A DNA stretch of 46,732 nucleotides from contig CALVTP010000008.1 in assembly GCA_944362765.1 (NCBI GenBank), positions 1 through 46,732 on the forward strand. Direction: 5' to 3'. The DNA is from an uncultured Clostridia bacterium (GTDB taxonomy: Bacteria; Bacillota; Clostridia; Christensenellales; DTU072). Every line of letters begins with the position of its first letter. Within the stretch, counting starts at the first letter, position 1. The position numbers were made by a program, and so were the translations under genes. The notes beneath the pieces were generated by a model, which was given only the letters and a program-made list of their open reading frames with translations, did not search any database and was not told the origin of the DNA. This document shows positions 1 to 46,732 of the stretch, piece by piece.

Positions 1-321
1 GAACATCAGGACGGCGGAAAGCGCCAAAGGGATACCGCCGAACAGCAGGTACGGGCGGAATTTACCCCATTTAGTAGGTTTAGCACGCTAAGCTAACCAC
101 CCCATGATCGGGTCGTTGACGGCGTCCCAAATACGAGCCACAATCATGATAGCGGTAACAGCCGACAGCCAGATCGCCGAAGTATTTTCGTCGAAATTTG
201 CTCCCAAGACATCGGAATAGAACAAAGTCAGGTAGTATCCGACGGTAGCGAAAGCGATATTATTTCCCAAGTCTGCAATGCCGTAACCCAAATAATTGCG
301 AAATTTCAATCCCTTTTCCAT
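1..321 (-). pseudogene. GPH-family (MFS) sugar symporter, N-terminal part, interrupted by TAG
   Basis: The first 77 residues match the start of glycoside-pentoside-hexuronide:cation symporters: an opening GYGIADLGNN, a first membrane helix, then the loop motif WDAVNDPIMGWLA. At 88-90 (minus) a TAG replaces the Asp expected in the family motif LADRTKTKWGKFRPYLL. The same frame stays open for 29 more codons to the window edge and still reads KWGKFRPYLLFGGIPLALS, so the gene is homologous on both sides of the stop. The start ATG at 319-321 has AGAGG five bases upstream. TAG is an ordinary stop in many intact genes here, so read-through is unlikely. A recent nonsense mutation or a base error in the assembly are the two explanations. 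The gene continues left of the window. Confidence 0.8.
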
Positions 322-724
322 AAATACCTCTCAATCTAGTGGCAGACTACTATAATTTAATGGTAATTCCAAAACGCGCCAAAGTCAATACTGCTTTTTG
401 CGTGCAAGAAAGAAAAACAACAAAAAAGTTGCAAAAACCATAAAAAATATAAGCATAATTATACAACGACCCGGCAGAATTTGCCTTTTTCGTCCCGCGC
501 AGGGTATTTTAAGTATTTTAATATCGCAAAGTCCCGATACAAGTACGCTTGTATGTTAAAACACTCCGACAAGAAAGCTGCCGTATGCAAAGTAATGCAC
601 GTTAAAACTATACGAAACAGAAGAAAAAAACATATCAAATTTACCTGATATCCGCACGAATTAACTTATTCGTATTATCTAAAAATAGCAGTACGCTTTA
701 TTTATATTAATCTTTAATTAACTA
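322..724. other. AT-rich intergenic stretch
   Basis: No gene is supported in this AT-rich stretch between the broken symporter and the hsd operon. The only structure seen is an inverted repeat with 7-bp arms at 537-554 (ATACAAG, 4-base loop, CTTGTAT), which lacks a T-run and is therefore not a convincing terminator. The base composition is much lower in GC than the core genes and matches the neighbouring restriction locus. Confidence 0.5.
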
Positions 725-753
725 TTGTAAAATAAAGGTCGATATGGTATATT
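725..753 (+). promoter_or_regulatory. Candidate promoter of the hsd operon
   Basis: TTGTAA (725-730), a 17-base spacer and TATATT (748-753) form the best sigma-A-like promoter ahead of hsdM. It would give a leader of about 195 bases. Such AT-rich DNA offers chance matches, so the call is moderate. Confidence 0.4.
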
Positions 754-955
754 TTATATGTTTATGAAAAAGCAATGTATACATCTTTCTGCTCAGAGGG
801 CAAGGGAAAATAATATTGATGATTAATAAAAATGCTAATGATATTTATGTGGCAAAATAAATGGTGGTTTCTGTTTTTGGACGAAAAGAAAAATATTTTG
901 AAATTTATACAAAAGAATAAGTGGACACTACAAGTACTGAACGGAGGAAGAATAA

Positions 956-2962
956 ATGAATAATGTAACGCATAACGCAATAGTGAGTTTCATTTGGGGG
1001 ATTGCCGACGATTGTCTGCGAGATGTTTATGTGCGCGGGAAATATCGTGATGTTATTCTTCCGATGACAGTAATTCGCCGTTTGGATGCTTTGTTAGAGG
1101 AAACAAAGCAGGACGTCCTCGATATGAAAAAGAAGTTAGACTCTGCAAAGATTGCGAATCAATGGCCAGCTCTTTGCAATGCGGCAAAACAGGCGTTTTG
1201 CAACGCTTCGCCGTATCGGTTGAAAGATTTAACAAGCAGAGCAAAGAAACAGACATTGAAAGCAGACTTTATCATGTATTTGGACGGCTTTTCGCCAAAT
1301 GTACAAATTATTCTTGAGAAATTTAAGTTCCGTAATCAGATTGACACAATGGTGGATGCGGATATTCTTGGTGCTGTTATCGAAAAATTTGTTTCACCTG
1401 AAATCAATCTGAGTCCCAATCCCGTATGGAAAGATGTGAACAAAACAATTCTGCGTCATCCGGGACTTGACAATCACGGTATGGGCACAATATTTGAAGA
1501 ACTTATCCGTAAATTTAACGAGGAAAACAACGAAGAGGCTGGAGAGCACTGGACTCCGCGTGACGTTGTTGAGCTAATGGCAGATCTTATCTTTATGCCT
1601 ATTGCCGACAAAATAAAAGATGCGACGTATTCTTGCTATGACGGTGCATGCGGAACGGGTGGTATGTTGACTGTTGCGCAAGAGCGCCTTGAATCTCTCG
1701 CAAAAGAGCATAACAAAAAGGTATCTATTCATTTGTTCGGACAGGAAATCAATCCCGAAACATTTGCTATTTGCAAGGCAGATATGCTTTTGAAAGGAAA
1801 TGGAGAACAGGCAGATCATATTGCTTTCGGTTCAACTCTGTCTCTCGACGGGCATGCTTCGCGTCAATTCGATTTTATGCTCTCAAATCCTCCATACGGA
1901 AAAAGCTGGAAGACAGACGCCGAAAAAATGGGTGGCAAAAAGGAAATATTGGATACACGATTCAATGCCTATCTGAATGATGGCGAAGAACTTTCCATGA
2001 TTCCCCGTGTCAGTGACGGTCAACTTTTATTTCTTCTGAATAACGTAGCAAAGATGAAAAAGGATACCGATCTCGGGAGTCGCATTGCAGAAGTACACAA
2101 TGGGTCATCAATATTCACGGGCGATGCAGGCAGCGGTGAAAGTAATGCAAGGCGTTATATAATTGAAAATGACCTTGTGGAAGCCGTGATTGCTCTGCCT
2201 GAAAATATGTTTTACAATACAGGAATCGGTACCTATATTTGGGTGCTTTCCAATAAAAAAGAAGCGCGCCGCAAGGGTAAAATTCAGCTTATTGATGCCA
2301 CCGCAATGAAGTCTCCGCTTCGCAAGAACATGGGCAAAAAGAATTGCGAATTGACGGAAGATATCCGAAAAGAAATCATGCGTATTTTCCTTGAAATGGA
2401 GAAAAGCGAAGTAAGTAAAATTTTCAATAACGAGGAGTTTGGTTATTGGACAGTAACGGTTGATCGCCCTTTACGTCTTCGTGTCTATCCCGAAAGAGAT
2501 ATTCCTTCCGACACATTCAAAAAGACGGAAGAATTATCTCAGGTGAAAAAGGCTCTTGCTTTTGTGCCGAAAGATACTTTGCTTGATGATTGGAATTTAT
2601 TTTCCAAAACAACGGGATTGAAGGCGTCTGTTCTCAAAAAAATTCGTCCGTTTATCACGGAAAAAGACGCTACCGCCAAGCCGGTTGAAGGCGAGGCGGA
2701 TCCTGACTTGCGTGACAAAGAAAATATACCTTTCACTTACGAAGGCGGCATTGAGGCTTTTATGAAAAATGAAGTGCTAACCTACGCTCCCGACGCTTAT
2801 ATAGACCCGTCCGCAACGGAGATCGGTTATGAAATTTCATTTACAAAATATTTCTATAAACCTGTGCAGTTGCGTGATATGAATGAAATTTTAGAAAATT
2901 TGCGTGATTTGGAGAAAGAGAGTAAAGAATTGATGTTTGATATTTTGGAGGATGTAAAGTGA
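956..2962 (+). CDS. hsdM: Type I restriction-modification system, DNA methyltransferase subunit HsdM
   Basis: Adenine-N6 DNA methyltransferase subunit of a type I R-M enzyme; with HsdS it modifies the recognition site, and with HsdR it forms the restriction complex in the cytoplasm. The 668-residue length is usual. After an N-terminal helical domain (HsdM_N, about 1-170) come the AdoMet motif DGACGTGGML near residue 230 and the catalytic NPPY motif in SNPPYGKSW near residue 310, then a long helical C-terminal part. The ATG at 956 has a strong site, GGAGGA, eight bases upstream. The stop overlaps the GTG start of hsdS by 4 bases, so the two are translationally coupled. Nothing suggests inactivation. 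Confidence 0.96.
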   Translation: MNNVTHNAIVSFIWGIADDCLRDVYVRGKYRDVILPMTVIRRLDALLEETKQDVLDMKKKLDSAKIANQWPALCNAAKQAFCNASPYRLKDLTSRAKKQTLKADFIMYLDGFSPNVQIILEKFKFRNQIDTMVDADILGAVIEKFVSPEINLSPNPVWKDVNKTILRHPGLDNHGMGTIFEELIRKFNEENNEEAGEHWTPRDVVELMADLIFMPIADKIKDATYSCYDGACGTGGMLTVAQERLESLAKEHNKKVSIHLFGQEINPETFAICKADMLLKGNGEQADHIAFGSTLSLDGHASRQFDFMLSNPPYGKSWKTDAEKMGGKKEILDTRFNAYLNDGEELSMIPRVSDGQLLFLLNNVAKMKKDTDLGSRIAEVHNGSSIFTGDAGSGESNARRYIIENDLVEAVIALPENMFYNTGIGTYIWVLSNKKEARRKGKIQLIDATAMKSPLRKNMGKKNCELTEDIRKEIMRIFLEMEKSEVSKIFNNEEFGYWTVTVDRPLRLRVYPERDIPSDTFKKTEELSQVKKALAFVPKDTLLDDWNLFSKTTGLKASVLKKIRPFITEKDATAKPVEGEADPDLRDKENIPFTYEGGIEAFMKNEVLTYAPDAYIDPSATEIGYEISFTKYFYKPVQLRDMNEILENLRDLEKESKELMFDILEDVK

Positions 2963-4308
2963 AGAAATACATCTCCTATAAAAATAGCCAAGAAAAATGG
3001 CTTGGTCAAATCCCATCACATTGGTGTGAAGCGTATTTGCAAACCGTGTGCGATGAAAAAAGAAATATAAATGTAAATAATGAAGTATCTTTGGTGCTTT
3101 CATTAAGCTATGGAAAAGTAATCCGCAAAAAAGATATTTATGCAGGACTTGTTGCGAAGGACTTTAGAACATATCAAATCGTAGAACCAAATGATATTAT
3201 TTTAAGATTTACAGATTTACAAAACGATCATAAAAGCCTAAGAACTGGTTTAGTACAAGAAAAAGGTATTATAACTGCAGCATATACTTGTATTACGTCG
3301 AGTTCAAACGCTGCTTATTTGCATTATATCTTGCATTCATACGATGTTAAGAAAGTATTTTATGGCTTAGGCGGAGGCGTTCGCCAGTCCATAGGCTTTA
3401 AGGATATTAGATACTTATTTCTTCCCATCCCACCTCGGGATGAACAAGACCAGATTGTGCGCTTTTTGGATTGGAAAGTGTCCTCCATCAATCGCCTGAT
3501 AAACATCAAGAAAAAGGAAATTTCTAAGCTTGAAGAATTAAAACGTACTAAAATTGCAACGGTTGTAATGGGTAAGTTGGCTGATGAACAAAAAGAAACA
3601 GCTATTAGTTGGGTTCATTCTATACCAACTCATTGGCAAGAAGCTTCTTTAATTCAAGTCGCTGAAGAACAGCTAATAAAGAATGTGGGTTTAACTGAAA
3701 AAAATTTGTTGTCATTAAGTTATGGGAAAATTATAAACAAAGACATTGAAGCAACGGAGGGTTTATTGCCTGCTAGTTTTGAAAGCTATCAGATTGTTAA
3801 TGACGGTAATATAATTTTACGTCTTACAGATTTGCAAAACGATCATAGAAGCTTAAGAACAGGACTTGTTACTCAAAAAGGCATAATAACTTCTGCTTAC
3901 ACATGCTTAAAAACAAGGGGTAGTGTTCTTTCAGAATATCTTCAACTGCAACTTCATATTGCCGATTTGTGTAAGGTATTTTATGGCATGGGTGGCGGTG
4001 TACGTCAAAGCATTGGTTTTAAAGAAATAAGAAAACTCATAATTGCGCTTCCCTCTTTGGAAGAACAAGAAGAAATTGTTGAGGTTGTACATAAAATAGA
4101 GAATCCTATCAATGAACTAATAAAAAAATATAAAGATTTTATTCTTTTGCTTGAAAATTTGAAATCACGTATTATTTCCGATGCCGTAACAGGACAAATT
4201 GATGTGCGGGATGTTAAGATACCGTCGTTTGATATGGTAGAAGAAGATCTTAACGAGGAAAATCTTGAAAATAATGATGAAACTGAAGAGAGCGGGGAGG
4301 TAGAATAA
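2959..4308 (+). CDS. hsdS: Type I restriction-modification specificity subunit HsdS with two closely similar TRDs
   Basis: DNA-recognition subunit of the type I enzyme. The 449 residues show the usual plan: target recognition domain 1 (about 10-165), a conserved helix (about 175-210), TRD2 (about 225-375) and a second helix (385-425). The GTG start overlaps the hsdM stop and has GGAGG upstream. The two TRDs are unusually alike: both carry LSLSYGK, then I(I/V)LR(F/L)TDLQNDH(K/R)SLRTGLV, then KGIIT(A/S)AYTC, then VFYG(L/M)GGGVRQSIGFK. Most HsdS proteins pair unrelated TRDs. This pair implies an intragenic duplication and near-identical half-sites in opposite orientation, i.e. a palindromic bipartite target. 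The acidic tail after residue 425 is low-complexity. Confidence 0.95.
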   Translation: MKKYISYKNSQEKWLGQIPSHWCEAYLQTVCDEKRNINVNNEVSLVLSLSYGKVIRKKDIYAGLVAKDFRTYQIVEPNDIILRFTDLQNDHKSLRTGLVQEKGIITAAYTCITSSSNAAYLHYILHSYDVKKVFYGLGGGVRQSIGFKDIRYLFLPIPPRDEQDQIVRFLDWKVSSINRLINIKKKEISKLEELKRTKIATVVMGKLADEQKETAISWVHSIPTHWQEASLIQVAEEQLIKNVGLTEKNLLSLSYGKIINKDIEATEGLLPASFESYQIVNDGNIILRLTDLQNDHRSLRTGLVTQKGIITSAYTCLKTRGSVLSEYLQLQLHIADLCKVFYGMGGGVRQSIGFKEIRKLIIALPSLEEQEEIVEVVHKIENPINELIKKYKDFILLLENLKSRIISDAVTGQIDVRDVKIPSFDMVEEDLNEENLENNDETEESGEVE

Positions 4309-4310
4309 AT

Positions 4311-5393
4311 ATGGCAGATAAATCAAAAGTGTTTTTCATTATGCCATTTGAGCAAGATTATTTTGATTTATACGAGGAGTTTAAAAACAGATTTTGCGAA
4401 AAATTTGACTTCTCGCATGCCGGCGATCTTGATAACCAGCAAAGTATAATCAAAGATATTGTCGTTGGCATAGCGGAAGCCGATATAATAATTGCAGATT
4501 TGACGGGCTTAAACCCAAATGTTTTTTATGAACTCGGAATAGCTCACACAATGGATAAAAAAGCAATTATTATAACGCAAAATTTGGATGATTTGCCGTT
4601 TGACATTAGGTCTTATAGAGCGAATGAATATAGTTTGAAGTTTAATAAAATCCCTTCTTTTATGAAGGAAATGGAAAAATTGTTGAACGGAGCAATAGAC
4701 GGAAGCGTAAATTACGGAAATCCCGTTAACGATTTTGCACCTAAAAGCACAGTAATCGTCGAAACTCCAGTAAGTGAGAAAGCTACTGAAGCTACAAATT
4801 CTGCTGAGGAAGAAGCAGATGAAGAGGAGTTGGGCTTTTTGGATTTTATGACAAATATTGAGGAAAGAGGGGTATTAATTTTAAACGAGGTAATAGCAAT
4901 TAAAGATGGTATGGAAGCCGTAGGTTCAGAAACCAATAAAGCGACGACAGAAATAAACAGAGTTAAGACTAAAAGCGGTAAAATAGATCCTGTTTTTGCG
5001 CAAACTGTTTGTAAAAAACTTTCTGTGCCCGTAAATAAATTTGCAACAGATTTAGCGGAACATGTTGACATTATCTCGGAAAATTGGGATGTAATTGAAA
5101 ACTCTTATTTTGGATTATTAGATAATCCTTTTATTAAAATCCCTGAAAATATTATAGGATTGCAAAGCTCCAATGATAAACTCAAAGAGATGCAGGTAGC
5201 ATTAAAAAATTCTAATGCTGCAATTGAGACTTTAATATTTTCTTTGTCAGGGAGTATGGGAGTTGAGCGTAAATTAACAAAATCTATTCGTCTTTTGCAA
5301 GACGGATTGTCATCTTATTTATCTTTGACGGATAAAATGTTTGCGTCAATAGAAAGAATCTTGACGAAAAGTGAACTTATCATCAAAGGATAA
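4311..5393 (+). CDS. TIR-like / nucleoside deoxyribosyltransferase-like protein embedded in the hsd operon
   Basis: The first 110 residues form a flavodoxin-like nucleotide-binding domain of the TIR / nucleoside 2-deoxyribosyltransferase superfamily: FFIMPFE near 8-14, ADIIIADLTG at 57-66, and NPNVFYELGIAH at 68-79, where Glu74 sits at the position of the catalytic glutamate. Residues about 150-180 are an acidic linker, and 180-360 look helical and coiled-coil-like, with no recognisable catalytic motif. It starts 2 bases after hsdS, with GGGAGG upstream, and ends 13 bases before hsdR, so it is co-transcribed with the R-M genes. Proteins of this superfamily cleave NAD or nucleotides and act in several anti-phage systems. 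A second-line abortive-infection role, like that of PrrC inside prr-hsd loci, is inference. No function has been shown for this family member. Confidence 0.75.
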   Translation: MADKSKVFFIMPFEQDYFDLYEEFKNRFCEKFDFSHAGDLDNQQSIIKDIVVGIAEADIIIADLTGLNPNVFYELGIAHTMDKKAIIITQNLDDLPFDIRSYRANEYSLKFNKIPSFMKEMEKLLNGAIDGSVNYGNPVNDFAPKSTVIVETPVSEKATEATNSAEEEADEEELGFLDFMTNIEERGVLILNEVIAIKDGMEAVGSETNKATTEINRVKTKSGKIDPVFAQTVCKKLSVPVNKFATDLAEHVDIISENWDVIENSYFGLLDNPFIKIPENIIGLQSSNDKLKEMQVALKNSNAAIETLIFSLSGSMGVERKLTKSIRLLQDGLSSYLSLTDKMFASIERILTKSELIIKG

Positions 5394-5406
5394 GGAGGAA
5401 TGCAAT

Positions 5407-8361
5407 ATGTTTACAAATACGAGAGAAAACGGCCTTGAAACTTTAATTGTCAAATGGCTTGTAGAGAAAAACGGCTACGAAGAGGGGTTTAATTCTGATT
5501 ATAATCAAGAATATGCCATTGACGAAACACGTCTGTTCCGTTTTTTATTTGACACGCAGCCGGACGAAATGAAAAAACTCGGAGTCAAAGACTCCGACTT
5601 GAAAAAACGACAGTTTCTCAATCGCCTGCAAGGGGAACTTGTGAAAAGGGGTATCATTGACGTATTGCGTAACGGTATTAAGATTTATCCTGCCGACCTT
5701 ATAATGTTTTATCTGACACCTTCCGAAGGGAATGTTAAACAGAAAGAGCTGTTTGATAAGAACATTTTCAGCGTTACAAGACAGCTACGATATTCTCCCG
5801 ACGCAACGAAACTCGCGTTGGATGTCTGCTTGTTTATCAACGGTTTACCTGTTCTTACAATGGAACTCAAAAATCAGTTGACTAAGCAAAATACAGATGA
5901 TGCGGTTGAACAGTACAAAAACTATAGAGATCCCAAAGATATTTTGTTCTCGTTCAAGAGGTGTATGGCGCATTTTGCTATTGATGATGCCACTATCAAA
6001 TTCTGCACAAAACTTTCAGGTAGAAGTAGTTGGTTTTTGCCGTTTAATAAAGGATTTAATGACGGTGCAGGCAATCCTCCCAATCCTGACGGCTTGATGA
6101 CCGATTATTTTTGGAAGGACATTTTAACCAAGACGAAACTCTCGCGCATTATAGAGAATTATGCACAGGTAGTAGAAGAGGTAGATGAGGAGACAAAGAA
6201 AAAAACATATAAGCAGGTATTTCCTCGCTATCACCAGCTTGATGTCGTTGAAAAACTGTTGGCGGACGTAAAAAAGAATGGTGTCGGTAAAAAGTATCTT
6301 GTTCAGCATAGTGCAGGAAGCGGAAAATCAAATTCTATCGCTTGGCTTGCACATCAGTTAATCGGTCTTGAGAAAAACAATCGCCCGATGATCGATTCCG
6401 TTCTTGTTGTAACAGATAGGCGTATTCTTGACAAGCAAATCCGTAATACTATTAAACAATTTATGCAAGTTGATAAAACGGTAACCTGGGCAGAACATTC
6501 CGGGGACCTGAAGACTGCAATACAAAACGGGAAAAGAATTATAGTCACAACTATAGAGAAATTTCCCTATATCGTTTCTGACATAGGACAGGAACATAAG
6601 AACAGTAAATTTGCAATTATTATCGATGAGGCGCATTCCGGGCAAAGCGGTAAAAATGCCGGGAATATGAGTTTGGCTCTTTCCGGACTTGCTTCTTTTG
6701 ATGAAATGGATAATGAGGATAAAGTAAACGCATTGGTTGAAGGACGAAAACTCGTAAAAAATGCCAGTTACTTTGCCTTTACTGCTACGCCGAAGAATAA
6801 AACTGAGGAGTTATTCGGTGTGGCTTATGAGGAAGACGGAGAAGTTAAGCATAGACCCTTTCACTCGTATACTATGAAGCAAGCAATTCAGGAAGGTTTT
6901 ATTTTAGACGTCCTGAAAAATTATACGACAATCGACAGTTTCTATAAAATCATGAAAACGGTCGAGGACGATCCTATGTTTGATAAAAAGCGTGCTCAAA
7001 AGAAGTTGCGTGCTTTTGTCGAGGGAAATGAAATTACCATTGCGAAAAAAGCAGCAATGATGGTTGAACATTTCCATGAACAAGTTATTGCCAAGAAAAA
7101 AATAAACGGACAAGCTCGCGCAATGGTTGTAACGGCAAATATTCCTCGTTGTATTGAGTATTATTATGCGATCAATAAATGTCTGAATGAAAGGCACAGC
7201 CCCTATAAAGCAATTATAGCGTTTTCGGGAGAGCATAAATATAAAGGGGTGGAACCGGCGCTGACATCTGCCGCACTGAATGGTTTTTCTGATGCGAAAA
7301 TACCTTCTGTTTTTAAAAAAGATCCGTATCGTATTTTGATCGTTGCCGATATGTTCCAGACCGGTTTTGACGAACCGCTTTTACATACCATGTATGTTGA
7401 TAAACCACTTTATGATATCGGTGCCGTTCAAACATTATCCAGACTAAACCGCGCTTATCCAGGGAAAGACGATACGTTTGTCCTCGATTTTGCAAATAAG
7501 ACATCGATAATAGAAGAAGCTTTTTCCAGATATTATCGCACAACGATTTTGTCCGGAGAAACAGATCCTAATAAACTATATGATTTAATTGCACTGCTTG
7601 AAAAGCATCAAGTATTTGGTGTGGAAGATGTCAATAATCTTGTCGAACTATTTCTTGGCGGTGCGGAACGCGATCGTCTTGATCCTATTTTGGATGCTTG
7701 CTGCGCTATATATAGACAATTGGGTACAGATGAACAGATAGAATTTAAGGGTGCCGCAAAAGCATTTGTGCGAACCTATGAATTTCTAGGTGCAATCCTT
7801 CCGTATGGCAACGTCGACTGGGAAAAATTGTCAATTTTCTTGAATTTTTTAATATGTAAATTGCCGTCTCCTCGCCCTGATGATTTGTCGGAAGGAATAT
7901 TGAATACAATTGATCTTTCAAGTTATCGTAATGAGGTAAGGGAAACAATTGCAATAAAGCTTGAAGATCAGGATTCGGAGATATTACCTGTACCTACAGG
8001 TAGTGTCGTACATATCATTGAACCGGAATTAGATTTATTGTCAAGAATTATCTCTGATTTCAACGACATGTTTGGGAATATTAGTTGGAATGATACGGAT
8101 AATGTACAAAGGCAAATTCTTGAGATCCCTGCTATGGTATCAAGAGACGAAAAGTATCAAAATGCTATGAAAAATTCAGATGAGCAAAGTGCTCGTTTGG
8201 AAAGCGAACGTGCGTTACAACAGGTTATATTCTCGATAATGGCGGATAACATGGAATTATTTAAGCAATTCCAAGATAATCCTTCGTTTAAGAAATGGCT
8301 CTCTGATCTTGTTTTCAATTTAACTTACAATAAAGAAGGAAAACCATATATTAATAGCTGA
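5407..8361 (+). CDS. hsdR: Type I restriction enzyme, endonuclease/translocase subunit HsdR
   Basis: Motor and nuclease subunit of the type I enzyme, 984 residues. In order it shows an N-terminal PD-(D/E)xK nuclease with its ELK near residue 153, Walker A in HSAGSGKSNS near 300, the DEAH box in IIDEAHSG near 406, FTATPK near 457, then the second helicase lobe with DMFQTGFDEPLLHTMY and TLSRLNRAYPGKDDT (motif VI), and a helical C-terminus that contacts HsdM. The chosen ATG at 5407 has AAGGAGG eight bases upstream. An in-frame GTG at 5371 would overlap the previous gene and lacks a site. All key motifs are intact, so the system should restrict as well as modify. No clear terminator follows. Confidence 0.96.
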   Translation: MFTNTRENGLETLIVKWLVEKNGYEEGFNSDYNQEYAIDETRLFRFLFDTQPDEMKKLGVKDSDLKKRQFLNRLQGELVKRGIIDVLRNGIKIYPADLIMFYLTPSEGNVKQKELFDKNIFSVTRQLRYSPDATKLALDVCLFINGLPVLTMELKNQLTKQNTDDAVEQYKNYRDPKDILFSFKRCMAHFAIDDATIKFCTKLSGRSSWFLPFNKGFNDGAGNPPNPDGLMTDYFWKDILTKTKLSRIIENYAQVVEEVDEETKKKTYKQVFPRYHQLDVVEKLLADVKKNGVGKKYLVQHSAGSGKSNSIAWLAHQLIGLEKNNRPMIDSVLVVTDRRILDKQIRNTIKQFMQVDKTVTWAEHSGDLKTAIQNGKRIIVTTIEKFPYIVSDIGQEHKNSKFAIIIDEAHSGQSGKNAGNMSLALSGLASFDEMDNEDKVNALVEGRKLVKNASYFAFTATPKNKTEELFGVAYEEDGEVKHRPFHSYTMKQAIQEGFILDVLKNYTTIDSFYKIMKTVEDDPMFDKKRAQKKLRAFVEGNEITIAKKAAMMVEHFHEQVIAKKKINGQARAMVVTANIPRCIEYYYAINKCLNERHSPYKAIIAFSGEHKYKGVEPALTSAALNGFSDAKIPSVFKKDPYRILIVADMFQTGFDEPLLHTMYVDKPLYDIGAVQTLSRLNRAYPGKDDTFVLDFANKTSIIEEAFSRYYRTTILSGETDPNKLYDLIALLEKHQVFGVEDVNNLVELFLGGAERDRLDPILDACCAIYRQLGTDEQIEFKGAAKAFVRTYEFLGAILPYGNVDWEKLSIFLNFLICKLPSPRPDDLSEGILNTIDLSSYRNEVRETIAIKLEDQDSEILPVPTGSVVHIIEPELDLLSRIISDFNDMFGNISWNDTDNVQRQILEIPAMVSRDEKYQNAMKNSDEQSARLESERALQQVIFSIMADNMELFKQFQDNPSFKKWLSDLVFNLTYNKEGKPYINS

Positions 8362-8514
8362 AACCGTTGCAAAATGAAGTGTAAATTTAATTTATGGCTA
8401 TGTGAAAAAAAATACTTATATTTCACTGTCTGTAAACTTGCACAGTCAGCCATGGATTTTTATGGTAAATAATAAAGAAAAACCGGATAGGGGTTAAGGA
8501 ATAAAATAAAAGCA
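8362..8514. other. Spacer between hsdR and the repeat array
   Basis: AT-rich sequence with no gene. An interrupted inverted repeat (ATGGCT near 8394, AGCCAT near 8447) surrounds an A-run and T-run, but it does not look like a standard terminator. The right end of the hsd island may lie here. Confidence 0.35.
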
Positions 8515-8555
8515 TGAAAAAAGGGCGCTGGATGCACCCTTATGTTCGTTTTAGG
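8515..8555 (-). repeat. Right-end fragment of the tRNA-linked repeat family
   Basis: Only the terminator-hairpin end of the repeat unit is present (AAGGGCGC, short loop, G(A/C)CCCTT and then TTATGTTCGTTTTAGG). It is the most distal and most decayed member of the array downstream of the Met-Glu-Val tRNA operon. Confidence 0.65.
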
Positions 8556-8560
8556 AGCCA

Positions 8561-8675
8561 CGTTTAATAGAAGGGTGTAGATAGCGCACTTCTTTTAATG
8601 CCGTACAAGGGAGTGTACAAAGAAGTACATGACCGCCGACCCCAAACAAAAAAGCGCTAGATGCACCTTAGCTTT
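8561..8675 (-). repeat. Degenerate copy of the tRNA-linked repeat
   Basis: It keeps GAAGGGTGTAGATAGCGCAC, the central stem TGTAC-6 bases-GTACA and the GACCGCC box, but the terminator hairpin (AGCGCTAGATGCACC) and terminal inverted repeats have decayed. Confidence 0.7.
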
Positions 8676-8680
8676 ACAGA

Positions 8681-8810
8681 CCAAACCGAACAGAAGGGTT
8701 GCAGATTGCGTTCTTTCGAATGTGAGGACAAGGGAGTTTACCAAAACGTAAATGACCGCAGTCCGAATCATGAAGAAAGGGCGCAAGATGCGCCCTTATG
8801 TTCGGTTTGG
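8681..8810 (-). repeat. Complete 130-bp tRNA-linked repeat abutting tRNA-Val(TAC)
   Basis: It is bounded by a perfect 12-bp inverted repeat, CCAAACCGAACA at the left and TGTTCGGTTTGG at the right. The arms extend through AAGGG/CCCTT after one mismatch. The inner stem is TTTAC-6-GTAAA. Read on the minus strand, its first three bases are the encoded CCA of tRNA-Val, and its first internal hairpin (8777-8797) acts as the tRNA terminator. Confidence 0.85.
8777..8797 (-). terminator. Intrinsic terminator of the Met-Glu-Val tRNA operon, inside the repeat
   Basis: Minus-strand stem AAGGGCGCA / TGCGCCCTT with a 3-base loop, followed by TTCTTC. It lies 10 bases after the tRNA-Val CCA. Confidence 0.7.
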
Positions 8811-8883
8811 TGGAGACAATAGGACTTGAACCTATGACATCTTGCTTGTAAGGCAAGCGCTCTCCCAGCTGAGCTATGCCTCC
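8808..8883 (-). tRNA. tRNA-Val (anticodon TAC)
   Basis: A 76-nt cloverleaf with encoded CCA. The acceptor stem GGAGGCA pairs with TGTCTCC (one G-U pair), the anticodon loop is CTTACAA, and the T-arm holds GTTCAAGTC. It is the third gene of the leftward tRNA operon. Its CCA is also the outer end of the adjoining repeat. Confidence 0.96.
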
Positions 8884-8889
8884 GAAGAG

Positions 8890-8964
8890 TGGTGACCCCG
8901 AGGGGAATCGAACCCCTGTTACCGCCGTGAAAGGGCGATGTCTTGACCGCTTGACCACGGGGCC
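8890..8964 (-). tRNA. tRNA-Glu (anticodon TTC)
   Basis: A 75-nt cloverleaf with encoded CCA. The acceptor GGCCCCG pairs with CGGGGTC, the anticodon loop is CTTTCAC, and the T-arm is AGGGG-TTCGATT-CCCCT. It lies 6 bases from tRNA-Val and 6 from tRNA-Met. Confidence 0.96.
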
Positions 8965-8970
8965 ACGTAT

Positions 8971-9047
8971 TGGTAGCGGCGGTCAGATTCGAACCAACGA
9001 CCTGCCGGGTATGAACCGGCCGCTCTAACCAACTAAGCTACGCCGCC
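8971..9047 (-). tRNA. tRNA-Met (anticodon CAT, elongator type)
   Basis: A 77-nt cloverleaf with encoded CCA. The acceptor GGCGGCG pairs with CGCCGCT and the anticodon loop is TTCATAC. The paired first base and the absence of the three G-C pairs typical of the initiator anticodon stem point to elongator Met. A tRNA-Ile with modified CAT cannot be fully excluded by sequence alone. It is the promoter-proximal gene of the operon. Confidence 0.93.
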
Positions 9048-9083
9048 ACAAGAAATTTCTGTTGCGCTTTTCGGCGCCTATAT

Positions 9084-9112
9084 ATCTTATCAAAGCCCCG
9101 TGGAGATGTCAA
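9084..9112 (-). promoter_or_regulatory. Promoter of the Met-Glu-Val tRNA operon
   Basis: Minus-strand TTGACA (9107-9112), 17-base spacer, TAAGAT (9084-9089), starting about 30 bases before tRNA-Met. This is close to consensus and fits a strong stable-RNA promoter. Confidence 0.85.
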
Positions 9113-9312
9113 CTGTTTTTTCCGACATTGTTTTTAAATTCCGAAAAAGGCAACGGTTTTACAAGCCTTTGCGGTGCGTTTGGATAGTTTAGGCAAGGGC
9201 GAAAGCGGTTATTATTGGGTAGAAAGCTGCAAACACAGCCGATTAACGGATAAGGAAGATACTTTTTCGACGGGCGGTAACGCAGGTATAGGTTCAAAAG
9301 CGGCTGCCGTAA

Positions 9313-9341
9313 TTGACATTTTTTCGTAACACGGGTATAAT
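9313..9341 (+). promoter_or_regulatory. Consensus promoter upstream of the zinc-ribbon protein
   Basis: TTGACA (9313-9318), exactly 17 bases, TATAAT (9336-9341): a perfect consensus promoter. The leader to the ATG at 9449 is about 100 bases. The rest of 9113-9312 shows no gene. Confidence 0.85.
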
Positions 9342-9448
9342 TTAATTGCAGGTTGCGCGAAGAAGCCTGAAGGCGGGCGAGGTGCGGCGGCGTTTCGCCG
9401 TGACGTGACATTGCTTAAATTCCACCTGTAACGAAAAATACGGACGGT

Positions 9449-9967
9449 ATGAACAACATGAATGATACTAACAATGTGAATAATCCGAAAAACATTACCG
9501 AAGAGATGAAAGCAAAGCATAGGCGCAATAAAATTATTCTGAAGATTGTGGCGATTTTGCTGCTTTTGGGCGCACTGGCATTTATCGTAACCGCCATAGT
9601 TTCGTGGGCGACGGAAGGGTTTTTGAAAAACTTCTGGTGCCTTATGGTAGGACTTCCGATGGTAGGCGTCGGGGGGATGTTTGCGATGATGGGTTTCAGA
9701 AAGGAAATCGGAAGCTATATGGTAAACGAGTCGGCGCCTCTCGTCAACCAATACGCAAAAAACGTCGCTCCCGGCATTACCGACATGACGCAAGCCGTAA
9801 AGCAGGGCTGGACGGGAGCGGTTTGCCCCAATTGCGGCTCACCCGTCGGAAGCGATCAGAATTTTTGCAACAAGTGCGGCGCCTCGTTAACGAAACAGTG
9901 CCCCAAATGCGGCAATACGGTATCCCAAGATTCCAATTTCTGCGATAAGTGCGGTACGCAGCTGTAA
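9449..9967 (+). CDS. Membrane protein with two C-terminal zinc ribbons
   Basis: A 172-residue protein. A polar, Asn-rich N-terminus is followed by two membrane helices (about 29-52 and 60-82), a linker, and two treble-clef/zinc-ribbon units with four CxxC pairs: CPNCGSPVG and FCNKCGASL, then CPKCGNTVS and FCDKCGTQL. This is the double-zinc-ribbon plan of many clostridial membrane proteins of unknown role, with the ribbons probably in the cytoplasm. Start choice is uncertain: the ATG at 9449 lacks a clear ribosome site, and an in-frame ATG at 9458 is possible. The gene stands alone behind a consensus promoter. No specific function can be assigned. Confidence 0.85.
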   Translation: MNNMNDTNNVNNPKNITEEMKAKHRRNKIILKIVAILLLLGALAFIVTAIVSWATEGFLKNFWCLMVGLPMVGVGGMFAMMGFRKEIGSYMVNESAPLVNQYAKNVAPGITDMTQAVKQGWTGAVCPNCGSPVGSDQNFCNKCGASLTKQCPKCGNTVSQDSNFCDKCGTQL

Positions 9968-10204
9968 TCCGCCGCGCTTAACAGACGGTGTCAAGCGGCA
10001 TTTAAAAGACGCATTTACTATTTTTAAGGCGGAGAAAAATCCTTTGCTTTTATAATGCGGGCGAGCTGCTTCGTAATCCGGCACGAAGCCCGGTAAAAGC
10101 GCGGAGAGCCGGTCTTTGCGCGGTGGCTGTCGTGCGCTGACTAAGTGACGAACGGTGTTTAATATACCGGCTTAAAAAAGAAAAACCGAAAAGGAGTTCA
10201 GGCT

Positions 10205-10669
10205 ATGCTGAAAACAGGAGACAAAGCCCCCGATTTTACTCTTCCCGACCAATTCGGCGCGGAACGCAGCCTTTCGGAGTTCGCCGAAAGAAAAGTAGTC
10301 CTCTATTTTTATCCGAAGGACAACACTTCCGGCTGCACGACGGAGGCGAAAGAGTTCGCGGCGCTGTATGAACGATTTTCAGAGCTTGGTGCCGTAATTA
10401 TAGGAATCAGCAAGGATTCCGTCAAATCGCATCGGAACTTTGCCGAAAAGTATCGGCTTCCGTTTATTCTTTTATCGGATGAGGAGAAGTCGGTGATAGC
10501 ACTCTATGACGTTTTAAAGGAAAAGAAGATGTACGGAAAGACGGTGACGGGAGTCAGCAGGACGACCTTCGTCATCGACGAAAACGGAGTGATCAAGGAC
10601 ATTTTTTCGAACGTCAAAGCGGCGGGACATGCGGGAGAAGTCTATTGTACGTTGGGAGGTAATAGTTGA
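10205..10669 (+). CDS. bcp: Thiol peroxidase of the Bcp/PrxQ family
   Basis: A thioredoxin-fold peroxiredoxin of 154 residues that reduces hydrogen and organic peroxides in the cytoplasm. It shows the family start GDKAPDFTLPDQ, the active-site stretch YFYPKDNTSGCTTEAKEF with the peroxidatic Cys near residue 48, and the GISKDS motif. Two details are unusual. The usual Pro-Gly-Cys is Ser-Gly-Cys, and the resolving Cys normally five residues on (GCTxEAC) is Lys here. It is therefore a 1-Cys form needing an outside thiol partner. AAGGAG lies eight bases before the ATG. The last residues are shorter than usual. It precedes the TPR gene by 86 bases and may share transcription with it. Confidence 0.9.
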   Translation: MLKTGDKAPDFTLPDQFGAERSLSEFAERKVVLYFYPKDNTSGCTTEAKEFAALYERFSELGAVIIGISKDSVKSHRNFAEKYRLPFILLSDEEKSVIALYDVLKEKKMYGKTVTGVSRTTFVIDENGVIKDIFSNVKAAGHAGEVYCTLGGNS

Positions 10670-10755
10670 CCCGCTCAGTCGCCGGAGAGCGGGACGCGTT
10701 TCGGATTGTCGCCTGCAGGGCGGCAGCAAAGACGCACAGACTATAAAGGACTGTT

Positions 10756-11487
10756 ATGGACATTGATTTTATTTTGCAGGAATACGACGACTTTGTCGGA
10801 ATGCGCGACTACGAACGCGGCGGAGAGTTTTTGGAGCTGGCAGCCGAAGCCGCCGGGCAAGAAGGTGACGCGCATGCCGAACTCATCGTCCTGAATGAGC
10901 TTATCGGTCACTACCGTAAAAACGACGACAAGGAAAAATGCCTCGTCGCGATAGACAAAACGCTTAAAGCAATCGAAGAATACGGCTCCGGGTGCGAACT
11001 TTGCGTCGGAACGGCTTATATTAATATAGGTACCGGATATACAAGATTTGGGAACCCAAAACTTGCTTTGCAATTTTTTGAGAAGGCGGAAGAGATTTAT
11101 TCCGTTCTTTTGAATCCGCGCGATCCCAAGTGGGGCGGGCTCCTGAACAACGCCGCAGCGGCTTATGAAGCCGCAGGCGACTATGCGGAGGCAAAAGAGC
11201 GTTTCGAACGCGCTTTCAGATTGATGAGTGCGCTGGATAAAAACGAGGACGCCGCGGTGTCACTGGTCAACCTTGCGGAGCTTGCCGAGCTGACCGGCAG
11301 CAGCGATATGATAAAAAGCTATCTCGACCGCGCCTATTATTTGTTGGATATTGTGCGTGAAAGGGGCGGTTATTATGCGTTTGTCTGCGAAAAGTGTGCT
11401 CCGGCATTTTTGCATTTCGGTGACGAAAAGAGGGGAGAGAAGCTGCTTCAAAGGGCAGCTGCCATATATGAAGAGAACTCTAAATAG
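10756..11487 (+). CDS. TPR-repeat protein paired with a DUF4037 gene
   Basis: A 243-residue all-helical protein with TPR units. The clearest are AYINIGTGYTRFGNPKLALQFFEKAEEIY (about 100-128) and LLNNAAAAYEAAGDYAEAKERFERAFRLM (about 137-165), with further degenerate units on both sides. There is no signal peptide or membrane helix, so it is a cytoplasmic scaffold. It ends six bases before the DUF4037 gene. This TPR plus DUF4037 pairing is a common clostridial arrangement, from general knowledge, which suggests the two products work together. The partner and process are unknown. Confidence 0.85.
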   Translation: MDIDFILQEYDDFVGMRDYERGGEFLELAAEAAGQEGDAHAELIVLNELIGHYRKNDDKEKCLVAIDKTLKAIEEYGSGCELCVGTAYINIGTGYTRFGNPKLALQFFEKAEEIYSVLLNPRDPKWGGLLNNAAAAYEAAGDYAEAKERFERAFRLMSALDKNEDAAVSLVNLAELAELTGSSDMIKSYLDRAYYLLDIVRERGGYYAFVCEKCAPAFLHFGDEKRGEKLLQRAAAIYEENSK

Positions 11488-11493
11488 CGTCAA

Positions 11494-12414
11494 ATGAAGG
11501 GATTGGAACTTAGCAGGGCATATTTTGAGGAGTACGGCAGGGAACTGCTCGCGCGCTTTGACCCGACCGGCGAAAAGATATCGGCGGGGCTTCTGGGTTA
11601 CGGCTCCGAGTGCCTGGGCTACGATGACGAACTTTCTGCCGACCATGACTTCGAACCACGTTTCTACCTATGGATCGACGAGAGGACGGAGCGCGAAATC
11701 GGCTTTAAATTGATGCGCGCATATAACGCGCTTCCGCATGAATTTATGGGCTACGGGAGGACGGCGCACAGCCTTTACTGTGCCGGTCGCGGCGGAGTGG
11801 TCACAGTCAGGGATTTTTTTGAAACCTTCACGGGTCTGGGACGGCTGCCGGAATCCGACGGAGAGTGGCTGCGCATTCCGGATTACTCCCTGAATGCGGC
11901 GGTGAACGGGCAAATTTTTGTCGACAACTGCAAGGAATTCAGGCTTTTCAGGGATACGCTGAAAGAAGGCATGCCGATAGACGTCAGACGCCAGAAACTT
12001 GCGGCGCGGCTTGCGGTCATGGCGCAATCGGGACAATACAACTACCCCAGGATTCTGCAGCGCGGCGATTTCGGAGCAGCAGCCTTAGCGGCGGCGGAGT
12101 TTGCCGCCAAAGGGCTCGAAGTACTCTTTATTCTCAACAAAGCGTATGCGCCGTACTATAAATGGCTGTTCCGGGCGGCGAGAGAACTACCGGTTTTAGG
12201 CTCTTTGACCGAAGACTTCGAGTACATCGTCAATGCGCCACAATCGGAGGAAAAATCGACGCGCATCGAGAGCGTTTCCGCGGCAATCATCGATGAATTG
12301 AAACGGCAGGGCTATTCCAAAGCGGAAGACAGCTACCTGGAAGCGCACGCCGTCTCCGTCAGACACGCCATCCGCTCCAAGGATCTTATCGGATTGCACT
12401 TGATGGAAGGCTGA
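11494..12414 (+). CDS. DUF4037 protein, nucleotidyltransferase-like
   Basis: A 306-residue protein of the DUF4037 family. The N-terminal part has the pol-beta-type nucleotidyltransferase signature LLGYGSECLGYDDELSADHDF (residues about 33-53), with a G-S followed by D-x-D, the metal ligands of that fold. The rest is helical and carries the family's conserved NYPRIL and AYAPYYKW stretches. It sits six bases behind the TPR gene. The ATG at 11494 has no strong ribosome site, consistent with coupling to the upstream gene. Substrate unknown; a nucleotide-transfer role on a small molecule or RNA is only what the fold suggests. No obvious terminator follows. Confidence 0.85.
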   Translation: MKGLELSRAYFEEYGRELLARFDPTGEKISAGLLGYGSECLGYDDELSADHDFEPRFYLWIDERTEREIGFKLMRAYNALPHEFMGYGRTAHSLYCAGRGGVVTVRDFFETFTGLGRLPESDGEWLRIPDYSLNAAVNGQIFVDNCKEFRLFRDTLKEGMPIDVRRQKLAARLAVMAQSGQYNYPRILQRGDFGAAALAAAEFAAKGLEVLFILNKAYAPYYKWLFRAARELPVLGSLTEDFEYIVNAPQSEEKSTRIESVSAAIIDELKRQGYSKAEDSYLEAHAVSVRHAIRSKDLIGLHLMEG

Positions 12415-12646
12415 CGCCTATACCTGTGAAGTCACCGCAATGAACCGAAATCCGCATATGCCGATTCATCCGCCCTGTCTTTCAAAAAAACGCTTCCGAT
12501 TTTACGGCGAACCGATTCCGGCGGGAAAGGCGACAACCTTGATAGGTAAAATGGTCTTCGGAGCGCGGAGCGGTATTTAAAAAAGCCGATCGAGAAAGCT
12601 TCTTATAAAGCTCGGAGTACAATTTATTAAACCTGATAAAAAATGC

Positions 12647-12675
12647 TTGCAAAGCGGGAAGCAATTTGATATTAT
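12647..12675 (+). promoter_or_regulatory. Promoter of tRNA-Val(GAC)
   Basis: TTGCAA (12647-12652), 17 bases, TATTAT (12670-12675), with TATAAT also present three bases further on. It lies immediately upstream of the tRNA at 12687. The rest of 12415-12646 holds nothing recognisable. Confidence 0.75.
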
Positions 12676-12686
12676 AATAGCACCAC

Positions 12687-12762
12687 GGACGATTAACTCA
12701 GCTGGTAGAGTGTCTTCTTGACGTGGAGAAAGTCAGGGGTTCGAGTCCCTTATCGTCCACCA
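12687..12762 (+). tRNA. tRNA-Val (anticodon GAC)
   Basis: A 76-nt cloverleaf with encoded CCA. The acceptor GGACGAT pairs with ATCGTCC. The anticodon arm is TCTTC-TTGACGT-GGAGA, giving GAC. The T-arm is AGGGG-TTCGAGT-CCCTT. It is a single-gene transcript with its own terminator. Confidence 0.94.
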
Positions 12763-12766
12763 CACG

Positions 12767-12817
12767 AAACCTAAAACGAACCACTTTGAGTGCAAGTCGT
12801 TTTAGGTTTTTTCTTTT
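12767..12817 (+). terminator. Terminator of tRNA-Val(GAC)
   Basis: A 13-bp perfect stem, AAACCTAAAACGA (12767-12779) with TCGTTTTAGGTTT (12797-12809), followed by TTTCTTTTT. It is unrelated to the repeat-borne terminators of the other tRNAs. Confidence 0.88.
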
Positions 12818-13075
12818 TGCCGTTGTGTTTTGGGGCGTGATATTGAGCCATTATGGAGCCGTTGGTGGCGTGGTGAGCGGTGTGTCCGTGCTCTCTTACG
12901 ATTATGTGAAACGGCGGTTTATGCCGCGAAAGCCGCTTGACATGAGGAAGGCGTGCGGTAGGCTGTTCGCCTATGGCAAACAAAAAGCCCCTTGGGGCGT
13001 TTGGTCTTGGCTCTTTGCCTTGATACCGTACGCCGCAGAGGCTCGTGTCAAGCGGAGCGTGGAATAAATAGCCGT
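12818..13075. other. Segment without a supported gene, possible integration scar
   Basis: An open frame runs through this segment on the plus strand, but it begins inside the tRNA, has no ribosome site and shows no family. The stretch may be what is left of an element once integrated at tRNA-Val. No direct repeat of the tRNA 3' end was found further on in this window. Confidence 0.3.
12982..12998 (-). terminator. Possible terminator of the ATP-grasp operon
   Basis: Read on the minus strand: GCCCC, then GGGGC, then TTTTTG. The hairpin is short with a tight loop, but the T-run lies on the operon's side. It is about 270 bases beyond the last ATP-grasp stop. Confidence 0.4.
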
Positions 13076-13087
13076 TAATTTCTATCT

Positions 13088-13228
13088 TTACAGGTAAATT
13101 TCCACCTCAAATTCGTACTTCGCGAGGTTCGCTCTGAACGGCACTTTGAATGAGAGTTTAACGGTTTTGGAGCATAAAGAAAAGCCCCGACGCCCTGAAA
13201 ACGGAACTGATAAACCGTTAAATACGGA
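13088..13228 (-). pseudogene. Possible 3' remnant of an unidentified gene
   Basis: A minus-strand frame between the ATP-grasp operon end and its possible terminator ends with a protein-like run KTVKLSFKVPFRANLAKYEF and EVEIYL before TAA at 13088-13090. It has no start codon or ribosome site of its own and no recognised family. It fits the C-terminal scrap of a gene left by an integration or deletion near tRNA-Val, but could be chance. Confidence 0.25.
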
Positions 13229-13268
13229 TCAAGCTTTTCGATATTATTTTTATAATACGGACGCGGAT

Positions 13269-14078
13269 TCAACCGTTGAGTCTTTTTATAATGTTATCGA
13301 TAAACACACTTGCCGGATCCAAATTTGTATATTTATACAGTATTCTTGTCCCGACGACGTCCTCAATTTCGTTTAATATCCAACGGTTGTCGTCATAAAT
13401 AAAATCTATGCCGACAAAAGTAAAATTTAATTCATGATACAGCAACCGGACGGTTTCTTTCATAGAAGTGGCGGGATCGAACAATTCGGCGTTGCCGCCT
13501 AAGGAAAAGTTGCTTCTGAAATCGTTCGGATTTATTCGCAAGGCAGCTGCCAATATTTTATTTTCCAGGCAATATACCCTGACGTCTTTTCCGACGTCGG
13601 AACACATTTTCTGAATCAGGCAGTTGTCGTTGAATTGACGGAGACGGTATAAGTATTCTTGTTCGTCGTGTATTACGAACACTTCTTTTCCGCCATGGCC
13701 GTTCAAAGATTTTAATATAAACGGGAAGTTTGATCGTACATGCTCCGTGAGTTCGTTTTGCGGCAAACAAGTCGGCATAACCGGAATGCCGAGTTTTTTT
13801 GCCAATTCGTATGTAAACCATTTGTTGTTTGCGTAATAAGAAGTTTTGTAATTATTGAAAACGGGAATCTTATGTTGTTCAAAGAATTTATTGATTGCGG
13901 GAGCCATCACTCTTACTATTGCGAAATCCGGTAAATCCCTGCAATAAAAGGAGCCTGTTTTTTCAACAATTTTTAACTGTAATCCGACACCAAGAAGCGC
14001 GGCTTGCCGTATCAGTTCGTCGGCAAACCAACGATTGCGTTGAAATTCTTCTTTACCGTAGATCAGATAACCCTTCAT
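13269..14078 (-). CDS. RimK-like ATP-grasp ligase, second of a pair, with altered metal motif
   Basis: An ATP-grasp amide-bond-forming ligase of 269 residues. It has a pre-ATP-grasp domain (1-95), then the ATP-binding FPFILKSLNGHGGKEV, IQKMCSDVGKDVRVY, and the C-terminal FVGIDFIYDDNRWILNEIED. Enzymes of this fold join an acyl phosphate to an amine using ATP and Mg. The motif that is normally ExN reads NEIEDVVGTR, so the usual Asn metal ligand is Glu. The ATG at 14078 overlaps the stop of the sister gene (ATGA); a longer reading from 14135 would run into that gene without a ribosome site. Both paralogs share a distinctive DFRSN(I/F)S(N/L)GG stretch. The substrate is unknown. The gene is AT-rich relative to the core genes. 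Confidence 0.85.
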   Translation of the reverse strand: MKGYLIYGKEEFQRNRWFADELIRQAALLGVGLQLKIVEKTGSFYCRDLPDFAIVRVMAPAINKFFEQHKIPVFNNYKTSYYANNKWFTYELAKKLGIPVMPTCLPQNELTEHVRSNFPFILKSLNGHGGKEVFVIHDEQEYLYRLRQFNDNCLIQKMCSDVGKDVRVYCLENKILAAALRINPNDFRSNFSLGGNAELFDPATSMKETVRLLYHELNFTFVGIDFIYDDNRWILNEIEDVVGTRILYKYTNLDPASVFIDNIIKRLNG

Positions 14079-14941
14079 TGTGATTTTTGTTTCACGTATT
14101 CCATGATTGCCAGGCTCATATCTACTCCGGTGCAATCGAAACTGCTTTTAAAATGAGGATTGGAATTTACTTCGCAAATCTCATATTCTCCGTTATCGCC
14201 GAATAAAACGTCGACCCCGGCGAAGTCCAGGCTTAACGCCCGGCAGGCTGAAACCGCGATGGCGTCTATCGTCGGGTCGGTTTCGTAGGGGAGCATGCTT
14301 CCGCCGTTTGATATGTTGGATCGGAAGTCGTGTTCGTTATATCTTAACATTGCGGAAATCACTTTGTCTCCGACCACGTTGACCCGGATATCTTTACCGA
14401 TACTTGTTTTTACGAATTCCTGCATCAAAAATTCTTTGCAGCCCAAAGAATCAATAATCTCATTTGCTTGTTGCAGGTCATGCGCCAGATACACCTGTTG
14501 TCCGAAAGAGCCGCAAGCTTCTTTTATAATCATAGGGCTACCCAGCGTTTGCATGGCGGATTGCACGAAACTTCTGTCAGAATAGTTTATTCCTTCAAAA
14601 GTTTTAGGCGCGATAATCGTTCTGGGCGTTTTAACCTTGCCGTTTAGAGCCAATGCAGTTAATATTTTGTTGTCGCACGCTTCTATGGCTTCAGCGTTGT
14701 TATATACTTTTACACCGGATTCCTCTAAACTTTTCGCCAAATAAGCATCCTTATCCCAAAATAAAACGAAATCCGGCAAATTGAGATCTTTAAACCGTTC
14801 GCCGACAGTACCTGTCAGTTCGCACGTCGTTTTCAAAGCCAGTCTGACATTCAGCTTTTGCGCGGCTTTTTTTAAATAATCGTATATATTATTGAATTTT
14901 TCGGAAACAATGAATCCGTTTACCACCAACCAGCCGAACAT
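14075..14941 (-). CDS. RimK-like ATP-grasp ligase, first of a pair
   Basis: A 288-residue ATP-grasp enzyme of the RimK/LysX kind. It has the N-terminal Rossmann-like domain (1-95, with LPDFVLFWDKD), ATP-binding PMIIKEACGSFGQQVYL (about 152-168), MQEFVKTSIGKDIRVNVVG (about 190-208), DFRSNISNGG, and the canonical metal-binding end YEICEVNSNPHFKSSFDCTG with Glu and Asn ligands. AAGGAGA lies ahead of the ATG, and the stop overlaps the next ATP-grasp gene by 4 bases. It should form an amide between a carboxylate and an amine. The neighbours suggest a small conjugate or peptide as product rather than a ribosomal protein tail, but the substrate cannot be read from sequence. Confidence 0.9.
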   Translation of the reverse strand: MFGWLVVNGFIVSEKFNNIYDYLKKAAQKLNVRLALKTTCELTGTVGERFKDLNLPDFVLFWDKDAYLAKSLEESGVKVYNNAEAIEACDNKILTALALNGKVKTPRTIIAPKTFEGINYSDRSFVQSAMQTLGSPMIIKEACGSFGQQVYLAHDLQQANEIIDSLGCKEFLMQEFVKTSIGKDIRVNVVGDKVISAMLRYNEHDFRSNISNGGSMLPYETDPTIDAIAVSACRALSLDFAGVDVLFGDNGEYEICEVNSNPHFKSSFDCTGVDMSLAIMEYVKQKSQ

Positions 14942-14952
14942 ATATATTCTCC

Positions 14953-16236
14953 TTAGGCGCGCATATTCCGTTTAGAAGACAGATTAAAATATATTACTAT
15001 AGGTATAGCGATAATTGACAGCAACGTAGATGCGAGTGCGGAAAAATCGGAAAACAGGATTGCGGAAAATACGGTCAATATAATGGGGACAACCTGCTCG
15101 TTCAAACTCTTTTTAAAGATAAAAACGGTATCCCGATCGATTTTTACGGCGGATGAAAGGTCGTCGATACCAAGCCTGTTTCGAATATGCGCCGGAATGC
15201 CGACGGACAATTCCATCGGTGAAGGTTTATTGGTTTTCAAAAATGAGTTTTCATTTTCAAAATCCAACACCCGGCAACTGATTTTTTTGTTTTTATACTG
15301 TAATACGACCTTGTCCATTTCGTCGATTCCCAACAAATTCATGTTTGAACGCGTCATTCGTACGATGTCCAATCCTTCGTCGTTTTCAAAAGGACGTTTT
15401 GCCATTAAAGAAATTGTGCTTTTGCCTACGTAAAAATCGCAGATCGCGTTAATTATATTTTTTTTGGGTTCACGAACTGTTTCCAGGACGGGGATAATTT
15501 TCGTGCAAAGCCCTAAATTTTTTTTAATAATTTTTTTACACGATTTTTTTACCTTATGATCCGCATCTTCGGTTTGAGCCCTGCCAGGAGCCCCATATAA
15601 TGAGCTAATTTCATTCATTTCATCCGGAGTTAGTCGCTTTTCCAGGAAACCCCATTGTTCCTCGGTCAAAATGCGGGGCAATTCCAGACCTAAAAACAAG
15701 CGTTGTTTACGGTTCAGCCTGATGGTGCCGGCGCATAAATCAGGATCGATTATGATGTGACCGGTTTTGACGACGATACTTCCTCCGGAAAGCAGATTAT
15801 ATATTTCGTAATGGCTGAAATTTTTTAAATCGATTTCTTTTCCGTTTGCGTCAAATTTGGATACCACTATATTGTTTTCGCGTATGTTTTCTATCCTTTG
15901 CGTCATTATTTGTTGATAAGTGCCGCTATACAGACGGTATAAATTCACGGTTGCGCCGTCTGTCAGATTTAATCGGCGAACGACTTGAGTAGTTGCCAAA
16001 AAAGTATTGTCCCCGACGTCGTGGGCTGTCGTCAGAGTAACATAAATATAATTTCCGGTTTCCGGTTCGACCAGCAACATTTTATCGAATCTGCAAGCAG
16101 AATAAAGTTTTTCGTTGACGCAAATCACATTCAGTCTGTCCGGTACGGAAAAAATTTTTTTTACGTACGTTAATTCATAACTGTCTGTAAGTTGCAATGT
16201 ATCTTTTACGGAATCAAAAGTCGGTTGTTTTTTCAT
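14953..16236 (-). CDS. Membrane-anchored protein with CDC48-N-like double-psi beta-barrel
   Basis: A 427-residue protein with no family I can name. Residues about 1-130 look like a beta-rich domain (KLYSACRF, YIYVTLTTAHDVGDN). About 165-225 hold a helix-rich stretch, beginning GTIRLNRKQRLFLGLELP. About 285-375 resemble the double-psi beta-barrel of CDC48/VAT N-domains and AbrB-like folds: DIVRMTRSNMNLLGIDEMDK then VGIPAHIRNRLGIDDLSSAV, the two half-motifs expected for that fold. Two membrane helices follow (about 382-420), ending in a basic tail, so it is probably anchored with the barrel in the cytoplasm. It is 7 bases downstream of the FGase-like gene and 11 upstream of the first ATP-grasp gene. 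It may hold substrate or enzymes at the membrane (inference). Confidence 0.65.
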   Translation of the reverse strand: MKKQPTFDSVKDTLQLTDSYELTYVKKIFSVPDRLNVICVNEKLYSACRFDKMLLVEPETGNYIYVTLTTAHDVGDNTFLATTQVVRRLNLTDGATVNLYRLYSGTYQQIMTQRIENIRENNIVVSKFDANGKEIDLKNFSHYEIYNLLSGGSIVVKTGHIIIDPDLCAGTIRLNRKQRLFLGLELPRILTEEQWGFLEKRLTPDEMNEISSLYGAPGRAQTEDADHKVKKSCKKIIKKNLGLCTKIIPVLETVREPKKNIINAICDFYVGKSTISLMAKRPFENDEGLDIVRMTRSNMNLLGIDEMDKVVLQYKNKKISCRVLDFENENSFLKTNKPSPMELSVGIPAHIRNRLGIDDLSSAVKIDRDTVFIFKKSLNEQVVPIILTVFSAILFSDFSALASTLLSIIAIPIVIYFNLSSKRNMRA

Positions 16237-16243
16237 ATTCGGT

Positions 16244-16903
16244 TTATCGGTTTTTAAAAGACAAGGGAAGGTTTTGTATGATCTCGACTAATGCCTCATA
16301 AACCTTGCGGACCTTTATGTTGAAAAAAGCGGGGCGAAGAAGTCCGGAATTAATTTCCAACTGTACGCACGGAATACGGCACGACGATGATATAAACGCC
16401 GAAACCGTATATTCTCCGGACGCGGCGAAAGGTTTGTCGATCTGTAAGATGCCCAGATTGCGTTTACTGAAGGCTTCCAATATGATATTTAACATATTTA
16501 ACGGTTTCAAAGCGTTGTTCAGATTTTTCATACCGTTTGTTCCGATGTCGATCATCACGTTTCGGGAATCGGATAATTGATGCAAATCGATAACGAATTT
16601 TATTCTGTTTTGTTGAACGTATTTAGCAAGATCGTTTTTGTAAGGGGAATTTTTATCATAATTTGCATCGTCTTTTAAATTGCGTGTTTTGTAGATAACG
16701 GAACACGAAAGTTCGTCATGTAACATTTTTGCCAAAGCTCCGGTGTACGGTTCTGCCGGTTTACGTTTACCGTTTCTTGTCTGAGAAACGCTGTGGGGCG
16801 CGGAAATCATGACGGGGCAGGTTCCTGTTAAAATTTCATAAGACGCTTCATGTTTTTTTAAAAAAAATTTTACATTTTTTTTGTATGTTTTTTTGTTAAA
16901 CAT
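16244..16903 (-). CDS. N-formylglutamate amidohydrolase-like zinc hydrolase
   Basis: A 219-residue protein of the FGase / carboxypeptidase-like zinc amidohydrolase group. Likely metal ligands are visible: ISAPHS (His37), then AEPYTG (Glu51), and FVIDLHQLSDSRN (His108). The C-terminal part keeps PCVQLEINSGLLRP, where FGases have their active-site region. Such enzymes hydrolyse amide bonds of N-acylated amino acids or small peptides. It is the first gene of the leftward operon, with GGAGG ahead of its ATG. The DNA is AT-rich. In an operon with two ligases it could release or trim the ligated product, or supply a deprotected amino acid. This is inference, and N-formylglutamate itself need not be the substrate. 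Confidence 0.75.
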   Translation of the reverse strand: MFNKKTYKKNVKFFLKKHEASYEILTGTCPVMISAPHSVSQTRNGKRKPAEPYTGALAKMLHDELSCSVIYKTRNLKDDANYDKNSPYKNDLAKYVQQNRIKFVIDLHQLSDSRNVMIDIGTNGMKNLNNALKPLNMLNIILEAFSKRNLGILQIDKPFAASGEYTVSAFISSSCRIPCVQLEINSGLLRPAFFNIKVRKVYEALVEIIQNLPLSFKNR

Positions 16904-17003
16904 GCGTTTCCTCCGGCTAAAGCATATTTCTTTTGTAAGCGAATATATAATAACAGACAGCGCCGGTTGTCGCTTAAAGGGCAGCAGTCCTATTTAATTG
17001 TAT

Positions 17004-17032
17004 ATTATAAATTCGCTACGTCCTAATCGAAA
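17004..17032 (-). promoter_or_regulatory. Candidate promoter of the ATP-grasp operon
   Basis: A minus-strand TATAAT (17004-17009) lies about 100 bases before the FGase-like gene. The -35 (TTTCGA or TTCGAT at 16-17 bases) is weak, so an activator may be needed. A second TATAAT lies just upstream on the same strand (17035-17040). Confidence 0.4.
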
Positions 17033-17168
17033 CTATTATACTATGTCAACGAAACATTTGCAATAGGGCGGCAAAAGAACTTTCTAACATAAATGTATTG
17101 TAAACCTACACCCCTAAAAACAATCCCTGAAAAATACAACGCAAAAAATATACGCGTATGTTTTGAAA

Positions 17169-17279
17169 ATGAAAAAGAACGAGCTGCAACAGGTATTTCC
17201 GGAATTGTTGTTTGACGATCCCGAATGGCAATATAAGCGCTTTATCAGAGAAAACGGATTGGGGGGAAAATGGGAATAG
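17169..17279 (+). CDS. Small ORF, 36 residues, unproven
   Basis: ATG at 17169 to TAG at 17277 gives a 36-residue peptide starting MKKNELQQVFPELLFDDPEW and ending RENGLGGKWE. Its composition is protein-like: acidic, aromatic, with a Lys-rich start. It lies upstream of the ATP-grasp operon on the opposite strand. No Shine-Dalgarno sequence precedes it. It may be a peptide substrate, a decayed gene end or chance. Confidence 0.25.
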   Translation: MKKNELQQVFPELLFDDPEWQYKRFIRENGLGGKWE

Positions 17280-17306
17280 GATTGAGGAGAATGGACTAAA
17301 ACCGGG

Positions 17307-18164
17307 CTAGGAGTTATCGTCGTGGCGGAGGCGGATGTCGGCGTGGGAGGGGTATACGGAGTCGGACGTAATCAAAATTTCACCTATTTTATCGGCGGTG
17401 ACCGTACCCGAAAGGGGGTTTTTGACGGAGAGAATTTCACCTGCGATATCGGCTTCGACATCGGAATATTCGAATGCCAGGTCTGCGTCAAGCATTCTGC
17501 AATTGACGAGCTTTAAGTTTTTGGCATAACAAAACGGCTGCGTGCCGACAATGGTGCAATTTGCGAAAGTCAGATTTTCGGAGTACCAACCGATATACTC
17601 TCCATCGATTACCGAGTCGGTGACGACGGCGTTTTTTGCGTGCCAGAAGGCGTCCTTTGTCTTGACTTCGGAGTTATTCAATACAAGTCCGTCGACGTAT
17701 TGAAAGGAGTACTTACCGTCGAACCTTACATTATCCATTCGGATATTTTTGCTTTCGAAAAATGCGTATTCGCCCTTGATGACGGAAGAGTGAATTTTGA
17801 CGTTTTCGACCCGCCACATAAATTCGGGAGAGTCGACATCAGAATCGGTTATTGTTACGTCCCGGCATTCCCTGAACGCCTTTATGCCATGCATCACGGT
17901 GGAAATTATATCGACGTTTTCGGAATACCATAACGCAGCGCGACAAGCAGGGGTCATTTCAGAATAAGCGATTTTGAGATTCCGATTGTGCCAAAACGGA
18001 TACCGTAAGTCCATAAAACAATTTTCAAGCTCGATATTTCGACTTTCCTTTAAAGCCGACTCCCCGTCCTCTTCGCCCTGAAAGCGACAGCAAATAAGTT
18101 TCAGATTGTCGGAATTATACAGCGCGCGTTCCGACGAAAAAGTGATGTTTTCAATGATTTTCAT
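17307..18164 (-). CDS. DUF3737 family protein (right-handed parallel beta-helix)
   Basis: A 285-residue protein of the DUF3737 family. Most of the sequence consists of short beta-helix turns of the form (S/N)-xx-(V/I)-x-(I/V)-x-(D/N)-(S/C): for example NIELENCFMDLRYPFWHNRN, then VDIISTVMHGIKAFRECRD, VTITDSDV and LTFANCTIVGTQPF. Aromatic residues recur once per coil. There is no signal peptide, so it is likely cytoplasmic. GGAGG lies seven bases before the ATG, and a TATAAA box is 50 bases upstream. The family is widespread in Firmicutes and its role is not established. Carbohydrate binding or modification is the usual guess from the fold. The gene stands alone. Confidence 0.88.
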   Translation of the reverse strand: MKIIENITFSSERALYNSDNLKLICCRFQGEEDGESALKESRNIELENCFMDLRYPFWHNRNLKIAYSEMTPACRAALWYSENVDIISTVMHGIKAFRECRDVTITDSDVDSPEFMWRVENVKIHSSVIKGEYAFFESKNIRMDNVRFDGKYSFQYVDGLVLNNSEVKTKDAFWHAKNAVVTDSVIDGEYIGWYSENLTFANCTIVGTQPFCYAKNLKLVNCRMLDADLAFEYSDVEADIAGEILSVKNPLSGTVTADKIGEILITSDSVYPSHADIRLRHDDNS

Positions 18165-18284
18165 TACTGCCTCCGGCTATGGTATTAAGCCTTTCATTCC
18201 TAAATTTTATACCAATTCTAAAAAAATGTCTAATACATGTCGGCTATGAGTTATCATAAAAATTTGATATCGCTACATAAAAAA

Positions 18285-18345
18285 TTTGAAAACCGCCATA
18301 TTGTTCGAGACCCCCGGATACACAGCAGCACTATCAACATAAAAA
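18285..18345. repeat. Degenerate A-rich repeat (second repeat class)
   Basis: AACCGCCATATTGTTCGAGA, then a CAGCAG(C/A)A motif and TATCAACATAAAAA. It resembles copies at 24112-24250, which likewise sit just distal to a tRNA-linked array. The remainder of 18165-18284 contains only the DUF3737 promoter region. Confidence 0.5.
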
Positions 18346-18373
18346 CCAACACCGACAAATTCACCAAGACCCC

Positions 18374-18474
18374 CCAAAATGAATAGAAGGGTTGCAGATA
18401 GCGCACTTCTTTCGATTTGCCGTCGAGGGAGTTTACACCGCCGTAAACAATGTAGACAAACGTTGGCTAAGGAT
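18374..18474 (-). repeat. tRNA-linked repeat copy, terminator end missing
   Basis: It starts CCAAAATGAATAGAAGGGTT and has the internal stem TTTAC-ACCGCC-GTAAA. The right end is replaced by AATGTAGACAAACGTTGGCT and AAGGAT, with no terminator hairpin or closing inverted repeat. Confidence 0.75.
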
Positions 18475-18585
18475 CCAAATTGATCAAAAGGGTGTAGAGA
18501 GCGCACTTTCAAATGACCATGCAAGGGAGTGTACAATGAAGTACATGACCGCCACAAACAATGCAGACAAATGTTGGCGAGGGAA
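18475..18585 (-). repeat. tRNA-linked repeat copy, terminator end missing
   Basis: It starts CCAAATTGATCAAAAGGG and has the internal stem TGTAC-AATGAA-GTACA. The right end is of the CAAATGTTGGCGAGGGAA type. Downstream neighbour of the complete copy at 18586. Confidence 0.75.
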
Positions 18586-18715
18586 CCAAAACGAAGAGAA
18601 GGGTTGCAGATAGCGCACTTCTTTCGATTTGCCGTCGAGGGAGTTTACAAAGAAGTAAATGACCGAAGACGGCAAACGAAAAAGGGCGCTAGATGCGCCC
18701 TTATATTCGTTTTGG
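18586..18715 (-). repeat. Complete 130-bp tRNA-linked repeat abutting tRNA-Pro
   Basis: Terminal inverted repeats CCAAAACGAAGA (left) and TATTCGTTTTGG (right), matching 11 of 12. The inner stem is TTTAC-AAAGAA-GTAAA. The last three bases, TGG, are the encoded CCA of tRNA-Pro. The terminator hairpin of that tRNA lies inside at 18677-18704. Confidence 0.85.
18677..18704 (-). terminator. Terminator of tRNA-Pro, inside the repeat
   Basis: Minus-strand stem AAGGGCGC-ATCTA-GCGCCCTT followed by TTTCG, beginning 9 bases after the tRNA CCA. Confidence 0.82.
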
Positions 18716-18789
18716 TCGAGGTGACGGGATTTGAACCCATGGCCTCTTGGTCCCGAACCAAGCGCGCTACCAAACTGCGCTACACCTCG
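18713..18789 (-). tRNA. tRNA-Pro (anticodon CGG)
   Basis: A 77-nt cloverleaf with encoded CCA. The acceptor CGAGGTG pairs with CACCTCG. The anticodon arm is CTTGG-TTCGGGA-CCAAG, giving CGG. The T-arm holds GGTTCAAATCC. It is a single-gene transcript. Confidence 0.95.
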
Positions 18790-18797
18790 CCTCAACT

Positions 18798-18826
18798 AAT
18801 CTAGCATATTCTCCCGGCTAAGTCAA
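18798..18826 (-). promoter_or_regulatory. Promoter of tRNA-Pro
   Basis: Minus-strand TTGACT (18821-18826), 17 bases, TAGATT (18798-18803), just upstream of the tRNA. Confidence 0.78.
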
Positions 18827-19081
18827 CATTTTTGACTATGTTTCCCTTTCCTTTTTGCCGCTTTTTTGTAAGACGTGTTCTTTTAGCTTATCCGAAGTGT
18901 TTATTCGTAGTTTTCTTTGATTTTGTCGGTTGGGGCGGTATTTCGGAGGATTTATTTAGGATTGTGAAGATTTTCGGGACGCCCTCGATTTGTATCGATT
19001 CGGGAATTCCTATGCACGGAAGCGTTTAAAAAGCTGAGTAACGGGGATAATTTTTTCAAAACCACTTTCTCGGAGGTAAAA

Positions 19082-20341
19082 ATGACCAAAATTTTAAACG
19101 ACCCTTTTGAAGTCAGAACAAAGCCGCTTAAAGAGTACTTCATGAATTGGAAGCAGCTTGCCCCGAAACCGTATGACAAGCTGAAAACGGCTCCGTACAC
19201 CAAAGTGCGGCTGATATTGATGAACGGCACAGAGTTCGAATCCAATTGGTTTTTGCATCAATTTGCGCGCCATACTGATGATATGGAGCTGAAACGTCAA
19301 CTTGCGGTAGTGCGCTCGCAGGAACAGCAACAGCAAAAACGCTTGTCGCATTTAAAGCCGGTCGACGAAAATATTCTGGAGACCACAATTGCTTACGAAC
19401 AGCTCGCCGTTGACCTTACCGCAATATTGTCGATGCGGGAGAGTAACGAAACCAACAAACAGGCGTTGAACTTTGCGCTGCTGGAGGACTTCGACCACCT
19501 TTACCGCTTTTCAAACCTGTTGAAGACAGATTACGATATCGACGCAGATATGCTGGTGGGGCGTTTCACCGAGATAACTCCCGCACGTCCCACAATAGCC
19601 GAGCACCGCTTTGCGGAAGACAACGTCAAACCCGCAATGTGTCTGAATGCTTCCGACCCGTTTTCCGCGCTGGTCGCAAATATCATCACCGCCGCCGAAC
19701 AGCAGACAATGAACTACTATATGAACGTCGGCGCATTCTATCCGAACGAGGAGGGAAGAAAGCTCTATGCCGAGATAGCCATGGTCGAAGAGGAGCACGT
19801 CACACAATACGAAAGTCTGTTAGATCCCAATCTCAGCTGGCTGGAAAATTGGGTCTTGCATGAGTACACGGAGGCGTATCTGTATTATTCGATGGCTTTG
19901 GACGAGAGCGATCCCGCCATCAAAAGCATATACGAAGAGCACTTCGAAATGGAAGCGGCGCATCTTAAAGTCGCCATCGAATGTTTGCAAAAATATGAAA
20001 ATAAGGCTCCCGAAAAGCTTTTGAAGGTTACCCGTTTCCCGGAACCGTTGAAATTCGGCTCGAACAAAGAATTTATTCGCCGCGTGTTGGAAAGGACATC
20101 GGAGCTGACCTCTGAAAAGGACGGTTATATCCATGTAGACCACCTCGACGGTAACTCCGATTTTGCCTCATATCAGCGTGTGATAAATTCCGATCCCGAG
20201 TCGGTGCCGTCGCATGCGGTCATCAAACGCACGATAAAAAAATTCGGCGAAGACTACCGCTACGAAGACGCTCCCAATCCCGTTGCCGCACTCCGTCCGC
20301 GCGACCGCGATAACATTACTTTGGGAAGGGTGGTAAAGTGA
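19082..20341 (+). CDS. Ferritin-like domain protein, function unknown
   Basis: A 419-residue protein. Residues about 195-310 show a ferritin-like/rubrerythrin-like four-helix pattern: EQQTMNYYMNVGAFY, then LYAEIAMVEEEHVTQYESLL with the E-E-H typical of di-iron helices, then EYTEAYLYYSMALDE and IYEEHFEMEAAHLKVAIECL, again with Glu and His spaced as metal ligands. The flanking parts (1-190 and 320-419) are helical and not recognised. No signal peptide or CxxC rubredoxin module is present. GGAGG lies ahead of the ATG, and a strong terminator follows. A role in oxidative or iron stress fits the fold but is inference. Confidence 0.8.
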   Translation: MTKILNDPFEVRTKPLKEYFMNWKQLAPKPYDKLKTAPYTKVRLILMNGTEFESNWFLHQFARHTDDMELKRQLAVVRSQEQQQQKRLSHLKPVDENILETTIAYEQLAVDLTAILSMRESNETNKQALNFALLEDFDHLYRFSNLLKTDYDIDADMLVGRFTEITPARPTIAEHRFAEDNVKPAMCLNASDPFSALVANIITAAEQQTMNYYMNVGAFYPNEEGRKLYAEIAMVEEEHVTQYESLLDPNLSWLENWVLHEYTEAYLYYSMALDESDPAIKSIYEEHFEMEAAHLKVAIECLQKYENKAPEKLLKVTRFPEPLKFGSNKEFIRRVLERTSELTSEKDGYIHVDHLDGNSDFASYQRVINSDPESVPSHAVIKRTIKKFGEDYRYEDAPNPVAALRPRDRDNITLGRVVK

Positions 20342-20372
20342 CGGCGTTTTAAAACCGTTGCCGTTTTTTCCG

Positions 20373-20406
20373 GGCGGAGAGAATCTATATCTCCGCCTCT
20401 TTTTTT
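20373..20406 (+). terminator. Terminator of the ferritin-like gene
   Basis: An 8-bp stem, GGCGGAGA with TCTCCGCC, a 9-base loop, then TCTTTTTTT. Confidence 0.92.
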
Positions 20407-20456
20407 GAAACGGAAATCTCATCGGATGGAAATGCCGTATTTTTCGCGGCTATATA

Positions 20457-20485
20457 TTGACAAAAAAGAATCTCTGTTCTATTAT
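20457..20485 (+). promoter_or_regulatory. Promoter of the GPH symporter / sialate lyase operon
   Basis: TTGACA (20457-20462), 17 bases, TATTAT (20480-20485). Confidence 0.82.
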
Positions 20486-20489
20486 AAGA

Positions 20490-20535
20490 GTAATTAATTG
20501 AAAATCGTTAAAAGTAATTGATTAAAAATTGTTAT
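20490..20535 (+). promoter_or_regulatory. Tandem 24-bp direct repeats, candidate operator
   Basis: Two adjacent imperfect copies: AGTAATTAATTGAAAATCGT followed by TAAA, and AGTAATTGATTAAAAATTGT followed by TATG. They begin at about the expected transcription start, between promoter and ribosome site. The position suits a repressor or leader element controlling the sugar operon. Confidence 0.45.
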
Positions 20536-20551
20536 GTGAGAGGAGCGGCGT

Positions 20552-22237
20552 ATGAGCAACACGGCTACGCTGTCTTTTAAGAAGAAGACGGCACTTGACG
20601 ACCTGTTGGACAGGAAATACCTCGGCAAAAAGGATTACATATGGTTTTCGCTGACGCAATTTGCGTGCAGCGCCATAACGGGCTTGGCGCAGGGGTATTT
20701 ATTGTTTTTCTACACCTCCATCATGAACATACCGCTGACTTACGTGGGCACGATGTTCCTGATAGCCAAGATCTGGGACGGCGTAAACGACCCGATAATG
20801 GGCGTAATAGTCGACAAGACCCGCTCCAAGATGGGAAAGATGCGCCCGTATCTGCTGTGGGCGAGTATTCCGTACGCGATATGTACGATAGTCATGTTTA
20901 TAAACTTCCGCGGCATGAATATAACCGGGAAGATAATATTCATGTATGCTTCGTACCTGTTGTTCTCGACGGTGGGAACGGCTGTCGAAGTGCCTCTCCA
21001 GGGGCTCCCCGCCGTTGTCTCCCCGAACATCGACGAGAGAACGAAAATAATTTCCATAAGCCGTATTCTGGGCTCGATAGGTGAGCAATCGGCATTGGTG
21101 CTGATTTCCCTGGGACTCATCGTCACCAACGACAATTACGAGGCTACCTACACCGGAACGGCTGTCATTATAGGCGTTATTGCGCCGATTTTCATGGTCA
21201 TAAGTGCCTTGGTTCTGAAGGAGCGGATAGAACCCACGAACGAGATCCCGAAGTGGTCGGAGGGTTTCAAATATTTATTTAAAAACAAGCCCTTTATGAT
21301 TTTAATCTGCGCCAACCTTCTGACCTTCTTCAGAAACCTGGTGTCGGCTGCCATTATGTATGTCGTCTGCTACATTTACGGCAACGGCTCTTTGCAGATA
21401 GCTTTCGCGCTTCCGGGGGCGATAGCGTCGATGATAGGAATGCTCCTCGCGCCCAAGCTGAAACGCCACTTCAACGCCAAGCAGCTGTTTATCTTAGCGA
21501 CAATCTGGCATTCGGTGTGCCTGGTGGGCGTCTTCTTTGTCGGAATGACGGTGCCGTGGTACGTAATAGCGGTATTGATGTTCTTTACGATGCTGCCGGT
21601 AGGGCTTCTGAACGTCGTTCCTCACCTGATGGCGGCGGATACGATAGACTATTGGGAGCACAAGACGGGACAGCGCCAGGAAGGAATCACATACTCGCTG
21701 ATGGGTTTGAGAAGCAAAGTTTCCAGCGGTTTGAAGGACTATTTTCTCACCTTCCTTTTGGGATACTTCCTGTTCAGCCAGCCGCTGGGCTTCGTCGAAG
21801 GACACGAACCGGTGCAATCCTCTTATACGCAATGGGGTTTGTTTGCGATCTACACGATAATCCCCGCCGTTCTGAACCTCGTGAGCATCGTGCCGATGAT
21901 ATTCTATAACCTTACCGGCGACAGAATAAGAAAGATCCAGGAGGAGCTTGCGGTGCGCCACGAAGAGCAGCGTATGGCGGAGGCGGCATTTGCCTATTCG
22001 GGAGGCGACGTCGAGGAGTTCGGCGTGCTTTCGAAACCCGGCTTTTCAGCAGGCGCCGTCAACTTTTCTCAGATAAAGGACGTCATTGCGAAAAGGAGAA
22101 ACTCGCAGGCGGTGGCGGAGGTTCTCCGCGCCGAAAAAGCCGCCGAGGAACAAGCGTTGGACGCCATGACGGAAGAATCGAAGAAAGCCGTAACGGCTGA
22201 AAATGCCGGTGAAAAAATCGAAGAGGAGGGGAAGTAA
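20552..22237 (+). CDS. GPH-family (MFS) sugar:cation symporter
   Basis: A 561-residue, 12-helix inner-membrane symporter of the glycoside-pentoside-hexuronide family. Diagnostic stretches are KIWDGVNDPIMGVIVDKTRSK (about 70-90), KMGKMRPYLLWASIPYA just after, and YWEHKTGQRQEGITYSLMGL in the second half. The C-terminal 90 residues form a long hydrophilic, acidic, helical tail (AAEEQALDAMTEESKKAVTA), longer than in most members. GGAG lies ahead of the ATG. It is the first gene of an operon with a lipoprotein 1 base further on and a sialate-lyase-like enzyme. The context suggests a sialic acid or related acidic sugar as cargo (inference). The broken symporter at the window's left edge is a paralog. 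Confidence 0.92.
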   Translation: MSNTATLSFKKKTALDDLLDRKYLGKKDYIWFSLTQFACSAITGLAQGYLLFFYTSIMNIPLTYVGTMFLIAKIWDGVNDPIMGVIVDKTRSKMGKMRPYLLWASIPYAICTIVMFINFRGMNITGKIIFMYASYLLFSTVGTAVEVPLQGLPAVVSPNIDERTKIISISRILGSIGEQSALVLISLGLIVTNDNYEATYTGTAVIIGVIAPIFMVISALVLKERIEPTNEIPKWSEGFKYLFKNKPFMILICANLLTFFRNLVSAAIMYVVCYIYGNGSLQIAFALPGAIASMIGMLLAPKLKRHFNAKQLFILATIWHSVCLVGVFFVGMTVPWYVIAVLMFFTMLPVGLLNVVPHLMAADTIDYWEHKTGQRQEGITYSLMGLRSKVSSGLKDYFLTFLLGYFLFSQPLGFVEGHEPVQSSYTQWGLFAIYTIIPAVLNLVSIVPMIFYNLTGDRIRKIQEELAVRHEEQRMAEAAFAYSGGDVEEFGVLSKPGFSAGAVNFSQIKDVIAKRRNSQAVAEVLRAEKAAEEQALDAMTEESKKAVTAENAGEKIEEEGK

Positions 22238-22238
22238 A

Positions 22239-23086
22239 ATGATGAAAGCTTTGAAAATTGCGGTCGTTTTAGTCATCGTTTTAACGGCGGTATTTGCTTT
22301 GACGGCATGCAACATCCCCGATGAAGAGGTCGAAACGGAACTAAGAGAGGCTATACAGAAGACGAAAGAAAACGGCTTCGATATAGAATTTACCTATAAT
22401 CACGAAGTATTGGAACTTTACTCCGGAAAGCAGCTCGAAAAGTACCTGAAAGAGGACGACGGCGACCCCAACCGCACCAATTGGAACGACGAGGAATCGA
22501 CGGAGTGGGTGAATACCGCTTATAAGTATTCCGTCAAAACCGAGGACGGAAGTATCACGGGGGAGGTTAAAATTACCGCTCCCGCGGAAAAAAACGAGAT
22601 GGGAGAACCTATAGGGAGCGATTCGGTCGAAACAAAGACTTACGCCGAGGACGGCTTCGCCGGCGGCTTTTTGGATTACTGGTTTGTGCGTTCCTTAGGC
22701 GAGGAATCCACCCACCGAGTCACTTATCAGGGCGTAGTGAGGTTCGGAAGGGACATCATACGGGTCAACATAGAGTCGATTTTGATGAAGAGCGGGGAAT
22801 ATGCTACGTACGCTTCGGACGGTTCGTGGAAGCTTAGCGACGGCACGGTCGTCAAGGCAGCCAATGAGGAAGACTACAACTGGACGGCGGCGGGAGGTAT
22901 CGAAATGGTGGAAATCGACAGGATCGATTTTACGATAAAGGACGGCGCCGTCAGCGAAATTGAGCTTTATAACGAGCACATCGCCTATCTTCCCGTAGAT
23001 CAAAGAAATTACCTCGAAGGAGGCAAGATCTACACCGTCGAGAAAGCCGTTATAAAGGAAAAGGAAGAGGCTACAATCATTTTCTG
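22239..23086 (+). CDS. Lipoprotein in the sialate-lyase operon
   Basis: About 282 residues starting MMKALKIAVVLVIVLTAVFA, with a type II signal peptide and lipobox LTAC (lipid-attached Cys at 25). The mature part is beta-rich and acidic, with no recognised domain. The ATG at 22239 follows a strong GGAGGGG site and starts one base after the symporter stop. It is therefore exported and anchored on the outer face of the membrane. It is not a typical extracytoplasmic solute-binding protein. The shared operon suggests a surface role in capture or sensing, which is unproven. The stop codon is at 23084-23086. Confidence 0.82.
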
Positions 23087-23116
23087 ACATCATTGATTTA
23101 AGGAGATATAGAAAAA

Positions 23117-23989
23117 ATGAAAGATTTTTCGGGCATTTATGCAGCACTGCTGACGGCATTCAACGAGGATGGCTCCATCAATTTCGAAGCCACCGGAAAA
23201 CTTGCCGAGAGAAACATCGAAAAGGGCTTGGACGGCATGTACGTTGCGGGCTCCAGCGGCGAAGCGATGATGATGAGCGAAGAGGAAAGAGTGGCGCTTT
23301 TAAAATACGTCGCCGGCGTCAACAAAGGAAGAGTCACCCTCATAGCTCACGTCGGTTCCACTTCTACGGACGCTTCCGTACGTATGGCAAAAGAGGCGGA
23401 AAAGCTGGGCTACGACGCCGTCAGCGCCGTAGCGCCTTATTACTATTCCTTCTCCGGCGAAGCCATCCGCGGCTATTACAAGGACATCCTTGCCGCCACA
23501 GAACTTCCGATGCTTATTTATAATTTCCCCGCTTCGGGCGGCTTCGACGGCATGTTGAACCTCGTCTCGGAAATGATCGACGACCCCAAATTGATGGGAG
23601 TCAAACATACTTCCGTCAATCTGTTCGAATTGGAGCGCTTCAAACATTTAAAGCGCCCGCTGACTGTTTTTAACGGCTTCGACGAGATGTTGATAGGGGG
23701 TCTGGCGATGGGCGCCGACGGCGGTATAGGTTCTACTTATAACCTTTTGCAGGACGATATCCTGGCTATTTACAAGGCGTTCAAGGCGGGCGATCTGAAG
23801 GGTGCGATGGAAGTCCAGACCAAGGTCAACCGCATTATCGAAGCCATGATTCCTTACGGTGTGTTCGCAATGGAAAAAGCCATTCTGACGGAGCTCGGCA
23901 TACCTATGGGCAATTGCCGCAAACCTTTCCTGCCCCTCTCCGACGAAGGAAAGAAAGCAGCAAAGGAAATAGCTTCGAAATTGAACTGA
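23117..23989 (+). CDS. nanA: N-acetylneuraminate lyase family aldolase (DapA/NanA superfamily)
   Basis: A class I TIM-barrel aldolase of 290 residues. It has GSSGEAMMMSEEER (about 46-59), the Tyr in LIYNFPASGG (Tyr135) and the Schiff-base Lys in LMGVKHTS (Lys163). The stretch NGFDEMLIGGLAMGADGGIGSTYN matches sialate lyases rather than dihydrodipicolinate synthases. The expected reaction is cleavage of N-acetylneuraminate to N-acetylmannosamine and pyruvate in the cytoplasm. AAGGAG lies ahead of the ATG. It is the last gene of the symporter-lipoprotein operon and is followed by a terminator. No other nan genes (kinase, epimerase) are nearby, so a related keto-acid sugar substrate remains possible. 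Confidence 0.88.
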   Translation: MKDFSGIYAALLTAFNEDGSINFEATGKLAERNIEKGLDGMYVAGSSGEAMMMSEEERVALLKYVAGVNKGRVTLIAHVGSTSTDASVRMAKEAEKLGYDAVSAVAPYYYSFSGEAIRGYYKDILAATELPMLIYNFPASGGFDGMLNLVSEMIDDPKLMGVKHTSVNLFELERFKHLKRPLTVFNGFDEMLIGGLAMGADGGIGSTYNLLQDDILAIYKAFKAGDLKGAMEVQTKVNRIIEAMIPYGVFAMEKAILTELGIPMGNCRKPFLPLSDEGKKAAKEIASKLN

Positions 23990-24018
23990 TTCTCAAAGAT
24001 ATAACCGACCTCAACCTC

Positions 24019-24045
24019 CGAGCCGCCTCAAAGGCGGCTCTTTTC
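24019..24045 (+). terminator. Terminator of the nanA operon
   Basis: Stem AGCCGCC (24021-24027) with GGCGGCT (24033-24039), a 5-base loop, then CTTTTC. Confidence 0.9.
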
Positions 24046-24111
24046 AATCCTGCAAACCGCCGAATTCCCCACACCCCCAAAATAAGTATAAGGATTGCAG
24101 AAATATAAAAA

Positions 24112-24250
24112 ATGACGACACCGCCATATTATCCGAATCAAGAATGAATATAAAAACAACAAGCACAAAAAACAATAACAAACCGCCAAATTCCCCGAGA
24201 TCCCAAAACGAACAGCAGAATTATCAACATAAAAAACATAAAAAACCGCC
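24112..24250. repeat. Degenerate A-rich repeats (second repeat class)
   Basis: Repeated ACCGCC(A/T)(A/T)ATT blocks appear at about 24118, 24182 and 24245. They are followed by CCCAAAACGAACAGCAGAAT and TATCAACATAAAAA-type sequence, with a spacing of about 62 bp. Related sequence occurs at 18285. It lies distal to the tRNA-Leu repeat array and shows no coding potential. Confidence 0.55.
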
Positions 24251-24265
24251 AAATTATCCAAGATC

Positions 24266-24395
24266 CCAAAATGAATAGAAGGGTTGCAGATAGCGTTTTT
24301 CTTTCGATTTGGGGGTAAGGGAGTTTACTAAAACGTAAATGACCGCCACCCACAAACGAAAAAAAGCGCTAGATGCGCCCTTATATTCATTTTGG
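24266..24395 (-). repeat. Complete 130-bp tRNA-linked repeat, not directly touching a tRNA
   Basis: Perfect 12-bp terminal inverted repeats, CCAAAATGAATA and TATTCATTTTGG. The inner stem is TTTAC-TAAAAC-GTAAA. The hairpin AAAGCGC/GCGCCCTT is present. It is the distal complete unit of the tRNA-Leu array, about 590 bp from the tRNA. Confidence 0.85.
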
Positions 24396-24420
24396 AGATG
24401 CGCCCTTATATTCGTTTTGG
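24396..24420 (-). repeat. Right-end fragment of a tRNA-linked repeat
   Basis: A 25-bp remnant, AGATGCGCCCTTATATTCGT then TTTGG, identical to the right end of the tRNA-Pro copy. Confidence 0.7.
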
Positions 24421-24423
24421 GAG

Positions 24424-24535
24424 CCAAATTGATCAAAAGGGTGTAGAGAGCGTACTTTCAAATGCCCATGCAAGGGAGTGTACACCGACGTACATGACCG
24501 CCACAAAACAATGTATACAAACGTTGGCTAATGAT
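24424..24535 (-). repeat. tRNA-linked repeat copy, terminator end missing
   Basis: It starts CCAAATTGATCAAAAGGG and has the stem TGTAC-ACCGAC-GTACA. The right end is ATACAAACGTTGGCTAATGAT-like, with no closing inverted repeat. Confidence 0.75.
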
Positions 24536-24636
24536 CCAAAACGAAGAGAAGGGTGTGATTAGTGCGCTTTCAAGTGCGAGGACAAGGGATACTTAAAAGC
24601 CAAAAAAACGAGTAGACCAGTGTTGGATAGGGGGAA
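24536..24636 (-). repeat. Divergent tRNA-linked repeat copy
   Basis: It starts CCAAAACGAAGAGAAGGGTG. The middle stem has been lost (GATACTTAAAAGCC) and the right end reads CCAGTGTTGGATAGGGGGAA. It is identical over 101 bp to the copy at 24751. Confidence 0.7.
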
Positions 24637-24750
24637 CCAAATTGATCAAAAGGGTGCAGAGAGCGCTTTTCTTTCGATTTGGGGGTAAGGGAGTGTACAC
24701 CGACGTACATGACCGCCACAAAACAATGTATACAAACGTTGGCTAATGAT
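24637..24750 (-). repeat. tRNA-linked repeat copy, terminator end missing
   Basis: It starts CCAAATTGATCAAAAGGGTG and has the stem TGTAC-ACCGAC-GTACA. The tail is identical to that of the copy at 24424. Confidence 0.75.
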
Positions 24751-24851
24751 CCAAAACGAAGAGAAGGGTGTGATTAGTGCGCTTTCAAGTGCGAGGACAA
24801 GGGATACTTAAAAGCCAAAAAAACGAGTAGACCAGTGTTGGATAGGGGGAA
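24751..24851 (-). repeat. Divergent tRNA-linked repeat copy, duplicate of 24536-24636
   Basis: Identical to 24536-24636 at an offset of 215 bp, so it belongs to a recent tandem duplication covering two repeat units. Confidence 0.75.
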
Positions 24852-24980
24852 CCAAATTGATCAAAAGGGTGCAGAGAGCGCTTTTCTTTCGATTTGGGGG
24901 TAAGGGAGTGTACACCGACGTACATGACCGCCACCCACAAACGAAAAAAAGCGCTATATGCGCCCTTTTCATCAATTTGG
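24852..24980 (-). repeat. Complete tRNA-linked repeat abutting tRNA-Leu
   Basis: Terminal inverted repeats CCAAATTGATCA and TCATCAATTTGG, matching 11 of 12. The inner stem is TGTAC-ACCGAC-GTACA. The first 80-odd bases equal the copy 215 bp upstream. It ends directly at the CCA of tRNA-Leu without overlapping it. Confidence 0.85.
24944..24967 (-). terminator. Terminator of tRNA-Leu, inside the repeat
   Basis: Minus-strand AAGGGCGC-ATATA-GCGCTTTTTTT. The stem closes with G-U pairs and a run of seven T follows. Confidence 0.75.
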
Positions 24981-25063
24981 TGGTGCGGTCGATGGGACTT
25001 GAACCCATACGGTCTCCCATACGCCCCTCAAACGTACGCGTCTGCCTATTCCGCCACGACCGC
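24981..25063 (-). tRNA. tRNA-Leu (anticodon GAG)
   Basis: An 83-nt class II tRNA with encoded CCA. The acceptor GCGGTCG pairs with CGACCGC. The anticodon arm is TACGT-TTGAGGG-GCGTA, giving GAG. A long variable arm (TGGGAGACCGTA region) and a T-arm with GTTCAAGTC are present. It is a single-gene transcript. Confidence 0.94.
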
Positions 25064-25085
25064 ATATTCATTTAACGCGTTTTCT

Positions 25086-25114
25086 ATATTAACACATTCC
25101 CTTCTTCTTTGCAA
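25086..25114 (-). promoter_or_regulatory. Promoter of tRNA-Leu
   Basis: Minus-strand TTGCAA (25109-25114), 17 bases, TAATAT (25086-25091). Confidence 0.75.
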
Positions 25115-25254
25115 CTCATTTTATAAACTTTTTACGCAATATACTTTCCCTACGTTTTTTCGGATTTAATTCATGCTTTTCAGGTGATTTTACGTTCATG
25201 CCTGTTGCTCAGGCGGTTTTCACGGCGTCGTAGTCCGGTTTAAGTAATTTACTT

Positions 25255-25282
25255 TTGCATTTTTTGTAAAGTATGGTATTAT
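25255..25282 (+). promoter_or_regulatory. Candidate promoter of the GDPD-like gene
   Basis: TTGCAT (25255-25260), 16 bases, TATTAT (25277-25282); overlapping TATAAT-like boxes follow within ten bases. Confidence 0.6.
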
Positions 25283-25328
25283 ATAATAAAGACTTTAACG
25301 ACTTAGCCGCATTCGGCAGGGAGGAAAC

Positions 25329-26189
25329 ATGCTCGAAAGATTACTCGAAGAAGGCAGACCGCTTATCGCCGTTCACCGCGGCAAAAACGGCGGAGCCATT
25401 GCCGAAAACACCGTTTATTCGGCTTTGAACGGGTTCAGGTCGGGCGCCGACATCGTCGAGTTCGACGTACAGGGAACGCTGGACGGCAAGATTGCCGTTT
25501 TTCACGAGGGCATGGAATTCAAGATTCTCTCGCCCGCTTTGCCGCCGGTAATGTTGTCGTTGATGAGTGAATTGAAGCGCCGTAAATTCCGCGCCCAATA
25601 TTGCGGGAAGCTGAAATACGGCATTTTCGAGCTGGAGGAGTATCTCCTGGCGTTGAAAGGGAAGGGTTTATTGAACTTCGACCGCATATGGTGCGCCGAC
25701 ATCGGGAAGTGCTTGGAAGTAGTAAAAAAACTCGACATGTTCGACCAGATTCTTTTCAAGGGTTACGCCACAAAGGGAAGGTGCAAAATTCTGGACTACA
25801 TGAAGCTCTACCCCGAGGCATGGTTTATGCCGATATGCAAGACCAACGCCATGTACGATACCGCTATCGGTGAGTGTGCCCGCCGCGGCGTCGTAGCCCG
25901 CGGCATAGAAGTATTGTATAAGTCCGAGGACGACATGTTCGCTTCCCCCGAGTTCGTTTCCGAGGAAAGGAAGGCAGGAAGGTTCGTCTGGGCAAACTCC
26001 ATAGACCTCGACGGCAAACCCGATATGTGCGCCGAGCACGGCGACATGTACGCCATGTTTGACGGCTATGAAAAGCATTGGGGCTTTTTGTCGGAGCGTG
26101 GCTACAGGGTAATTCAGACCGATTGGCCGGACGCGTTGAAGGAGTACCTTGACGAAAAATTTCCGGAGCAAAACAAAGTGTTAAGGTAA
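25329..26189 (+). CDS. Glycerophosphodiester phosphodiesterase-like protein
   Basis: A 286-residue TIM-barrel protein of the GDPD superfamily, which hydrolyses glycerophosphodiesters to glycerol-3-phosphate and an alcohol. Family residues are visible: LIAVHRGKNGG (catalytic His near 16), AENT (Glu and Asn), IVEFDVQGTLDGKIAVFHEG with Glu and Asp metal ligands and the second His. The C-terminal part ends ERGYRVIQTDWPDALKEYL, as in the family. There is no signal peptide, so it acts in the cytoplasm. GGGAGG lies ahead of the ATG. It is monocistronic. The usual DG(V/I)PVVxHD is IAVFHEG, so substrate range may differ. Confidence 0.88.
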   Translation: MLERLLEEGRPLIAVHRGKNGGAIAENTVYSALNGFRSGADIVEFDVQGTLDGKIAVFHEGMEFKILSPALPPVMLSLMSELKRRKFRAQYCGKLKYGIFELEEYLLALKGKGLLNFDRIWCADIGKCLEVVKKLDMFDQILFKGYATKGRCKILDYMKLYPEAWFMPICKTNAMYDTAIGECARRGVVARGIEVLYKSEDDMFASPEFVSEERKAGRFVWANSIDLDGKPDMCAEHGDMYAMFDGYEKHWGFLSERGYRVIQTDWPDALKEYLDEKFPEQNKVLR

Positions 26190-26318
26190 CCGTATCCGTA
26201 AAAAAAGTTACCCGTTCTTCACTTTTTCCGAAAACAGCCATTTTTGCCGCGAGGGGATAAGGACAAAGCCCAAGCCGTAAAAGGCGGCAAGGGTGATCTC
26301 AAGCGGTCGAAGTGCCGC

Positions 26319-26347
26319 TTGATTTAATCGCGTATTAATGGTATCAT
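26319..26347 (+). promoter_or_regulatory. Promoter of the TIGR00725-like gene
   Basis: TTGATT (26319-26324), 17 bases, TATCAT (26342-26347). Confidence 0.6.
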
Positions 26348-26379
26348 TGCATATAATAGATAAATCATAAGGAGCAGAT

Positions 26380-26949
26380 ATGAAAAAGATTATTGCCGTT
26401 GCGGGGAACGCGGGAGTAACCGAGGACTCCGTCAACTTCAAACTTGCGTACGACACCGGGAAGGCTGTTATCGACCATGGTTACAGGCTGCAATGCGGCG
26501 GACTGGAAGGCGTAATGCGCGCTGCCTGCATGGGGGCAAGAGCCTCCGAAAAGTACACCGAGGGAGATATAATAGGGCTGCTGCCTTCCTTCGACCCCGG
26601 GACAGCCAACGAGTTCGTCGATATCAGGATCCCGACGGGGCTGGACGTCTTCAGAAACGTCATCGTGGCGTCGGCTTCCGCTGTCATAGCGGTAGGGGGC
26701 GGCGCGGGTACGCTGTCGGAAATAGCCAACGCCTGGGCTTTGAAGCGGCTGGTGCTGGGCTATAAAAACGCGGAGGGGTGGAGCGCGAAATTGGCGGACA
26801 CTCGTCTCGACGCCAGAAACCGCTACCCCGATATACCCGAGGACAGGTTCTACGGAGTGGAATCCGCCGAGGAAGCGCTCAATCTGATAGACAAATACCT
26901 TCCCCGCTACGACGAGTATCACGACGGTATCACGCCCGGCGATAAATAA
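26380..26949 (+). CDS. LOG-like nucleotide-binding protein (TIGR00725 type)
   Basis: A 189-residue Rossmann-like protein of the LOG/SLOG superfamily. It begins IIAVAGNAGV, has the ligand loop QCGGLEGVMRAACMGA, then GDIIGLLPSFDPGTANEFVD, and the VGGGAGTLSEIANAW motif, corresponding to the PGGxGTxxE of LOG phosphoribohydrolases. LOG enzymes release cytokinin-type bases from nucleotide monophosphates. The TIGR00725 branch is common in anaerobes and uncharacterised, so the call is by fold. AAGGAG lies ahead of the ATG. The gene is monocistronic, with its own promoter. Confidence 0.85.
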   Translation: MKKIIAVAGNAGVTEDSVNFKLAYDTGKAVIDHGYRLQCGGLEGVMRAACMGARASEKYTEGDIIGLLPSFDPGTANEFVDIRIPTGLDVFRNVIVASASAVIAVGGGAGTLSEIANAWALKRLVLGYKNAEGWSAKLADTRLDARNRYPDIPEDRFYGVESAEEALNLIDKYLPRYDEYHDGITPGDK

Positions 26950-26981
26950 AAAAAGCCGATCGCGTTTATTTCAAAAAAATA

Positions 26982-27010
26982 TTGAAATCTCGCGCGTTAT
27001 AAGGTATAAT
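26982..27010 (+). promoter_or_regulatory. Promoter of the gene at 27040
   Basis: TTGAAA (26982-26987), 17 bases, TATAAT (27005-27010). The start would lie only about 20 bases before the ATG. Confidence 0.78.
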
Positions 27011-27039
27011 TATATCAAGTAAGCTCCAGGGGATTGAAA

Positions 27040-28047
27040 ATGCGTAATCTCGCCGAACAAAAGAAATTGTATTCACCGCTGATCGCGTTGCTGTTTACGA
27101 CGATTCTTTTCGTCGCGATTTTCCTCGTATTTTACTATAATGCCATGGATATTACCCAATCCTTATTTGGTATACGCTTTTACGATTTTGACGAAGAACT
27201 GGTAAAAGTCGACGATTACGACGTCGCGGAAGGCGACAGAATGTTCTATATCGAGCAAGGCTCCAAAGTCATAATCCGGGAGGTGGGTTTCGAGGAGCTC
27301 GAAGAAAACGACATCATCTTCTTTTACTATAACGATGAGGGTGAAAACGTCGTGGTTGCCCAGATCTACAAAGGCAGAGACGAAGGTATCGACGGCGAAA
27401 CCGTTTACTACGTTCATGCGCTGGACGATGCTGCGATTCACACCGTAAACATCGCCTCGGGGCATCTTTTGGGCGTATATTCCTCCCACATTCAATACCT
27501 CGGCACGGTCAGCGCTTACCTTACCGAGTCGGCTGCGTTGATGTACGGCTCGCTGGTGCTCTTGGGATTGTTGCTGTTCGTCGTGCCGATTGCCGTCTTT
27601 GTCATACGGCTTAAAAAGCGCCGCATGGGAAGCCCCTTCCCTGAAGGCGTCAATATCAACAAATTAAATACCGAAAACCTCTATATTTACGAAAATATGC
27701 GCAGGTTTTTTGCCGAGGCGGGCGTCTTCACAATAGAGAAGGGATACGATTGCGACTTAATCTATATCGGGAAGCGCTTGTTTGCGGTGCTCCATTGCAC
27801 CAACGGCAACATGTATGTCAATATCAACAAAAACTTCCAGCGCTACGACGGCAAAGTGGATCGGGCAGGCTATATCTGCATCCCGCATGCGAGCTCCATT
27901 CCTACGGCGCAAAAGCGCGTCAACTCCATTTACCAGGCCTATTTCAGTAACTTCAAGTATATGCAGGCAAGGAAAAGACGCCGTCCACGTCCGAACACCG
28001 CAACCGGTCTTCCCCGTCAGAACCCCGCAAACAGACTGCCTCGCTAG
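27040..28047 (+). CDS. Membrane protein, unknown, with extracytoplasmic beta-rich domain
   Basis: A 335-residue protein from the ATG at 27040 (AGGGG upstream; an in-frame TTG at 27034 is less likely). A membrane helix at about 14-36 is followed by an outside domain (40-160) with VAEGDRMFYIEQGSKVI, LEENDIIFFYYNDEGENVVV and YYVHALDD. This alternation resembles the S26 signal-peptidase fold, but no Ser-Lys catalytic pair can be seen. A second helix (about 168-190) precedes a cytoplasmic domain (200-310) and a basic, Pro- and Arg-rich tail. No known function. A terminator follows at 28101. Confidence 0.75.
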   Translation: MRNLAEQKKLYSPLIALLFTTILFVAIFLVFYYNAMDITQSLFGIRFYDFDEELVKVDDYDVAEGDRMFYIEQGSKVIIREVGFEELEENDIIFFYYNDEGENVVVAQIYKGRDEGIDGETVYYVHALDDAAIHTVNIASGHLLGVYSSHIQYLGTVSAYLTESAALMYGSLVLLGLLLFVVPIAVFVIRLKKRRMGSPFPEGVNINKLNTENLYIYENMRRFFAEAGVFTIEKGYDCDLIYIGKRLFAVLHCTNGNMYVNINKNFQRYDGKVDRAGYICIPHASSIPTAQKRVNSIYQAYFSNFKYMQARKRRRPRPNTATGLPRQNPANRLPR

Positions 28048-28100
28048 CGGTTAATCGGTTTTAAATTGCTTCCGCGGCAGGTTGCCGTCGGTAAAAGAGG

Positions 28101-28127
28101 AAACGCCCTTTTCTACGGGGGCGTTTT
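28101..28127 (+). terminator. Terminator after the gene at 27040
   Basis: AAACGCCC (28101-28108) with GGGCGTTT (28119-28126), followed by TTATA. Confidence 0.8.
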
Positions 28128-28175
28128 ATAGTGAAAAACCTTCTAAACGCTTTTAAAAATCGCTGAAAAAAGCTT

Positions 28176-29165
28176 TTACACGAGCGGTACGAACAATAAC
28201 ATCACCGGGATAGTCACTATTGAAACGAGGGTGGAAACGGTGACTTCCTTGGCTGCGAGGGCGGAGTCCTTTTCGTAAAGCGCGGAAAACATGATAACGT
28301 TCTGCGCACACGGCATCGCCGACATCGCGATAAGGTTCAATGCTATCGGCTCCGTGTTCATGAACAAAGACATCAATGCCGTGACCGCCACCGCAAGCAG
28401 CGGGCAGAAAAGCAATTTTATGGCGGAAGCTATGTAAACGCGATAATCGGCAAATAACTCTTTGAAGCGCATGTCGGCAAGTTTTAACCCCAAAAGCACC
28501 ATTGCCAAGGGTCCCACCATGTCGGCAAACAGCCTCGTCACCTCCTGAATGCCTTGAACCAATTCCGCCGCTGCGCCGCCGAGCCCCTCCGCCTTTAAAA
28601 AGTTGAGGTTCAGCATAAACAGCGGAAGCGCGATAATAAACGACAATGTAGGCGGATTCAACAGCGCGCGTTTCAAGCTGATGTGCTTTTTGTCGCCGGT
28701 CAGAGCAAAGTTTCCCAATGTCCAAGCCATCAGGTTGAACGCCACGACCGAGACTGTCGCGTATAAAATGATGACGTGGTCGTCGGGCGCCATCAATTGT
28801 AAAAAGGGTATGCACATGTAGCCGACGTTTCCGAAAGCTCCTCCGTAGGCGATGACGCCTTTTGCGGCGTGCTCCGCATTCAAAACCTTCATTAAAAGGG
28901 CGCCGAGCCCCAGAACGGCGCCTATCGTAACGCAGGTAAAAAGGAAGACGATGACGATATTGAGGAGCACCTCCGAATCGTACGCGGTGTTCAGAAAGGA
29001 GTCGAACGTCACAAATGGCTGCAATACGTAAAGCAGCATCACAGACAAAAATCTGACGGCGCTTTCGGAATCGACAGAACGCATTTTGCCGAGCACAAAC
29101 CCCGGCACCGCCATCAGTAACAGCATTATAACGGAGATCGCCCCAGTTAAAAACAGTTCGCCCAT
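28176..29165 (-). CDS. AEC-family (auxin efflux carrier-like) permease
   Basis: A 329-residue inner-membrane carrier with about ten hydrophobic helices arranged as two inverted halves. Family marks include the first-half GGAFGNVGYMCIPFL (about 108-122) and the second-half LGLKLADMRFKEL, AVTALMSLF and MPCAQNVIMFSALY. AEC members move organic acids or amino acids. The substrate here is not readable. Its ATG overlaps the stop of the upstream helical gene by one base (TAATG), so the two are co-translated. No terminator was seen immediately downstream. Confidence 0.88.
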   Translation of the reverse strand: MGELFLTGAISVIMLLLMAVPGFVLGKMRSVDSESAVRFLSVMLLYVLQPFVTFDSFLNTAYDSEVLLNIVIVFLFTCVTIGAVLGLGALLMKVLNAEHAAKGVIAYGGAFGNVGYMCIPFLQLMAPDDHVIILYATVSVVAFNLMAWTLGNFALTGDKKHISLKRALLNPPTLSFIIALPLFMLNLNFLKAEGLGGAAAELVQGIQEVTRLFADMVGPLAMVLLGLKLADMRFKELFADYRVYIASAIKLLFCPLLAVAVTALMSLFMNTEPIALNLIAMSAMPCAQNVIMFSALYEKDSALAAKEVTVSTLVSIVTIPVMLLFVPLV

Positions 29166-29866
29166 TATTCGAGTATCCCGTAAGTGGTGAGTATATCTTT
29201 TACAGCGTTTAGTTCCCTTAAATCCATATTATTGGAGCCCAAAGCGTACTTTAAGCCGAGATAGATGACTTTCAATAAAATGGGATTGTCGAACTCCACG
29301 GCGTATAACATTCCCTTCACCATGTCCTGAAGGTCGCGTCGCTCGTCCTCTTCCAAAAGGTCCGTTGCGTAAACGTTTGCAAGGAGGGTTTTCAGCCAGC
29401 GGGCAAGCTCCTCCTTGTCCGGTTCCGGTATTATCGATTCCGACGGAGCGAGCCTCGCGCCCTGAATAGCGTTTTCGCCTTTCAGAAGGGAGTGGAAGGC
29501 GCGTTTGAAGGGTGCGATGACGGTTTCCAGAAATTTTCGGAAGCAATCGTTGGATGTCGCGGCGGGGAAGTATTTGGTGACGAAATCGGTAATGGAGATT
29601 CTGCGCTTGTCGAATTCCAACAGAAGTCCCACCGTCAGCGCCACCACGCTTTTAGCCGATTGCGGCATTTTGAATTCGCCCGTTTCGGTGCATTTTTGAA
29701 GCTCGGAAGAAAAAGAGGTCGCCCCCGCCGCTTCTCTTACGACATGGAGGTAATCGGGCGTCGCGGCAAGCGTGCGCAGCAAATTGGCGATGGCGCGGTC
29801 GACGATAATGAGCCTTGAATCGAAGACGGCTGATATACATTGGTCGAATTTATCGGTATTCGGCAT
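29165..29866 (-). CDS. Helical cytoplasmic protein of unknown function
   Basis: A 233-residue soluble, largely helical protein with no recognised domain, signal peptide or membrane helix. It has a small hydrophobic stretch, AKSVVALTVGLLLEF, at about 70-84. GGGAGG lies six bases ahead of the ATG. It shares a promoter with, and overlaps by one base, the AEC permease gene, so it could be a regulator or accessory of that carrier (inference from position only). Confidence 0.7.
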   Translation of the reverse strand: MPNTDKFDQCISAVFDSRLIIVDRAIANLLRTLAATPDYLHVVREAAGATSFSSELQKCTETGEFKMPQSAKSVVALTVGLLLEFDKRRISITDFVTKYFPAATSNDCFRKFLETVIAPFKRAFHSLLKGENAIQGARLAPSESIIPEPDKEELARWLKTLLANVYATDLLEEDERRDLQDMVKGMLYAVEFDNPILLKVIYLGLKYALGSNNMDLRELNAVKDILTTYGILE

Positions 29867-29925
29867 AATTCCTCCCGTCGCGGTCGGCGTCTTTTTCCGT
29901 GCTGCCGCGCTTACGGATATACTAT

Positions 29926-29953
29926 ATCATAAAATTTCCGAAAAGTCTTGCAA
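29926..29953 (-). promoter_or_regulatory. Leftward promoter of the AEC operon, sharing its -35 with the Crp/Fnr gene
   Basis: Minus-strand TTGCAA (29948-29953), 16 bases, TATGAT (29926-29931). TTGCAA is its own reverse complement and is also the -35 box of the rightward promoter. Confidence 0.55.
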
Positions 29954-29976
29954 ATACCGATAATTTATAGTATAAT
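29948..29976 (+). promoter_or_regulatory. Promoter of the Crp/Fnr-family gene
   Basis: TTGCAA (29948-29953), 17 bases, TATAAT (29971-29976). Confidence 0.82.
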
Positions 29977-29989
29977 CAAAAAGTAGTTC

Positions 29990-30003
29990 GTTGCCATGGC
30001 AAC
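29990..30003. promoter_or_regulatory. Perfect 14-bp palindrome, candidate operator
   Basis: GTTGCCATGGCAAC lies about 7 bases after the expected transcription start and 30 before the ATG of a DNA-binding regulator. It differs from the classic Crp and Fnr boxes. Binding here would block transcription, giving autorepression. Confidence 0.6.
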
Positions 30004-30032
30004 AAAATTTTTGCAGGGAAAAGGAGCAAAAA

Positions 30033-30728
30033 ATGAATATTTTCAAGGTATTGAGAAAAAACAGATTGTTTTCCGACTTCGACGACAAGGAAATCAACAA
30101 GATGTTCGACTGTCTCCACGGGCATATCCATAAATATTCGCGCGGCAGAGTAGTCGCCGAAGAGGGCGCCCCGGTAGAGGAGATAGGTATAATTTTAGAA
30201 GGAAGAGCCGTCAAATTCCTGCGTAAACCCGACGGCAGTCTCGTAAATTGCGGCGAGCTTGCGGTAGGCGACATGTTCGGCGAGGTAGAAGGTTACACTC
30301 CCGAAAAACGCTATTCGACGTCGGTGGTGCTTGCCGAGGATTCGACGGTTTTGTACGTTTCGATTCCCTCCATCGTCAAACAATGCCGGAACAACTGCCC
30401 GCATCACCAGAAATTGCTGGAAAACATGCTTTCCTGCCTTGCAGAGCGCATTGATTTAATGAATACCGACCAGAAGTACCTGAAAATAAAGAGTATGCGC
30501 GGCAAAATCTCCAAACTTTTCTACGATAAGTACTTGCAGCAGGGCACCACAACCATTCACCTCGGCTTCAATCGTAACGAGATGGCGGAGTATCTTAACG
30601 TTTCCCGCCCGTCGATGTCGAGGGAGATGATCAATATGAAAAACGACGGAGTCATCTCCTACAGAAAGGACGAAATAGTCATACACGACGTCGACAAGTT
30701 GAAAGAGCTTGCCGACGGAGCAAGATAG
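30033..30728 (+). CDS. Crp/Fnr-family transcriptional regulator
   Basis: A 231-residue regulator starting MNIFKVLRKNRLFSDF. It has an N-terminal cyclic-nucleotide-binding-type beta-barrel (about 15-120, with VVAEEGAPVEEIGIILEGRA and LAVGDMFGEVEGY), a long dimer helix (about 125-150), and a C-terminal winged helix (about 165-225) with NRNEMAEYLNVSRPSMSREM as the recognition helix-turn-helix. There is no N-terminal Cys cluster as in Fnr; CRNNCPHH at 116-123 is the only Cys pair. The ATG at 30033 has AAGGAG upstream; a longer frame from 29991 runs through the palindrome and lacks a site. It is followed directly by a hydrolase gene. The effector is unknown. Confidence 0.9.
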   Translation: MNIFKVLRKNRLFSDFDDKEINKMFDCLHGHIHKYSRGRVVAEEGAPVEEIGIILEGRAVKFLRKPDGSLVNCGELAVGDMFGEVEGYTPEKRYSTSVVLAEDSTVLYVSIPSIVKQCRNNCPHHQKLLENMLSCLAERIDLMNTDQKYLKIKSMRGKISKLFYDKYLQQGTTTIHLGFNRNEMAEYLNVSRPSMSREMINMKNDGVISYRKDEIVIHDVDKLKELADGAR

Positions 30729-31703
30729 ATGAGCGCCGTTGAAATCGTATCTGTGGTATTCGGGTGCGTCGCAGCTGCGGCGTTCCTTGCTTTTATGTTG
30801 TTATACCGATATGTCAGGGCATTTATAGAACCGAGGAAGAGGGAAGACGACGAACTCATCGCGCATGAAAAAGAGGTAAAAAAGTTTTCCGACGAGTGGA
30901 CGGAAGAAAAATACATACGCTTTGAAATCACTTCGCGCTTCGGTTACCGCCTTGTAGGCTACTACTATGACTTCGGCGCCGAGGAGACGGTGGTGCTGCT
31001 GCACGGACACAACTCCTCGCACGTTTCTCAGCTGAAATATATGGAGCTTTTCAAAAAGCTCGGGTATAACGTGTTCATTCTCGACCACAGGCGCTCGGGA
31101 GCCTCCGGCGGCGATACGATAACCTTCGGCGCGAAGGAAAAAATCGACGCCGAGGACTTTATTTCATATATTAAGGGCAAAGTGCCCGGCATAAAAATAG
31201 CAGGGCTTTTCGGGGAAAGCATGGGTGCTGCCACCGCTATGATGCTTGCACCGAAAATCGAGGGTTTGGGATTCCTTATAGAGTACTGCGGGTACGCAAA
31301 CTTCGAAGGATTGTTACTTCGCTACTTTAAAAGTAGAGGCTTGACGAGGCTCGGTTCGCGCTTTATCGGGGTCATAACGAAATGCTTGTACGGGTTCGAT
31401 CCGAAGGACACGGACGCTTTACGGGCGCTCAAAACGGTCTCGGTGCCCGTTTTGATAATGCACTCGAAAGCCGACGAAGTAGTCGTCTTCGAAAACGCCG
31501 AAATGCTCCTTAAAGCAAAGCCGGAAGCCGACTTCGTCATCTTTGACGGTTCCCGCCACGCCTGCTCATACACCACCTACCCCGAGGAGTTCGAAGGCGC
31601 CGTCCGCCAATTTTTAGAAAAAGTGAAGGCGCCCGCTTCTTTACGCGAAGGAGCTTCATCGGGCGGGAAGGAAGGAGAAGAAAGTTCTTCCGCGACCGAC
31701 TGA
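30729..31703 (+). CDS. Membrane-anchored alpha/beta hydrolase
   Basis: A 324-residue protein with an N-terminal membrane helix (about 5-27) and an alpha/beta-hydrolase domain. It has the oxyanion stretch VLLHGHNSS, the nucleophile elbow LFGESMGAA (Ser near 161), the acid in MHSKADEVV and His in GSRHACSYTTYP. It belongs to the serine peptidase S9/BAAT-like branch, close to proteins annotated as alpha/beta hydrolases of lipid or peptide turnover. The C-terminal 25 residues are low-complexity. The ATG follows the stop of the Crp/Fnr gene directly and uses GGAG inside it, so the two form an operon. Substrate unknown. Confidence 0.87.
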   Translation: MSAVEIVSVVFGCVAAAAFLAFMLLYRYVRAFIEPRKREDDELIAHEKEVKKFSDEWTEEKYIRFEITSRFGYRLVGYYYDFGAEETVVLLHGHNSSHVSQLKYMELFKKLGYNVFILDHRRSGASGGDTITFGAKEKIDAEDFISYIKGKVPGIKIAGLFGESMGAATAMMLAPKIEGLGFLIEYCGYANFEGLLLRYFKSRGLTRLGSRFIGVITKCLYGFDPKDTDALRALKTVSVPVLIMHSKADEVVVFENAEMLLKAKPEADFVIFDGSRHACSYTTYPEEFEGAVRQFLEKVKAPASLREGASSGGKEGEESSSATD

Positions 31704-31790
31704 CCGGGAATTTCTTCGTCCGACAGGAAAACAGAGCCGAAAGAGATATCGGTTACCGATTCAAAGACAGTAATCATCCGGAGGGATATT

Positions 31791-33326
31791 ATGTTAAATG
31801 CCAGGGTCGAAGAGGCTAAAACGCGTATAAACAGGAGGCTGTTTGAAAAGCGCACGGAAGAGGAAGCTTCGGCGCCGGAACCTTCCGCAAAGCCCGCACG
31901 CTCGATAAACATCTCGTCGCGCGCAGTCATCATAGGGGCATTAGTGGTTTTAGCGCTGTTCATAACGGCGTACGTATTGACTTTTGTGCTTGAAAAGGGA
32001 GCCTATCAAAGGACGGAAGACGGCTCCATCATTCCCGGAACCTATGCCGAGGATCCCACGTTGGACGGCATCGCCTGGTGGCAGTTTTTACTTGCTCCCG
32101 TCATGATTTTATCTCCCGCTTCGGAAGGGTTTATGACGGTATGGGCGATAATAATTCTGCTGTTTATAATCGGCGCCGTCTTTACTGCGCTGGACGCCAC
32201 CGGCATAATGGTTTACATGGTTGAGTACCTCAATCATAAATTGGGGCGGAGGAAGTACCTTCTGCTGTTCATGCTGGCGTTCGCGTTCATGTTTCTCGGA
32301 AGTACCGCGGGCATGTTCGAAGAGCTCATTCCGTTGGTGCCCGTCGTCGTCATGCTGTCGTACGCAATGGGCTGGGACGCGCTGGTGGGGCTTGCCGTTT
32401 CGGTAATTGCGGGCTGTTTCGGTTTTTCCGCGGGAGTCATAAATCCGTTCACCGTCGGTGTCGCGCAAACGATAGGCGGCATACCGATGTACTCGGGGAT
32501 AGAGCCGAGGCTTATAACCTTTGCGCTGGCGTATATAATTTTGATGGGTTTTGTCTTTCCGTACGCAAAAAAGATAGAGCGCCGTCCCGAAAAATCCCCC
32601 GTCTACAAAGCCGACCTGAAAAGGAAGGAAGATTTCCGCTTCCGTCTGGACGATTTCACCGAGGACAAAGGCAAGAACAAAGCGCTGGTATGGTTCGGCG
32701 TGTGGATGCTTGTGATAGTGGCGTTCGCCGTCGTCTCGATAGCCGTGCAGGCGCTTGCCGATTACCTTATGTATATCATTCTTGCCATATACGTCATTGC
32801 GGGCGTCGGCGCCTCGGTAATGTGCGGTTTGAAGGGCGGAAAGCTTTTAAAGGAGCTGGGATACGGCGCGGTAAGGCTGCTTCCCGCGGTTATTCTTATA
32901 TTGATAGCGGGAGGTATCCGCTACATCGTAGAGGAAGGGGATATCATGGACACCATTCTCTTCCACTTCATAAACCTCATCGGGGACTCCGGTGGCTTTA
33001 CGACGACGCTGATATTGTACCTTGTCATCTTCGTCTTCGAACTTTTCATACAATCGGGCTCCGCCAAAGCACTCCTGTTGATGCCGATGATATTCGACAT
33101 CTGCACTCTTGTCGGAATAGACGGTCAGGTGGCGGTGCTGGCATTCGCGTTTGCCGACGGGTTCAGTAACGTCATCCTTCCCACCAACGCCGGATTGCTG
33201 CTGATACTGGGCTTGACGACGGTGGATTACGGTACCTGGTTTAAGTGGAGCCTCAAAATCCACCTCACTCTTTTTGCCGCGACGATAGGAGTATTGGCAC
33301 TTGCGCAATACGTTTTCTATGTCTAG
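31791..33326 (+). CDS. YfcC-family antiporter/permease (basic amino acid type likely)
   Basis: A 511-residue integral membrane protein with 11-12 helices of the YfcC / C4-dicarboxylate-like permease family, to which arginine:ornithine exchangers belong. Family marks include FMFLGSTAGMFEELIPLVPV (about 160-180), GFSAGVINPFTVGVAQTIGG (about 208-227) and, in the second half, FIQSGSAKALLLMPM and FADGFSNVILPTNAGLLL. A charged N-terminal extension of 45 residues precedes the first helix. It has GGAGGG near the ATG. The aminotransferase gene starts 35 bases after its stop, so arginine or ornithine as cargo is plausible (inference). Confidence 0.87.
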   Translation: MLNARVEEAKTRINRRLFEKRTEEEASAPEPSAKPARSINISSRAVIIGALVVLALFITAYVLTFVLEKGAYQRTEDGSIIPGTYAEDPTLDGIAWWQFLLAPVMILSPASEGFMTVWAIIILLFIIGAVFTALDATGIMVYMVEYLNHKLGRRKYLLLFMLAFAFMFLGSTAGMFEELIPLVPVVVMLSYAMGWDALVGLAVSVIAGCFGFSAGVINPFTVGVAQTIGGIPMYSGIEPRLITFALAYIILMGFVFPYAKKIERRPEKSPVYKADLKRKEDFRFRLDDFTEDKGKNKALVWFGVWMLVIVAFAVVSIAVQALADYLMYIILAIYVIAGVGASVMCGLKGGKLLKELGYGAVRLLPAVILILIAGGIRYIVEEGDIMDTILFHFINLIGDSGGFTTTLILYLVIFVFELFIQSGSAKALLLMPMIFDICTLVGIDGQVAVLAFAFADGFSNVILPTNAGLLLILGLTTVDYGTWFKWSLKIHLTLFAATIGVLALAQYVFYV

Positions 33327-33360
33327 GCTTTAATCGGAAAATTATTTCAAGGAGATATAT

Positions 33361-34557
33361 ATGTCCGCATTTGAAAAAATCAAAGAAAGAGACCAAAAGT
33401 TTTTCATGAACACCTACTCCCCCGCCGATATCGCATTCGTCTCGGGAGAAGGATGCTATCTCACCGATTCCGAAGGCAAACGCTATCTCGATTTCCTTGC
33501 GGGGATCGCAGTCAACGCGCTCGGATACAATCACCCGGTTTTTACCGACGCGCTCACCGAGCAGGCGCATAAAGTCGCCGTCATCTCCAATTATTTCTAC
33601 TCCGAACCGCGCGGTTTGATGGCGGAGGAGCTGATGCGCGGCACCCACCTCAACAAAGCCTTCTTCGGAAACTCCGGCGCGGAAGCCAACGAGTGCGCGA
33701 TAAAACTTGCCAGGAAATACTTCTATGTTCGCGGCGAAAAGCGGTATAAGATAGTTTCGGCGCTGCATTCCTTCCACGGAAGGACGCTCGCGACGGTCAC
33801 CGCCACAGGGCAGGGACAATACAACAAACCTTTCTCGCCGCTTCCCGCAGGTATCGGAGAATATGTGCCTTTTAACGACATTGCTGCCCTCGAAAAAGCG
33901 CTTTCCGATCCCGAAGTCGCCGCATTCCTTGTCGAACCCATTCAGGGTGAAAGCGGCGTCGTGCCCGCCACGAAAGAGTATCTGAAAGCGGCAAGAGAGC
34001 TCACCGAAAAGTACGGCGAATTGCTGATATTCGACGAGGTGCAAAGCGGCGCCGGGCGCACGGGCACCTTCTGGGCATTTGAAGGCTACGGCGTCAAACC
34101 GGACATCGTCACCGCCGCAAAGGGCATAGGCGCGGGCATTCCCGTTTCCGCATGCATGGCGACGGACGAAGTGGCTTCGGCATATAAGCCGGGCGACCAC
34201 GGCACCACATTCGGAGCCAATCTTCTCTCCTGCGCGGTGGGGTACGCCGTTTGCAAAAAAATACGCGAACCGGGTTTCATGGATGCCGTCAGGGAAAAGG
34301 GCGAATACTTAAAAGCCGCTCTCGCTACGATAAAATCTCCTTACATCAAGGATATCCGCGGAGTGGGGCTCTTTGTCGGAATGGAGATGGAAAGCGAGGA
34401 AATCGCAAACAAGATCTACAAGGCGATGCTGGATGCAGGCTTCGTGTTGAACGTCGCAGGGCACAAGGTGATGCGCTTCGTGCCGCCGCTCATCATCACC
34501 AAAGAACAGATCGACACGATGATAACGGAACTGAAAAAGGTGGTGGAGTCGCTTTAA
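33361..34557 (+). CDS. argD: Class III aminotransferase, ArgD-like (acetylornithine/ornithine type)
   Basis: A 398-residue PLP enzyme with a full class III fold: GNSGAEANECAIKLAR (phosphate loop, about 100-115), HSFHGRT, IQGESGV, LLIFDEVQSGAGRTG (PLP-contacting Asp), and the Schiff-base Lys in VTAAKGIGAGIP (about 250). Length and motifs match acetylornithine aminotransferase, which exchanges amino groups between N-acetylornithine and 2-oxoglutarate. AAGGAG lies ahead of the ATG. No other arginine-synthesis genes are adjacent; the partner is a YfcC-type transporter. Use in catabolism of imported ornithine or a related diamine acid is therefore as likely as biosynthesis. Confidence 0.88.
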   Translation: MSAFEKIKERDQKFFMNTYSPADIAFVSGEGCYLTDSEGKRYLDFLAGIAVNALGYNHPVFTDALTEQAHKVAVISNYFYSEPRGLMAEELMRGTHLNKAFFGNSGAEANECAIKLARKYFYVRGEKRYKIVSALHSFHGRTLATVTATGQGQYNKPFSPLPAGIGEYVPFNDIAALEKALSDPEVAAFLVEPIQGESGVVPATKEYLKAARELTEKYGELLIFDEVQSGAGRTGTFWAFEGYGVKPDIVTAAKGIGAGIPVSACMATDEVASAYKPGDHGTTFGANLLSCAVGYAVCKKIREPGFMDAVREKGEYLKAALATIKSPYIKDIRGVGLFVGMEMESEEIANKIYKAMLDAGFVLNVAGHKVMRFVPPLIITKEQIDTMITELKKVVESL

Positions 34558-34827
34558 GCGAAATTTCCGACGGGCGGCGGGCGCCGGGGCAAAAGCTTTC
34601 GAAAAAACCTTTGCCGACGGGTTGAGTTCGCGGTTCGGAAGAGCTCTCCGACTCCCCGAAGTAACCTTTTAATAAGTTTCGTTTTGCCGGGTCAAGCTGA
34701 AACGGCGTAAAACCTCGCCTGCGAAAGCCCGACTCAACGCTTAAAATGCAAATGAGCCTCTCTTCCCGACGTTTATTCCCGGGAAGAGGGACTCGAAAAA
34801 TTTTTTCGGGAAAATGCCGGAAATATG
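34558..34827. other. Intergenic stretch, nothing recognised
   Basis: Between the argD-like gene and the repressor promoter no gene, RNA or clear terminator could be seen. A plus-strand frame runs through but is not protein-like. Confidence 0.4.
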
Positions 34828-34856
34828 TTGACAAAGAAAATGAAACGGAATATAGT
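34828..34856 (+). promoter_or_regulatory. Promoter of the SmtB-type repressor gene
   Basis: TTGACA (34828-34833), 17 bases, TATAGT (34851-34856). Confidence 0.85.
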
Positions 34857-34857
34857 A

Positions 34858-34887
34858 TGTTTGAACGATTGAAGAACCGTTCAAACA
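34858..34887. promoter_or_regulatory. Operator-like inverted repeat over the transcription start
   Basis: A perfect 10-bp inverted repeat, TGTTTGAACG and CGTTCAAACA, separated by 10 bases. It begins one base after the -10 box and covers the start site, as expected for autorepression by an ArsR-family protein. Confidence 0.78.
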
Positions 34888-34902
34888 TTGAAAGGAGAAT
34901 GT

Positions 34903-35232
34903 ATGCCCGATTCGGATATGATCGAGGAAATCAAAAAGGCGTTGCCGTCGGACGAGAAATTGTATGAGGTCAGCGAACTTTTTAAGGTTTTCGGCGACAA
35001 GACGCGCGCAAAAATACTTTCGACGCTTGCCGTTTCGCCGCTCTACGTTTCGGATATCGCCGAAGCGGTAGGTATGAGCGTTTCCGCCGTCTCCCATCAG
35101 CTTCGCGTGCTGAGAACGGCGCGGCTGGTGAGGGGAGTCAAGGAAGGAAAGGAAGTGCGCTACGCCTTGGACGACGAACACGTCAAAGAGATCCTCGATT
35201 GCGGCTTGGAGCACGTGGGGGAACTGCACTAG
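34903..35232 (+). CDS. SmtB/ArsR-family metal-sensing repressor (zinc type)
   Basis: A 109-residue winged-helix repressor. VFGDKTRAKILSTLA and VSDIAEAVGMSVSAVSHQLRVLR form the helix-turn-helix core. The last helix reads DEHVKEILDCGLEHVGE, placing Asp, His, then His 11 residues later and Glu 3 further. This is exactly the alpha-5 zinc site of SmtB (D-x-H-x10-H-x2-E). No alpha-3 Cys pair (CVC) of the CadC/ArsR kind is seen, so Zn or Co sensing is favoured over Cd/Pb/As. Metal binding should release it from DNA. The ATG at 34903 has AAGGAG; an in-frame TTG at 34888 lies upstream of that site. It likely controls itself and the HMA/ATPase genes. Confidence 0.92.
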   Translation: MPDSDMIEEIKKALPSDEKLYEVSELFKVFGDKTRAKILSTLAVSPLYVSDIAEAVGMSVSAVSHQLRVLRTARLVRGVKEGKEVRYALDDEHVKEILDCGLEHVGELH

Positions 35233-35497
35233 TTCGGCTCGACAGTTTGGGCTTTCAAAGAGGTCGGTATCCGCCGGAATTCCCGAAAGTTTCTTTTTGG
35301 AAGCTGCGGCCAGACCTGCCGGCGCCCGGAACGGGTAACGGCGAGTAATACAGCTCCTCCGAAAGACGCGGAAAGATTGCAAGGCGCCTGCAAACCGTAG
35401 GTGCGGCGCCGAAAAGCAATTTCATCCGGCGACGAGGAAAAGATACGAGCGGGAGCGCTTGCTGCGGGCGACGGAAAGACGCCCGGGCGTGCGACAA

Positions 35498-35566
35498 GGT
35501 TACGCCGAAAGCGTGGACAAGGTTACGCCGAAAGCGTGGACAGGGTTACGCCGAAAGCGTGCGACA
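35498..35566 (+). repeat. Three 23-bp tandem repeats, each a small hairpin
   Basis: Unit GGTTACGCCGAAAGCGTGGA plus CAA, at 35498, 35521 and 35544. Each contains ACGC-CGAAA-GCGT, a 4-bp stem with a 5-base loop. They lie between the repressor and the HMA gene. The remainder of 35233-35497 shows no gene; the frames present are not protein-like. Confidence 0.85.
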
Positions 35567-35575
35567 AAATGTATA

Positions 35576-35631
35576 GGTTCGGCACATGAGAAGAAGCTCA
35601 CTGACCGAGCCGACAGGGCGGAAGCCCTTTT
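35576..35631 (+). ncRNA. Structured leader or small RNA end with terminator
   Basis: GGTTCGG (35576-35582) pairs with CCGAGCC (35605-35611) around an inner TGAG/CTCA stem. Directly after comes an intrinsic terminator, AGGGC-GGAA-GCCCTTTT (35615-35631). The pair resembles a regulatory leader or the 3' end of a small RNA. I recognise no riboswitch class, and no promoter immediately ahead could be identified. Confidence 0.4.
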
Positions 35632-35644
35632 AAAACGGAGTACG

Positions 35645-35662
35645 ATTGAATAATTATTCAAT
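35645..35662. promoter_or_regulatory. 18-bp palindromic operator of the HMA/ATPase genes
   Basis: A perfect palindrome, ATTGAATAATTATTCAAT, about 30 bases before the HMA gene, with a further TATTCAAATAA half-site following. It has the TTGAA/TTCAA half-sites also present in the repressor's own operator and typical of ArsR/SmtB-family sites. Confidence 0.75.
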
Positions 35663-35693
35663 GGTAAAAATATTCAAATAAAAGAGGTGGAGT

Positions 35694-35915
35694 ATGAAAA
35701 AGGTATTCAGAATAAAAGATCTGGATTGCGCTAATTGCGCGGCGAAACTCGAAAGAGCTTTGAACAGGGTAGAAGGCGTAGACAGAGCAGTAGTCAATTT
35801 CATGGCGGAAAGGCTGACGTTGGAGGCACCGGAGGAGCTCTTCGAAGAAGTTTTAAAAGAGGTGCTCAGGACGGCAAAGAGGGTGGAACCCGATTGCACT
35901 ATTTGCGTAAAATAG
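35694..35915 (+). CDS. Free-standing HMA-domain metallochaperone
   Basis: A 73-residue heavy-metal-associated domain, ferredoxin-like beta-alpha-beta-beta-alpha-beta. The metal-binding loop is LDCANCAAKLE with the CxxC pair at Cys13 and Cys16, preceded by Asp as in zinc-type HMA domains (DCxxC). It has two further Cys at the C-terminus (CTIC), which could be extra ligands. AGAGGTGG lies ahead of the ATG. It sits 77 bases before a P1B ATPase that lacks this domain, so it probably supplies the missing N-terminal metal-binding domain in trans. Confidence 0.9.
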   Translation: MKKVFRIKDLDCANCAAKLERALNRVEGVDRAVVNFMAERLTLEAPEELFEEVLKEVLRTAKRVEPDCTICVK

Positions 35916-35992
35916 AAGATACGGGATACCGAAAGCAAAAAAGAAGAACCCTGAACAGTTAAAAACATAAAGAGAATGATTTAACTATAATC

Positions 35993-37909
35993 ATGACAGT
36001 GAAGTATAAACTATCGAAAAAGCAATCAAGGAACCTGATAAGGATACTTACGGCGCTTGCCGCTTTCGTCGCCATATTCATTGCCGACAAGACTTACTCC
36101 GGCTCGCTTCAGTCGGTGTTCCCGGGAAAGGCGAATTGGGTGTTCCCGTTTTGTCTGTATCTTTCCGTATACCTGTTGATAGGATACGACGTATTATGGC
36201 GGGCTGCAAGGAACATCTCCCGCGGACAGGTCTTCGACGAAAACTTTTTGATGTGTATTGCCACCCTCGGAGCCTTTGCACTGGCAATTTACAGAGGGGT
36301 CTCGGGGCAGCAAATCGAGGGCTTTGACGAAGCTTGCGCGGTGCTTTTATTCTATCAGATCGGAGAGTTTTTCCAGGATTATGCGACGGGGCGCTCGAGA
36401 AAGTCGATTTCGGGGCTGATGGAGTTGAGACCGGACTACGCAAACCTTATAAAAGAAGGGAAAACGGAGCGGGTCGACCCCGAAGAAGTTTGCGTAGGGG
36501 AACTGATCATGGTGAATCCGGGTGAAAAAGTGCCGCTTGACGGCGTCGTCGTTTCGGGGATCTCCTCTCTCGACACCAAGGCGCTGACCGGAGAGTCGCT
36601 CCCGCGAGCCGTCAAAGAAGGCGACGCGGTGATTTCGGGCTCTGTCAATCTCGAACAGCAGTTGACTATAAAAGTCGAAAAGGAGTTTTACGACTCTACC
36701 GTCTCCAAAATTTTGGAGCTCGTCGAAAACGCCTCCGCCGAAAAATCGAAAGCCGAAAACTTTATTACAAAGTTTGCCAAATACTATACTCCGACGGTTG
36801 TGATAGTAGCGCTTATGCTTGCCGTTATTCCGGGCGCCGTCACCGGAATGTGGTCAGAATGGGTATATCGTGCGCTCAGCTTCCTTGTCGTATCCTGCCC
36901 GTGCGCATTGGTCATATCGATCCCTTTATCCTTCTTTTCAGGCATCGGAGCCGCATCAAACCTTGGAGTATTGATCAAGGGAAGTAACTATCTGGAACGC
37001 TTCAACAAGGCAGACATCTTTGTTTTCGATAAGACAGGAACATTAACAAAAGGTAATTTTGCGGTATCCGAAATCAATACTGTGGGAGCCGAAAAAGCCG
37101 AAGTTCTGCGGCTTGCCGCAATTGCGGAAAAGGATTCGTCGCATCCTATCGCAAAGTCCGTAATGCATGAATACGGGCGTGAACCCGAAAACGGATATAC
37201 GCTTACAAACATCGCGGGGAAGGGGGTAAAGGCGGAAAAGAAAGGGGAAGTCATTCTTTGCGGGAACGACAAACTGATGGCTGAATCGGGGATAGACTTC
37301 GTAACGGAAAATCGTCCGGGGACGGTGGTTTACGTGGCGCACAACGGCGTATTTGTCGGCTCGATATTGATTTCGGACGAAGTGAAGCCCGAAGCAAAAG
37401 AGGTGATAGCGGAGCTTAATTCCTTCGGCGCAAAGACGGTGATGCTGACGGGCGACAATCCGGAAATTGCCGAAACGGTAGCTTCGGAACTCGGCGTAAA
37501 AGAGTATAAAGCCTCCCTTCTTCCTCAAAATAAGGTGGAAGAGGCGGAACGTATGCTCGTCGAAAAAGATGCAAAGGACGTTTTGTGTTTCGTCGGGGAC
37601 GGCATTAACGACGCACCCGTTCTGATGCGCTCCGACATCGGTATCGCGATGGGCGGAGTGGGTTCCGACGCGGCGATAGAAGCTGCCGACATCGTCTTGA
37701 TGCACGACGACTTAAGAGGGCTTACGAAAGCCAAGAAACTTGCCCGTAAAACGATGCGGATAGTCTACCAGAATATCATCTTCTCGGTAGCCGTCAAGGT
37801 AGCTATCCTCATTTTGTCGGCTCTCGGCATTACGAATATGTGGGTGGCGGTGTTCGGAGACGTCGGAGTGGCGGTGATAGCCATTTTAAACGCGTTGCGT
37901 ATAAAGTAG
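35993..37909 (+). CDS. P1B-2-type heavy-metal ATPase (Zn/Cd/Pb exporter)
   Basis: A 638-residue P-type ATPase that exports Zn, Cd or Pb across the inner membrane. It shows the actuator TGES (LTGESLPR), the membrane motif CPCALVISIP, phosphorylation DKTGTLTKG, the SSHPIA HP motif, TGDNPEIAETVA and VGDGINDAPVL. The last two helices carry the P1B-2 hallmark Lys (FSVAVKVAIL) and Asp (AVFGDVGVAVIAIL). It lacks an N-terminal HMA domain, present as a separate small gene upstream. The start is uncertain: ATG at 35993 or GTG at 35999, neither with a good ribosome site. A terminator follows. Confidence 0.94.
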   Translation: MTVKYKLSKKQSRNLIRILTALAAFVAIFIADKTYSGSLQSVFPGKANWVFPFCLYLSVYLLIGYDVLWRAARNISRGQVFDENFLMCIATLGAFALAIYRGVSGQQIEGFDEACAVLLFYQIGEFFQDYATGRSRKSISGLMELRPDYANLIKEGKTERVDPEEVCVGELIMVNPGEKVPLDGVVVSGISSLDTKALTGESLPRAVKEGDAVISGSVNLEQQLTIKVEKEFYDSTVSKILELVENASAEKSKAENFITKFAKYYTPTVVIVALMLAVIPGAVTGMWSEWVYRALSFLVVSCPCALVISIPLSFFSGIGAASNLGVLIKGSNYLERFNKADIFVFDKTGTLTKGNFAVSEINTVGAEKAEVLRLAAIAEKDSSHPIAKSVMHEYGREPENGYTLTNIAGKGVKAEKKGEVILCGNDKLMAESGIDFVTENRPGTVVYVAHNGVFVGSILISDEVKPEAKEVIAELNSFGAKTVMLTGDNPEIAETVASELGVKEYKASLLPQNKVEEAERMLVEKDAKDVLCFVGDGINDAPVLMRSDIGIAMGGVGSDAAIEAADIVLMHDDLRGLTKAKKLARKTMRIVYQNIIFSVAVKVAILILSALGITNMWVAVFGDVGVAVIAILNALRIK

Positions 37910-37966
37910 AAGGGGTAAAAATTTAATAGATTTACACTTTCGGAGCATTATCCGGACTTTTCAGCA

Positions 37967-37998
37967 GAACCCGCCGTTGATGGCGGGTTCCGATTTTA
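37967..37998 (+). terminator. Terminator of the metal ATPase gene
   Basis: A 9-bp stem, GAACCCGCC (37967-37975) with GGCGGGTTC (37982-37990), then CGATTTT. Confidence 0.82.
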
Positions 37999-38075
37999 AG
38001 TGAGAAAAGACGAGAATTTATCAAAATCTCCGGACTATAATCTTTCAATCGATACGGGTTACCCGGGTTTATCGG

Positions 38076-39698
38076 TCACCGCGTCTCCTCGGAACAGGCT
38101 TTCGCCGCCTTTATAAACTCCCTGAAAAGCGGATGCGGGATGTTCGGGCGGCTCTTGAATTCGGGGTGGAACTGCACTCCGACAAAAAACTTCAACGAAG
38201 GGATTTCAACAGCTTCGACCAGCCTTCCGTCGGGGGAAGTACCGGAAATCGTCATACCTCTATTTTCGAAGTCGTCGCGGAAGGCGTTATTGAATTCGTA
38301 GCGGTGGCGGTGGCGCTCATGGATGAGTTCCTTGCCGTAGATTTTGAGGAGAGACGAGCCCTCCTTCAGCCTGCACGGGTAGGCTCCGAGACGCATGGTG
38401 CCGCCCTTGGAAATGACGCCGCGCTGGTCGGGCATGAGGTCGATGACCTTGTGGCTGCTCCCTGCGTCAAATTCGGCGGAAGCGGCATCCGAAAAGCCCA
38501 ATTCACTTCTTGCAAACTCTATGACGGCGGTTTGCATCCCGAGGCAGATGCCGAGATACGGAATGTTGTTTTTTCTTGCGTATGAAGCCGCCGCTATTTT
38601 CCCTTCGATGCCTCTGTCGCCGAAGCCGCCGGGCACCAGAATTCCGTTTGCCGAGGCAAGGAGCTCTTCGGCGGATTCCTTGGTTACCTCCTCCGCCTCC
38701 ACCCAGCGGATATTGACTTTGACGTCGTTAGCGTAACCGCCGTGGCGGAGAGCTTCTGCTACCGACAAGTAGGCGTCGCGCATTTTGACATACTTACCTA
38801 CCAAAGCGATCTCGATTTCCTCTTTGGCTTTTCCGATGCGGAAACACATCTCTGCCCAATTGCTTAAATCGGGTTTTGGGCTCCATAAACCAAGCTCTCG
38901 GCATACCACTTCCGACAAATTCATTTTTTCGAACATCAGCGGCGCCTCGTAAATGTTCCCCACGGTCAGGCTTTCGATGACCGAGTCGGACTTGACGTCG
39001 CAAAACAGCGCAAGTTTTTGACGGGTGGCTTCGTCGAGCGGCGTATCGCACCTTGTGATGACGATGTCCGGGGAAATACCCATGCTTCTTAATTCCTTTA
39101 CCGAGTGCTGAGAGGGCTTGGTTTTCTGTTCTCCGGAGCTTGCGATATACGGCACCAATGTCACGTGGATAAACAGGCAATTGCTGCGTCCCTTTTCGCG
39201 GCTGACCTGGCGTATGGCTTCGATGAAAGGCTGCGATTCGATGTCGCCGATCGTGCCGCCTATTTCGGTCATGACGACGTCGGCGTCCGTCTTTTCCCCG
39301 ACGGCATAGATGAAACTTTTAATTTCGCCGGTGATATGCGGAATTGTCTGCACGGTTTCACCGAGGTAGTGTCCCGCGCGCTCTTTATTTAAAACGTTCC
39401 AGAAAACCTTCCCGGTAGTGAGGTTTGAGTACTTGTTCAGATTTTCGTCGATGAAGCGCTCGTAGTGCCCGAGGTCGAGGTCGGTTTCGGCACCGTCTTC
39501 GGTGACGAAGACTTCACCGTGCTGATAGGGGCTCATCGTGCCGGGGTCGATGTTGATGTAAGGGTCGAGTTTCTGAGCGGCGATTTTCAAACCGCGCTCC
39601 TTCAACAGTCGCCCGAGCGACGCCATGACTATGCCTTTCCCGAGACCGGAAACGACTCCGCCTGTTACAAAAATATACTTGACTATCTTATTGGACAA
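38076..39698 (-). CDS. pyrG: CTP synthase
   Basis: It makes CTP from UTP, ATP and glutamine in the cytoplasm. The 540-residue protein has the N-terminal amidoligase domain ([20 protein letters not shown], then [13 protein letters not shown]) and a C-terminal class I glutamine amidotransferase with the Cys nucleophile in YLGICLGMQ and the His/Glu of VQFHPEFKS. The best start is the TTG at 39696-39698, giving [14 protein letters not shown] with GGGAGGT just ahead. A longer frame from 39713 would include that ribosome site in the coding region. It has its own promoter and a short leader. No pyrG-type attenuator hairpin was seen upstream. Confidence 0.95.
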
Positions 39699-39730
39699 AT
39701 TGACCTCCCGCAAACAAAATATGTGAAAAA

Positions 39731-39759
39731 ATATAATACAGGAGGGGTACTTGGGTCAA
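39731..39759 (-). promoter_or_regulatory. Promoter of pyrG
   Basis: Minus-strand TTGACC (39754-39759), 17 bases, TTATAT (39731-39736). Confidence 0.72.
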
Positions 39760-39823
39760 GACATGGGAAAAATGCGCTTCGGAAAAAGTCAAAAAATATC
39801 CGTCGTCCGATTTAAAAAATTTC

Positions 39824-39852
39824 TTGACTCGGAGGAAAAATTGCTTTAAAAT
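39824..39852 (+). promoter_or_regulatory. Promoter of a candidate small RNA
   Basis: TTGACT (39824-39829), 17 bases, TAAAAT (39847-39852). No protein gene follows on this strand. Confidence 0.65.
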
Positions 39853-39858
39853 GGACGT

Positions 39859-39920
39859 TGTTCTCCCCCCTTAAAGATTGAAGAATTCCTGCTGTTCCGC
39901 CGAAGGCGGTTTTTTTATAT
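39859..39920 (+). ncRNA. Candidate C-rich small RNA (about 60 nt)
   Basis: From the predicted start at about 39859 the transcript begins TGTTCTCCCCCCTTAAAG and ends in an intrinsic terminator CCGCC-GAA-GGCGG-TTTTTTT (39898-39917). There is no open frame. The single-stranded CTCCCCCC is complementary to Shine-Dalgarno sequences, as in the C-rich small RNAs of Gram-positive bacteria. It is expressed from its own promoter between pyrG and the MBL gene. Confidence 0.55.
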
Positions 39921-39983
39921 CGGATTGTCGGACTTTAATTCAAATTTTTAATTAAATTTATAAGCGGAGTATATTATATTTTT

Positions 39984-40679
39984 TCAAACGGTGTAAGTCC
40001 TCCCTTCCTCTATGACTTCGATAGCGGTACCCGAAAGCGCTTCGGTCGGGTCGTAATCGGGGGAAAGGTGGGTTACTGCGACACGCGTGCCGCAGGCTTT
40101 CAACAACAGTTCCGCTTTATCGATACTCATATGCGGACCCTTAAATCCGACGGGTTTTGCGGCGTCGGCAAGAACGAAGTCTACCCCTCGGACATAATCC
40201 TCTATTTCCTTAAACCACATTGTGTCTGCGGTGTAAAAAAGACTCTTCCCTCCCGAGGAGGCTCTGACGCCCAAAGTAGGAACGGTGTGAAGCATCTTTT
40301 TGAATTCGAGCGTCACGTCTCCCACCCGTTCCGTATCGTTTTCCTCCACTTCTACTACCTCAAATTTACCTTTAATCAGTAGCGGAAGATACCAATTTTC
40401 GCCATTTTTCGGCACGTATAATTTCAGTATCTTATCCGGGAGAAGCTCCATAAGATAATTCAGGGACACCAGATCCGACGTGTGGTCGAAATGCGAGTGC
40501 GAAACGACTATCGCGTCAAGTTTTCTTATGTCGCCGATTTTTCCGAGAAGTCTTGTCAGTGTTCCCGAACCGAAGTCGAAGACTATTTTTGCTTTATCGG
40601 TTTCGAGAAGGTACCCCGATGCGGCGTGTCCGCCCGCCTTCGGGTAAGGTCCGTAGATACCGAGCGCCGTCAGTTGCAT
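39984..40679 (-). CDS. MBL-fold metallohydrolase (RNase Z/PhnP-like branch)
   Basis: A 231-residue metallo-beta-lactamase-fold hydrolase with the metal motif SHSHFDHTSD (about 60-69), the following metal Asp in YTADT and a late His in VTHLSPDYDP. It begins LTALGIYGPYPKAGGHAAS, like RNase Z-type proteins that bind a compact substrate. There is no exosite arm as in true RNase Z. It is cytoplasmic. Its ATG overlaps the last 10 bases of the PI-PLC-like gene, so the two are translationally coupled. The substrate could be a phosphodiester acting after the PI-PLC-like enzyme, which is inference only. Confidence 0.88.
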   Translation of the reverse strand: MQLTALGIYGPYPKAGGHAASGYLLETDKAKIVFDFGSGTLTRLLGKIGDIRKLDAIVVSHSHFDHTSDLVSLNYLMELLPDKILKLYVPKNGENWYLPLLIKGKFEVVEVEENDTERVGDVTLEFKKMLHTVPTLGVRASSGGKSLFYTADTMWFKEIEDYVRGVDFVLADAAKPVGFKGPHMSIDKAELLLKACGTRVAVTHLSPDYDPTEALSGTAIEVIEEGRTYTV

Positions 40680-41572
40680 TTTATGCCCTCCCTGAATTCC
40701 TCTTCTTTTCCCGGAAGGACGAAGCCTTTGTCGATATTAAGCGACAAAATCATCGAGCACTTCATATAGTCCCGGGTCATGAAGTCGCCCGCGATGACGT
40801 TTGCCGACTCAAGATAGTACGGGTCGGAGCGGATGCCTTCAATGAGGTATCCGAAGTGCTCCCTTAAATCGGCGTCAAGTTTTCTCGGGGAAGTCAGCCC
40901 GATTTCCGTTGCGAGGTTAGGGGTTTGCTGCGTTTGGAAAATATACAGACCGTCGGAGGGGTAGTCTTTAAAAAATCTTAAAGTTTCGCGGGTGAACTTA
41001 TACGCTTTTGCGCCGTTGACTTTCTTTTCCCACGGAAGACAGATATTGCACTTTTTGGAGTAAGCGTAGGCTTCGGAGTCGTTTATGAGGATGAATCTTT
41101 TCCCCGCGTCGCGGACGGCTCCCAAGGTGACTTCCTTCAATTCATTGAAATCGGTATAGGCGTATTTTTCGGGTTCGATGGTTTGTTTCAGTACGGCGTC
41201 CACCTTTTCGGGGTCTGCGGAGTAACGCAGTACCACGGGTCCGAACAACTTCTGGTCGTAATATTCGCGGATATCGAGAAGGAGTACCTCCGAAGGGTGC
41301 GTCTCCATGAACTCGCGGACGCCTTTCAGCGCTTCCGATAAAGTTTTACCCTTCGAAATGCCGTGGCAGCAGACTATATTTCCCTTTCTGTCGGTGTCGA
41401 GCCGGATGCAGAAGTGCCTGACTCCGTACTCCATCTGTTCGACCGGCGAACCGTCCTGGCAGCAGGACATTTTACCGAATCCCGCCGTGCAGGCGTTATG
41501 AGCCCCCGGCATTATGAGCTTATTGAGCGGCGCCGAAGGGGTAATGTACTCCATCCATCTGTCAAAAATCAT
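40670..41572 (-). CDS. Phosphatidylinositol-specific phospholipase C-like (PI-PLC X domain) protein
   Basis: A 300-residue TIM-barrel protein with the PI-PLC X-domain pattern: LIMPGAHNACTAG (first catalytic His near 25), MEYGVRHFCIRLD, and the second His in IVCCHGI (near 71), then EVLLLDIREYY. The usual signal peptide of secreted PI-PLCs is absent, so it may act inside the cell. These enzymes cleave phosphoinositides or related cyclic phosphodiesters without metal. It has its own promoter and a leader of about 95 bases. It overlaps the MBL-fold gene downstream by 10 bases. Confidence 0.85.
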   Translation of the reverse strand: MIFDRWMEYITPSAPLNKLIMPGAHNACTAGFGKMSCCQDGSPVEQMEYGVRHFCIRLDTDRKGNIVCCHGISKGKTLSEALKGVREFMETHPSEVLLLDIREYYDQKLFGPVVLRYSADPEKVDAVLKQTIEPEKYAYTDFNELKEVTLGAVRDAGKRFILINDSEAYAYSKKCNICLPWEKKVNGAKAYKFTRETLRFFKDYPSDGLYIFQTQQTPNLATEIGLTSPRKLDADLREHFGYLIEGIRSDPYYLESANVIAGDFMTRDYMKCSMILSLNIDKGFVLPGKEEEFREGIKCN

Positions 41573-41672
41573 CGTTCACTCCGTAAAAGTCATTGTTTTT
41601 TTGTGCCGAGGATAGGGAGCGTTTTATTTTGCATTCTCCCTGCCGGGGCTTTTGAGCGCTTATTACGGGAAA

Positions 41673-41701
41673 ATTATATCACGGCTGCAGATAAATTACA
41701 A
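41673..41701 (-). promoter_or_regulatory. Promoter of the PI-PLC-like / MBL operon
   Basis: Minus-strand TTGTAA (41696-41701), 17 bases, TATAAT (41673-41678). Confidence 0.78.
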
Positions 41702-41729
41702 GGGCGGCATGAAAATTAAAATCGGTTGC

Positions 41730-41758
41730 TTGACGGGTTAGCTTTTTCATTATATAAT
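41730..41758 (+). promoter_or_regulatory. Promoter of the lipoprotein-proS transcript
   Basis: TTGACG (41730-41735), 17 bases, TATAAT (41753-41758). It is divergent from the PI-PLC promoter 28 bases away. Confidence 0.82.
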
Positions 41759-41810
41759 ATATTAGAGAAATATTCCTTCGGTATCGGGTACCGAAAAAAG
41801 AGGCATAAAG

Positions 41811-42179
41811 ATGACGTTAAAAAAAGTGCTGGCACTTGTACTTGCTCTGACCGTGACGGCGGGCGCGGCGATTTTATTGACCGCCTGCAACGACAAAGAA
41901 ACCGTTCCTTCGGTGGAATCGATTTCCGCAAAGCTTGCGGAGGACGTCGATTACTCGGTAGGCGACGTGTTCGACATAGAGGACGTGGTAGTGACTGCGA
42001 AACTTTCCGACGGCACTTCGAAAGCGGTGACCACGACGGCGGCGATAGAGTACGTATTTGCGGACGGCGTTCTGGACAAATCGGGAAAATTCACCACCGC
42101 TACCGCAGAAACTCCCTTTGTTTTAAGCCTCGCTTTTGCGGGTAAGACTACGACTTTGGAAATTGCGGTGGGGGCGTAA
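41811..42179 (+). CDS. Small lipoprotein with bacterial Ig-like domain
   Basis: A 122-residue lipoprotein. Its type II signal peptide, MTLKKVLALVLALTVTAGAA, leads to the lipobox LLTAC (Cys at 26). The mature part is a single bacterial Ig-like domain of about 85 residues, with the typical YSVGDVFDIEDVVVTAKLSDGT pattern of Big-type folds. It is anchored on the cell surface. GAGG lies ahead of the ATG. Its stop is 3 bases before proS, with no terminator between them, so both share one promoter. Such a pairing of a surface protein with an aminoacyl-tRNA synthetase is unexpected. Confidence 0.82.
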   Translation: MTLKKVLALVLALTVTAGAAILLTACNDKETVPSVESISAKLAEDVDYSVGDVFDIEDVVVTAKLSDGTSKAVTTTAAIEYVFADGVLDKSGKFTTATAETPFVLSLAFAGKTTTLEIAVGA

Positions 42180-42182
42180 AAA

Positions 42183-43898
42183 ATGCTTATTTCGAAGCTG
42201 GTCGGTGAGCGCACGAAGACGGCGCCTTCCGACGCCGTAATAAAAAGTCATTCGTTGATGATCAGGGCGGGCTATATAAAGCTCGTCTCTAACGGTATAT
42301 GGTCTCTCGCGATGCCGGCAAAGCGCATCGCAAGGAAGATAGAGAACATCATCCGCGAAGAAATGGACGCGTTGGAAGGGCAGGAATGCACCTTCCCCGT
42401 AGTCATGCCGAGGGAACTTTGGGAAGAATCCGGGAGGTATACCTCGATAGGGGACGAGATGGTGCGCTTCAAAGACCGTTTCGGGCGCGACATGGTTCTC
42501 GGAATGACCCACGAAGAGGCAGCCGTGCAATTCGCGCGCGACGCCGTCAATTCCTACCAGCAGCTCCCCTTTATGATCTACCAGATCCAGACCAAGTTTC
42601 GCGATGAGGGTCGCCCCCGCGGCGGGCTGATAAGAGTAAGGGAATTTACGATGAAGGACGCCTACTCCTTCCATATGTCGAAGGAGGATCTCGAGGCATA
42701 TTATGAAAGGGTGTACGCCGCCTACGAACGCATATTCAAGCGTATAGGCATGAAAAACTTCATCGCCGTCAAGTCCGATTCCGGAATGATGGGCGGAAGT
42801 ATTTCGCATGAGTTCATGCTGCTGACTCCGATAGGCGAAGACACCATAGTAATCTGCCCGAAGTGCGGTTTGTCCTCCAACATGGAAGTGGCCACTTCTA
42901 TCCTGAACGACGCCGAAAAGGAAGAGCCTTTGCCGATGGAAGAAGTCTTTACCGGCGCGGCAAAGGAGATCCGCGAAGTCACAGAATATCTCGGCGACAT
43001 CGCCGCCGACAAGACAATAAAGGCGGTGTGTTACAACATAAAGGGCGATTCGCTGAGGACGGTGGTGGCGTTTATAAGAGGCGACCTCGAAATCAACGAA
43101 GCCAAGCTGAAAAAGGTGCTCGGCAGGGATATCGTTCCGGCAAACCTTAATTCGGGAGAGCTCGTAGCGGGGAACATAGGACCCGCGGGGCTGAAAGGCG
43201 ACAACCTCGTAATAGTTTATGATAACTCGGTTAAGGGTACCGTAAACATGGTTTCGGGAGCCAATAAGCCGGAATATCATCTTAAAAATGTCACCGAAGG
43301 CAGAGACTTTACGATAGAAGAAAGTTTCGATATCCGCAAAGTCAAGCCCGGTGAAAAGTGTCCCGTTTGCGGCGCGGAACTGGAGGTCGAAAACGGGATA
43401 GAGATAGGAAATATCTTCCAACTCGGGACAAAGTACACCGAGTCGATGGGCATGACGGTGCTGAACAGTGACGGCAAAGCCGTCTGTCCCATTATGGGAT
43501 GCTACGGCATAGGAGTGGGCAGGGCTATGGCTTCCGTTGCCGAGGAAACGGCGGACGAGAAGGGGCTTAATTGGCCGATGGCAATAGCTCCATGGCACGT
43601 TTATTTGTGCATTATACGCTCCGACGACCCTGTGGTCAAGGAAAAAGCGTGCGCTCTTTACGACGAAATGCAGAAAAAAGGCATAGAAGTGCTGATGGAC
43701 GACAGAGCGGCTTCGGCGGGCTACAAATTCGCCGATTGCGACCTGATGGGGATACCGCTGAGACTTGTCGTAAGCCCGAGAGCGCTGGAAAATGATGTTG
43801 CGGAGATAAAAATCCGCTCTACCGGAGAAACGATCACCTGCCCCTTTGAGGAGTGCGTGGACAGGCTGAAGGAGATAATTGAACGATCGATAGAATAA
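42183..43898 (+). CDS. proS: Prolyl-tRNA synthetase, bacterial type
   Basis: It charges tRNA-Pro with proline. The 571-residue enzyme is a class II synthetase of the bacterial type. Motif 2 is seen in QIQTKFRDEGRPRGGLIRVREFTMKDAYSF (split around residue 150). The central editing (INS) domain lies at about 220-400, including SGELVAGNIGPAGL. Motif 3 is in MGCYGIGVGRAMASVAEE, and the C-terminal anticodon-binding domain follows. The ATG is 3 bases after the lipoprotein stop, and GGTGGGGGC inside that gene serves as ribosome site. It appears intact. A leftward 491-codon frame lies opposite but is a shadow. Confidence 0.95.
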   Translation: MLISKLVGERTKTAPSDAVIKSHSLMIRAGYIKLVSNGIWSLAMPAKRIARKIENIIREEMDALEGQECTFPVVMPRELWEESGRYTSIGDEMVRFKDRFGRDMVLGMTHEEAAVQFARDAVNSYQQLPFMIYQIQTKFRDEGRPRGGLIRVREFTMKDAYSFHMSKEDLEAYYERVYAAYERIFKRIGMKNFIAVKSDSGMMGGSISHEFMLLTPIGEDTIVICPKCGLSSNMEVATSILNDAEKEEPLPMEEVFTGAAKEIREVTEYLGDIAADKTIKAVCYNIKGDSLRTVVAFIRGDLEINEAKLKKVLGRDIVPANLNSGELVAGNIGPAGLKGDNLVIVYDNSVKGTVNMVSGANKPEYHLKNVTEGRDFTIEESFDIRKVKPGEKCPVCGAELEVENGIEIGNIFQLGTKYTESMGMTVLNSDGKAVCPIMGCYGIGVGRAMASVAEETADEKGLNWPMAIAPWHVYLCIIRSDDPVVKEKACALYDEMQKKGIEVLMDDRAASAGYKFADCDLMGIPLRLVVSPRALENDVAEIKIRSTGETITCPFEECVDRLKEIIERSIE

Positions 43899-43934
43899 CG
43901 CGCTTCCGGACTAAGGGTGGGGTAAGGAGAAAAT

Positions 43935-45692
43935 ATGATGAGAAAAAAACGTATTTTATTACCGGTGGTGCTGTGCGCGCTGGCTGTTATTTCGGTGGCG
44001 CTCTTGGTTTCGTGCGTCGATAATACGGTGCCGCAGCCGAACACGCCTTCCGACAACAACAAACCGGCGGAGCTTCCGGAAGGGTTTTCAGAGGGCGCCG
44101 CGACCGTTGAAAATATGTCGGCGGAGCTTATCGGAGGCATAAATTCGGCGCTTCGCCCGGTGACGAACAAGCACCTCGGAGCGAACAATCCCAAGGCTTC
44201 GGCTTTTACCGAATGGCAGCTTTCCGTAAACGGTCGTGCCGCCGTTTTGAAGTTTTCGGTTGATTACGATTACGATAAATATATTGCCGAAGATGCCGAC
44301 GCCACCCGCATGGCGGCGACGCTTCAATACGAAGGGGAATCCGCTCCCGAACTCGAAGTCTATTTTTATTCCGACGACAATTACATCGAGCACACCGCTT
44401 CCGACGGCGCCGTATCGGCAAGGAGCGGCGGAAAACTTTACTTTTCGCTTGCCGACGCGGATATTTTCATACCGTTGTACAATTCTGCGCTGACGAACAT
44501 GCTGCCGATGAACGAGGTGAACGGCACTCTTATTTCGCAGGTGTTGGCGGCAAGTCTGAACTTTTCCGACCTCAAATACTTCTACCGCAACGATGAGGGG
44601 AGCAAGCGCACCAACCGCTACTCCGTCACGATAGATCTCAGAAAGACGCTTTCGAATCTTCTGGCGTATTTCGATAAATCTTCCGATTTGGAGAGCTATT
44701 TAAAACCCGTGGAAGAACTGATAACGGCGTTGTTCGGCGTAGACCCCGGGCGTCTCGAAAGCGAAATGCCCGCCACGAAATTAGAGGTCGCCTTCGAAAC
44801 GACGGGAGCGCTGAGGACGGGCGCGGGCACCGGAAGATTAAGTGATATCTCCATAGAGCTTGACGTCGCCGCTTCCGATAAGACCGACACCCTTTTCGGC
44901 GGTAAAGCCTATAACATCAAGGCGGAAATGTTAAATTGCGAGGTAAAATCGGCGCTGATTTCCGATGAAGAGAAGCTTCCCTCCTCCGACAACCGGCGCT
45001 TCGATTCCTATTACGTATACGATGCGCGCGCGATGCACGTGGACGGGAAGATCCGTTATTTCGACACCGCTTCCCCCGTTTTCGAGGCAGGTAAGTATTA
45101 CGATATCTCCCTTTCCTTCCAATATCGCGGTTTGGAGGATGACGATCCCGATTCTTCGGTCAGCATCGAAATTTCCGATCCCGACGCGGCGTATGTGCCG
45201 TTCAAACTCGAATACCTGAGCGGCAAATTTTCGATAGTGGCGATGGAAAAGAGCGGAGGAGAGATCGACACGCATACTTTTGAAGGTGTCGGGCACTTCA
45301 AGACTTTCCTCGAAGGGGTCATCGGTTCATTTGAAGCCAAGCACTCCATGAGCGTTATCGAAGCCGTTTCCTTTATTTTGGAACATATTCGCGTTTCGCA
45401 TACCGAAAATTCTACTTTGGTATCCCTGATATGCAATGAGGATTTCTTCCTGGAAGCTCTCGGCTTCGGAGACAAGAAGGAAAATTCCGCCCATGACGCG
45501 TTGGATGAATTTATATATTATCTGCATGAAGGGTTTGTAAAGGCGGGCGGCACAGGTACCTTCCAAGACGCATTGAAGAATGCAGGTATCAACTTCGGTA
45601 AATATATCATCGAAGCGGAGTGCGAATTGAGTCTCGATATTTCCGGCAACTTTTTCGAACTCACCGACGAATTCGCGCCTTTGCGGGAGTAG
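43935..45692 (+). CDS. Large lipoprotein of unknown function
   Basis: A 585-residue lipoprotein with a type II signal peptide and lipobox LLVSC (Cys near 29), followed by a Pro/Asn-rich spacer. The mature part alternates beta-strands and short helices and is acidic. No known domain was recognised. It is probably anchored on the outer face of the membrane. It begins 37 bases after proS with AAGGAG ahead of the ATG and may be the third gene of that transcript. A strong terminator follows at 45772. Confidence 0.78.
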   Translation: MMRKKRILLPVVLCALAVISVALLVSCVDNTVPQPNTPSDNNKPAELPEGFSEGAATVENMSAELIGGINSALRPVTNKHLGANNPKASAFTEWQLSVNGRAAVLKFSVDYDYDKYIAEDADATRMAATLQYEGESAPELEVYFYSDDNYIEHTASDGAVSARSGGKLYFSLADADIFIPLYNSALTNMLPMNEVNGTLISQVLAASLNFSDLKYFYRNDEGSKRTNRYSVTIDLRKTLSNLLAYFDKSSDLESYLKPVEELITALFGVDPGRLESEMPATKLEVAFETTGALRTGAGTGRLSDISIELDVAASDKTDTLFGGKAYNIKAEMLNCEVKSALISDEEKLPSSDNRRFDSYYVYDARAMHVDGKIRYFDTASPVFEAGKYYDISLSFQYRGLEDDDPDSSVSIEISDPDAAYVPFKLEYLSGKFSIVAMEKSGGEIDTHTFEGVGHFKTFLEGVIGSFEAKHSMSVIEAVSFILEHIRVSHTENSTLVSLICNEDFFLEALGFGDKKENSAHDALDEFIYYLHEGFVKAGGTGTFQDALKNAGINFGKYIIEAECELSLDISGNFFELTDEFAPLRE

Positions 45693-45771
45693 TCGTCAAA
45701 AGCCGCAACCTTCGGAAAACGGAAGGGGATTCAGGACAATTTCAATTCCGGTAAACGGTTAACGGCAATTT

Positions 45772-45799
45772 AAAAGCGGCTGTAAGACAGCCGCTTTTT
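45772..45799. terminator. Strong bidirectional terminator between convergent genes
   Basis: An 11-bp-plus stem, AAAGCGGCTGT (45773-45783) with ACAGCCGCTTT (45787-45797), with T-run on the right and A-run on the left. It serves the lipoprotein gene (rightward) and the PAP2 gene (leftward). Confidence 0.9.
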
Positions 45800-45835
45800 C
45801 CGTAGTCGCGATTTTAATGATTTCGGTCAGGAAAA

Positions 45836-46732
45836 TTACTCCTCTACGGGAGTGATGACGACGTCGGACTCCTCAAAGGAGATATTCTTTTTGGAGAACA
45901 CCTTCAACATGACTATTCTCACCAGCGCCGCAGTTCCGAAGCCGATGAAGTAACCGAAGGTGACGTCGGAAAGGTAGTGGGCGGCATAGACGATACGGCT
46001 CAGCGCCACCAGACCCGTGTAAACCATCGGCACCACCCAGAACAGCCACTTGATTTTTTTGTCCCTGAACCGCGGGAAGAGGTCGGGGAGGATTATAAGC
46101 GCGAAAGAGGCGGCTGCCGCCGAGGTGTGTCCCGAGGGGAAGGAGACGAAGGCGCCGTCATCGACGGCTTTGAAAAATTCAACGTATTCGTCGGTACGAT
46201 ATTCGGGCTTAAAGATCGTGTTTATCATGTACCACGGAGTAAATCCGTCATAGTTGTAATCGGGGTATTTTATAAGAAGGTCGACGGGGGCTTTGAAATC
46301 GCCGGGGGTCATGGTGCGGAAGCGTTGGCGCGCCCAGATGAACTTCATTATCTGCACGATGACGTTGGCTATAATGGCAGCAGCGGCAAGCGCCACGGCA
46401 AACCAAAACAGCTTTTTCATGGTTTTATCGGGGATCTTGGAGAATGCCAGAATAGTCAGCGTCGAGATTATCGCCGCGAAGAACGCCGCATATACCCATT
46501 TGTATTCCACCTCTTCGGAGAAGAAGTTTCCGATAAACCATACGCCTATCGCAACCAGATAGCCGACGTAAACGATTACGGCGCCGAGCACTTTTGTGAG
46601 GATATGCGTCTTCCTGTTGCTGCCGAAGCGTTGGAAGAACAGGATGCTGCCTGCGACGGGCGCGGCAAAGTAAGTCGGCATTTCGCCAAGGTTATCGAAA
46701 AACTGCGCGAAAAGGCTGCCGCGGTTGTACAA
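45836..46732 (-). CDS. PAP2-family phosphatase, N-terminus cut by window edge
   Basis: A membrane phosphatase of the PAP2 superfamily (lipid phosphatase type), with at least 298 residues and about six to seven membrane helices. The signature is present: KFIWARQRFRTM (a divergent first motif with Arg in place of the usual Arg-Pro), VSFPSGHTSAAAAS (second motif with catalytic His) and SRIVYAAHYLSDVTFG (third motif with Arg and His). It acts on isoprenoid or lipid phosphates at the membrane. The frame runs to the window edge without a clear start, so the true N-terminus lies outside. It ends at the bidirectional terminator. Confidence 0.88.
   Translation of the reverse strand: MYNRGSLFAQFFDNLGEMPTYFAAPVAGSILFFQRFGSNRKTHILTKVLGAVIVYVGYLVAIGVWFIGNFFSEEVEYKWVYAAFFAAIISTLTILAFSKIPDKTMKKLFWFAVALAAAAIIANVIVQIMKFIWARQRFRTMTPGDFKAPVDLLIKYPDYNYDGFTPWYMINTIFKPEYRTDEYVEFFKAVDDGAFVSFPSGHTSAAAASFALIILPDLFPRFRDKKIKWLFWVVPMVYTGLVALSRIVYAAHYLSDVTFGYFIGFGTAALVRIVMLKVFSKKNISFEESDVVITPVEE

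Follow-up and report, generated by a model that had tools for sequence, protein, structure and literature searches.

ERIC repeats are in wide use for typing. Known also as IRU or RU-1, they occur in Enterobacterales and Vibrio as dispersed, multicopy elements near 127 bp in length that are intergenic in transcribed regions, and each forms one long, imperfect hairpin around a conserved inverted repeat at its center. In a published account, their termini are given as TA, copies may carry open reading frames (ORFs), and the transposases hypothesized to move them are without experimental support (PMC2229807). Passages of the same account describe YPAL/RU-2 repeats (168 bp, with internal inverted repeats and target duplications of 3 to 26 bp) and the NEMIS/Correia elements of Neisseria (MITEs of ~107 to 155 bp with terminal inverted repeats, proposed as RNase III substrates). 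Compared by description, the elements reported here resemble YPAL/RU-2 as long palindromes, the YPAL/RU-2 targets spanning or adjoining dyad symmetries, and NEMIS/Correia, whose transcripts form long hairpins, in size and hairpin form; the passages on NEMIS/Correia mention no placement at a tRNA CCA (PMC2229807). GTAG-type REP sequences have termini that often provide the stop codon (TAG) of a neighboring ORF (PMC3733652), a likeness to the type B elements described below, but differ from the present units in being 20 to 40 bp long, with RAYT transposases and no 130-bp hairpins.

The window, the whole stretch of 46,732 nucleotides analyzed from an uncultured Clostridia bacterium (DTU072; contig CALVTP010000008.1), contains a repeat family that a first-pass annotation had proposed and that proved to be real, with four complete units of 129 to 130 bp and partial tandem units alongside (Table 1). 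The three arrays terminate at minus-strand tRNA genes; the last TGG of the element doubles as the tRNA CCA at tRNA-Val and tRNA-Pro, and at tRNA-Leu the element directly adjoins the CCA. An exact 215-bp tandem duplication (24472-24901) takes in part of the partial tandem units in the third array. At the Rfam 15 gathering cutoff, the window yielded tRNAs and no other family, and a relaxed Rfam search of ten element loci (3 + 7) gave no non-tRNA family up to the gathering score. The annotation had seen no encoded protein, and the absence of a coding role was upheld.

Table 1. Repeat units, terminator-like sites, and capped tRNA genes in the window (R1 and R2 are the models described in the text)
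Feature	Position	Strand	Evidence or remark
Partial unit, right (tRNA-side) arm alone	8518..8552	+	blastn 91% to positions 94-128 of 130-bp unit
Terminator-like site in that partial unit	8541-8521	-	Terminator scan
Degenerate repeat unit, core 8609-8634	8561..8682	+	R1 59.0 bits, E 2.0e-11; R2 match 8567-8675, 32.6 bits
Terminator-like site in degenerate unit	8669-8651	-	Terminator scan
Complete 130-bp hairpin unit, arms CCAAACCGAACA / TGTTCGGTTTGG	8681..8810	+	R1 152.5 bits
Core GGGAG..TGACC of that unit	8732-8757		Final TGG of unit = CCA of tRNA-Val
tRNA-Val(tac), capped gene	8808..8883	-	ARAGORN, RF00005
Partial unit, left arm and beginning of core	18374..18447	+	Repeat search
Partial unit with CCAAATTGATCA arm, core 18525-18550	18471..18558	+	Repeat search, core listing
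Complete hairpin unit, core 18639-18664	18586..18715	+	R1 134 bits; final TGG = CCA of tRNA-Pro
Terminator-like hairpin adjoining tRNA-Pro	18682..18702	-	tRNA strand: AAGGGCGCATCTAGCGCCCTT then TTTCGTTTGC; + strand matches too
tRNA-Pro(cgg), capped gene	18713..18789	-	ARAGORN, RF00005
Complete hairpin unit CCAAAATGAATA..TATTCATTTTGG	24266..24395	+	R1 131.5 bits; copies with equal R1 score on contigs C6, C9, C59
Terminator-like site in that unit	24382-24362	-	Terminator scan
Right-arm scrap (AGATGCGCCCTTATATTCGTTTTGG)	24396..24420	+	Sequence inspection
Partial tandem units, cores 24474-24499 and 24689-24714	24424..24851	+	Repeat search, core listing
Complete 129-bp hairpin unit CCAAATTGATCA..TCATCAATTTGG, core 24904-24929	24852..24980	+	R1 116.5 bits; adjoins tRNA-Leu
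tRNA-Leu(gag), capped gene	24981..25063	-	ARAGORN, RF00005

Each unit is one long hairpin, and the family occurs in many copies, in a fixed orientation and placed exactly at gene 3' ends, with differences in presence and absence between related genomes. The unit had 56 blastn matches in its own genome at an E value of ≤1. Of the 15 arrays there (not counting L020, where a right arm stands alone next to a tRNA-Thr fragment), 8 adjoin an encoded tRNA CCA, in the same orientation in 8/8, 2 adjoin tRNA 3' fragments, and 5 lie without a recognizable tRNA. Among pattern-matched ends at 27 loci in other genomes, 11 of 17 distinct right ends adjoin tRNA or tmRNA; the tRNA 3'-end association holds outside the window. 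A covariance-model search for further copies, as the annotation had suggested, recovered the family in 11 of the 13 genomes of the genus (R1, the model of these tRNA-associated, type A units), with scores of >80 bits in 7. The exact core had no matches in viral contigs. One unit (L042) adjoins a large serine recombinase gene, and inverted copies of tRNA 3' ends adjoin terminators in the clade.

Protein genes are capped by a sister subfamily (type B), most of whose members come from two relatives. An ORF ends 34 to 80 nt from the core at 35 of 42 type B right ends versus 467 of 5,760 random windows (after removal of 22 units internal to arrays and one short-flank case). The stop codon falls inside the palindrome, at the arm tip, in 22/42 (TAA in 14, TAG in 8, and TGA in 0); the left-side count is 1 of 31. 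Type B matches in two genomes (G004 and G007) are 124 to 128 bp long. Compensatory change in a retained copy is seen at an EF-G-like gene, where an element lies 3' of the stop codon in 4 of 13 genomes with differing arms, which are self-complementary in three genomes and partly mismatched in one; the arm blocks of orthologous copies include gacgcgata, gaccacg, and gactcgtta, and the copy in G002 has lost the GAG/TGA step of the hairpin tip. At locus L045, the last 12 nt of a gene's coding sequence belong to the outer palindrome.

A related gammaproteobacterial hairpin family (G058) has 40 full-length copies with 98 to 100% identity, and exact 8-bp target duplications were present in 9 of its 12 testable copies (rows at contig edges or without a pattern match were excluded as untestable). 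Target duplications of 8 bp and GTAA termini are expected of IS66-derived MITEs; the duplication is seen in G058, and type A termini are CCA/TGG. A link to IS66 was set aside: PF03050 was absent from G000, G004, and G007 and gave one partial match in G058, and a 3.3-kb partial-IS66 locus in G058 had no matching termini by pattern. Searches around clostridial elements found no transposase, excision, or target duplication, a result that is not evidence of absence for duplications because the finder also missed true 8-bp repeats of G058. Around 139 elements, the direct-duplication search returned one 7-mer, with a crude outer-arm finder that missed the 8-bp repeats at L157 and L212.

Several tRNA ends are empty in relatives: the CCA of tRNA-Val(tac) is without a unit in four, that of tRNA-Pro(cgg) in two, and that of tRNA-Ala(cgc) in seven. 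These empty ends, the differing arm subtypes of tRNA-Leu(gag) copies in two families of the order (window versus L029), and the duplications in G058 argue against a nonmobile origin, in which tRNA genes would pass on a structured RNA or bidirectional terminator that spreads between tRNA loci solely by gene conversion. Such an origin is unlikely, although it would accommodate the equal-scoring units and array pieces common to several tRNA loci of one genome, the terminator-like signals on the tRNA strand of each window array, and the occupation of one stop codon, that of the EF-G-like gene, in four genomes. The mobile hairpin element that the annotation had listed among its options is supported by the presence/absence differences, the many copies, and the G058 duplications.

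Predicted folding energies of the four complete units are -64.3 to -71.7 kcal/mol for plus-strand RNA (z, -10.5 to -12.4) and -51.7 to -64.3 kcal/mol for minus-strand RNA (z, -7.6 to -9.6); for each of the eight folds (4 units on 2 strands), 0 of 200 shuffles were as good. In an alignment of 19 units from several genomes (A1), 95.7% of 776 cells were paired and both-sided changes occurred at 14 of 41 pairs, either value being reached by 0 of 500 shuffles, a test in which kin sequences can outscore shuffles even without structure. Pairing dropped to 34 to 48% when the structure was slid by 1 to 3 columns. The count of further pair types (28) is uninformative, since 452 of 500 shuffles equaled it. 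The fold z-scores and A1 pairing support the idea that what is conserved is a folded hairpin. The arms covary as the annotation described, but just 10 of the 12 positions pair in two of the four units (CCAAAACGAAGA/TATTCGTTTTGG and CCAAATTGATCA/TCATCAATTTGG). In place of the two stems drawn in the annotation, each unit forms a single long hairpin.

Selection had been deduced from compensatory change. Compensatory change need not mean selection, because template switching can keep long palindromes complementary. That covariation is wholly mutational, with template switching at replication perfecting the palindromes and no selection on a folded RNA, is rather doubtful. Block-wise arm changes between orthologues at the EF-G-like gene, the extension of the palindrome into coding sequence at L045, the inverted tRNA 3'-end copies beside terminators, and the G002 copy without the GAG/TGA step are in keeping with such a process. 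Against it, the GAG/TGA step, which is non-Watson-Crick, lies in the tip, and is removable by correction, was kept in 19/19 A1 units despite inner-stem change (most of these units were picked via the tip or via similarity to a tip-bearing unit), and own-genome copies on contigs C36, C59, and C62 have a fully swapped inner stem (CATAG/CTATG) with GGGAG..TGACC unchanged. The 28/28 GAG/TGA steps of a second alignment (A2, below) were left out of this argument because its loci were selected by the tip.

Xer and Tn916-like sites have two 11-bp arms flanking a 6-bp spacer. The tip sequence AGGGAGTTTAC-N6-GTAAATGACCG fits such a geometry, and the serine recombinase gene beside L042 would also suit a recombinase attachment site; it is nevertheless very improbable that the tip is a tyrosine-recombinase site of this kind. 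Spacer lengths in the tip range between 4 and 8, and inner-stem variants (TTTAC, TGTAC, CGTAC, and CATAC) differ by complementary pairs, so a hairpin is preferred over a protein half-site, and the outer hairpin and the CAAGGC and CAACGCAG motifs would be superfluous for such a site.

The tip structure is common to clostridial units, ERIC, and repeats of other phyla. Its form, GG-GAG-(5 bp)-loop-(5 bp)-TGA-CC, was found in many phyla within hairpins of ~125 nt, which have in common CAAGGC in the left arm and CAACGCAG in the right arm, in the same places as in the ERIC consensus (PMC2759123). A model of 28 multiphylum elements (R2, from alignment A2, for which 8 of 36 extracted elements were dropped beforehand and ERIC and type A were left out) gave matches spanning its 114 positions at four of six ERIC loci (E values, 1e-10 to 5e-6), with 42.6 bits in Pantoea (E, 1.3e-10), 30.3 bits in Klebsiella, and 26.6 bits in two E. 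coli copies. A Serratia copy gave a core-only match of 11.6 bits, and one locus was missed. Much of the R2-ERIC score therefore lies outside the core, given the low score of the core-only copy. This and the equivalent placement of CAAGGC and CAACGCAG make it improbable that unrelated MITEs gained a similar tip by convergence, a reading that would fit the termini, which differ by family (TA in ERIC, GTAAC with the 8-bp duplication in G058, TAGTGC in G070, GGTGTGTC in G069, and CCA/TGG here). R2 scored 35.0 to 41.7 bits on the four complete window units and ~32 bits on a bare type A core, so the link between type A and ERIC beyond the tip amounts to 0 to 10 bits together with size, geometry, and type B as an intermediate. 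R1 matched ERIC in the core only (12 bits; E, 0.63).

The annotation had recognized no named class, but ERIC/IRU repeats probably fit, in view of the full-length R2 matches to ERIC loci. The window repeats share with ERIC their approximate length, the single long imperfect hairpin with its conserved central inverted repeat, and the tip, and from their copies and placement they appear to be similarly dispersed, multicopy, and intergenic in transcribed regions. They are not ERIC proper, because their termini are CCA/TGG, whereas ERIC has TA termini with a target duplication; they also differ in their placement next to tRNA 3' ends, always in one orientation, in their inner stem and arms, in diverged flanking motifs, and in their hosts, Clostridia, with relatives in other phyla. 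The 22 of 42 type B ends noted above have an outermost stop codon that begins with TA, but no duplication-bearing empty site was recovered.

A terminator scan of the window region found 35 terminator-like sites, modestly more than the 24.3 (SD, 4.8) of shuffled sequence. Such sites were present on the tRNA strand in 3/3 window arrays. Among the window's three tRNAs, this simple scan placed a site directly adjoining the gene at tRNA-Pro only, the units adjoining tRNA-Val and tRNA-Leu being unflagged. Judged from sequence, the tRNA-side arm can be read as a predicted intrinsic terminator.

The repeats are probably a clostridial branch of ERIC-like nonautonomous mobile hairpins (MITE-like, ~125 to 130 bp, and noncoding) that settled at gene 3' ends. 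An element would be moved in trans by a putative transposase and would survive where its outer arm restores the gene end, either as CCA or as TA plus A or G to give a stop codon. Once settled, it could act as the terminator and 3' hairpin of the gene; selection on the hairpin would keep its arms complementary, perhaps with help from hairpin-templated repair, and arrays would expand and contract as copies recombine and slip. A further possibility, considered where a locus has unique arms, is that the element inserted into the loop of a preexisting terminator, whose stem would now form the outer arms.

More tentatively, and with somewhat less than even confidence, ERIC may be the enterobacterial representative of a mobile-hairpin superfamily that extends across bacteria, with a conserved GAG/UGA tip and exchangeable termini and targets (TA, 8-bp duplication, tRNA CCA, and stop codons), several lineages of which became fixed at tRNA, tmRNA, and protein-gene 3' ends as terminators. 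If the family does span phyla with one conserved tip, a comparative search for its mover and for a tip-reading protein or RNase would be possible. The clostridial forms would be small mobile elements with exact insertion at the CCA ends of tRNA genes and at stop codons, where they can provide the last bases of a gene and may provide its transcription end, so that the landing site makes the parasite harmless or useful.

Complete units of the window's subfamily (type A) were 129 to 130 bp long and were predicted by RNA folding to form a single end-to-end hairpin. Plus-strand RNA of the complete window units had folding energies of -64.3 to -71.7 kcal/mol, and none of 200 shuffles was equally stable. 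The base of the hairpin was formed by outer arms of ~10 to 12 bp beginning with CCAAA, above which AAGGGTTGCAGA or a similar sequence paired opposite GCGCCCTT, followed by a middle stem and the tip GG-GAG-TTTAC-loop-GTAAA-TGA-CC. The GAG/TGA step is non-Watson-Crick yet was identical in all 19 aligned type A units, and the pairs above it covaried (TTTAC/GTAAA and TGTAC/GTACA, with CATAG/CTATG in copies outside the window). Two-sided changes were found in 14 of 41 pairs of the 19-unit alignment, and 95.7% of cells paired, both exceeding 500 shuffles and bearing out the co-varying stems proposed in the first-pass annotation; the count of further pair types was reached by 452 of the 500 shuffles and showed no excess.

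In the genome carrying the window, 56 blastn matches to one unit were found at E ≤ 1. The covariance model search suggested earlier, carried out with a model of type A (R1), recovered at least 46 matches in this genome (150 of 818 candidates scored), counted on both strands, where a palindrome can match twice, and across 13 genomes of the genus, detected the family in 11, with scores above 80 bits in 7. The exact tip pattern, GG-GAG-(5 bp)-loop-(5 bp)-TGA-CC, was present in 19 of 58 genomes of wider kin, and the reversed pattern had no match in the same 58.

Fifteen arrays and 36 tRNA matches were counted in the window's genome. Eight arrays adjoined an encoded CCA (tRNA-Val(tac), Pro(cgg), Leu(gag), Lys(ctt), Tyr, Glu(ctc), Met, and Ala(cgc)), two adjoined 3' fragments of tRNA-Ser and tRNA-Thr, and five were at other places, one of them running off its contig. 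In other genomes, a tRNA or tmRNA adjoined 11 of 17 distinct right ends (gene-side arms), these being pattern matches among 27 loci, several of which overlap. The attachment to tRNA 3' ends noted initially is upheld by both counts. In all 19 tRNA- or tmRNA-abutting cases (8 in this genome and 11 in others), it was the CCCTT-containing arm, mostly GCGCCCTT, that faced the gene. At the CCA of the same tRNA in other species of the genus, no unit was found for Val(tac) (0 of 4), Pro(cgg) (0 of 2), or Ala(cgc) (0 of 7); at the Pro(cgg) locus of one relative (G001), the right arm of a unit lay further downstream, behind another insert. Terminator-like sites on the tRNA strand were flagged in the gene-side arm directly beside tRNA-Pro and in that arm of other units of the remaining two arrays, with none directly beside tRNA-Val or tRNA-Leu, and the region held 35 such sites versus 24.3 (SD, 4.8) in shuffles.

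R1 matches of 124 to 128 nt, numbering 14 in genome G004 and 17 in genome G007, defined a sister subfamily (type B) that caps protein genes; ARAGORN predicted no tRNA in 40 examined stretches (0.7 to 1.1 kb). The end of an ORF (≥60 codons) lay 34 to 80 nt from the core at 35 of 42 type B right ends (from G004 and G007, plus a few passing extra loci of genomes G011 and G002) versus 467 of 5,760 random windows drawn from type B loci plus nine other loci. On the left side, an ORF ended toward the element in only 1 of 31. The stop codon lay inside the palindromic arm at 22 of the 42 right ends (TAA, 14; TAG, 8; TGA, 0); the absence of TGA alone is weak evidence, since only 5 of the long-ORF stops in 20 loci of type B genomes were TGA (TAA, 29; TAG, 7). 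REP termini are described as supplying TAG stops in a section of PMC3733652.

Visual inspection of the 187 nt downstream of the stop codon placed an element immediately behind an EF-G-like gene, itself identified visually, in 4 of 13 genomes (G007, G011, G002, and G004). The arms at this gene were TAAGACGCGATA/TATCGCGTCTTA, TAAGACCACG/CGTGGTCTTA, and TAAGACTCGTTA/TAACGAGTCTTA, with the G004 pair partly mismatched, and the G002 copy had lost GAG/TGA from its tip. A second conserved gene was followed by an element in 3 of 11 genomes with a visible 3' end, the far arm of the G002 copy being degenerate, and a third gene pair (94% protein identity) carried arms GCGCTA/TAGCGC versus GCGTTA/TAACGC. 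Arm complementarity can thus persist longer than arm sequence, through either selection or template switching.

Exact-pattern searching of genome contigs with the tip returned at least 116 stretches, against an estimated chance expectation of ~37 for the whole collection; 80 were taken as loci, and the two free positions expected to pair were complementary in all 83 matches of these listed loci. The listed matches came from Bacteroidales, Gammaproteobacteria, Alphaproteobacteria, Desulfobacterales, Mucispirillum, Seleniivibrio, Sulfurovum, Lentisphaerae, Chlorobiota, a Staphylococcus, and many Clostridia, and single matches in some taxa may be due to chance. A looser pattern was applied to 18 genomes selected for already holding a match; the counts were 100 (Desulfobacterales), 48 (Clostridia), 47, 31, 25, and fewer, and its reversed form gave none in each of the 18. 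In a multi-phylum alignment of 28 of 36 extracted elements, CAAGGC and CAACGCAG stood at constant distance from the tip, and two-sided changes were seen in 12 of 20 predicted pairs (raw count). A gammaproteobacterium (G058) carried at least 40 full-length matches of 98 to 100% identity (40 of 324 candidates scored); its copies were 152 bp with GTAAC termini, and an exact 8-bp direct repeat was present at 9 of the 12 with both flanks readable. Two Bacteroidales families had other conserved termini, so the tip is common to the families and the ends differ.

Several further elements were also observed. A second small noncoding element (GGTGCGCAAGTTTGC-loop-GCAAACCTGATGAG and variants), at which no Rfam family scored above cutoff, followed tRNA terminators in the genus; at several of its loci an inverted copy of the tRNA's own 3' end preceded the element, and a sense copy lay at the opposite end in L122, L009, and L016 (a related insert). 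A third own-genome repeat (loci L019 and L021 to L026, near coordinate 1000) had a GGGAG..TGACC tip, a different fold, and GGGGGTG/CACCCCC arms; a model of the 28 multi-phylum elements, built without ERIC and type A (R2), matched its core and nothing else. Degenerate ~60-bp repeats (ACACCGCCAAATTATCCGAGACCCCAAAATGAATAG...), sharing sequence with the unit's left arm, lay on the far side of arrays in the window and in L010, L011, and L012. The recombinase ORF of L042 entered a type A unit and terminated at a TAA within it, an overlap that could mark integration at a unit. In L045 (genome G017), the outer palindrome took in the final 12 nt of the adjoining coding sequence, and the gene end therefore recurred in inverted form beyond the element.

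Coordinates of terminator-like sites and further features (Lxxx, extracted loci)
Feature	Location	Strand	Basis
Terminator-like site directly beside tRNA-Pro	window 18702-18682	tRNA strand	terminator scan
Terminator-like sites, other units of remaining two arrays	window 8541-8521, 8669-8651, 24382-24362	tRNA strand	terminator scan
Second small element	L009 4080-4500, L014 1840-2030, L017 270-930, L121 200-330, L122 100-260, L124 120-230, L128 200-330		
tRNA-Thr(ggt): repeated T-arm and 3'-end fragments around short palindromic insert, adjoining type A unit	L016 450-990		
Type I restriction-modification genes HsdM, HsdS, and HsdR, adjoining tRNA-Val/Glu/Met cluster; hsdS and hsdR flank a 360-aa ORF that has no Pfam match	window 956-8361		Pfam
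Large serine recombinase (Resolvase, Recombinase, Zn_ribbon_recom)	L042 26-1462		Pfam
Element with outer palindrome over coding end	L045 1450-1575		
Degenerate ~60-bp repeats	window 18275-18348, 24165-24281		

ERIC (RU-1), an enterobacterial hairpin repeat, is described in sections of Delihas 2007 (PMC2229807) as 127 bp long with TA termini and target duplication and as affecting mRNA stability in Yersinia, its transposase-driven movement being presented there as a hypothesis without experimental support. A section of PMC2267715 reports ERIC in E. coli, Y. pestis, and V. cholerae from a 40-genome survey that included two Clostridium species. No report of ERIC relatives elsewhere was found among the open-access papers searched, and structured-RNA catalogues (e.g., PMC8040213) may hold members. 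The tip and the CAAGGC and CAACGCAG blocks matched the reverse strand of the published 127-nt RU-1/ERIC consensus, as given in an excerpt of PMC2759123. Among six ERIC loci (two from E. coli, with Pantoea, Serratia, Kosakonia, and Klebsiella), R2 gave a full-length match at four (42.6, 30.3, 26.6, and 26.6 bits; E, 1.3e-10 to 5.3e-6) and the core alone in Serratia (11.6 bits; E, 0.11); the Kosakonia locus was missed, and a 3-kb K-12 control had no match. Because the ERIC core alone contributes ~12 bits, much of this signal comes from outside the tip. At 34 further loci (33 outside the training set), preselected by core, R2 gave 44 matches at E ≤ 0.1, 25 of them above 50 bits; the GGGAGT..TGACC core by itself reaches ~32 bits. 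R1 matched loci L149, L151, and L206 (E, 8e-10 to 5e-8), and its match on ERIC was confined to the core. Complete window units scored 35.0 to 41.7 bits with R2 (bare core, ~32), so their tie to ERIC lies mainly in tip, size, shape, and the type B intermediate. The window subfamily has no TA termini and occurs outside the Enterobacterales and Vibrio hosts of ERIC and is therefore classed apart from ERIC. The family as a whole is real, multicopy, and structured, looks mobile, behaves in the manner of ERIC, and is probably a member of the same superfamily.
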